In this document: positions 1-34,686 of the stretch, piece by piece
Layout: every line of letters starts with the position of its first letter
How positions within the stretch are numbered: position 1 is the stretch's first letter
The notes under the pieces: generated by a model
What the model was told of the DNA's origin: nothing
Seen by the model: the letters and a program-made list of their open reading frames with translations, nothing else
Database searches by the model: none
Made by a program: the position numbers and the translations under genes
IMG/VR virus record: IMGVR_UViG_3300006329_000005
Coordinates: 1-34,686 of that record
DNA length: 34,686 nucleotides
DNA from: a virus
Direction: 5' to 3' (one strand)

Positions 1-2
1 AC

Positions 3-281
3 ATGTATAAAGAGGACATGATATCTGATGGAGTAGAGAATTGTGTCCAGTATATTGATAACTTTGATCCTGCCAAGTCAAAGAATCCCTTCGCATATTT
101 CACACAAATAATTTACTACGCATTCCTCAGACGTATTGCTAAAGAGAAGCGTCAGATGGATATAAGAGACAAGATAATAGAAAAGAGTGGGTATGAGCAA
201 GTCTTCCACTCAGATAATAATGATGATCACTCTGAGATGAATCAGATTAAGGGTCGTATTGAAACTAATATGAGGGGATAA
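3..281 (+). CDS. gp55: Late sigma factor gp55, 3' part (5' end outside window)
   Basis: This is the C-terminal ~92 residues of the T4-type late sigma factor, which directs host RNA polymerase to TATAAATA late promoters together with gp33 and the sliding clamp. The stretch GVENC...NPFAYFTQIIYYAFLRRIAKEK is the conserved sigma region-2 core of cyanophage gp55. Family members have roughly 60 or more residues before this point, and the reading frame runs off the left edge, so the methionine at base 3 is probably internal and the gene is cut by the window. The stop overlaps the next start (TAATG at 279-283). The late promoter upstream of hsp20 at 20658 is a likely target. Confidence 0.9.
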   Translation: MYKEDMISDGVENCVQYIDNFDPAKSKNPFAYFTQIIYYAFLRRIAKEKRQMDIRDKIIEKSGYEQVFHSDNNDDHSEMNQIKGRIETNMRG

Positions 282-922
282 TGACTGATTTATGGGCTGG
301 TTATAGATCAGCAGTCTTTGATGCGTTCCCTGACCTAACATTTGAATCTAATCATGCAACGTGGGAGAATAAGAAAGGAGTTAAGTTAACTGCTGACTTA
401 TACAGTGGTAAATACTTCCTCAAGTCTAGGCATGTAGATATATGGGACGGAAAGAATCTTAATATACACAACAATATAATATATCCTAAGACACCACAGG
501 TAGGAGACGAGATAATCCCTTGTTTTGGTATGGACTTGATGGGATTTAGTGAGAAGAAAGTTATAATAGTATTTGATTTCCAACATCCAGTAGAGAATTA
601 TCTGTATGAGGTAGACAGTTTACCATATGCAGAGAAAGATTATAGATTCTTTGAGAAGGGTAATCATTTTTCAAAGAATATTTACGTTAGATACTGTAAG
701 GCATCAGAGGTAGACGATTATCTACCAATGTTTAAGACATATCTAATTTGGTATAAGCATTTAATAGACGAAGGAAAACCTACTGGAGAAGATGGTAGTT
801 ACTACCATGACTTTGATAAGTATATGATTAAGTTAGACCCTATATCGGGGTATCTAGGTAGTGCCTTCGGTAAAGAAGAGTCGGAACAAATAATAAGGGA
901 ATTCTTTTTTAGCTATGCGTGA
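281..922 (+). CDS. pebS: Phycoerythrobilin synthase-like ferredoxin-dependent bilin reductase
   Basis: 213-residue member of the ferredoxin-dependent bilin reductase family, closest by eye to cyanophage PebS, which reduces biliverdin IXalpha by four electrons to phycoerythrobilin. CFGMDLMGFS followed by KVIIVFDFQHP matches the PebS core, and FFEKGNHFSKNI is the other family signature. The two PebS catalytic aspartates correspond to D85 (GMDLM) and D186 (LDPISGY). The length fits PebS (about 230). The start overlaps the gp55 stop and has GAGGGG just upstream. The heme oxygenase that would supply biliverdin is not in the window. A PcyX-type activity cannot be excluded by eye. Confidence 0.9.
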   Translation: MTDLWAGYRSAVFDAFPDLTFESNHATWENKKGVKLTADLYSGKYFLKSRHVDIWDGKNLNIHNNIIYPKTPQVGDEIIPCFGMDLMGFSEKKVIIVFDFQHPVENYLYEVDSLPYAEKDYRFFEKGNHFSKNIYVRYCKASEVDDYLPMFKTYLIWYKHLIDEGKPTGEDGSYYHDFDKYMIKLDPISGYLGSAFGKEESEQIIREFFFSYA

Positions 923-1622
923 GTTGACAGAAGACATAGGTGGATTAATCCTTAGTACTATTGAGGATCTACCTGATGTAGAACCATTACCAAGTAACCA
1001 TGGTATAGTTGAGAAGGATGGTCTCACCATTCGTAATAGAATGTTTAAGACACCTGAGTTAAGGAAGATTCATATAGAAGAAGCAGAGATAGGTGGGATA
1101 AAGATACTACATTGTGTATTCTTTCCTGATCCTCACTATGCTATACCTATATTTGGATGTGATATTGTATCCAATGGTAAGGTAGTGACTGCTGCTATAG
1201 TTGATGTCTCTCCTGTGCATGGTGTTGGTGAGGATTTCTATAGTGAGATAAGATCTCTTAGTAACAACTTTAGTTTTAGTGGTAAGAGAGCACTCCCACT
1301 GTGGGGTGATGAGATCTTCTCACCATACTGTAAGTTTACACGTTTGAAAGAAGAGATTGACAAAGCAAATTTTTATTGTATAGTGCTCCTATATCTTAAG
1401 GAGTATCGTGATAGAGTACTCTCTAGTGAGAGAGACACCTTCTGGGTTAATACCATGAAGAGATTGGATGACCAGATATGGTACTGCGAGAGTCAGAAGC
1501 GAAATGATAAAACTCGTGGTATACTAGAGAAGTGGTTTGACAAAGACTGGACAGATAAGTATATGAATGAGGTATTATTTGATGCACCAACTGCAAAATC
1601 TATTTCAAGTACCAGTATATAA
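915..1622 (+). CDS. pcyA: Phycocyanobilin:ferredoxin oxidoreductase PcyA
   Basis: 235-residue PcyA, which converts biliverdin to phycocyanobilin with electrons from ferredoxin. ILHCVFFPDP and PIFGCDIV match cyanobacterial PcyA, and the known catalytic residues E76, H88 and D105 of the Synechocystis enzyme correspond to E55, H66 and D83. The C-terminal QKRNDKTRGILEKWF and YMNEVLFD are also family signatures, and the length is normal. The start overlaps the end of pebS by 8 bases, so the two reductases are co-transcribed. The 3' end overlaps the next gene's start by 41 bases. Confidence 0.93.
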   Translation: MRELTEDIGGLILSTIEDLPDVEPLPSNHGIVEKDGLTIRNRMFKTPELRKIHIEEAEIGGIKILHCVFFPDPHYAIPIFGCDIVSNGKVVTAAIVDVSPVHGVGEDFYSEIRSLSNNFSFSGKRALPLWGDEIFSPYCKFTRLKEEIDKANFYCIVLLYLKEYRDRVLSSERDTFWVNTMKRLDDQIWYCESQKRNDKTRGILEKWFDKDWTDKYMNEVLFDAPTAKSISSTSI

Positions 1623-2154
1623 AGGACATTTAGAGCAGGATTTTAAAATTCCTGACCTATGGAGTGGTCTTAGTAAGAATGTATGGTCTGGTGAAAGTGG
1701 ATTCTCCACCGCACAGTGTGACCTACAACTGCATGATAGTAGTGTGGAGGTATGTGACATCATTGAGGCACTATTTCCTCATGTAATAGAGTATTGGAAT
1801 ACCTTAGGGTATGCACCTGCTCAGATAAGACCAACTGCATCATGGGCTAACTGGCATGAAGCAGGAGACCATACCTCGGAACATTCACATTGCGATGGCA
1901 CTAGACAAACTCACATAGCTTCGGTATACTATATTGAAAAGGGTGAAGGTGGAGATATCGAACTGATAAATCCACTGGATTATATCCATAGGCTAACACC
2001 ACTTGCGGGAGAGCAGGGTGATATGCTAATGTCAGAAAGTATAAAGTGCGTGAGTGGTGACTTCCTATTATTTCCAGGATGGTTACGACACCGTACACAA
2101 ATCACACAGTCACCCAGAAAGGCATTAAGTATAAATTTTAACGGTTATCTATGA
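1582..2154 (+). CDS. 2OG-Fe(II) oxygenase, cyanophage type
   Basis: Putative 2-oxoglutarate/Fe(II)-dependent oxygenase of about 190 residues. Candidate metal ligands lie in HSHCD (H101, H103, D105) and WLRHR (H170), with R179 in SPRKALSINF as the likely 2OG carboxylate ligand; the order HxD...H...R with LFPGWL before the distal histidine is typical. An upstream ATG at 1567 exists, but 1582 is preferred because TGAGG lies 9 bases upstream and the product then begins MHQLQNLFQVPVY, as in related proteins. The start lies inside pcyA. The stop overlaps the gp47 start. The substrate is unknown. Confidence 0.8.
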   Translation: MHQLQNLFQVPVYKGHLEQDFKIPDLWSGLSKNVWSGESGFSTAQCDLQLHDSSVEVCDIIEALFPHVIEYWNTLGYAPAQIRPTASWANWHEAGDHTSEHSHCDGTRQTHIASVYYIEKGEGGDIELINPLDYIHRLTPLAGEQGDMLMSESIKCVSGDFLLFPGWLRHRTQITQSPRKALSINFNGYL

Positions 2155-3179
2155 AAGTCTTATTAATAACAGACCAACACTTCGGTGTCAGAAATGACAA
2201 CGTGCACTATGTTGATAGGTATCGTAAGTTTTATACAGAAACTGTCCTTCCTATCATTGATAAGGAAGGTATAACAGAGATATTATGTCTTGGTGATACC
2301 TTTGATAGAAGAAAGGGGGTTAACTTTAACTCTCTAGAAGCAGCAAAGGACATGTGGTTTAGACCTCTAAAAGATAGGGGTGTAAAAATGACAATGTTGC
2401 TAGGTAACCATGACATCTATTTCAAAAATACTCTTCGGGTTAACGCTCCTGACCTTCTCCTTGGGGAGTTTGATAATATTGAGATCATTTATTGTCCAGG
2501 TGAGAGGCTTATAGGTGGTAAGAAGATGATGCTTGTCCCTTGGATCTGTGAAGAGAATAGGGATGCATGTTTTGAAGCAATAGCAGATACAGATGCTGAA
2601 TATTGCATGGGACACTTTGAATTGAATGGTTTTGAACCAGTTCCTGGTGTCGTCATGGAGAAAGGGGAAGACCCAAACAAACTATCTAAGTTTAAGATGG
2701 TATGCTCAGGTCATTTCCACTGTAAAAGTACTAAATCTAATGTTACTTACCTAGGTAATCCATGCCAACTCTACTGGAATGATTACGGTCACGATCGTGG
2801 GTTTCATATACTAAATACTAATACACAAAGACTTAAGTTTTATAAGAATCCTTTCGAGACATTCCATAAGATATATTACACAGGCAACAAGACAAAGATT
2901 CCTACTGGTTTAGAAGGAAAGTATGTCAAAGTTGTAGTTGAAACGAAAGGAGACCAGTTGATTTTTGACCATAAGATGCGTGAGTTGCAGGACTCTGGTC
3001 TCGCTGACCTCAAGATAATTGAGGACATGTCTTATGATACAGATGTATGGGATAATGTAGGTGATATTGAATTAGAAGACACTCTGACCCTGTTAGAGCA
3101 GTCTCTAGAGGATATGCCTAATAAGGATAATATATTTAATATACTGAAGTCATTATACATGGAAGCATCGGAGGTATGA
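2151..3179 (+). CDS. gp47: Recombination endonuclease subunit gp47 (Mre11/SbcD-like)
   Basis: 342-residue nuclease subunit of the gp46/gp47 complex (Rad50/Mre11 counterpart), which resects DNA ends for recombination-dependent replication and host DNA breakdown. The calcineurin-type phosphoesterase motifs are complete: D8-x-H10 (TDQH), GD49, GNHD with N86, H87 and D88, GH155, and GHFH with H188 and H190. Length and motif order fit T4 gp47 (339). The start is ATGA-coupled to the upstream oxygenase, and the next gene overlaps the stop. Unlike in T4, a QueG-like gene separates it from gp46. Confidence 0.97.
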   Translation: MKVLLITDQHFGVRNDNVHYVDRYRKFYTETVLPIIDKEGITEILCLGDTFDRRKGVNFNSLEAAKDMWFRPLKDRGVKMTMLLGNHDIYFKNTLRVNAPDLLLGEFDNIEIIYCPGERLIGGKKMMLVPWICEENRDACFEAIADTDAEYCMGHFELNGFEPVPGVVMEKGEDPNKLSKFKMVCSGHFHCKSTKSNVTYLGNPCQLYWNDYGHDRGFHILNTNTQRLKFYKNPFETFHKIYYTGNKTKIPTGLEGKYVKVVVETKGDQLIFDHKMRELQDSGLADLKIIEDMSYDTDVWDNVGDIELEDTLTLLEQSLEDMPNKDNIFNILKSLYMEASEV

Positions 3180-3910
3180 TCTCCCTAGATAGACTTAGAG
3201 CAGACATTAAAGAAGTAACAGATGACTATGAGGGTTTCCTCTACGAGATAGATGTAACTACCTTCGCTGAGGACAATAGATTTTCTAAACAAAAACCTAT
3301 ACCTGATAGACCACCTGAGACTCCTCCTAAGTCTGTACTCGTAATGAGTATGTTTAGCTATGTTGGTGGTGATTATTTCTATTCACATGAGATAGTCCCA
3401 CGAATATATGATCATCTCAATAAAAAATATAATGCTGAAGGTATATGGTTCCAAGATGATGGATATGTGTTTGATCGTAAGCAATATGCTATGAGGTCAG
3501 GGGTCGGTAAACTAACCAAACCCTCTATCACTTTCCATCATAAGTATGGATTGAATTGGAAGTTAGAATTACTGTTTACTAACCTTGAATTTGAGGAATC
3601 GGTGACAGTTGAAGAAAGTTTATATGATAACTGTATAGGATGTGACGCACCCTGTGAATCTAATTGTCCAGAAGGGTGTAGAATGAATTTCAAGTTGCTC
3701 GACTGGGAGAAGTGTGCTAACGTAGTTGAAGGAAGGCATATATTCATGTATCCTGAGAGAGTATGTAGAATTTGTCAGGACAGCTGTCCATATTCAGAAG
3801 AATTAAAACTTAAAATACTTGAAGACCATCCTGATTGTGGTGGTTTTATGCAACCCTTATCATACTATAAAGACTATTACTCTTTAGGCATACCCGCAGA
3901 GGACATTTAA
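3176..3910 (+). CDS. Epoxyqueuosine reductase (QueG)-like 4Fe-4S protein
   Basis: 244-residue iron-sulfur protein. CIGCDAPCESNCP (C153, C156, C160, C164), WEKCANVVE (C180) and CRICQDSCPY (C197, C200, C204) parallel QueG's two-cluster region, in which a CxxCxxCxxxCP motif is followed by RCISY and CDxCQxxCPW. RSGVGKLTK...YGLNWKLELLFTNLEF resembles the QueG segment RxGLGWxGKN...LGEILTDLEL. QueG is a cobalamin protein that makes queuosine in tRNA. This protein is much shorter (QueG is about 380) and its N-terminal half is divergent, so the substrate is unsure. It sits between gp47 and gp46 with ATGA and TAATG junctions. Confidence 0.7.
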   Translation: MISLDRLRADIKEVTDDYEGFLYEIDVTTFAEDNRFSKQKPIPDRPPETPPKSVLVMSMFSYVGGDYFYSHEIVPRIYDHLNKKYNAEGIWFQDDGYVFDRKQYAMRSGVGKLTKPSITFHHKYGLNWKLELLFTNLEFEESVTVEESLYDNCIGCDAPCESNCPEGCRMNFKLLDWEKCANVVEGRHIFMYPERVCRICQDSCPYSEELKLKILEDHPDCGGFMQPLSYYKDYYSLGIPAEDI

Positions 3911-4176
3911 TGTTTGTATTGTTAGATAAAAAAACTGGTGGAGTATATGCGGTCAGAGATGATGACCATACTGAAAGAGTTGTACAGATATTCCTTGACA
4001 AAGATGACGCATCACGCTATTATGAGATGTTGAGGGCCGATGATTATCCTAGGAAGCTATCTGTGACTGAAATAGGAGAGGAGCAGGTAAAAGAAAACTG
4101 CACCATACATGGGTATGCCTTTACTATGATTAGTCCAGATGAATTTGTAATACCTCCCCCACAAGACAGTAAATGA
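3910..4176 (+). CDS. Small conserved-looking hypothetical protein between QueG-like gene and gp46
   Basis: 88-residue soluble protein of unknown function, rich in acidic residues, with no membrane segment or cysteine motif. It begins MFVLLDKKTGGVYAVRDDD and reads like a small mixed alpha/beta domain. It is translationally coupled on both sides (TAATG with the upstream gene, ATGA with gp46), which supports its being real. No family was recognised. Confidence 0.7.
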   Translation: MFVLLDKKTGGVYAVRDDDHTERVVQIFLDKDDASRYYEMLRADDYPRKLSVTEIGEEQVKENCTIHGYAFTMISPDEFVIPPPQDSK

Positions 4177-5795
4177 TAACTTTTGAGAATATTCGTTGGA
4201 AGAATTTCCTATCTACTGGTAATACTTTCACCGAAGTGACTTTGAATGGTGCTAGATCGCACCTTATAATTGGAGCAAATGGAGCAGGGAAGTCTACGAT
4301 GTTAGATGCACTCTGCTTTGGTTTGTTCAATAAACCATTTCGTAAGATAAGTATTAGTCAGTTGGTTAATAGTATCAACGAGAAAGAATTAGTAGTAGAG
4401 ATTGAGTTTAGTATTGGAACTGTCCACTACAAAGTAAAACGAGGGAGAAAACCAAATGTATTTGAAATTTATAGAAACGGTAAACTACTTGACCAAGATG
4501 CTGCTACCAAAGATTCACAGAAGTACCTTGAACACTCAGTCCTTAAACTTAATTTCAAGAGTTTCACACAGGTCGTCATCCTTGGTTCATCCACATTTGT
4601 CCCCTTCATGCAACTTGGAGCAAGTGTCAGGAGAGAGGTTATCGAGGATATACTGGACATCCAGATCTTCTCAAGAATGAATGGAATCCTTAAGGATAAA
4701 GTAAGAGATGTAAGAGAGGATCAAATTAAAGCAGAAGGTAAACTGACTAAAGAGAAAGCAGTACTGTCATTAGAGGAACAATATTTTGAAGAGAGAAAGA
4801 AGGAGAAGGGTAAGAGGATAGGTGAGATTGATGCACGAATGTATGAGTGCCATGACGAGATAGAAATACTAAGTAAGAAGGCCAAAAACCTAGGTGAAGT
4901 TAGAGCCAAGTATGATGAGATGAAAGACATGAGAGTCAAGATATCTCACAACCTAGACAAGGCCAAGAGTGATTTGAAATTGTATTGGGAGAATGATACA
5001 TGTCCTACATGTAATCAAGAGATACAGGATAAGACACAGATGATATCAAATGCTCAGGAAAGAGAGAAGAAGTTTATAGAAGGTCTTAAAGTCATCACTG
5101 ATGCCCTTAATCGAGGTCACAAGCAAGTAAAACAGTTACAGGGGTATGCTGATGAGATATCTCAAATTAACTACGAGCTAAAGTCATTACAGCAAGAGCA
5201 GAATATACTATTACAGCAAGAGCAGGACTATTCCAAGAAGGATTTGGATAAGTATAGAGATTCAGTTGATAAACTGGCACAAAAGGTAGCGACAATCAAC
5301 GAAGAGTCTGATAATCTTAAGGTGGTAGGTAGTTTACTAAGGGATACTGGGATCAAATCTAAGATCATCAGTAAGTTCATCCCCTTGATCAATCAAAAGA
5401 TTAATAAATACCTGCAATCAATGGATTTCTTTGTCAACTTTACTATTGATGAAGAGTTCAAAGAAGTTATCAAGAGCAGATACAGAGATGAGTTCTCCTA
5501 TGCTTCCTTTTCAGAGGGTGAGAAGCAAAAGATTGACTTATCTGTCTTGTTTACATGGAGAGAGATAGCAAAGATGAAAAACTCTGCTGCTACTAACCTC
5601 CTGATACTGGATGAAGTATTTGATTCTTCCTTGGATGACTCTAGTACAGATGAATTACTCAAGATTCTGAAGGCACTAGACAAAACTGTGAATTTATTCG
5701 TCATTTCACATAAAGGGGAGTTACTTCTTGATAAATTCGATAAGACCCTCAAGTTCGAGAAGACCAATGATTTTTCCAAACTGGCAGCATCATAG
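4173..5795 (+). CDS. gp46: Recombination endonuclease subunit gp46 (Rad50/SbcC-like ATPase)
   Basis: 540-residue SMC-like ATPase partner of gp47. Walker A is GANGAGKS (residues 34-41). Two long coiled-coil arms flank a zinc-hook CPTC (277-280). The C-terminal part has the ABC signature FSEGEKQKIDLS, Walker B LLILDEVFDSSLD and the H-loop VISHK. Length is slightly below T4 gp46 (560). The gene ends with adjacent TAG and TAA codons (5793-5798); the same frame then stays open for 34 more codons of hydrophilic sequence before another TAA (see findings). Confidence 0.97.
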   Translation: MITFENIRWKNFLSTGNTFTEVTLNGARSHLIIGANGAGKSTMLDALCFGLFNKPFRKISISQLVNSINEKELVVEIEFSIGTVHYKVKRGRKPNVFEIYRNGKLLDQDAATKDSQKYLEHSVLKLNFKSFTQVVILGSSTFVPFMQLGASVRREVIEDILDIQIFSRMNGILKDKVRDVREDQIKAEGKLTKEKAVLSLEEQYFEERKKEKGKRIGEIDARMYECHDEIEILSKKAKNLGEVRAKYDEMKDMRVKISHNLDKAKSDLKLYWENDTCPTCNQEIQDKTQMISNAQEREKKFIEGLKVITDALNRGHKQVKQLQGYADEISQINYELKSLQQEQNILLQQEQDYSKKDLDKYRDSVDKLAQKVATINEESDNLKVVGSLLRDTGIKSKIISKFIPLINQKINKYLQSMDFFVNFTIDEEFKEVIKSRYRDEFSYASFSEGEKQKIDLSVLFTWREIAKMKNSAATNLLILDEVFDSSLDDSSTDELLKILKALDKTVNLFVISHKGELLLDKFDKTLKFEKTNDFSKLAAS

Positions 5796-5879
5796 TAAGA
5801 AGGAGGCAAAGCGTCATCTCAAACCGCAAGCACTCCGACAGGCACGAAAAAGAACGAGACAGTTGAAAAAGTGTCTACT

Positions 5880-5902
5880 AAACCCTCCCAAGCGGAGGGT
5901 TT
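5880..5902 (+). terminator. Hairpin after gp46, terminator-like
   Basis: A perfect 9-bp stem (AAACCCTCC / GGAGGGTTT) closes a 5-base loop 85 bases after the gp46 stop. The A...T flanks and G/C core look like an intrinsic terminator usable on either strand, but the T-run is only three bases before CC, so termination may be partial. It separates the gp46 transcript from the peptidase/AAA+ module. Confidence 0.5.
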
Positions 5903-5907
5903 CCTAT

Positions 5908-5913
5908 TATAAT
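5908..5913 (+). promoter_or_regulatory. Possible -10 element ahead of the peptidase/VWA gene
   Basis: A perfect TATAAT lies just after the hairpin and 22 bases before the ATG at 5936. No good -35 hexamer sits 16-18 bases upstream, since that position falls in the hairpin, so this is only a candidate. The ribosome site AGGAAA precedes the ATG. Confidence 0.3.
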
Positions 5914-5935
5914 GTGAATATACACAGGAAATTAG

Positions 5936-8152
5936 ATGACCAACGAAGTAAAAGGACAACTTGCTAAACTACTAGCAACAGAAAATCTTATAGTAGAGCA
6001 TAGGGTATGTCAGACAGCAATGTTTGATGTTGATAAGAGAGTCTTGACACTTCCTATCTGGGATACAACAGAAAGAGTTTATAATATGTTGGTTGGACAT
6101 GAGGTAGGACACGCACTCTTCACTCCAACAGATGATTGGAAAGAGATGACAATACATCCTGACCTTCCTCAATCATATGTGAATGTTACAGAGGATGCAC
6201 GTATCGAGAAGTTAATGAAGAGAAAGTTTCCTGGTCTTTCTAAAGATTTCTTTGAAGGTTACAGACAATTAAATGACCAAGACTTCTTTCAGATAGAAGA
6301 GGAGATTCCTGAGGACATTCATCTAATCGATAGAATCAATCTACACTTCAAGATTGGTGCTTATAGTGTTATGCCATTTAATGACGCTGAGAGAGTCCTC
6401 AGAGACGCTGTAGAGGTCGCTGAGACATTCCAACAAGCAGTTGATGCAGCAGCAGCAATTTATGAATATGAAAAGAAGAAGCAAGAGCAAGAAAAAATTG
6501 AGTCACTATCAGAAGATGGAGGTACAGATGACATAAGTCTTGACCAGAAATCAGGTGATAGTATAGGTGCAAGTCCAGATGACTCTGGTGAAGAAGGTAA
6601 AGCACAGAATAAGAAAGGTGACCATGAGGAAGGTAAGAAGGAAGAGAAACCTGATAACCAAGCAGAAGCACAGCCTGAAGGTGGACGTTCATGTGATGAG
6701 TTAGAAGCAAAGACAGATGCAGCATTAAAAGAAAGTCTCGAAGACTTGGTTGATAAGAGTGAGTCACATCCACCTGTCTATATTACTGTCCCTAATGTAG
6801 ACCTAGGTCATCATATTGTTGATGCAAAGAAAGTCCATGATTTAAACAATGAGTTTTGGGGTAATGATTACTATACTAATCCAGACCATGAGTATTTCAG
6901 ACCACTAGATTGGACATACACAGACAACGAGTATCGTCAGTTTAAGAAGGATTGCTCTCGTGAAGTAAACTATCTTTCTAAAGAGTTTGAAATGAAGAAA
7001 GCAGCAACTTCATATGCAAGACAATCTATCTCTCGCACAGGAGTGTTGGATACAAAGAAACTCTACAGTTACAGATACAATGAGGATATATTCAAGAGAA
7101 TTACATCCACACCTGATGGTAAGAACCATGGTTTAATCTTCTTACTTGATTGGTCAGGGTCAATGGCAGATGAATTACTTGATACTTACAAGCAATTATT
7201 ATCTCTTTGCTTATTCTGTAGGAAATCAGGTATTCCATTCGATGTTTATGCATTCGTGCAAGATGGACACTATTGGAATCAAAACTGCTCCGTATCAGAT
7301 ATGGATAAAGGTAATAAAGATGAGATGCACATTCCACCTTCTTTCTTCCTAGTTAACTATCTTAACAGTAGACTTAACAACGCAACGTTTGATACTTATG
7401 CACGTGATTTGTGGAGGATATGCTATATGATTGACACAAAATACACCTATAGATACAGTTCAAGAAAACAAATAGATTTCGAGAGAACATCATCAGTACC
7501 TGATGCTGTCCCATCACACATGCAGTTGGGTGGCACTCCATTAAACGAAGCAATAGCATGTCTTCAAAGTCTTATTCCTGACTTCCAAAGAAAGAATGGA
7601 GTAGAGAAGGTGCATGTATCTATTCTTACTGATGGTGAAGGTGCACATCCTGGTTACTGGAGAGAACCATCAGAGCATAGGAAGCAAATTAATGAAGAGT
7701 ATGGGTATAAAACTGAAGAATGTTATAGAAGTGCAATGCCATGGTCAACTCAACTAAGAGATAGAAACAATGGTAGAGTATATTCAATGAGTATGAGAGG
7801 TCATTCTGATTATACTAAGTTACTTCTAAGATATCTTAAAGGTAGATTCCCAGAGTGTAACTTCTTAGGTTTCCGTATTGCACAGGCAAGAGAAATCAGA
7901 AGATACTTTGAGTATGAGACAAAGGATAGTGAAAAGTATATGAAAACTTTCTCGAAGACCAAGTGTGTATCAGCACCTATCCTAGGGTATCAAGAAATCT
8001 TCTTTATTAACCCTACCTCGCTAAATACAGACGACTCATTCGAACCTAAGTCTGATTCTAAAGCAGATATCAAGAGAGCATTCACTAAATCTCTTAAGTC
8101 TAAAAAGAATAACAAGAAAATTTTATCATCATTCATTGACCAGATAGCATGA
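5936..8152 (+). CDS. Metallopeptidase-like/VWA-domain protein (CobT-like)
   Basis: 738-residue protein with two recognisable parts. The N-terminal part has a zinc-peptidase HEXXH motif (HEVGH, H55-H59) in a region like other phage putative peptidases. A highly charged Glu/Lys/Asp linker (about 180-260) leads to a VWA-type domain with a MIDAS motif DWSGS (D405, S407, S409), a conserved threonine (GGTPLNEA) and a downstream LTDGEG. VWA proteins with this layout (CobT type) work with MoxR/CobS-type AAA+ ATPases, and such an ATPase lies one gene downstream. Cyanophage annotations call it a peptidase. Substrate unknown; the gene follows a hairpin and may start a transcription unit. Confidence 0.8.
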   Translation: MTNEVKGQLAKLLATENLIVEHRVCQTAMFDVDKRVLTLPIWDTTERVYNMLVGHEVGHALFTPTDDWKEMTIHPDLPQSYVNVTEDARIEKLMKRKFPGLSKDFFEGYRQLNDQDFFQIEEEIPEDIHLIDRINLHFKIGAYSVMPFNDAERVLRDAVEVAETFQQAVDAAAAIYEYEKKKQEQEKIESLSEDGGTDDISLDQKSGDSIGASPDDSGEEGKAQNKKGDHEEGKKEEKPDNQAEAQPEGGRSCDELEAKTDAALKESLEDLVDKSESHPPVYITVPNVDLGHHIVDAKKVHDLNNEFWGNDYYTNPDHEYFRPLDWTYTDNEYRQFKKDCSREVNYLSKEFEMKKAATSYARQSISRTGVLDTKKLYSYRYNEDIFKRITSTPDGKNHGLIFLLDWSGSMADELLDTYKQLLSLCLFCRKSGIPFDVYAFVQDGHYWNQNCSVSDMDKGNKDEMHIPPSFFLVNYLNSRLNNATFDTYARDLWRICYMIDTKYTYRYSSRKQIDFERTSSVPDAVPSHMQLGGTPLNEAIACLQSLIPDFQRKNGVEKVHVSILTDGEGAHPGYWREPSEHRKQINEEYGYKTEECYRSAMPWSTQLRDRNNGRVYSMSMRGHSDYTKLLLRYLKGRFPECNFLGFRIAQAREIRRYFEYETKDSEKYMKTFSKTKCVSAPILGYQEIFFINPTSLNTDDSFEPKSDSKADIKRAFTKSLKSKKNNKKILSSFIDQIA

Positions 8153-8688
8153 ATATCTTTGCAGTAGATGAGGATCCTGCACTAGCAGCATTCTCTCTAC
8201 CTGACAAATACGTTGTTAAGATGCCAGTTGAGACCACGCAAATCATTGCGTTGGTCTTTTCTAAGTGGTACCATGGGTATGGAGTAGTATTAAAGTCAGA
8301 CAATCAACCTTACAATACTACTAAGGGTGCATTTAGAAATCATCCTTGTACTAAATGGGCAGCAGAAACTGATGATAATCTACAATGGTTATTCCAACAT
8401 GGGATATCATTATGTAATGAATATGAGTCTAGGTATGGTAAGAAACATGCGTGTGAGAGAAGTATCCGACTAGCAGCACTTACTAGGATGGAGAATGGAT
8501 GTCCTGAGAAACACACACCTTTTGTTAGAGCAATGCCTGATGAGTTAAAGTATGATAGTAGTATTACTACTACCCATGCTTATAGATTGTATCTTGCTAC
8601 AAAGCCATGGATACTAGAAAACTATAAGCGTGTGCCAGATAAGAAACCGTCATGGTTACCTACACAACCTTTAGTTTTGGGGTTATAA
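8149..8688 (+). CDS. Conserved phage hypothetical protein between VWA and AAA+ genes
   Basis: 179-residue protein starting MNIFAVDEDPALAAFSLPDKYVVKM, an N-terminus resembling a widespread phage family of unknown function (MNIFxLDxDPxxAAxxxxDKHVVKM). It contains a WYHGYG segment, scattered Cys and His residues, and a C-terminal KPSWLP. It overlaps the VWA gene stop by 4 bases and lies 26 bases before the AAA+ gene, so the three are probably expressed together. No membrane segments. Function unknown. Confidence 0.75.
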   Translation: MNIFAVDEDPALAAFSLPDKYVVKMPVETTQIIALVFSKWYHGYGVVLKSDNQPYNTTKGAFRNHPCTKWAAETDDNLQWLFQHGISLCNEYESRYGKKHACERSIRLAALTRMENGCPEKHTPFVRAMPDELKYDSSITTTHAYRLYLATKPWILENYKRVPDKKPSWLPTQPLVLGL

Positions 8689-8714
8689 TAAGTGTATACA
8701 AAACAAAAAGATCA

Positions 8715-9803
8715 ATGCCTCAACTTTGCACAGTGACAACAGACGACCTAAGAGATTATTTAATCAGTAACTTCGGTGAGAAGGTGGATGCTAACCACTT
8801 AAAAAAAGCACAAAAGAAATTTAAACTTTCATATCAGACAGTAAGTAAGTATTTGAATGATTTTAAAGTTAAACGTGGTAAGTGGGACTTATCAATAGCA
8901 GAAGTTAAACAGCAGTTGGAATCAACTGTGCAATACACAGCAGGAGAGAGTTTAATACCTGCAACAGATAGTCACTTCGTACCATTCGGTGACTTCCCTG
9001 ACCTCAAGAAGGTTATAGCATCTAAGATATTCTATCCTATATTCATCACAGGATTGTCTGGTAACGGTAAGACATTCGGTGTAGAGCAAGCATGTGCAGC
9101 ATCAAAGAGAGACTTAATTCGTGTTAATATTACAGTTGAAACTGATGAAGATGACTTGATTGGTGGATTCAGACTTGTCGATGGCAACACAGTATGGCAT
9201 AATGGACCTGTTATTGAAGCACTTGAGAGAGGGTCAGTATTATTACTTGATGAAATTGACCTAGCATCTAATAAGATTCTATGTTTACAATCTATTCTTG
9301 AGGGTAACGGTGTATTCTTGAAGAAGGTAGGACGTTATGTTACACCTGCACCTGGTTTTACAGTTGTAGCAACTGCTAACACTAAGGGTAAAGGATCTGA
9401 TGACGGTAGATTCATTGGTACTAATGTATTAAACGAAGCATTCCTAGAGAGATTCCCAATTACATTTGAGCAGGAGTATCCAAAACCTAAGACAGAGATA
9501 AGAATGCTCAACAACTACTGTAAGGAATTAGATTGTTGCGATGACAAATACATTGCTAACCTAACAGCATGGGCAGAAATTATCCGTAAAACTTTCAAAG
9601 ATGGTGGAGTGGATGAAGTTATCTCAACACGTAGACTTGTCCACATTATCAGGGCATATTCTATATTCTCTGATAGAGTTAAGGCAATCCAAGTATGTCT
9701 AGCACGTTTCGATGATGAAACAAAGAGGTCATTCTTAGAATTATATGATAAGATAGACAACGAGGTTGATATCGAATCACTTGACAACCCATTAGCAAAC
9801 TGA
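8715..9803 (+). CDS. cobS: MoxR/CobS-like AAA+ ATPase
   Basis: 362-residue AAA+ ATPase. Walker A is GLSGNGKT (113-120), Walker B VLLLDEID (175-182), followed by a sensor-1 region (VVATANTKGKG) and an arginine-finger region (LERFPITF). This is the protein usually labelled CobS in cyanophages, after the aerobic cobaltochelatase subunit. Here it neighbours a VWA/peptidase protein and no cobalamin gene, which fits a MoxR-type remodelling ATPase better. The start at 8715 is chosen over an upstream ATG at 8652, which would run inside the previous gene. The N-terminal ~60 residues are helical and may bind DNA or a partner. Confidence 0.88.
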   Translation: MPQLCTVTTDDLRDYLISNFGEKVDANHLKKAQKKFKLSYQTVSKYLNDFKVKRGKWDLSIAEVKQQLESTVQYTAGESLIPATDSHFVPFGDFPDLKKVIASKIFYPIFITGLSGNGKTFGVEQACAASKRDLIRVNITVETDEDDLIGGFRLVDGNTVWHNGPVIEALERGSVLLLDEIDLASNKILCLQSILEGNGVFLKKVGRYVTPAPGFTVVATANTKGKGSDDGRFIGTNVLNEAFLERFPITFEQEYPKPKTEIRMLNNYCKELDCCDDKYIANLTAWAEIIRKTFKDGGVDEVISTRRLVHIIRAYSIFSDRVKAIQVCLARFDDETKRSFLELYDKIDNEVDIESLDNPLAN

Positions 9804-9809
9804 TATAGT

Positions 9810-10130
9810 ATGAAGTATAGAGAAGAGGATACGATCAAGGTCATCCAAGATTATATCTCGCAGACCTACAGGTCGCACTACTCAAATGAAGAGAAGGGGG
9901 TCCAGACTTTGGATCTCCTTGAGGCCATCGGGACAGCAGAAGCATTCTGCCAATCCAATATCATTAAGTATGCGTCTCGTTACAAAAAGAAAGGTAAGCA
10001 TAAAGAAGATGTGTTAAAAATCATTCATTATGCTATACTATTATATTACTTCTCAGGGACATCGTATCCAAATGATAAACCAGAGATAAACCAGGTTCCA
10101 ACTCCCGCAGAATTTATAGATTATGACTGA
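9810..10130 (+). CDS. DUF3310-like small protein upstream of gp45
   Basis: 106-residue protein. GVQTLDLLEAIG...AFCQSNIIKYASRYKKKGKHKEDVLKIIHYAILL resembles the DUF3310 pattern (IxxxDxIExxG...GNxIKYxxRYKxKxGxEDLxKAxxYL) found in many phages, whose biochemical role is not established. It overlaps the start of the sliding clamp gene by 8 bases and opens the clamp/clamp-loader operon. Confidence 0.7.
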   Translation: MKYREEDTIKVIQDYISQTYRSHYSNEEKGVQTLDLLEAIGTAEAFCQSNIIKYASRYKKKGKHKEDVLKIIHYAILLYYFSGTSYPNDKPEINQVPTPAEFIDYD

Positions 10131-10881
10131 TCAAAAAGACCCAAGATTGAATATCAAATTGAGTAAGGCAACGATTGACCTTCTTCGTAACTTCAGCACT
10201 ATTAATAAGTCCATTCTTATTGAGAGTGGTAAGTTTGTGCAAACGATGTCGGTCAATAAGAATATTATTGCAATGGGCACAATTAGGGAGCAAGTACCAC
10301 ATGACATGGCAATCTACGACCTGCCATTATTTCTAGGAGCAGTGTCTCTGTTTAGAGAACCATGGTTATTCTTCCCTGATGACAAGAAAGTCATCATATA
10401 TGATGAGGAGAGTAAAGGTAAGACAACATTCTATTATAGTGACCCTAGTGTAATCGTTACACCTCCTGAGTTTAACCCTGACTTACCTGATAAGTTGGTG
10501 CATTTTGACCTACCACAGAGAGATTTAACCCAACTGCTTCAAGCAGCAAAGGTATATGGTGTGGAAGACCTATGTATCAATGGATTTAGAGGTGAGTATA
10601 GTATCTGTGTTAAGGATAAGAAGAATGATACATCAAATGTATTCTCCTTACCTCTTAAGAAAGTTATTTTCCCACCATCAACAGGTCAAGATGGTGAGTT
10701 TCAAGCACCATCCTCTGAGGAGATGACAAAGCAACGTAACTTCTGTCATTGCTTTAAGGTAGAGAATCTTAAGTTGATTGATTCATCTTATCATGTGACT
10801 TTGAGTGGTAAAAACATTGCAAACTTCACATCACTTGTTAATTCGGAGTTGAATTACTTCGTAGCATTGGAGCCTAGCTAA
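10123..10881 (+). CDS. gp45: Sliding clamp gp45
   Basis: 252-residue DNA polymerase processivity clamp. It encircles DNA as a trimer, tethers gp43, and is the mobile activator of late transcription with gp55. Recognised from the cyanophage gp45 pattern (LSKATIDLLRNFSTINKSILIESG near the N-terminus, YDLPLFLGAVSLF in the first domain), the length (T4: 228) and its place directly before gp44. It overlaps the upstream gene by 8 bases and shares one base with the gp44 start (TAATG). Confidence 0.95.
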   Translation: MTDQKDPRLNIKLSKATIDLLRNFSTINKSILIESGKFVQTMSVNKNIIAMGTIREQVPHDMAIYDLPLFLGAVSLFREPWLFFPDDKKVIIYDEESKGKTTFYYSDPSVIVTPPEFNPDLPDKLVHFDLPQRDLTQLLQAAKVYGVEDLCINGFRGEYSICVKDKKNDTSNVFSLPLKKVIFPPSTGQDGEFQAPSSEEMTKQRNFCHCFKVENLKLIDSSYHVTLSGKNIANFTSLVNSELNYFVALEPS

Positions 10882-11816
10882 TGTTTCTATGGGTAGAGAA
10901 GTATAGACCACATACAATAGAAGAATGCGTCCTACCTGATGATACTAAGCAAGTATTCCGAGGATTTTTAGAGCAAGGGGAGATACCAAACCTCTTGCTC
11001 TCTGGGTCTGCGGGTGTAGGCAAAACCACAATAGCGAAAGCATTATGCGAAGAGTTAGGAGCAGACAGTTATGTTATTAATGGGTCTGATGAGGGTAGAT
11101 TCTTGGACACTGTACGCAATCAGGCAAAGACCTTTGCTTCTACTGTTTCTCTTACATCTTCATCAAAGCATAAGGTTATCATTGTGGATGAAGCGGATAA
11201 TACAACACCAGATGTCCAACTTCTATTACGTGCAGCGATTGAAGAGTTTCAAAAGAACTGCAGGTTCATCTTCACGTGTAACTATAAGAATAAAATCATA
11301 GACCCACTCCATAGTAGGTGCTCTGTGGTTGATTTTAATGTTAGAGGTAGGGATAAACAGAAACTAGCGTCAGAGTTTTTCAATAAGGTTAAGGTCATCT
11401 TAGAAATGGAGATGGTCAAGTATGAACCTAAGGTTATTGCTGAGGTAGTTACTAAGTATTTCCCTGACTTTCGTAGGACTCTTAATGAGTTGCAGAGATA
11501 TTCTGCATGTGGTATCATTGATGCAGGTATCTTAACTTCTGGTGCTGAGTTTAGCATAGAGAAGTTAGTAGGTTACCTTAAGGTGAAAGAGTTTACCAAC
11601 ATGAAGAAGTGGGTATCTCAGAATTTAGATAACGAACCACAGGTTATAATGAGAAAGGTATATGATAATCTTTATCAGTATCTTAATCCTGCATCTATAC
11701 CTGAGGCAGTGTTGATTATCTCTGAGTATCAATACAAATCTTCCTTTGTGGTAGACCAAGAGATAAATATGGTCGCATTTATGACCGAGTTAATGATGAG
11801 GTGTGAATTTAAGTAA
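10881..11816 (+). CDS. gp44: Clamp loader large subunit gp44
   Basis: 311-residue AAA+ clamp-loader ATPase, which with gp62 opens and loads gp45. N-terminal WVEKYRP is the RFC-family signature, Walker A is GSAGVGKT (42-49), Walker B VIIVDEAD (about 99-106), and SRC (145-147) supplies the arginine finger. Length fits T4 gp44 (319). In T4 the gp62 gene follows immediately; here about 3 kb of other genes intervene. Confidence 0.97.
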   Translation: MFLWVEKYRPHTIEECVLPDDTKQVFRGFLEQGEIPNLLLSGSAGVGKTTIAKALCEELGADSYVINGSDEGRFLDTVRNQAKTFASTVSLTSSSKHKVIIVDEADNTTPDVQLLLRAAIEEFQKNCRFIFTCNYKNKIIDPLHSRCSVVDFNVRGRDKQKLASEFFNKVKVILEMEMVKYEPKVIAEVVTKYFPDFRRTLNELQRYSACGIIDAGILTSGAEFSIEKLVGYLKVKEFTNMKKWVSQNLDNEPQVIMRKVYDNLYQYLNPASIPEAVLIISEYQYKSSFVVDQEINMVAFMTELMMRCEFK

Positions 11817-11887
11817 TGTGGTATACACTATTCTGGACAGTAATTATCATGTATGTTCTAATTCGTATTGGAGTGTTTAGAAAATGA
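11816..11887 (+). CDS. 23-residue predicted membrane microprotein
   Basis: Short ORF whose ATG overlaps the gp44 stop (TAATG) and whose TGA overlaps the next ATG (ATGA). The product, MWYTLFWTVIIMYVLIRIGV then FRK, is a single hydrophobic helix with a positive C-terminal tail, as expected of a tiny inner-membrane protein. Coupling at both ends with no spare base is the main evidence. Function unknown. Confidence 0.55.
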   Translation: MWYTLFWTVIIMYVLIRIGVFRK

Positions 11888-12090
11888 TTGCTAAGTGGGT
11901 CAAGGACATTCCCAACTGGGAGAAAGAATATTTACAGTGGAACTCTGACTTATCACGTCGTCAGAAGGAAATACTAGAGGGTGATGACATCAAATCACAT
12001 GAAGGTATGTTGTATGGTGAGATGTATTCTCAATGGAAGAGAAATAAGATACTCTATGCAGCAGATATGTCGGAGGGTGAGTGTGATTAA
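11884..12090 (+). CDS. Small hypothetical protein, first full gene of the gp44-gp62 insert
   Basis: 68-residue charged protein with several tryptophans (MIAKWVKDIPNWEKEYLQW...), mainly helical, no membrane segment and no recognised family. Both ends are coupled to neighbours (ATGA upstream, TAATG downstream). Function unknown. Confidence 0.65.
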   Translation: MIAKWVKDIPNWEKEYLQWNSDLSRRQKEILEGDDIKSHEGMLYGEMYSQWKRNKILYAADMSEGECD

Positions 12091-12698
12091 TGAAAAAAGT
12101 AGATTTGTATCCTGTAGAATGCTACGAATTTGAATCCAACCATAAGTGGCAATGGATTGAAAAGATACGTGAACTAGACTTGAAGGAGACAGGTACAGGT
12201 ACTCTTAATACAGGTCCAGAATTACATAAAAATGAAAAGTTTAAACCGATTGTAGATTTTATTAATGAATGTTTGGGAAAAATTAGGTTACACTATAACT
12301 ATGATTGTAGTGGTTTCAAGATTACTTCTATGTGGGCTAACTACTACAGACCTGGCACAGACCAACATGCACACAGGCATGCCAATTCATACTATAGCGG
12401 GGTATTATACCTCAGTGGGGGTGCACCCACAGTCTTTTATGACCCATTAGCACAGAGGTATCAAGCACAGTTTGATTTATTCACACTCCCTAAGTCAACC
12501 GTAGATGGGTTTGACCAGAATGGACCGAGGTTTGAAAAGTCAGAGGCCGAAGCAGGTAAAATGATAGTATTTCCTAGTTGGTTGGTACATAGTACTGCTA
12601 TAGCACAAGAGGATAGATATAGTATAGCCTTTAATGCTATGCCATATGGTAAGATTAATAGCAAGTGGGATTCTGTATTGAATATTGAGGTATTATGA
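12090..12698 (+). CDS. 2OG-Fe(II) oxygenase, tandem copy 1
   Basis: 202-residue putative 2OG/Fe(II) oxygenase of the type often annotated TIGR02466. Motif order: YYRPGTDQHAHRHANSYYSG with H95 and H97 as candidate ligands, then GAPTVFYDP, FPSWLVH (H167) and R176 in RYSIAFNAMPYGKIN. It is the first of three clearly related adjacent copies sharing the FPxWLxH and SIAFNxxPxGxIN-type endings. Substrate unknown. TAATG coupling upstream, ATGA coupling downstream. Confidence 0.82.
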   Translation: MKKVDLYPVECYEFESNHKWQWIEKIRELDLKETGTGTLNTGPELHKNEKFKPIVDFINECLGKIRLHYNYDCSGFKITSMWANYYRPGTDQHAHRHANSYYSGVLYLSGGAPTVFYDPLAQRYQAQFDLFTLPKSTVDGFDQNGPRFEKSEAEAGKMIVFPSWLVHSTAIAQEDRYSIAFNAMPYGKINSKWDSVLNIEVL

Positions 12699-13357
12699 GA
12701 CAGAAATATGACGAGTTACCTTTGTTCCCTGTAAGGACATTTACTTTTATAGCACCTGAGGATCTACTGGAAGATACCTTAGAGAAGTGTAAGAAGTTAC
12801 AGTATAAAGAATATAATCCTCCTGGTGGGGTAGGTACTAGCGATGACATTCATATTAATGATGATTTTAAAGGTATCATTAATTGGTTTCAAGAGTGTGT
12901 GGACACTCTACATGCAGATGAAGGGTGGTATACTGACCGTGTAGCAGTTTGTAAGGCATGGGTTAATAGATCCGATAAAGAGAGTTCACATTGTCACGAT
13001 GCTCATAGACATCCTATGTCATTGATGAGTGGTATATTCTACCTTACTAATACACCTTATGCTCCTACTATATTTTTGGATCCCATTGATAAAAGAGAGT
13101 GGGATGCATTCTCAGTAGATGGTACACGTGATGAGTTTCATAGGCAGTATGTCACACCAAAGAGAGGTGGATTAATTGTCTTCCCTAGTTGGTTGATACA
13201 TGCATCTATGCCTAACAACTCGTTGGATGATAGGTATACTATTGCATTCAATACATTTCCTATGGGTGATATCAATAAGGGTGGTTGGGACCGTCCTATG
13301 GTACAAATTGATAACCCATTAGGTCCATTAGATTTAGGGACATATGGTAAAGGTTAA
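12695..13357 (+). CDS. 2OG-Fe(II) oxygenase, tandem copy 2
   Basis: 220-residue paralogue of its neighbours. Candidate metal site HRHPMS (H104, H106) and H169 in FPSWLIH; R180 in DDRYTIAFNTFPMGDIN for 2OG. The N-terminus (ELPLFPVRTF) has the LFPxxxxxF opening common to this family. It overlaps copy 1 by 4 bases and copy 3 by 14 bases. Divergence among the three copies is high outside the motifs, so the duplication is old or the copies were acquired separately. Confidence 0.82.
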   Translation: MRQKYDELPLFPVRTFTFIAPEDLLEDTLEKCKKLQYKEYNPPGGVGTSDDIHINDDFKGIINWFQECVDTLHADEGWYTDRVAVCKAWVNRSDKESSHCHDAHRHPMSLMSGIFYLTNTPYAPTIFLDPIDKREWDAFSVDGTRDEFHRQYVTPKRGGLIVFPSWLIHASMPNNSLDDRYTIAFNTFPMGDINKGGWDRPMVQIDNPLGPLDLGTYGKG

Positions 13358-13985
13358 CGAAAGACATCTATTTCCAGTCGTCGTCAGGGAATACCATAAA
13401 CCTGAGGATGATTTACATGAACATCTAATAGAATACTTTAAGACATACCCTGCACAACCTTCTAATTTTCCAGAAGGTGTGTTGACAAGCAGACCAGACC
13501 TCCATAAGGATGATAATATACATGTCAAAAGACTAATAGAATTTTTTGATGGTTGTCTACATGAGTATCGTAATCAGTATCAGTTATACTGTGACAAGTT
13601 AGACATATCTCTTTGTTGGTTTAACCATGCACCTGCTAAGAGTGGGTATGGACACCCATTACATAGACATCCGATGTCATATTTGAGTGCAGTATATTAT
13701 CTGACAGATGGTGCACCAACTATATTTGATGACCCATGCACACCGAGGGTTTACGATACGCTCGATGTGTGGTATCATAATAAGATGGAAGCTGAACTTG
13801 GTATCAATGAGAAGATTGATGCTGAACCAGGTAAACTCATACTCTTCCCTGCATGGTTGAGACACTTCTCAGGTAGACAGATGGAGGATTATGACAGATG
13901 GACAATATCATTTAATGCATTCCCTACTGGCCGAATAAATACTGGACCGTGGGAGATGCCACAACTTGAGGTAAGTATAAAATGA
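13344..13985 (+). CDS. 2OG-Fe(II) oxygenase, tandem copy 3
   Basis: 213-residue third copy. HRHPMSYLSAVYYL (H107, H109), FPAWLRH (H174) and R185 in RWTISFNAFPTGRIN give the full motif set; GAPTIFDDP matches the corresponding segment of copies 1 and 2. N-terminal ERHLFPVVVREY is the family opening. Its stop overlaps the start of the Dam-like methylase (ATGA), so oxygenase and methylase are likely translated together. Confidence 0.82.
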   Translation: MVKVNERHLFPVVVREYHKPEDDLHEHLIEYFKTYPAQPSNFPEGVLTSRPDLHKDDNIHVKRLIEFFDGCLHEYRNQYQLYCDKLDISLCWFNHAPAKSGYGHPLHRHPMSYLSAVYYLTDGAPTIFDDPCTPRVYDTLDVWYHNKMEAELGINEKIDAEPGKLILFPAWLRHFSGRQMEDYDRWTISFNAFPTGRINTGPWEMPQLEVSIK

Positions 13986-14821
13986 AGACTAGAAAAACAC
14001 CACTAAGATATCCAGGCGGTAAGTCTAGGGTTGCTAAAGATTTCATCCCTAGATTTCCTAGAGATATGACAGAGTATAGAGAACCATTCGTCGGTGGTGG
14101 CTCAGTTGCTTTATTGTTTACACAGATGTATCCTGACATCCCAGTGTGGGTAAATGATAAGTATGAATATCTTTATAACTTTTGGATTCAATTACAAAAG
14201 AATGGACAGGAGTTATCAGATACTTTAGTAGAGATTAAGAGAGAGCATAGCACAGAAGATAAAGCAAAAGAATTATTTAAGGGTGCTAAGGATAAGATTA
14301 AGAAGGAACCCGATGACTTTGAGAGAGCATGTCTCTTCTGGATACTTAACAAGTGTTCTTACTCAGGACTAACAGAGAATAGTTCCTTCAGTGCTACTGC
14401 ATCTAGACAAAACTTCACCACTCGTGGTGCTAGTTATCTCTATGAGATATCTCAACTGATAAAGAATTGGAGAATCACTAACCATGATTACTCTGAAGTA
14501 ATGCATGCACCAGGTGACAATGTATTCATGTTCTTGGATCCACCTTATAAGATAGGGACATATCTATACGGTAGTAATGCTGAGTTACATAAGTCATTCA
14601 AACATGAAGAGTTTATACAACACTGTAGAGATTGTAAACATGATTGGTTTGTAACATATAATGACGATGACTATCTTAAGTCAGAGTATGAAGGTTATCA
14701 TCAAGAATTGTTTCAAATTACTTACGGTATGAAGCATAGGCCAGATAATAAACAGAAGAAGGAGTTGTTAGTATGCAACTACGAGATAAACAAGACACCA
14801 TTAGAGGCATTGTATGCATGA
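13982..14821 (+). CDS. dam: DNA adenine methyltransferase (Dam/D12 class)
   Basis: 279-residue N6-adenine methyltransferase of the D12 class. LRYPGGKS and EPFVGGGSVALLF (motif I, 36-41 FVGGGS) bind AdoMet, DPPY (186-189) is catalytic motif IV, and NKCSYSGLTENSSFS matches the conserved middle segment. Length fits Dam (about 260-280). It probably methylates phage DNA, protecting it from restriction; target sequence not deducible. It lies between the oxygenases and gp62 with short overlaps on both sides. Confidence 0.92.
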   Translation: MKTRKTPLRYPGGKSRVAKDFIPRFPRDMTEYREPFVGGGSVALLFTQMYPDIPVWVNDKYEYLYNFWIQLQKNGQELSDTLVEIKREHSTEDKAKELFKGAKDKIKKEPDDFERACLFWILNKCSYSGLTENSSFSATASRQNFTTRGASYLYEISQLIKNWRITNHDYSEVMHAPGDNVFMFLDPPYKIGTYLYGSNAELHKSFKHEEFIQHCRDCKHDWFVTYNDDDYLKSEYEGYHQELFQITYGMKHRPDNKQKKELLVCNYEINKTPLEALYA

Positions 14822-15200
14822 GTATCCGCTAAAGGATTATCTTAACAGTATCAATCTAAAGCAGGGAGATCTCTCTAATGATGAGAGAGCAATGAAGAAG
14901 TACCCTGCTTTTATTGTGAACAAATGTCTGTCTGGATTTATCGACACTATTATGCATGCAAATGAGATGAATTCTTCGTCACATTTACCTAACCTCCTCC
15001 AGTATCAATATTTTATACATAGTGTTAGGAAATCTAAGAGATTTTCTCCTTGGGATAAGAAGTCTAAAGACAGTGACCTTGCCTCGGTGAAGCAATACTA
15101 TGGTTACAATACTGAGAAAGCTCAGCAAGCAATGAAGATCTTGACTAGGGAGCAACTTGAAGTTATTAAATCAAAACTGAATACTGGAGGAAGACAATGA
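14814..15200 (+). CDS. gp62: Clamp loader small subunit gp62
   Basis: 128-residue clamp-loader subunit. The opening YPLKDYLNSINLKQGDL and the segment YPAFIVNKCLSGFIDTIMHANEMN match cyanophage gp62, as does the C-terminal YGYNTEKAQQAMKIL. It is shorter than T4 gp62 (187), as usual in cyanophages. It lies directly before regA as in T4, overlapping its start by 4 bases and the methylase stop by 8. Confidence 0.92.
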   Translation: MHEYPLKDYLNSINLKQGDLSNDERAMKKYPAFIVNKCLSGFIDTIMHANEMNSSSHLPNLLQYQYFIHSVRKSKRFSPWDKKSKDSDLASVKQYYGYNTEKAQQAMKILTREQLEVIKSKLNTGGRQ

Positions 15201-15613
15201 GTGAAGAGATCTCGTGGTCTCAAGATATGATGTTAGAAGTTACCCTTAAGGAACCCGATGACTTTCTCAAAGTGAGAGAGACATTGACTCGTATAGGTGT
15301 AGCATCTCGTAAGGAGCGTAAGCTCTATCAGTCTTGTCACATTCTACATAAACGTGGTAAGTATTACATCGTGCACTTCAAAGAACTCTTTGCATTAGAT
15401 GGGAAACCAACTAATATTACAGAGAATGATGTGCAACGTCGCAATCGTATCGCTAAACTCCTATCTGATTGGGGGTTATTAGAGATAGTAGGTAATGCTG
15501 AGAACCTAGCACCACTAAATCAAATTAAGGTACTGTCATTTAAGGATAAAAACGAATGGACTTTAGAATCCAAATACAACATTGGAAAGAAGAAGGTAAC
15601 TGCGGAGGTTTAA
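15197..15613 (+). CDS. regA: Translational repressor RegA
   Basis: 138-residue homologue of T4 RegA, an RNA-binding protein that represses translation of early mRNAs, including those of clamp-loader genes, by binding near start codons. Recognised by LEVTLKEPDDFLKVRETLTRIGVAS, LYQSCHILHKRGKYYIVHFKELFALDGK and RRNRIAKLLSDWGLLEIV, and by its place after gp62. Length is slightly above T4 RegA (122). Confidence 0.95.
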   Translation: MSEEISWSQDMMLEVTLKEPDDFLKVRETLTRIGVASRKERKLYQSCHILHKRGKYYIVHFKELFALDGKPTNITENDVQRRNRIAKLLSDWGLLEIVGNAENLAPLNQIKVLSFKDKNEWTLESKYNIGKKKVTAEV

Positions 15614-16054
15614 ATGACTGAGAAAAAAGGTGAAGAGAAAAAGAAAGGCATTCTTGGTACCATAAAGGACAAGGTACTACCAGATGAAGACGAACAAGCA
15701 GCCATTATATCTACTTTTGTGAGACTTGGTGTACTTGTTTGGTCGGGTGGAATATTGACGTTAAATTACGTTGCCATCCCAGGAGTACCACAACAGAAAA
15801 TTGATCCAACTTTCATAGCTTCGGTCTTTACTGGGGTTTTAGCTAGCTTCGGGATTCAAACAGCATCTAAGAAGGGTGATGGTACCATGAAGATGAATGG
15901 TGGTGGTAGTGCTAACATAACTAAAGATGATATGAAGATGTTGATAGAGAAGGCTGCGAATACCGCACCTGCTCAGACAATTCGTATCGAACAAGCCCCA
16001 CTAAATATATCAGCGTCAGCTCCAAAGGCAGACGATAAAAAATACAATCTATAA
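15614..16054 (+). CDS. Predicted two-helix membrane protein
   Basis: 146-residue protein with a lysine-rich cytoplasmic N-terminus, two predicted membrane helices (about 31-57 and 65-84) and a polar tail with glycines and a long acidic/basic stretch. The layout (short N-tail, helical hairpin, hydrophilic tail) is compatible with a holin-like protein but is no proof. It follows regA with no gap (AAATG after the TAA). Function unknown. Confidence 0.7.
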   Translation: MTEKKGEEKKKGILGTIKDKVLPDEDEQAAIISTFVRLGVLVWSGGILTLNYVAIPGVPQQKIDPTFIASVFTGVLASFGIQTASKKGDGTMKMNGGGSANITKDDMKMLIEKAANTAPAQTIRIEQAPLNISASAPKADDKKYNL

Positions 16055-16066
16055 AAATGAAGTATC

Positions 16067-16318
16067 ATGCAAAAATTTGTAAATGTTCTTGCAATAGCAA
16101 GTGCAACTGTAAGCCTTGCAGTTGTTAGCGGTGGAATCTATCTGTATACACAGAAAGATGCAATCATAGAGTCAGTTACTGAGAAAGCACTAGGATCTAT
16201 TGGTGGTGGTGCTCTTGGTGGTTTAACAGACAGTATTTCTACAGAAGGTCTTGGATCAGCTGTCCCTGTACCTGATATAGCAGCACCTCAAGCAGCACCG
16301 ATTGAATCTCCATTTTAA
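16067..16318 (+). CDS. Small single-pass membrane protein
   Basis: 83-residue protein with one N-terminal hydrophobic helix (about 5-27, VLAIASATVSLAVVSGGIYL) followed by a short charged segment and a Gly/Ala/Pro-rich tail ending PIESPF. Small proteins of this shape recur in T4-like cyanophages near regA. A late-promoter-like TATAAAAA (16050-16057, one mismatch) lies 9 bases before the start. Function unknown. Confidence 0.7.
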   Translation: MQKFVNVLAIASATVSLAVVSGGIYLYTQKDAIIESVTEKALGSIGGGALGGLTDSISTEGLGSAVPVPDIAAPQAAPIESPF

Positions 16319-16816
16319 ATGAAGATATATAAATCCAATGTTGTTTTAGATAACGTTGGAGTGATGACTTCCATACTAGATGATGTAACGTATGATGGTG
16401 ACCTCACCATGTCATACGATAGATATAATATCTTCGGATTAACCTCTCCAACTCAGGTCTTTTACGACCTCTTCAATGAGTTGAGAGGTTTTGTTTATGA
16501 CTATACAGATGCTGATCAATTGTGGATGCAAGCATGGTTAAATAGACATATGCCTGAGGATGTGTTACCATGGCATGACCATGCGTGGCCTATTCATGGC
16601 TATATAAGTATAAGACCCTTCAATACTACAACTGTATTTGAAGATTTTGAAATACAAAATGAAGTTGGTAATGTTTATATCGGACCAGGTTATATGAAGC
16701 ATAAGGTTGTGGTTAATGAACCATTTACTACACCTCGTCTTACTATAGGGTTTGATTTACTACATGAGCCATCTAGATACTCTGCTAATTTAGGATTAAT
16801 ACCTTTTCCAAAATGA
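16319..16816 (+). CDS. 2OG-Fe(II) oxygenase-like protein
   Basis: 165-residue protein with the reduced oxygenase pattern WHDHAWPIHGYISI (H86, D87, H88), GYMKHKVVV (H128) and R140 in PRLTIGFDL. It is smaller and more divergent than the tandem trio, so assignment rests on motif order alone. It is ATGA-coupled to the next oxygenase-like gene. Substrate unknown. Confidence 0.65.
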   Translation: MKIYKSNVVLDNVGVMTSILDDVTYDGDLTMSYDRYNIFGLTSPTQVFYDLFNELRGFVYDYTDADQLWMQAWLNRHMPEDVLPWHDHAWPIHGYISIRPFNTTTVFEDFEIQNEVGNVYIGPGYMKHKVVVNEPFTTPRLTIGFDLLHEPSRYSANLGLIPFPK

Positions 16817-17382
16817 GTTGTCCATTTGAAACACTAGAGAATCCATTGACCTCTGGGTACAGAGAGCTAAAGGATTTTATATTATCTGAACAGTTTCCTT
16901 GGTTTTATAACAACCAAGCAACACCATATGCTAAAGCATTAGGGTTTGAGCAAGAGCATAAGGACTTATCCTTCTACTCTCATGCAGTCCTACATGGACC
17001 TGCTCATCCTGCTACTATGAATAGTGAGCATAGGAGATATCCTAAGTCTAATTCACAGTATCTTGATGCTTTCGATGACGTTATTAATGACATCATGTTA
17101 GCTAATAATATGAATGTCCATTGTATATACAGGATAAATGCTAACGCAGTGCATCCAGTAGAAGGTAATGTCTTAACTGTTCCTCATACAGATCATGAGT
17201 TCCCTCATAAGAATTTGTTAATATACTTGACAGATGCAGGGGGTAGGACTTATTGTGATAAGGATGGTATGGACCATTACTTTGACCCTCTTGAAGATGA
17301 TATTGTAACATTTGAAGGTCTACATTATATGCAACCTCCTAAATCTAAGAGGAGAGTAGTAATAGTAGTAACGTATCTCTAA
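16813..17382 (+). CDS. 2OG-Fe(II) oxygenase-like protein
   Basis: 189-residue protein with VPHTDHEFPHKNLLIYLTDAGG (H125-x-D127), DIVTFEGLHYM (H171) and the SKRRVVIVVTYL ending that supplies a basic 2OG ligand. This is the classic HxD...H...R/K order. The N-terminal half (YSHAVLHGPAHP) resembles other cyanophage oxygenase-fold proteins. ATGA-coupled upstream and TAATG-coupled downstream. Confidence 0.7.
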   Translation: MSCPFETLENPLTSGYRELKDFILSEQFPWFYNNQATPYAKALGFEQEHKDLSFYSHAVLHGPAHPATMNSEHRRYPKSNSQYLDAFDDVINDIMLANNMNVHCIYRINANAVHPVEGNVLTVPHTDHEFPHKNLLIYLTDAGGRTYCDKDGMDHYFDPLEDDIVTFEGLHYMQPPKSKRRVVIVVTYL

Positions 17383-17639
17383 TGGATTTCCAGAAAGTAA
17401 CAACAGGAGTAACAGCAGCAGCAGTTATAGGTACTGGTGCAACTGTTGGTGTTAACCATCAAATAGATCAGATGCAGGGTGGTCCTCAGAAGAGACAAGA
17501 TGCTCAGATAGAAGCAATCAGGCAAGTCGTCAGAGAAGAAGTTTACCTACAACTGATAAACGCATGGCCGAAAACATCAGGACCCGTACGAGGACTGGCG
17601 AAACCAAAGGATTACAAACAGACAATACCAAAACAATGA
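17382..17639 (+). CDS. Small membrane-anchored protein
   Basis: 85-residue protein with an N-terminal Ala/Gly/Val-rich hydrophobic stretch (about 7-25) and a polar, basic C-terminal half. No family recognised. It shares its stop with the next gene's start (ATGA). Confidence 0.6.
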   Translation: MDFQKVTTGVTAAAVIGTGATVGVNHQIDQMQGGPQKRQDAQIEAIRQVVREEVYLQLINAWPKTSGPVRGLAKPKDYKQTIPKQ

Positions 17640-17899
17640 GTGGAGATTCAAGAGACCAACCAGTTATCTTCTATAGTAAGGAGACTACTAAGGCAAAACA
17701 AATAGTTGTTCAACACAAAAGGGATGATTCAATGAGTGACATACTCTTTCACGTATACGATAAGAAATCAGAGGTGATAGCACATACTCTGAGTGTTGAG
17801 GAATTGGAAGAGAAATTAAGAAGGCAAGAAATATCCACAAGTAAGCATGAGATTGTCCCAGTATGGGAACCACCCTATGATATGGATCTATCACAGTGA
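17636..17899 (+). CDS. Small hypothetical protein
   Basis: 87-residue soluble protein, charged, with a helical segment LSVEELEEKLRRQE. The start at 17636 is chosen over an ATG at 17564 because it overlaps the upstream stop as ATGA, like its neighbours, and removes a 76-base overlap. The stop overlaps a GTG start downstream. Function unknown. Confidence 0.6.
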   Translation: MSGDSRDQPVIFYSKETTKAKQIVVQHKRDDSMSDILFHVYDKKSEVIAHTLSVEELEEKLRRQEISTSKHEIVPVWEPPYDMDLSQ

Positions 17900-18774
17900 C
17901 AATACCCAACATTACGATACCTAATACAGGTGTACCTAACATTATAATAAATGGTACAGGTATTAGTTTCATTCGTGATGTTAGAACATGGAATCCAAGT
18001 ATAAGAAATATTCAGTTAGCAGAGTTACGTCCATGGGAGACTACCAGTCAGATTGTTACTCCATTGGAACCACCAGTAGTACTAAACATAGGACAACCTA
18101 TTGTTGATATACCTGGATGCGTTAAAGTCCATAAGGAGAACACAGGTAAAGACCCATCTCTTAATAAGAATTTAGTTAACGATGACCCTAAAGGTAATGT
18201 AGTAGCATGTGATGCAGGTATGCCATACTATGAGCCACCTAACTATGATGCTAGAGAGTTAACATGGCAGACAGTATATGGTGAGCAAGAAGAGGTTGAT
18301 GAAGGAGTAGACACAGGAGATATAGCACAGGCAGAATTTGATACACCAGAACCACCTGAGATACCACCCGAAACAGCAGGGGAAGTGGAGTGTCCTCCAC
18401 CTAATGCAAGACGTATAGGTGACAGGAATCAGAAGGGTGATGAGCAAGTAAAAGAATATAAACTAACACCTGATGGATTGATCTGTGAGACTATCTGGGA
18501 ACCTGTCACTGCGGTAGAACAGTATCTACCAACGGTTGGTACCGTATCTACTACAGCAGTAATAGCAACAGTTGCAACAACCTCAGCTTTATTAGCAAAG
18601 CCATTAGCTGACCTTCTACTTAAGGTAGTTAAACCTGTAATTAAGAAGGTTATGGGTAAGATTAATTCTGCTCTTGGGAAGAATCCTCGGAGACCGTCCC
18701 GATCTGAAGTGTTGGCAGACCAGTACCGTCAGAAGAAGGGGTTACTTCCACTGAAGAAGACGAAGAAGAAGTAG
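17896..18774 (+). CDS. Proline-rich cyanophage protein with C-terminal hydrophobic segment, GTG start
   Basis: 292-residue protein with a repetitive IPNITIPNTGVPNIIINGTG start, a Pro/Glu-rich middle (TPEPPEIPPETAG) and a hydrophobic segment (about 215-240) before a Lys/Arg-rich tail. It resembles a cyanophage family I associate with possible virion or tail proteins, but that is memory, not proof. The start is GTG at 17896, overlapping the previous stop (GTGA). The last 113 bases overlap the minus-strand gene antiparallel. Confidence 0.65.
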   Translation: MTIPNITIPNTGVPNIIINGTGISFIRDVRTWNPSIRNIQLAELRPWETTSQIVTPLEPPVVLNIGQPIVDIPGCVKVHKENTGKDPSLNKNLVNDDPKGNVVACDAGMPYYEPPNYDARELTWQTVYGEQEEVDEGVDTGDIAQAEFDTPEPPEIPPETAGEVECPPPNARRIGDRNQKGDEQVKEYKLTPDGLICETIWEPVTAVEQYLPTVGTVSTTAVIATVATTSALLAKPLADLLLKVVKPVIKKVMGKINSALGKNPRRPSRSEVLADQYRQKKGLLPLKKTKKK

Positions 18775-19625
18775 GTTGTTGCCACTTAGGTTGTGGTAAC
18801 TGATGCTCGTGTGGAATTATCTGTCCACCTGGTGCTGTTACTACTACATCAGCACAAACACTATGATAAGGACTAGCGGGGTGGAAAAATATCCCGCTTT
18901 TTTTGAGCTCACCACAATTTTTCAATCTTGCGAGCTCGAAGTCTAGTCTCTTGTTAGATATTAATTGATTCTGCATGTTAATCTGTGCCTGTGCAGCTTC
19001 ATGGCACTGCTTAACTAACTTTCTATTCAATGGTATAGACAGAGTAGCAGAGAAACCTGCATTAAATGACTGGTTAGCAGACATATCAGTCCTCACTGGT
19101 TTAAACCAAGTAGGAGTCATGGTACCATTACTTACTACATCTGGTACTCCATCAGGACCATCTAGATCCATTGTGATTTGCATGTCAGCACCATCTTCAA
19201 ACCATCTACTACCATCTGCCTTGGTTCTGGTGTCATACCATGTCTCCCAAGGATAATTCTTAACTGTGACTGTAGTAGGAGTTGTCTTACCACTGGTATC
19301 AGTCAGGTTATATTGTGGTTCATCATAAAAATCGACCCAAGGATCCTTCCGAGAGTCGGCAAACTGTACGTAGGGTGTAAGGTTAAAGGTACTACCCTGA
19401 CATTGGACACCACCACCATAGGTGTTGGTTATGTATGGACCTTGTAAAACTTGTATTGCCTGGTTGGTTACTGAGCCAGAACTATTAGCGATAGGGTTCG
19501 CTGTTGCACTAACTCCACCTACTTCTGCTCTAGATGGTAAACATTGGACACTGAGAAGTGCTGCAATTACTGGGTAAACGTACTTGTTGTATCCGTGACG
19601 GATTTTACGGTGGTTACTCTTTGTA
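18662..19625 (-). CDS. Secreted cyanophage protein; start codon uncertain
   Basis: The open frame runs from 19879 to 18662, but only the part from about 19600 downwards looks like the protein: a signal peptide (YVYPVIAALLSVQCL, cleavage near PSRA|E) followed by EVGGVSATANPIANSSGSVTNQAIQVLQGPY, a stretch known from cyanophage genomes, and a Ser-rich tail. The only ATG (19879) lies deep in the preceding gene, and no GTG, TTG or CTG occurs in frame near the signal peptide, so either a rare ATC/ATT start or a -1 frameshift from the upstream gene is needed. The 5' limit given here is approximate. The 3' end overlaps the plus-strand gene by 113 bases. Confidence 0.7.
18875..18904 (+). terminator. 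Intrinsic terminator for the plus strand, inside a minus-strand gene
   Basis: AGCGGG (18875-18880) pairs with CCCGCT (18893-18898) across a 12-base loop and is followed by seven T. It lies 100 bases after the stop of the plus-strand gene and inside the coding region of the opposing minus-strand gene. It has the right polarity to end plus-strand transcription only. Confidence 0.75.
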
Positions 19626-20037
19626 TTAGAGTCTGGTTGGTGACCCCTGGTCCTTGGTAACTCTGTACGAATTGAAACGCCTCCCCTGGAGTTGTTATTG
19701 TAAACGTGCTGTTGCTTCCGTTGAAGTCTAAGTTGTCGAAGGATGAAGTCACTGTACCTGTTATGGCTGCTTCTCCTGATCCTACGGACGGTGTGACCGT
19801 CACTGTTGATGTATTCACGTTGGGGTTTAGAGCTGCTCCATCGTTTGAAATGCCTACCCCACTCACGGTGTATTCCCATCCTGTCCTCATGTCAACTGAA
19901 TTTATAGTCTCCGTTATGGTAGACTCGGTTTCCGTGTGGCTCGTCATCGAACCTTGTTGGAAATTTGGTACCACAGGGACTGCATGTGCAGCAGTCCCAC
20001 CGAAACTAAGAAGTAGTAGTACTAAAACTCGTTTCAT
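19567..20037 (-). CDS. Secreted cyanophage protein
   Basis: 156-residue protein with a clear signal peptide (MKRVLVLLLLSFGGTAAHA|V), then a Thr/Ser/Asn-rich beta-type sequence (SMTSHTETESTITETINSVDM) and a C-terminal AFQFVQSYQGPGVTNQTLIQR. This type occurs in T4-like cyanophages next to the 'EVGGVSATANP' protein. It probably goes to the periplasm or outer envelope, or into virions. It is the middle gene of a three-gene reverse-strand cassette. Confidence 0.8.
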   Translation of the reverse strand: MKRVLVLLLLSFGGTAAHAVPVVPNFQQGSMTSHTETESTITETINSVDMRTGWEYTVSGVGISNDGAALNPNVNTSTVTVTPSVGSGEAAITGTVTSSFDNLDFNGSNSTFTITTPGEAFQFVQSYQGPGVTNQTLIQRVTTVKSVTDTTSTFTQ

Positions 20038-20048
20038 TATGTATACTC

Positions 20049-20558
20049 CTAGCGTATGGTGACCTCTGTGACGAATTGTCCAGTAGCCGAGGTGCCAGCT
20101 CCGCCAGCTGTTATGGCCATCGCACCAGCACTACTTATGGTACCAGCCAAGTTACCAGCGGTACCAGGGGCAGTCGATACTATGTTGGAGTAACCTAGGA
20201 CATCGCCTACATCAGCAGCAGTAGTAACGATAGCGTCACCTGTGCTTATTGATTGTGTAAAGCTGTATGCATTTCCTTGGGTCGTCTGTGCCACGTCAGG
20301 CAGTGCAAAAGTTGCTACACCTGCTGTGCTGACAGCAGATATACCACCTAGATTACTAGCTGCACTACCACCTGACGGTGTAATAGTTGTTGATACACCA
20401 GATCCACTAGTGCTATATGTATTCGCTGCTCTAGAAACCTGTGTATAACCCGCATCTACTTGAAGTTGTGTCGAGCTACTAAGTCTATGAGTCAGGTCGG
20501 CACGTGCTGCTGTGCCACTCATCAAAATCATTCCAAAAAGCAAGAATGCTTTTTTCAT
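20049..20558 (-). CDS. Secreted cyanophage protein, first gene of reverse cassette
   Basis: 169-residue protein with a signal peptide (MKKAFLLFGMILMSGTAARA|D) followed by LTHRLSSSTQLQVDAGYTQ and a low-complexity Ala/Gly/Ser/Thr-rich remainder; the mature start matches a cyanophage family of unknown role. It begins the minus-strand unit, with a near-consensus late promoter (TCTAAATA) 27 bases upstream, and ends 11 bases before the next gene. Confidence 0.8.
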   Translation of the reverse strand: MKKAFLLFGMILMSGTAARADLTHRLSSSTQLQVDAGYTQVSRAANTYSTSGSGVSTTITPSGGSAASNLGGISAVSTAGVATFALPDVAQTTQGNAYSFTQSISTGDAIVTTAADVGDVLGYSNIVSTAPGTAGNLAGTISSAGAMAITAGGAGTSATGQFVTEVTIR

Positions 20559-20584
20559 CCAATTATCCTAAGTAGAAGTACTTC

Positions 20585-20592
20585 TATTTAGA
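20585..20592 (-). promoter_or_regulatory. Late promoter-like element for the reverse cassette
   Basis: On the minus strand this reads TCTAAATA, one mismatch from the T4 late consensus TATAAATA, 27 bases before the ATG at 20558. A 14-base perfect palindrome (TAGAAGTACTTCTA, 20573-20586) lies between, partly overlapping it. Confidence 0.5.
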
Positions 20593-20657
20593 CAAATAAG
20601 TATTGTAACAAATGTACTATTTCGGATACCCCTACTGGTAGTGGCCAAGTTATGTGG

Positions 20658-20665
20658 TATAAATA
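20658..20665 (+). promoter_or_regulatory. T4-type late promoter upstream of hsp20
   Basis: A perfect TATAAATA, the sequence recognised by gp55-bound host RNA polymerase, lies 57 bases before the hsp20 ATG. The gp55 gene is at the left edge of the window. Confidence 0.85.
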
Positions 20666-20668
20666 GAT

Positions 20669-20689
20669 GTGGTTGCCTTCGGGGACCAC
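20669..20689 (+). other. UUCG-capped hairpin in the hsp20 leader
   Basis: GTGGT pairs with ACCAC, and CC with GG, around a TTCG tetraloop, with a small internal irregularity (a bulged G and a possible T-G pair). It would form right at the 5' end of the late hsp20 mRNA and may stabilise it. The Shine-Dalgarno AAAGGAGGA lies further down at 20708-20716. Confidence 0.5.
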
Positions 20690-20721
20690 AATTTAACACT
20701 CGCTTTTAAAGGAGGACTATT

Positions 20722-21153
20722 ATGTCTAAGATACAGAGATACCGTGCAGCTGATTTACCTCAGTTGATGGATAAGATTTTTACTAACTCGTTAGGGTTGG
20801 ATGATTACTTCGAGAGCTTCAATGCAATGGAAGCAAGTAACTATCCACCCTTTAATATTGTACACATAAACAATCACGAGTCTAGATTAGAAGTAGCACT
20901 AGCAGGTTTCGCCAAGGAGGAAGTCAATGTCTACACAGAGTATGGAAAACTTCATATCGAAGGAACCAAATCTGAACCCGACGAGGAAGAGACGTTTATC
21001 CACAGGGGATTGGCTAAGCGAACTTTCAAGAGGTCGTGGACAATCGCAGAAGACACCCACGTCACAGACGTTGCCTTCGACAACGGACTCCTCGTTATCA
21101 AGTTAGGTAAGATAGTACCTGAGCACCATGCTCGTAAAGATTACCTAACATGA
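20722..21153 (+). CDS. hsp20: Small heat-shock protein Hsp20
   Basis: 143-residue alpha-crystallin-type chaperone, a common cyanophage core gene. PPFNIVHINNHESRLEVALAGFAKEEVNVYTEYGKLHIEG is the first half of the crystallin domain and LAKRTFKRSWTIAEDTHVTDVAFDNGLLVIKL the second, with the usual GLLVIKL strand. It has a very strong ribosome site and its own late promoter, implying abundant late expression, perhaps for virion folding or host photosystem stress. Confidence 0.93.
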   Translation: MSKIQRYRAADLPQLMDKIFTNSLGLDDYFESFNAMEASNYPPFNIVHINNHESRLEVALAGFAKEEVNVYTEYGKLHIEGTKSEPDEEETFIHRGLAKRTFKRSWTIAEDTHVTDVAFDNGLLVIKLGKIVPEHHARKDYLT

Positions 21154-21332
21154 AGACAGAAGATGTCGTTATGCACCCCTTATGGATAGGGCCTGTGCTG
21201 ATACTGGGTATGATGGTCATGATACAGACCCTTCATACCCTCACCCACTGGAGGATGGAGATAGATGCTGATGCATACTGTCGAAACAATGCTGAGTGGG
21301 TTGAGAAAAACACAGTGTCAGATGATTACTAA
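21150..21332 (+). CDS. Small membrane protein after hsp20
   Basis: 60-residue protein with one hydrophobic segment (WIGPVLILGMMVMIQTL, about 12-28), then a histidine/tryptophan turn and a polar tail. ATGA-coupled to hsp20. No family recognised. Confidence 0.6.
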   Translation: MKTEDVVMHPLWIGPVLILGMMVMIQTLHTLTHWRMEIDADAYCRNNAEWVEKNTVSDDY

Positions 21333-21351
21333 CATATATAATATACAACTG

Positions 21352-21376
21352 AAGAGACCCCAAGGGTCTCTTTTTT
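21352..21376 (+). terminator. Intrinsic terminator ending the hsp20 unit
   Basis: AAGAGACCC pairs with GGGTCTCTT across a 3-base CAA loop, with a run of six T that directly touches the next ATG (21377). Strong intrinsic terminator; its T-run occupies the place where a ribosome site would normally be. Confidence 0.85.
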
Positions 21377-21967
21377 ATGGGCAAGACAATGCAAAAATGG
21401 TTAGGAATTAGTTTAGGTGCGGTATTTGGACTGTGCCATATAGGTATGATCGGGTTACTAGCAACTAGGCAATCCAATAAGGTACCATATATCAATCCTC
21501 CAGTAGGAGATTATACTTCGTATGTTATCTCAGCAGATGAAGAAGGATATAAGATCAGTTACACTGCTAACGATCCCAAGACAATGCACATCACTAAGGA
21601 CATCAAAGAGAAGGGTGGTTTCTTAGGATTAGCAACAAATAAAACTCAAGTTGTTGAGGAGTATGTCATGGATGGTCAGACCAATCAGGGTGGACCTGTA
21701 TCTAACAAGAGATCATGGCAAGATCCATCTACTATAGTTAAAGGTGGTGAAGTATCTGATAAGACTGTCGCCTGCATCGAAGCAGTTGGTGCTGCAAAAG
21801 GAACAGGTAGATTGGTTGGTACTAGTGTTGGTGCTAGTGCTGCCCCTGCTCTGTCTGGTATCCCCTTCATTGGTTGGGTAGCTGCAGGTTGGGTAGCAAT
21901 GTTTGGCGGTGAGCAAGGTGCTAACATCGGTGGTAACATGGCAGAAGATCTAAACAAGAACTGCTAA
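21377..21967 (+). CDS. Hypothetical membrane-anchored protein
   Basis: 196-residue protein with an N-terminal hydrophobic helix (about 8-29), a polar beta-rich middle and a Gly/Ala-rich C-terminal part (about 145-185) that may form membrane-associated glycine-zipper helices. The ATG at 21377 is immediately after a terminator T-run; ATG 21389 (MQKWLGISLG) is an alternative start that leaves a little more leader. Function unknown. Confidence 0.65.
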   Translation: MGKTMQKWLGISLGAVFGLCHIGMIGLLATRQSNKVPYINPPVGDYTSYVISADEEGYKISYTANDPKTMHITKDIKEKGGFLGLATNKTQVVEEYVMDGQTNQGGPVSNKRSWQDPSTIVKGGEVSDKTVACIEAVGAAKGTGRLVGTSVGASAAPALSGIPFIGWVAAGWVAMFGGEQGANIGGNMAEDLNKNC

Positions 21968-22567
21968 ATGGATGACTTCATAGGGGTGTTTCCTAACGCT
22001 TTCACAGATGATTTCTGTGGGAGGGTTATGGATCACTTTGATTATTGCAGGTCTAACACTACCTATGTCCGTCCTAGGACAGCAGAGGGAGTAGACCCAC
22101 TAGATAAGAGTGACCATTCAATGTATCTAAATGACATTGATGAGATTAAGGAGTTGAGATTTCTCCATAGAGATTTCTCACAAGAATTCTTTGAGGGTAG
22201 TGGTAGATGTTTGCATCAATATTATAGTAAGTATTCAATACTTAATCGTATTAATACTGATCATGGACCTCGTAGTGGGGTGTTTGATCTTAAGATTCAG
22301 AAGACAGATCCAGGTGAGGGTTATCATCAGTGGCATTGTGAAAACTTTGATAGGCATTCACAGTCAAGTAGGTACCTTGCATACACAGTATACTTGAATA
22401 CTGTAGAGGAAGGAGGGGAGACCGAGTTTCTATATCAGAAACGTCGTATCAAACCAGAGGCAGGTACTCTCGTTGTATTCCCATCAGGGTGGACACATGT
22501 CCATAGGGGTAACCCACCATTGTCAGGATCAAAATACATAATCACAACGTGGGAGGAATTTGTATGA
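21968..22567 (+). CDS. Prolyl 4-hydroxylase-like 2OG-Fe(II) oxygenase
   Basis: 199-residue P4Hc-type oxygenase. YHQWHCEN holds the HxE pair (H123, E125), [17 protein letters not shown] is the typical central strand, and FPSGWTHVHRG (H177 or H179) with K189 (SKYIITTW) completes the site. It closely parallels the copy at 26824, more than the tandem trio. It starts one base after the previous stop, and its stop overlaps the next ATG. Substrate unknown. Confidence 0.85.
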   Translation: MDDFIGVFPNAFTDDFCGRVMDHFDYCRSNTTYVRPRTAEGVDPLDKSDHSMYLNDIDEIKELRFLHRDFSQEFFEGSGRCLHQYYSKYSILNRINTDHGPRSGVFDLKIQKTDPGEGYHQWHCENFDRHSQSSRYLAYTVYLNTVEEGGETEFLYQKRRIKPEAGTLVVFPSGWTHVHRGNPPLSGSKYIITTWEEFV

Positions 22568-22806
22568 ACATGTATGTTAATATGTGCACAGGCACAGTAC
22601 CAAAGAAGGACACCTTGACAATTGATATACCTCCAGAGTATACTGATGAGTTCAACCAGATGGTACACATCCTAGCTGAAGAAAAGAATATCACTGCTCG
22701 ACGTGCATTCGTTGACCTAGTGAGAAACACATTTGATAACCTAATGGAGAGAGACTATGAGCGTAAAGGTCGTAAGAATGCAAAACGGAGAGGACGTAGT
22801 AGCTGA
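22564..22806 (+). CDS. Small basic hypothetical protein
   Basis: 80-residue protein. The central PPEYTDEFNQMVHILAEEKNITARRAFVDLVRN reads like a small helical DNA-binding or regulatory fold, and the tail is Arg/Lys-rich (ERKGRKNAKRRGRSS). The start at 22564 (ATGA overlap, GGAGGAATTT upstream) is preferred over the ATG at 22549. It overlaps the next gene by 50 bases. Function unknown. Confidence 0.6.
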   Translation: MNMYVNMCTGTVPKKDTLTIDIPPEYTDEFNQMVHILAEEKNITARRAFVDLVRNTFDNLMERDYERKGRKNAKRRGRSS

Positions 22807-23152
22807 CGTAAAGGAGATCCGTCCTGAGTCAGGTAAGTCTGCCATTGCATACGAATTCCTTGATGCTTTTGTTGTGCAGATCCTTAGATCAACTGAGGAT
22901 ATGTTTAATGAAGAGGTTGAGGTGCCTATGGATGAGTTGGGTGACATCAAATTGGAATTTTTTCCTTGGTCACCGTTGTCAACAGGCCGAAATATTGTTA
23001 CACTGTATTCAGTAGTGGCGATTGCTGATCCACATTCCAATGTCGTAGAGGGATGGAAGACTGCTATAGAGAAATACAAAGCGTTAAAGAGAGACGAAGA
23101 TGCTAAAGTTGATTATTCTGAAACACCACCCGACAACCTATTTGCTGGGTAA
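22757..23152 (+). CDS. Conserved-looking cyanophage hypothetical protein
   Basis: 131-residue acidic soluble protein starting SVKVVRMQNGEDVVADVKEI, a beta-hairpin opening seen in small cyanophage proteins near gp43, possibly an Sm-like barrel. It overlaps the upstream gene by 50 bases, so the Arg-rich tail of one gene and the N-terminus of the other share DNA. Function unknown. Confidence 0.65.
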   Translation: MSVKVVRMQNGEDVVADVKEIRPESGKSAIAYEFLDAFVVQILRSTEDMFNEEVEVPMDELGDIKLEFFPWSPLSTGRNIVTLYSVVAIADPHSNVVEGWKTAIEKYKALKRDEDAKVDYSETPPDNLFAG

Positions 23153-23162
23153 GATTACAGAG

Positions 23163-23348
23163 ATGGATGAGGAGCCGAGTCTTCTTATTGAGAATTGTTA
23201 CTATGTGAATCCAGAGGGGACACTTGAAGAGTATCCCTTACATAGCAGTCAACGTGACATCTTCTTGACATATGAGGATGTTATGACTATAATGGATCCA
23301 TCCTTAACGATAACCAAGTTGTACGAAGAAGCAGTTAAAAGTGAGTGA
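23163..23348 (+). CDS. Small hypothetical protein before gp43
   Basis: 61-residue acidic protein (MDEEPSLLIENCYYVNPEG...). ATG 23163 is chosen over an in-frame ATG at 23100, which would lie inside the upstream gene. Its end overlaps the GTG start of gp43 by 8 bases. No family recognised. Confidence 0.55.
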   Translation: MDEEPSLLIENCYYVNPEGTLEEYPLHSSQRDIFLTYEDVMTIMDPSLTITKLYEEAVKSE

Positions 23349-25830
23349 TTTCTATACTAACCTTTGTTTAGTGGGTGATGACATTCTATACCGTGGGTAT
23401 GAGGATGGCGAACCTGTGCAGTATAGAGAGAAGTCAAAACCAGTAATGTATCTGGTACCTGACGCTCAGTCTAAACCTTCCAAGTATAAAACTTTGGATG
23501 GTAGGAAAGCATACCCAAAGCAATTCGATGGTGCTAGAGAAGCACGTGACTTCCTCAGACAGTATGAGAATGCTGCTGGTTTAGAAGTGCATGGGTATGA
23601 AAGATTCCTCTATCAACATATCGCTCAGAAGTTTACTTCTGATGTTGATTATGATATGACCAAGATGAAAATCTATACGATTGACATTGAGGTCGCATGT
23701 GAAAATGGATTCCCTGATGTAGCAGCGTCTGCTGAGGAGATGCTATGCATTACTATAAAGGATTTCAATACAAAGAAGATCATCACGTGGGGAACACGTG
23801 AGTATCAATCGAAGCACGAGTATCGTGTCTTCTGGACTGAAGCAGAGATGCTTGAGGACTTTGTACAATGGTGGGTGCAGAATACTCCTGACATTATTAC
23901 AGGATGGAACTGTAACCTCTATGATATACCTTATATCTGTCGTAGAGTAGAGAGGATATTGGGTGAGAAATGGAAGAAGTCTCTGTCACCTTGGAAGAGA
24001 GTATATGACAGGGAGATTGTCATTCAAGGACGTACTAACATTGCTTATGATATCACTGGTGTTAACATCCTTGACTATCTTGACCTCTATAAGAAGTTTA
24101 CTTACACCAACCAAGAGTCATACCGACTAGATCATATTGCTATGGTAGAGTTGGATGATGCTAAGTTAGACCACTCACAGTATGAAAACTTTAAAGATTT
24201 CTATACTAATGACTGGGATCGTTTTGTAGAATACAACATACATGACGTTGATCTTGTTGACCGTCTGGAAGATAAGATGAAACTTGTTGAGTTGTGTGTT
24301 GCTATGGCATACGATGCTAAGGTTAACTTTACTGATGTGTATTCACAGGTGCGAGTCTGGGACACACTGATATATAATGACTTAAGTAAGATCAATGTGG
24401 TAGTACCACCGAAAAGTAAGACAAAGAAAGATGACAAATACGCAGGAGCATATGTCAAGGAACCGAAACCTGGCATCTATGATTGGGTGGTCAGTTTTGA
24501 CCTTAACAGTCTGTACCCTCACCTTATCATGCAGTACAACATCTCCCCCGAAACGCTTGCCGACAGGAGACACCCCACTGCCACAGTTGAAGGACTGCTC
24601 AGTCAGCGAGTACGGATCGATGGAGATTTTGCAGTGTGTGCCAACGGAGCACAATACCGCAAAGACATCCACGGATTCCTACCTCAGATGATGCAACGCA
24701 TCTATGATGAAAGGACAATATATAAGAAGAAGATGTTGGAGGCAAAACAGCAGTATGAAAAAGGACCAACCGAGCAACTCCGACGAGACATTGCTAAATT
24801 TAATAATGTCCAAATGGCAAGAAAAATCCAACTTAACTCTGCCTACGGTGCAATCGGTAACCAATACTTCAGGTATTACAATCTTGCGAACGCTGAAGCA
24901 ATCACTCTCTCAGGACAAGTCGCAATCAGATGGATCGAAAACAAAGTAAACAATTATTTAAACAAAGTATTACAAACTGACGGAGAAGATTATGTTATTG
25001 CTAGTGACACTGATTCTATTTACCTTAATCTTGGTCCTTTGGTACAAGCTGTATTCCCCAGTGGAGAGAAGGACGATCAGAGTACACTTAGTTTCCTTAA
25101 AAAGGTGTGCGATGTGGAACTTGATCGCTATATTGAGAGTGCTTATGAAGAGATGGCAACCTATGTAAATGCCTATGCTCAGAAGATGGTGATGAAGAGA
25201 GAAAACATTGCCAACAAGGGTATATGGACAGCAAAGAAGAGATATATTTTAAACGTATGGAATAGTGAGGGTGTGCAGTATGAGAAACCTAAGTTAAAGA
25301 TGATGGGTATAGAGGCAGTAAAGTCTTCTACACCTATGCCATGTCGTACTGCTATTAAGGAAGCACTTAATGTTATTATGACAGGTAGTGAGAGTGACAC
25401 TCAGAAATATATCAAGGACTTCCGAGAGAAGTTTGAATCTATGTCACCAGAAGAGGTGGCATTCCCTCGTGGTTGTAATAATATAGCAAAGAATACATCT
25501 AGTGCTACAATATATGGTAAGGGATGTCCCATGCATGTCAGGGGTGCTCTGTTATATAACTTCTACATTAAGAAGAGGAAGTTACATCATAAGTATCCTG
25601 TCATACAGGAGGGTGAGAAGATAAAATACTTACATCTTCGTACACCTAACAAGATCAATGAGAATATTATCTCATTCTTCCAGACTCTTCCAAAAGAATT
25701 TGGGCTTGACGAATCAATTGATTATGATTTACAATTTGAGAAGAGTTTCCTAGCACCCCTTAAAGCCATCTTAGATACAATAGGATGGGATGCAGAGAAA
25801 AAGAATACATTAGACGCACTTTGGTCATGA
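23341..25830 (+). CDS. gp43: DNA polymerase gp43 (family B)
   Basis: 829-residue replicative polymerase with proofreading. Exonuclease motif I is YTIDIE (D115, E117), motif II lies in [11 protein letters not shown] and motif III in YNIHDVDLV. Polymerase motifs are [14 protein letters not shown] (about 385-398), [13 protein letters not shown] and ASDTDSIYL (near 555). It is shorter than T4 gp43 (898), as is usual in cyanophages. The start is GTG. The segment around 24520-24700 has unusually high G+C and C-ending codons. It overlaps uvsX by 4 bases. Confidence 0.98.
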
Positions 25831-26834
25831 GTTTTTTAAAAGATATAGTAAAAGAGATAGACAATGAATACGCTGCTGTTGTTAGTGATGGTGTTGCTGC
25901 TGGTGACACTAGTGGTTATATCGACACAGGTTCGTACATCTTTAATGGACTTGTCTCAGGTTCAATCCACAAAGGGGTTCCAGGAAACAAAATCACTGCT
26001 ATTGCAGGTGAATCAAGCACAGGCAAAACGTTTTTCTGTCTTGGTATCGTACGTCATTTCCTCGAATCTAATCCTGATGGTGGGGTTATTTATTTTGAGT
26101 CTGAAAGTGCGATAAGTAAGGACTTGATTGAGGATCGAGACATCGATTCCAGTCGTATGATACTGGTACCAGTCAATACTGTCCAAGAGTTTAGGACACA
26201 AGCAATCAAAGTGCTTGACAAATATATGTCCGAGAAGAATCAACCACCTATGATGATGGTACTTGATTCACTTGGTATGCTATCCACTTCTAAGGAGATG
26301 GAAGACAGTGAAGCAGGTAAAGAGACAAGAGATATGACACGTGCTCAGGTAGTCAAAGCTATCTTCCGTGTGTTGACTTTGAAACTTGGTAAAGCAAATG
26401 TTCCTTTAATAGTTACCAACCATACATATGATGTGGTGGGTGCATATATGCCTACCAAAGAGATGGGTGGAGGATCAGGACTTAAGTATGCTGCATCCAA
26501 TATCATCTACCTTAGCAAGTCTAAGGAGAAGGATGGTAAGGAAGTAGTGGGTAACATTATTAAAGCTAAACTTGCTAAGTCAAGGTTGGCGAAGGAGAAT
26601 TCTCAAGTGGCGATTCGATTATATTATGACAACCGTGGGTTGGATCGTTACTATGGTCTGTTAGAATTGGGAGAAAAGTATGGAGTCTTCGAGCGAAAGG
26701 GTAATAGAATTGTCATTGGAGATGATTCTGTATATCCATCGGTTGTATATAAAGACCCCGAAAAATACATCACCCCCGAAATTTTACAAGCACTAGATGA
26801 GTGTGCAGAGAAAGAGTTTTCCTATGGATCTTAA
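25827..26834 (+). CDS. uvsX: UvsX RecA-like recombinase
   Basis: 335-residue strand-exchange protein. Walker A is GESSTGKT (61-68), Walker [10 protein letters not shown], with the L2-type glycine-rich loop around [13 protein letters not shown]. It drives recombination-dependent replication with gp46/47, gp41 and gp43. ATG 25827 (ATGA with the gp43 stop) is preferred over an upstream ATG at 25785 inside gp43. Its 3' end overlaps the next gene by 11 bases. Confidence 0.97.
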
Positions 26835-27390
26835 GGATTATATCGTCACCTATGATGACGTACTTGACGAGAATGTATGCAAGAATGCCATTGAGTTTTT
26901 CAATGAGGATCCAGGCATCGTCACCAGATTTGACGCTAAGATGTGTGGTTTCTCATCTATTAACTTAACTGAGCAGTGTGAGGTCAAGAAGAATACCAAG
27001 TGGGAACCTGTTAATCAACAGATCATACTAGCAATCAAAGAATGTGGTGAGAGATACATCAAAGACGTTGATTGTGAAAGGTATTGGCCCCAAAAGAATG
27101 CACTTGAGCAAGTCAAGATCAATAAGTATCAACATAAGACAGAGGATAGGTTTGATCGTCACATTGACGTTGGAGATCATAACTCTGCAAGGAGATTCCT
27201 TACCTATGTCATCTACTTGAATACTGTTGAAGAAGGTGGAGCAACATATTTCAATGACATAGATGTTGAAATTACTGCAAAGTGTGGTAGAGTAGTGATG
27301 TTCCCTTCTACGTGGACATACCCACATACCTACTGTGCACCTAAAGGTGAAGACAAGTATGCAGTATCCACCTACTTACATTATACATGA
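26824..27390 (+). CDS. Prolyl 4-hydroxylase-like 2OG-Fe(II) oxygenase
   Basis: 188-residue P4Hc-type oxygenase between uvsX and gp41. RFDRHIDVG holds HxD (H113, D115), [16 protein letters not shown] is the central strand, and [24 protein letters not shown] gives H168 and K178. YLNTVEEGG is identical in the copy at 21968, so these two are the closest pair of the eight oxygenases. ATG 26824 is chosen over ATG 26797, which would add residues inside uvsX. The stop overlaps gp41. Confidence 0.87.
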
Positions 27391-28757
27391 CCTTAAAGAT
27401 TGAAGAGATCACCTTAAGTAAACTCATCCTTGATGAGACATATACTAGGAAGGTCTTACCTTTTATAAAGGATGATTACTTTGATACACAATCACATAAG
27501 ATACTTTTTAGTACCTTATCTGATTATGTTAATAAGTTTGAGACCACACCCGAACCCAATGCCCTAAAGATAGAAGTAGAGAAACGTCGGGACATCTCCG
27601 AGGAAATATACAAGGAGGTTGAGCAGTTTCTTAATAATTTAGATAGGGATGCGTATAACGAGGACTGGTTAGTCGAGACCACTGAGAAGTGGTGTAAAGA
27701 AAAGGCAATTTACCTTGCCTTAATGGAGTCTGTCAAGATTGCTGACGGACAAGATAAAACACGTACGAAAGATGCCATTCCGTCTATCATGTCGGAAGCT
27801 ATTGGTGTGTGTTTTGATGATCATGTTGGACACGATTACATACTAGATTCTGATGACAGATACGACTTCTATCACAAGAAGGAAGAGAAGATACCCTTTG
27901 ATATCGAGTATCTTAACAAGATTACCAAAGGTGGTTTACCTAATAAGACTCTTAACATCGCACTTGCTGGTACGGGTGTCGGGAAGTCTTTATTCATGTG
28001 CCATATGGCTAGCTCCGTGTTGTTACAAGGCAGGAACGTACTCTACATTACAATGGAGATGGCAGAGGAGAAGATTGCTGAACGAGTTGATGCCAACCTT
28101 TTGGACATCCCAATCCAATCACTCAACGACCCACTCCTCAGCAAAGAAAAGTACGCCTCCAAGTTGCTTCAGTTAACTAAGAAGACACAAGGTAAACTAA
28201 TCATCAAGGAGTATCCCACAGCATCTGCACATGTGGGTCACTTTAAGGCACTCTTAAATGAGTTGTCTATGAAGAAGGGATTCAGTCCTGATATTATATT
28301 TGTGGACTACCTAAACATCTGTGCCTCAGCAAGGTACAAAGGAACTATTGTAAATTCTTATACTTATGTCAAAGCGATTGCAGAAGAGTTACGAGGACTC
28401 GCTGTCGAATTCAATCTCCCGATTGTATCTGCCACTCAAACTACTCGTGCTGGGTTTGGTAGTAGCGATCCTGATCTCACAGATACCTCTGAGTCTTTCG
28501 GACTACCTGCTACTGCTGACCTTATGTTCGCTCTTATATCAAATGAGGAAATGGAGGAGCTAGGTCAGATAATGGTCAAGCAGTTGAAGAATAGATACAA
28601 TGATCCTACAATGTATAAGAGATTCGTTGTAGGTATTGACAGAGCTAAGATGAGGCTGTATGATTGTGATCAGGGAGCACAAGATGACATCATCGATGCA
28701 GGTGATATTGAACCTGCCACCGACACTAAAAAAACATTCGAGGGATTTAAGATCTAA
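27387..28757 (+). CDS. gp41: Replicative DNA helicase gp41 (DnaB-like)
   Basis: 456-residue hexameric 5'-3' helicase that unwinds the fork and works with the primase (not in the window). Walker A is AGTGVGKS (194-201), VLYITMEMAEE is the H1a-type motif, DIIFVDYLNIC is Walker B, and ATQTTRAGF is the H3 region. Length fits T4 gp41 (475). ATGA overlap with the oxygenase gene upstream, TAATG with mazG downstream. Confidence 0.96.
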   Translation: MTLKIEEITLSKLILDETYTRKVLPFIKDDYFDTQSHKILFSTLSDYVNKFETTPEPNALKIEVEKRRDISEEIYKEVEQFLNNLDRDAYNEDWLVETTEKWCKEKAIYLALMESVKIADGQDKTRTKDAIPSIMSEAIGVCFDDHVGHDYILDSDDRYDFYHKKEEKIPFDIEYLNKITKGGLPNKTLNIALAGTGVGKSLFMCHMASSVLLQGRNVLYITMEMAEEKIAERVDANLLDIPIQSLNDPLLSKEKYASKLLQLTKKTQGKLIIKEYPTASAHVGHFKALLNELSMKKGFSPDIIFVDYLNICASARYKGTIVNSYTYVKAIAEELRGLAVEFNLPIVSATQTTRAGFGSSDPDLTDTSESFGLPATADLMFALISNEEMEELGQIMVKQLKNRYNDPTMYKRFVVGIDRAKMRLYDCDQGAQDDIIDAGDIEPATDTKKTFEGFKI

Positions 28758-29407
28758 TGGCTGATAAGACTTTTACAAATGAACCTGGTGCTAATTACGA
28801 ACAGGACAAGGCAGCAGAAGAGATATCTAATGCTGCTAGAGACAAGGTAGATGATGCTAAGGACAAAGGACAAGATGTCTATGACAAGACTGCTAAGACA
28901 CCAGAGGAGCAGTCTAAAAACATGGGTACTGCCCACAAGAGTAAGAAGATCCTAGATGAAAAGATTAAAGACAAGAACAAGAAGGGTAAGAAACCTACGA
29001 AATTTGAGATTGATCTTGATAACTATACAGACTTTGTGGATCGTGTTACTAGTCCACCAAGTAAGGACTTTAATGCACTACTTGCAAGATACGGTGAGTT
29101 AAAAGGTGCTGGATGTGACATTGCTAGACTAGATACTGCTGCATCAGGATTATGCTCAGAGTCTGGTGAGTTTATGGAGATTGTTAAGAAGTTAAAGTTT
29201 CAAGGTAAGCCATATAATGATGCACAGAAAGAGCATCTAACCAAAGAGTTGGGTGATATTATCTGGTATGCCGCACAAGCATCATTAGCATTAGGAGTTA
29301 GACTCGATGAGGTTATATATACTAACACTCTGAAGTTAGCAGCACGTTACCCTAATCAAATGTTTGAGGTGGGATACTCAGAGAATAGAGCACCTGGTGA
29401 CATATAA
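28757..29407 (+). CDS. mazG: MazG-like nucleotide pyrophosphohydrolase with N-terminal extension
   Basis: 216-residue protein whose C-terminal half is a MazG domain: ExxE (ESGE, E135/E138) and ExxD (ELGD, E164/D167) bind the metal, and IWYAAQASLALGVRLDEV is the typical helix. Cyanophage MazG is proposed to hydrolyse dGTP/dCTP and perhaps ppGpp. The first ~85 residues form a lysine/aspartate-rich helical extension (AARDKVDDAKDKGQD...) that standard phage MazG (about 130-140) lacks. TAATG coupling at both ends. Confidence 0.9.
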   Translation: MADKTFTNEPGANYEQDKAAEEISNAARDKVDDAKDKGQDVYDKTAKTPEEQSKNMGTAHKSKKILDEKIKDKNKKGKKPTKFEIDLDNYTDFVDRVTSPPSKDFNALLARYGELKGAGCDIARLDTAASGLCSESGEFMEIVKKLKFQGKPYNDAQKEHLTKELGDIIWYAAQASLALGVRLDEVIYTNTLKLAARYPNQMFEVGYSENRAPGDI

Positions 29408-29589
29408 TGGCACAAGAACCATACACACATGGTAATCTATCGGTTGTGGTACCGATGGATGACATGAAAGACATTCTTAAACAGATGTGGAAGTCACGTT
29501 CCACTGAACCTAGAATGGGTGAGTTGTACAAGAAGTACCATCATCTTGTAGAGCTTGCAGACATAGATCCAAACCCCTGTGATATCTAA
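29407..29589 (+). CDS. Small hypothetical protein after mazG
   Basis: 60-residue soluble protein (MAQEPYTHGNLSVVVPMDDM...), coupled to mazG by TAATG. It is the last gene of the gp43-mazG unit. No family recognised. Confidence 0.65.
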   Translation: MAQEPYTHGNLSVVVPMDDMKDILKQMWKSRSTEPRMGELYKKYHHLVELADIDPNPCDI

Positions 29590-29613
29590 TCCTTAAGAAA
29601 TAATTAAGAAGGG

Positions 29614-29642
29614 TTGACAGTATTCCCAGAAGCATGTATATT
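29614..29642 (+). promoter_or_regulatory. Sigma-70 type promoter, overlapping a late-like box
   Basis: TTGACA (29614-29619), a 17-base spacer and TATATT (29637-29642) form a good host-type promoter. TATAAATG (29642-29649), one mismatch from the late consensus, begins on its last base, so the site could serve early and late. An inverted repeat CTTAA-N7-TTAAG (29592-29608) lies just upstream. Confidence 0.7.
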
Positions 29643-29648
29643 ATAAAT

Positions 29649-29882
29649 GTGCTGATCACACATCGGGAGTGACTGAATAAACTTACTGGCATTTTGCTAG
29701 TTAAGGTGATGAGACACAGGTGGTGCTGCTGACGCAGGTCAGAACCGACCTACCAGTCGGGTCTCAGGCAGAGTGAAAATTACTTACTGTAGTAATGCCT
29801 CGCTCTTGTTGGTATACAGGAATCCAACCTCCCTACACCCACACAAGAAAGACTAAATAGAGGGGTAGCACCCCTCTTTTTT
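29649..29882 (+). ncRNA. Candidate structured noncoding RNA or long leader
   Basis: The 293 bases from 29590 to 29882 hold no convincing gene. A promoter at the left and a strong terminator at the right would define a ~230-base transcript. Within it, CCGAC/GTCGG, ATTACT/AGTAAT and AGAGTG/CGCTCT (the last enclosing the second) can pair. No tRNA cloverleaf or T-loop consensus was found on either strand, and no known RNA family was recognised. Confidence 0.4.
29860..29882 (+). terminator. Intrinsic terminator directly before the next ATG
   Basis: GAGGGG pairs with CCCCTC across TAGCA and is followed by six T ending at 29882; the next gene's ATG is 29883. It mirrors the arrangement at 21352-21376. 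Confidence 0.85.
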
Positions 29883-31295
29883 ATGGCTATTACTGTACCC
29901 CCACAGAATAAAGCTGCATTTGAAGCTGTTATGTCAGCCTTAGGTGGAGATGATTATTCTTATTATTTGTTTGACGTTAAGAATGTAGAGGAGAAAGACT
30001 CTACAAAGAAAGTGCAGATAGCATTGAAGGTATTTGTACCTCAGTCTGCACGTCTTGGTGCTGTGGATAATATAACTGAGGCACTAGAGAATCAGGGATA
30101 TGAATCACGAAAGAATGCTAAAGGTACTTCATTAGATGTCATCCTACCAGAGAGAGACAAAGAGCAAGTCATTAGGATTGAAGTAAAACCAGAGGGTAGT
30201 AAAGGATCTGGTGGTGGAGCAGCCGCAACTAAGATACAGGAAGCAGCACAGTGTGTCTATGCTGCTATGAGATATGAGTGTGGTGATGTAAAGAATTTCA
30301 CAGAGGATGATTTTAAATGTGGTCTTAAGGCATGTGATATACCAGGTGTATCCCTTAAAGAGATCATGTCACTACCTAAAGAGTGGAAGGATTCATCATG
30401 GATGGGTGCACAGGAGATATTCAAGAAGGTTAAGGGAAGTGGTTGGCAATTTCTGAGGGGTGATAATGTCATCGATGATGGTGCAGTTAAGAAAGCATTT
30501 GGTAGAGTAAAGAACCAGACAAACTTATCCTCAGAGGACAAGTGGAATCCTGCTGACATATGGATGGTGAAGAAGACTTCTAAGGGTGCAGTCAAAGCAC
30601 ACTTAGATAAGGAAAAGACTATTGACTGTCTTAATAATGCACTACTACAACTGAGACAGGATGGAGATCTCGTTGGTATATCTTTAAAGAAGATAGAAGG
30701 TAGTGCAAAGATGACAATAAAGAATGATATCCCTGCTGCTGAAAGGAAAGCAAATGAGAAAGCACACTATGTAAAGTATGATCTTACCTTTGACAATGGT
30801 AGGAAGGGTGATGCTAGTCACCCTATGGATGTGTACCTATACTATGGCAGTGGTACCTTTGATAAGTTTCAAGCAAGAAACTTTGGTGGCCCTACCAAGG
30901 GTGATTGGAAGTTAGAATTGAAAGGTAAGTCTGCCGCACAGGGTAAGATACAGGGTGCAGTCCTTAGAAGACTATTAACTGATGCTGGTTTCAATGGAGT
31001 GCCAGATGAACCTACTTGGGCACAGAGTGCACCAGGAAACAAACCAGTTAGTGATGAGATTTATAAACTATTAAATAATAATAATGCTAAAGGATTTAAG
31101 AAGTCTGATCCTAAAGGTGATCAGTATAACTGGATAGATCAGGCACCACAGGCATGGAGATACAGTAAGTTAGCAGGTTTAAGACTGTTAAGCTGGGTCA
31201 AGAGTCACCCCAAGAAGGATAGTATAATGAAAGAAATGTATCTCTACGCATCCTCTCAGTCGGATAAGTCCTCTGTATACTGGAAACTCCAGTGA
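29883..31295 (+). CDS. Large cyanophage hypothetical protein, possible nuclease
   Basis: 470-residue soluble protein. DVILPERDKEQVIRIEVKP is compatible with the D...ExK core of PD-(D/E)XK nucleases and is followed by GSKGSGGGAAATKIQEAAQ; later it has DKWNPADIWMV, a segment I associate loosely with phage-type endonuclease or structural proteins. Neither point is proof. It starts immediately after a terminator and lacks a well-placed ribosome site, although GAGGGG in the hairpin stem is nearby. It precedes two nucleotidyltransferase-like genes. Confidence 0.6.
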   Translation: MAITVPPQNKAAFEAVMSALGGDDYSYYLFDVKNVEEKDSTKKVQIALKVFVPQSARLGAVDNITEALENQGYESRKNAKGTSLDVILPERDKEQVIRIEVKPEGSKGSGGGAAATKIQEAAQCVYAAMRYECGDVKNFTEDDFKCGLKACDIPGVSLKEIMSLPKEWKDSSWMGAQEIFKKVKGSGWQFLRGDNVIDDGAVKKAFGRVKNQTNLSSEDKWNPADIWMVKKTSKGAVKAHLDKEKTIDCLNNALLQLRQDGDLVGISLKKIEGSAKMTIKNDIPAAERKANEKAHYVKYDLTFDNGRKGDASHPMDVYLYYGSGTFDKFQARNFGGPTKGDWKLELKGKSAAQGKIQGAVLRRLLTDAGFNGVPDEPTWAQSAPGNKPVSDEIYKLLNNNNAKGFKKSDPKGDQYNWIDQAPQAWRYSKLAGLRLLSWVKSHPKKDSIMKEMYLYASSQSDKSSVYWKLQ

Positions 31296-31349
31296 ATAAA
31301 CTGTCCACTAATTCCCCTACACCCCTAGAGATACTGCTATAATAAAGAC

Positions 31350-32543
31350 ATGGCAAAGAACACGCACCTAGAGCACCTAGAAGATGATATATTCAACAGT
31401 GGAACTGCTGGTGTAACAAATTCTATCAACTTTCTAAAGTCACTTAGAGATATGCTGACTGAGGGAGATGGTGGTCTTGCTATGAAGGTCACTACCAAAT
31501 GGGATGGTGCACCTGCTATAGTATGTGGTAGGAATCCACAAGACGGTAGGTTCTTCGTTGGTACTAAGTCAGTATTTAATAAGACCAATCCAAAGGTAGT
31601 ATACAGTGAAGCAGATGCCGATAGATTGTATCCAGGTCAGACTGTTGGGGGTATCCTTAAAAATTGTTTGGAAAGACTATCCACTCTACCTATACAAGGG
31701 GTGCTACAGGGTGACCTGTTATATCAAAAGAAACCTCCTGTCATAATGCTAGAGGGTAAACGCACCTATAGTTTCAGACCTAATACTATTACATATACTG
31801 TTGATGTTAAGAGTGAGTTAGGTCAGAAGGTAGGTGCTAGTAAGTTGGGTATCGTATTCCATACAGAGTATACTGGTACCAGTATGACTGACCTAATGGC
31901 AGGTTTTGGTGCTGATGTCAGTAAGTTACAAGGTAAACCAGAGGTAGCAGTATTCTCCTCAGAGTTTCAGAATGTAGGTGGTGCTGCCAACCTATCTAAG
32001 GTAGAGAGGGCATCAGTTAACAGGACTATCCTTGCTGCTGAGACTAACCTCAGACAAGGACAGACATTCATTAAGGGTATACAAGACGTAGGTAAAGGAC
32101 CATTTACATTACCTGCATTGTTTAAGGTATACTTTAACCAAGTAGTAAGAGAGGGTAGGGTACCACCTGCTCAGATAATGTCTAAACAATTCTGTAGTTT
32201 CATAGATAAGAAGTTTACTACTGAGATTGCAAAGAAAAAGACAGGTAAGTCTAAGGTAGAATGGATGAAACGACGTAATGAAGCTGTCAAATACCTAAAT
32301 ACTAACAGAACTTCCATGAATAATGCACTTGATGGGTTTAAAAACTTGATGGATGCTAAGGTCATGATCATAAATAAATTAACGAAGATAAAAAGTGTTG
32401 GCACATTCCTTGAAGAAGAGAATGGACTCCGTGCCACTAATCCAGAAGGGTTTGTAGCAATAAAAGACGGAGCAGCACTTAAACTTGTTGATAGACTGGA
32501 GTTTTCCAGAGCAAACTTTACAGCCGCTAAGGACTGGGGATGA
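31350..32543 (+). CDS. Ligase-like nucleotidyltransferase (KxDG motif; DUF6267-like)
   Basis: 397-residue protein. TTKWDGAPAI (K50, D52, G53) matches motif I of covalent nucleotidyltransferases (DNA/RNA ligases, capping enzymes), where the lysine takes AMP or GMP. GVLQGDLLY (117-125), EGFVAIK (366-372) and LKLVDR (K378) resemble the later motifs in the right order. I associate the pattern with the phage family DUF6267. It could be a polynucleotide ligase or an inactive relative; length is close to T4 RNA ligase 1 (374). It overlaps the next gene by 4 bases. Confidence 0.7.
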   Translation: MAKNTHLEHLEDDIFNSGTAGVTNSINFLKSLRDMLTEGDGGLAMKVTTKWDGAPAIVCGRNPQDGRFFVGTKSVFNKTNPKVVYSEADADRLYPGQTVGGILKNCLERLSTLPIQGVLQGDLLYQKKPPVIMLEGKRTYSFRPNTITYTVDVKSELGQKVGASKLGIVFHTEYTGTSMTDLMAGFGADVSKLQGKPEVAVFSSEFQNVGGAANLSKVERASVNRTILAAETNLRQGQTFIKGIQDVGKGPFTLPALFKVYFNQVVREGRVPPAQIMSKQFCSFIDKKFTTEIAKKKTGKSKVEWMKRRNEAVKYLNTNRTSMNNALDGFKNLMDAKVMIINKLTKIKSVGTFLEEENGLRATNPEGFVAIKDGAALKLVDRLEFSRANFTAAKDWG

Positions 32544-33616
32544 AATTTTTAGAATTCTTAAAAGAAGCAACAGCAAAGGGTAAAACCCCTGCTGAGAAAA
32601 AGAAAGAAGCACAAGAGGCAGACAACCATGTTGCTATAACCTTTGGTCGCTTCAATCCTCCGCATGCAGGTCATGGTAAACTTCTTGACGCAGTGAAGGC
32701 ACATGGTGGTGACTCTGGTAACTATAGGATCTATCCTTCTAGGTCACAGGATCATAAGAAGAATCCTTTAGGTGCTCAATCTAAGGTTGATCACATGCGT
32801 AAGATGTTTAAAGGACATAAGGACGCAATACAAAACAATGAAGGTCAACGTAATGTGTTTGATATCCTCAGAGATATAAATGACGAGGGTAAAGAGCATG
32901 TAACTATGGTAGTTGGAGATGATCGTGTCAAAGAATTCGAGAAGATCACTAACAAATACAATGGAATCCATTATGATTTCAAGACTATTAATATCAAGTC
33001 TGCTGGTGCTAGAGATCCAAAGTCTGAAGATCCAGTCGAGAAGTTAAGTGCTAGTGGTCAGAGGAAGCATGCTTCTGGTGATGACTATGATTCATTCCAT
33101 GCAGGTCTACCTAAAGGTACCAGTAAGAAGTATGGTAAGCAGTTAATGGCAGACGTGAAGGCAGGTATGACACCTCCTAAGAAGGAAAGTAAGAAGAAGA
33201 CTACCAAAAAAGAATCTGTCTGGGACTATGCACCTAAGCTAGACTACGATTCATTCAGAGATTTCTATATGCTCAACCAAATCTTCAAGGTAGGAGCATT
33301 AGTAGAGCATGACGACACAGGATTGCGTGGTCATGTTGTCCACCGTGGTACCAATTACATTATTATGAAGGACGATAAAAACATTGAGTTACGTGCTTGG
33401 TTACAGCATGTGACAGAGGTAACTGAATTGTCTCCTGAGCAACAGAGAGCAGCAGATACCACTAAGGACCAGTCTAACTACTCTGCTGATGATGGCAGTG
33501 GTAATACGTGGAAGGCAGGTACAGATACATATAGAATAGCACTTCAATCTATGACCCCTGGACAAGAGGTCAAGAAGTTTTCTGACTTCAATGCAGAAAT
33601 CAGAAATAATAAATAA
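32540..33616 (+). CDS. HIGH-family nucleotidyltransferase with KOW-like C-terminal domain
   Basis: 358-residue protein. ITFGRFNPPHAGHGKLL (H42, H45) is the HxGH-type ATP-binding motif of cytidylyltransferase/NMN adenylyltransferase enzymes, and VVGDDRVKEF follows as in that fold. A Lys-rich linker leads to a C-terminal segment (VGALVEHDDTGLRGHVVHRGTNYIIM) like the small KOW-type barrel found in other cyanophage proteins. The catalytic ISSTxxR motif is not obvious; SASGQRKHA may take its place. The substrate could be NMN, a nucleotide or a lipid head group. Confidence 0.75.
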   Translation: MKFLEFLKEATAKGKTPAEKKKEAQEADNHVAITFGRFNPPHAGHGKLLDAVKAHGGDSGNYRIYPSRSQDHKKNPLGAQSKVDHMRKMFKGHKDAIQNNEGQRNVFDILRDINDEGKEHVTMVVGDDRVKEFEKITNKYNGIHYDFKTINIKSAGARDPKSEDPVEKLSASGQRKHASGDDYDSFHAGLPKGTSKKYGKQLMADVKAGMTPPKKESKKKTTKKESVWDYAPKLDYDSFRDFYMLNQIFKVGALVEHDDTGLRGHVVHRGTNYIIMKDDKNIELRAWLQHVTEVTELSPEQQRAADTTKDQSNYSADDGSGNTWKAGTDTYRIALQSMTPGQEVKKFSDFNAEIRNNK

Positions 33617-33656
33617 TCACGTATAAGGAAAACCTTTCTTTTCTGGACAAAGAAAA

Positions 33657-34244
33657 ATGAATTTAGAAATGCTAGTATCATCTGCTCTTATGGAGTATTC
33701 TCAAGTAGAGCAGCAGAGAATCCTTTTAGCGTTGGAAGAAGGAGCAACCCCTCCAACCCCACGTATCAAGAGAGGACTTGAGAAGGTGATGGAAGTCTTC
33801 AATACATGGGAGCCTATCGTAGAAGGATATGCTGGTTTCCCTGTTGAAAGAGATCACATCGATAAGAAGAAGCGTGAGCACGACAAAGATAGAAACATTG
33901 GACGTGTTGTACGTGACTTCGTTATCACTGGTAAGAAAGCTGACGGACGTTACATTGTCGTCGGTAAGAAAGGTGAGAAGACTGCTAAAGCACCAGAAGA
34001 TATGGGCTTGACAGCAGTTAAAGAAGGTGTTGGTATTGACATTGAGATACTTCATCAACAACTACTTGCCGAAGCTAAGAAAGCTAAAAAGGTCAAGAGA
34101 TGGTGGGATGATGATGGTGATGGCAAGGGCTATGAAAAGCACGAAGTCAAGAAGGAAGACACCGATCTTATAAATAAACTACGTGCCTCTGGTGTTTTCA
34201 CCGAAGAGGAGCTTAAAAAGATAGCGGAGACTGACCATGAGTAA
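33657..34244 (+). CDS. Hypothetical lysine-rich protein
   Basis: 195-residue charged protein with a helical N-terminus, a basic middle (RDHIDKKKREHDKDRN), a small beta segment (FVITGKKADGRYIVVGKKGEK) and a KRWWDDDGDGKGYE stretch that resembles a calcium-binding loop (DDDGDGKGYE). It follows a 40-base gap and overlaps the next gene by 8 bases. Function unknown. Confidence 0.65.
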   Translation: MNLEMLVSSALMEYSQVEQQRILLALEEGATPPTPRIKRGLEKVMEVFNTWEPIVEGYAGFPVERDHIDKKKREHDKDRNIGRVVRDFVITGKKADGRYIVVGKKGEKTAKAPEDMGLTAVKEGVGIDIEILHQQLLAEAKKAKKVKRWWDDDGDGKGYEKHEVKKEDTDLINKLRASGVFTEEELKKIAETDHE

Positions 34245-34638
34245 TCCCAATGGGAAGTCTGCACAGGATAGCTATCTCAAAACCAAAAAGAAGGGTAACG
34301 TCACGGTTAACCCCAAGAAGGAGGATCTAATGTCCGAGTTATTTCAAAAGAATTTACGCAATGCATTGCAAGAGATAAAACAGCAAGCAAAGCAATCAAT
34401 TAAAGAAGCACCAACCGTACCAGCTACTACTACTGATGGTACCAAAGAAGTATCTAAGAAGAAGTCACCTGAAACTAAGAAGACAGGTGATGTAAAACCT
34501 GAAGCACCAACAGCGTGTGAAGAGATCGATGATTCACAAGCAAAGAAAGAGATCGCAGAGCGAATGCGTCAACGTCTAGTTGCTTTAACCCAAGAGCATG
34601 ACAGGAAGTTTATGATAGATATCGCTGACCCTAAGTAA
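34237..34638 (+). CDS. Hypothetical lysine-rich protein, last gene
   Basis: 133-residue low-complexity protein, rich in Lys, Thr, Pro and Glu in the middle (EVSKKKSPETKKTGD), with amphipathic helices at both ends (LFQKNLRNALQEIKQQAKQ; KKEIAERMRQRLVALTQEHDRK). Probably partly disordered. A 7-bp inverted repeat TAGAGTA-CTA-TACTCTA (34648-34664) follows it without a T-run. Function unknown. Confidence 0.6.
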   Translation: MSNPNGKSAQDSYLKTKKKGNVTVNPKKEDLMSELFQKNLRNALQEIKQQAKQSIKEAPTVPATTTDGTKEVSKKKSPETKKTGDVKPEAPTACEEIDDSQAKKEIAERMRQRLVALTQEHDRKFMIDIADPK

Positions 34639-34686
34639 GCGTATATATAGAGTACTATACTCTAGTTGATCATGATTAACTTTTTA

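What the first reader, a model, noticed from the sequence alone, without database searches (positions are those of the whole stretch)
1582..27390. Eight 2OG-Fe(II) oxygenase-type genes woven between replication genes
Copies at 1582, 12090, 12695, 13344, 16319, 16813, 21968 and 26824 keep the metal and 2OG ligand pattern. At least two subfamilies are seen (HRHP/FPxWLxH type; P4Hc type with YLNTVEEGG). All are translationally coupled to replication or neighbouring genes. Such a number suggests a large hydroxylation programme on DNA, nucleotides or proteins, or use of host 2OG, the cyanobacterial nitrogen signal.
Basis: partly seen in the sequence, partly recalled or inferred. Interest (0 to 1): 0.75.

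Follow-up and report, generated by a model that had tools for sequence, protein, structure and literature searches.

The report
Cyanophage 2OG-oxygenase-like gene family
This stretch of a marine cyanobacterial virus carries eight related oxygenase-like genes, which is ordinary for such viruses, but five of the eight have an unusual histidine pattern at the metal site, so it is open whether they work like the textbook enzymes they are named after.

Summary
The window is a 34.7 kb fragment of a T4-like cyanophage. All eight genes are real and belong to the 2OG-Fe(II) oxygenase fold family. That is known for cyanophages: nine named genomes carry 10-24 each by my profiles, T4 none by two Pfam families, and papers from 2010-2023 report 1-5, 10 and 24 per genome.

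Five of eight copies (1567, 12090, 12695, 13344, 16319) lack the H-x-D/E...H metal triad and have H-x-H...H. The trait marks a clade: 60 of 128 such proteins in the nine named phages, and 108 of 111 bacterial rows. In human prolyl 4-hydroxylase the same Asp-to-His change abolished activity. Whether this half of the family uses 2OG at all is open and testable.

Three copies (16813, 21968, 26797) are canonical. Relatives of 16813 are often labelled "DNA endonuclease V"; its model has the 2OG fold, so that label looks wrong. The three tandem copies between gp44 and dam look duplicated in place. Substrates are unknown; protein hydroxylation is my best guess, weakly held.

The parts
1567..2154 (+). 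2OG-oxygenase-like gene, PF13759 type, H-x-H...H, Arg shifted by two residues; between two bilin-reductase genes and gp47 (start may be 1582)
   Evidence: PF13759 42 bits; alignment; HxH..H with RxA in 49 of 51 relatives, 2 gapped
12090..12698 (+). 2OG-oxygenase-like gene, PF13759 type, HRH...H...R; first of tandem three between gp44 and dam
   Evidence: PF13759 53.4 bits; motif; tree
12695..13357 (+). 2OG-oxygenase-like gene, PF13759 type, HRH...H...R; second of tandem three
   Evidence: PF13759 65 bits; AF2 pLDDT 92.5; PDB 2rg4 Z 18.1
13344..13985 (+). 2OG-oxygenase-like gene, PF13759 type, HRH...H...R; third of tandem three, overlaps dam start
   Evidence: PF13759 50.3 bits; motif; tree
16319..16816 (+). 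2OG-oxygenase-like gene, HDH...H...R, below Pfam cut-off
   Evidence: phrog_2696 5.6e-45, phrog_81 4.7e-7; motif HHHR
16813..17382 (+). 2OG-oxygenase-like gene with canonical HTD...H...R; relatives often labelled 'DNA endonuclease V' in cyanophage records
   Evidence: phrog_274 1.2e-28; H125, D127, H171, R181 invariant in the 41 rows aligned; AF2 pLDDT 92.6; PDB 6n1f Z 16.1
21968..22567 (+). P4Hc-type 2OG oxygenase gene, HCE...H...K
   Evidence: PF13640 54.5 bits; nearest PDB by sequence 3itq, 5hv0, 5c5t; absent at the same place in G001
26797..27390 (+). P4Hc-type 2OG oxygenase gene, HID...H...K, in the conserved uvsX-gp41 slot (start may be 26824)
   Evidence: PF13640 48.8 bits; same slot in 8 of 9 named phages; one clade of 10 rows, support 98
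13982..14821 (+). dam-like adenine DNA methylase directly downstream of the tandem array (context)
   Evidence: PF02086 104 bits
10881..11816 (+). gp44 clamp loader upstream of the tandem array (context)
   Evidence: PF21328 Gp44_lid, PF00004

Best explanation
The window holds eight members of the expanded 2OG-oxygenase-fold family of T4-like cyanophages, in three groups: five PF13759-like proteins with H-x-H...H...R, two P4Hc-type with H-x-D/E...H...K, one phrog_274-type with H-x-D...H...R. Several sit in long-lived slots of the replication module (uvsX-gp41, gp44-dam, upstream of gp47) and are probably made with the replication proteins. Shown by sequence: homology, motif classes, slot orthology, and predicted fold for two copies. 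Inferred: the three H-x-D/E copies bind Fe(II) and 2OG and hydroxylate a protein or peptide of host or phage by the ordinary prolyl-hydroxylase-type mechanism. Inferred with less confidence: the five H-x-H copies bind a metal with three histidines, keep an Arg-anchored cosubstrate pocket, and oxidise a protein side chain; whether the cosubstrate is 2OG is open.
For: Profiles and controls. Motif classes; profiles seeded from 12695 and from 21968 agree on the window copies. Clade structure with motif columns left out. H104, H106, H169, R180 of copy 12695 invariant in 56 aligned viral rows (three of them window copies, the rest chosen as close profile hits, which favours the same motif). H-x-H...H in 80 of 80 rows near 3BVC and 28 of 31 rows of a wider bacterial sample. 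Folds; after 2rg4 and 3bvc the 12695 model is nearest to a P. putida prolyl hydroxylase (Z 16.6, and 16.1 for the complex with EF-Tu), OGFOD1 (16.1) and PHD2 (up to 15.9). Bacterial PF13759 domain fused to TPR arrays in 5 of 5 long proteins scanned, the kind of domain that holds peptide substrates in collagen P4H (recalled). Slots. Seven copies are shared with G001: six at 94.7-99.5% protein identity, dN/dS 0.03-0.50 from few changes, the seventh (26797) at 61.9%, dN/dS 0.11.
Against: No catalysis, metal or substrate is shown. Direct profile-profile comparison of the H-x-H and phrog_274 alignments is weak (probability 1.2%, E 0.044) and places the histidines differently, so the equivalence of H-x-H with H-x-D rests on the iterated profiles and motif spacing. 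The lean to proteins is weak: the small-molecule epimerase SnoN ties with the protein hydroxylases for the 12695 model (Z 16.0) and stands right after the family in Foldseek's list; AlkB, a DNA repair enzyme, matches the 16813 model at Z 12.0 beside PHD2 at 12.7. Folds do not tell substrate. My confidence was lowered from 0.55 to 0.5 on rechecking these ties.
Confidence: 0.5

Rival explanations
1. Nucleic-acid or nucleotide oxygenases: the copies oxidise bases or repair alkylation in phage DNA, in step with dam and the replisome.
For: Positions inside the replication module and next to dam; PMC3037559 passages cite a DNA-repair suggestion; AlkB-type chains among the matches of 16813.
Against: No AlkB or TET/JBP family among the Pfam matches of the eight at E up to 0.1; 33 of 47 gp44-gp62 intervals with dam have no 2OG gene, association p 0.17; the rows nearest to the 12695 model outside its family are mainly protein hydroxylases; the region is tightly packed, so neighbours prove little.
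Confidence: 0.2
2. The H-x-H group does not use 2OG: it is a three-histidine iron (or other metal) enzyme of the 2OG fold, with its own chemistry.
For: Carboxylate ligand replaced by His throughout the clade; D414H in human P4H had no detectable activity, and a 3-His site is known in cysteine dioxygenase, which does not use 2OG (PMC2767507, abstract and passages).
Against: The 2OG-type Arg/Lys is kept in 76 of 78 H-x-H rows (the other two are the shifted 1567 copy and its G001 twin), which points to a dicarboxylate cosubstrate.
Confidence: 0.3
3. 2OG sink or sensor: the proteins mainly change host 2OG level and so NtcA-driven transcription (Sullivan et al. 2010).
For: Published proposal; many copies per genome.
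Against: NtcA boxes at chance in this window; diverse, separately conserved slots and clades suit many substrates better than one bulk sink; 2OG use unproven for about half the copies.
Confidence: 0.1

Closest known systems
2OG-Fe(II) oxygenase genes of T4-like cyanophages (Sullivan 2010 T4-GC 104, 240, 412, 611; S-SCSM1 with 24; S-CREM1 with 10)
   Same: Same host group, same Pfam families (PF13640, PF13759), many per genome, same slots in named phages
   Different: Nothing categorical; this fragment has a three-copy array in the gp44-dam slot, also seen in other IMG/VR contigs
PF13759 proteins with solved structures 2RG4 and 3BVC (Rhodobacteraceae, uncharacterised)
   Same: Fold (Z 18.1 and 17.9) and the H-x-H...H...R pattern
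   Different: About 20% identity; cellular; function unknown there too
Prolyl 4-hydroxylases (3itq, 5hv0; PBCV-1 5c5t, virus name recalled)
   Same: 21968 matches by sequence at about 3e-5 with H-x-E...H...K
   Different: Substrate not known; collagen-like proteins were not looked for
T4 DenV (pyrimidine dimer glycosylase, PF03013)
   Same: Only the name, carried by 12 of the 25 listed cyanophage records with a relative of 16813
   Different: No PF03013 match in the two proteins tested, no BLASTP alignment of 16813 with T4 DenV, 2OG-type fold in the model

Membership tests
2OG-Fe(II) oxygenase superfamily | Double-stranded beta-helix fold | tested here: met
   Two of eight modelled: 12695 and 16813; six not modelled
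2OG-Fe(II) oxygenase superfamily | HX(D/E)...H metal triad (as worded in PMC4543633, passage): copies 16813, 21968, 26797 | tested here: met
2OG-Fe(II) oxygenase superfamily | HX(D/E)...H metal triad: copies 1567, 12090, 12695, 13344, 16319 | tested here: not met
   H-x-H...H instead
2OG-Fe(II) oxygenase superfamily | Arg/Lys after the distal His that binds 2OG | tested here: met
   All eight by alignment; in 1567 two residues earlier
2OG-Fe(II) oxygenase superfamily | 2OG turnover with Fe(II) | not testable with these tools
   Needs purified enzyme
PF13759 (2OG-FeII_Oxy_5) | Score over curated cut-off 27: 1567, 12090, 12695, 13344 | tested here: met
   42, 53.4, 65, 50.3 bits
PF13759 (2OG-FeII_Oxy_5) | Score over curated cut-off 27: 16319 | tested here: not met
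   15.8 bits; linked by phrog_81 and profiles only
TIGR02466 (NCBIfam) | Score over curated cut-off 62.5 | tested here: not met
   Best 58 bits, 12695
PF13640 (P4Hc-type) | Score over curated cut-off 27: 21968, 26797 | tested here: met
   54.5 and 48.8 bits
Prolyl 4-hydroxylase | Hydroxylates proline in a protein | not testable with these tools
   Needs enzyme assay
T4 DenV | PF03013 domain in 16813 and in P-SSM7 'denV' | tested here: not met
   Absent in 16813 and P-SSM7 'denV'; present in T4 DenV; other relatives not scanned
AlkB DNA repair | AlkB-type fold and substrate lid | tested here: inconclusive
   AlkB chains at Z about 12 for 16813, tied with PHD2

The most novel reading that the evidence does not exclude
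About half of the cyanophage '2OG oxygenases', and the PF13759 family in bacteria, are a separate enzyme class: 2OG-fold proteins in which one ancestral change put a histidine in place of the carboxylate metal ligand, giving a three-histidine metal site that has been kept ever since. They either run 2OG chemistry on a ligand set that is dead in human prolyl 4-hydroxylase, or use another metal or cosubstrate, and they are the largest single clade of this family in the phages compared.
Probability: 0.45. Interest if true: 0.6.

Novelty: new member of a known kind. Interest (0 to 1): 0.35.

Why it matters
The gene family is present many times over in marine cyanophages and no substrate is known from the papers I saw. 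The H-x-H trait turns a vague label into a sharp test: one purified protein, one metal analysis and one 2OG assay would tell whether about half of these genes (60 of 128 in nine named phages) carry the right cofactor in their name. The 'endonuclease V' label of the 16813 family in cyanophage records should be corrected if the model holds.

Tried and rejected
Special coupling to replication genes: 13 of 13 junctions against 21 of 26, p 0.15; rejected as a distinguishing feature. Link with dam: of 80 gp44 loci fetched (the best 80 of 583), 26 had no closed gp44-gp62 interval and were dropped; of the 54 left, 14 of 47 with dam hold a 2OG gene (13 between gp44 and dam, one only after dam) and 0 of 7 without dam do, p 0.17; not supported. 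NtcA boxes GTAN8TAC: 14 against 10.4 expected, 14 of 100 shuffles as high; not supported. Loss of the Arg in copy 1567: first read as lost; 49 of 51 relatives show it moved by two residues, 2 are gapped; rejected. Halogenase-like reading: SyrB2 2fct matches profile A5 at E 0.01 over the C-terminal part only; too weak. Direct link of A5 and A7 by hhalign: probability 1.2%, a result against my reading of one aligned site. Sequence search of 16813, 16319 and profile A7 against PDB: no relevant match. Bacterial gene neighbours of PF13759, one Roseovarius locus only: ORF list read by eye, no clue. Promoter-like sites in 10800-17500 are below the shuffled mean, terminator-like sites 4 against 2.9. 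Papers on a three-histidine site in PF13759, TIGR02466 or 2RG4/3BVC: in searches of the held library no listed title or abstract start was on it; searches list only 12 of 2,079, 10 of 537 and 15 of 19 papers; subscription papers and Pfam's own pages were not seen, so the trait may well be noted elsewhere.
Full report
What the window is. It is a 34,686-base virus record classed as linear. Genes and order (gp47, gp46, CobS, gp45, gp44, dam, gp62, regA, hsp20, gp43, uvsX, gp41, mazG) match cyanophages of the Kyanoviridae; the top-ranked named records are P-RSM6 and P-SSM7 at about 76% identity over 9% of the first 25 kb. A 199 kb IMG/VR record, G001, is a close relative: 97.6% nucleotide identity over 275-12103, 93.6% over 12088-21348, 82.6% over 22766-29405.

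The eight genes. All eight are ORFs at the stated places. Four pass the PF13759 cut-off, two the PF13640 cut-off, 16319 is below cut-off and 16813 has no Pfam family; PHROGs place the last two in phrog_2696 and phrog_274. Profiles grown from each copy, over 2,316 ORFs of 100 residues or more from the window and ten genomes, find together 156 proteins, eight of them in the window, with no hit in reversed ORFs. Identities among the eight are low: 31-37% among the tandem three, 40% over 77 residues between the two P4Hc copies, 21-29% (or only short or no alignments) for the others.

It is ordinary for the group. By these profiles the per-genome counts are P-SSM2 24, G001 20, P-RSM6 19, S-WAM1 17, S-SZBM1 13, P-TIM40 13, Syn9 12, and S-H38, P-SSM7 and P-RSM4 10 each. 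By Pfam, 15 of 16 records searched have PF13759 and 15 of 16 have PF13640; T4 has neither. In print: 14 of 16 genomes, 1-5 each in the table (PMC3037559, passages); 24 in S-SCSM1 (PMC9602691, passages); 10 in S-CREM1 (PMC9964418, passages); the gene is listed for 76 of 153 cyanophage genomes (PMC10452541, passages). The link to 2OG as nitrogen signal is also from PMC3037559.

The metal site. In the profile seeded from 12695, 149 proteins align: 78 have H-x-H, 70 have H-x-D/E, one is degenerate; in the nine named phages 60 of 128 are H-x-H. A profile seeded from the P4Hc copy 21968 gives the same split for the window copies. With the motif columns left out, a maximum-likelihood tree of 148 rows (quick search) puts 77 of the 78 H-x-H rows and the degenerate row on one branch (SH-aLRT 98); two changes are needed against a shuffled mean of 49 (window and G001 copies are near-duplicates, so rows are not independent, and the one outlier is a long branch). 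In 56 aligned viral rows H104, H106, H169 and R180 of copy 12695 are invariant; 53 of these were picked as close profile hits out of 176, which favours the same motif. In bacteria, 80 of 80 rows near 3BVC read H-x-H...H...R. Of 31 rows from 30 loci of a 150-genome sample (21 of 150 genomes have the family; 35 matches), 27 read H-x-H...H...R, one is H-x-H...H cut before the Arg, and three read H-x-D. One protein (L248, L328) is in both sets. So the trait belongs to the family, not to this phage. Textbook 2OG oxygenases are described by HX(D/E)...H (PMC4543633, passage). Asp-to-His at this place in human prolyl 4-hydroxylase gave no detectable activity (PMC2767507, abstract and passages). That the three histidines bind a metal here is inferred; no coordinates were available, and a direct profile comparison with the phrog_274 family was weak.

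Folds. The 12695 model (pLDDT 92.5, 56 rows) is nearest to 2rg4 (Z 18.1, rmsd 2.9, 175 aligned) and 3bvc (17.9, 3.5, 178), then, tied, the P. putida prolyl hydroxylase 4j25 (16.6), OGFOD1 (16.1), the small-molecule epimerase SnoN (16.0) and PHD2 (up to 15.9). The 16813 model (pLDDT 92.6, 41 rows) is nearest to the 2OG-Fe(II) oxygenase 6n1f (Z 16.1, rmsd 2.4, 161 aligned). Of 36 phage records with a relative of 16813, 25 are listed and 12 of these call it 'DNA endonuclease V'. T4 DenV carries PF03013; 16813 and the P-SSM7 'denV' do not, and 16813 does not align with T4 DenV. The label is probably wrong.

Slots and history. A 2OG gene lies between uvsX and gp41 in 8 of 9 named phages, not in P-SSM2, and these form one clade with the window and G001 copies (10 rows). 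Between gp44 and dam there is a 2OG gene in 7 of 9, not in Syn9 or P-SSM7; in P-RSM4 and P-SSM2 it is of the 16813 kind. The H-x-H copies of this slot, including all three of the window and both of P-TIM40, form one 12-row branch (support 94), with 12695 paired to one P-TIM40 copy (96) and 13344 to the other (89). This fits tandem duplication in place, older than the split from P-TIM40. IMG/VR contigs show arrays of one, two and three. From a gp44 anchor, 14 of 54 closed gp44-gp62 intervals hold one or more. The 1567 kind lies directly before gp47 in 48 of 51 loci, with a bilin reductase upstream in 25 of 51; some contigs end there. Copy 21968 with its upstream neighbour is absent from the same place in G001, so that one is a recent gain or loss.

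How it may work. The genes are packed with replication genes, so they are probably expressed with them; this is inference. The three canonical copies most likely run the usual 2OG reaction. Protein substrates are favoured, weakly, by the fold ranking and by TPR arrays in five of five long bacterial PF13759 proteins scanned (five of the eight loci listed). No substrate is shown. For the H-x-H copies the kept Arg argues for a 2OG-like cosubstrate, the lost carboxylate argues against ordinary catalysis.

Verdict. The finding is real but ordinary in kind; the ligand claim is wrong for five of eight; the H-x-H clade is the part worth a bench test.

Noticed in passing
window 29647-29838 +: manA RNA (RF01745), 178 bits, upstream of the gene at 29883.
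   Followed up: no
window 281-922 and 915-1622: Two tandem ferredoxin-dependent bilin reductase genes (PF05996) before the 1567 copy; a bilin reductase stands before this 2OG gene in 25 of 51 IMG/VR loci.
   Followed up: partly
window 16813-17382; P-SSM7 151842, P-SSM2 138386, P-RSM4 136062: Cyanophage 'denV / DNA endonuclease V' (phrog_274) looks like a 2OG-fold protein, not T4 DenV.
   Followed up: yes
window 26797-27390: This copy is only 61.9% identical in protein to its G001 counterpart while its neighbours uvsX and gp41 are 88.5% and 91.7%.
   Followed up: no
window about 21349-22765: Stretch replaced relative to G001, and identity drops from 94-98% left of it to 83% right of it; G+C rises to 0.44 at 18-22 kb. 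Recombination or a chimeric assembly.
   Followed up: partly
G001 85602-86249: A paralogue inside the H-x-H clade with a degenerate motif (HVFL), perhaps a pseudo-enzyme.
   Followed up: no
P-SSM7 136184-136756 (L005 16185-16757): Gene called ferrochelatase in the dam-gp62 slot (phrog_2954/3531); the C-terminal part of the phrog_3531 profile also matches the P4Hc copies of the window.
   Followed up: no
window 18662-20558, minus strand: Three leftward genes of phrogs of unknown function (848, 650, 564) inside an otherwise rightward module.
   Followed up: no
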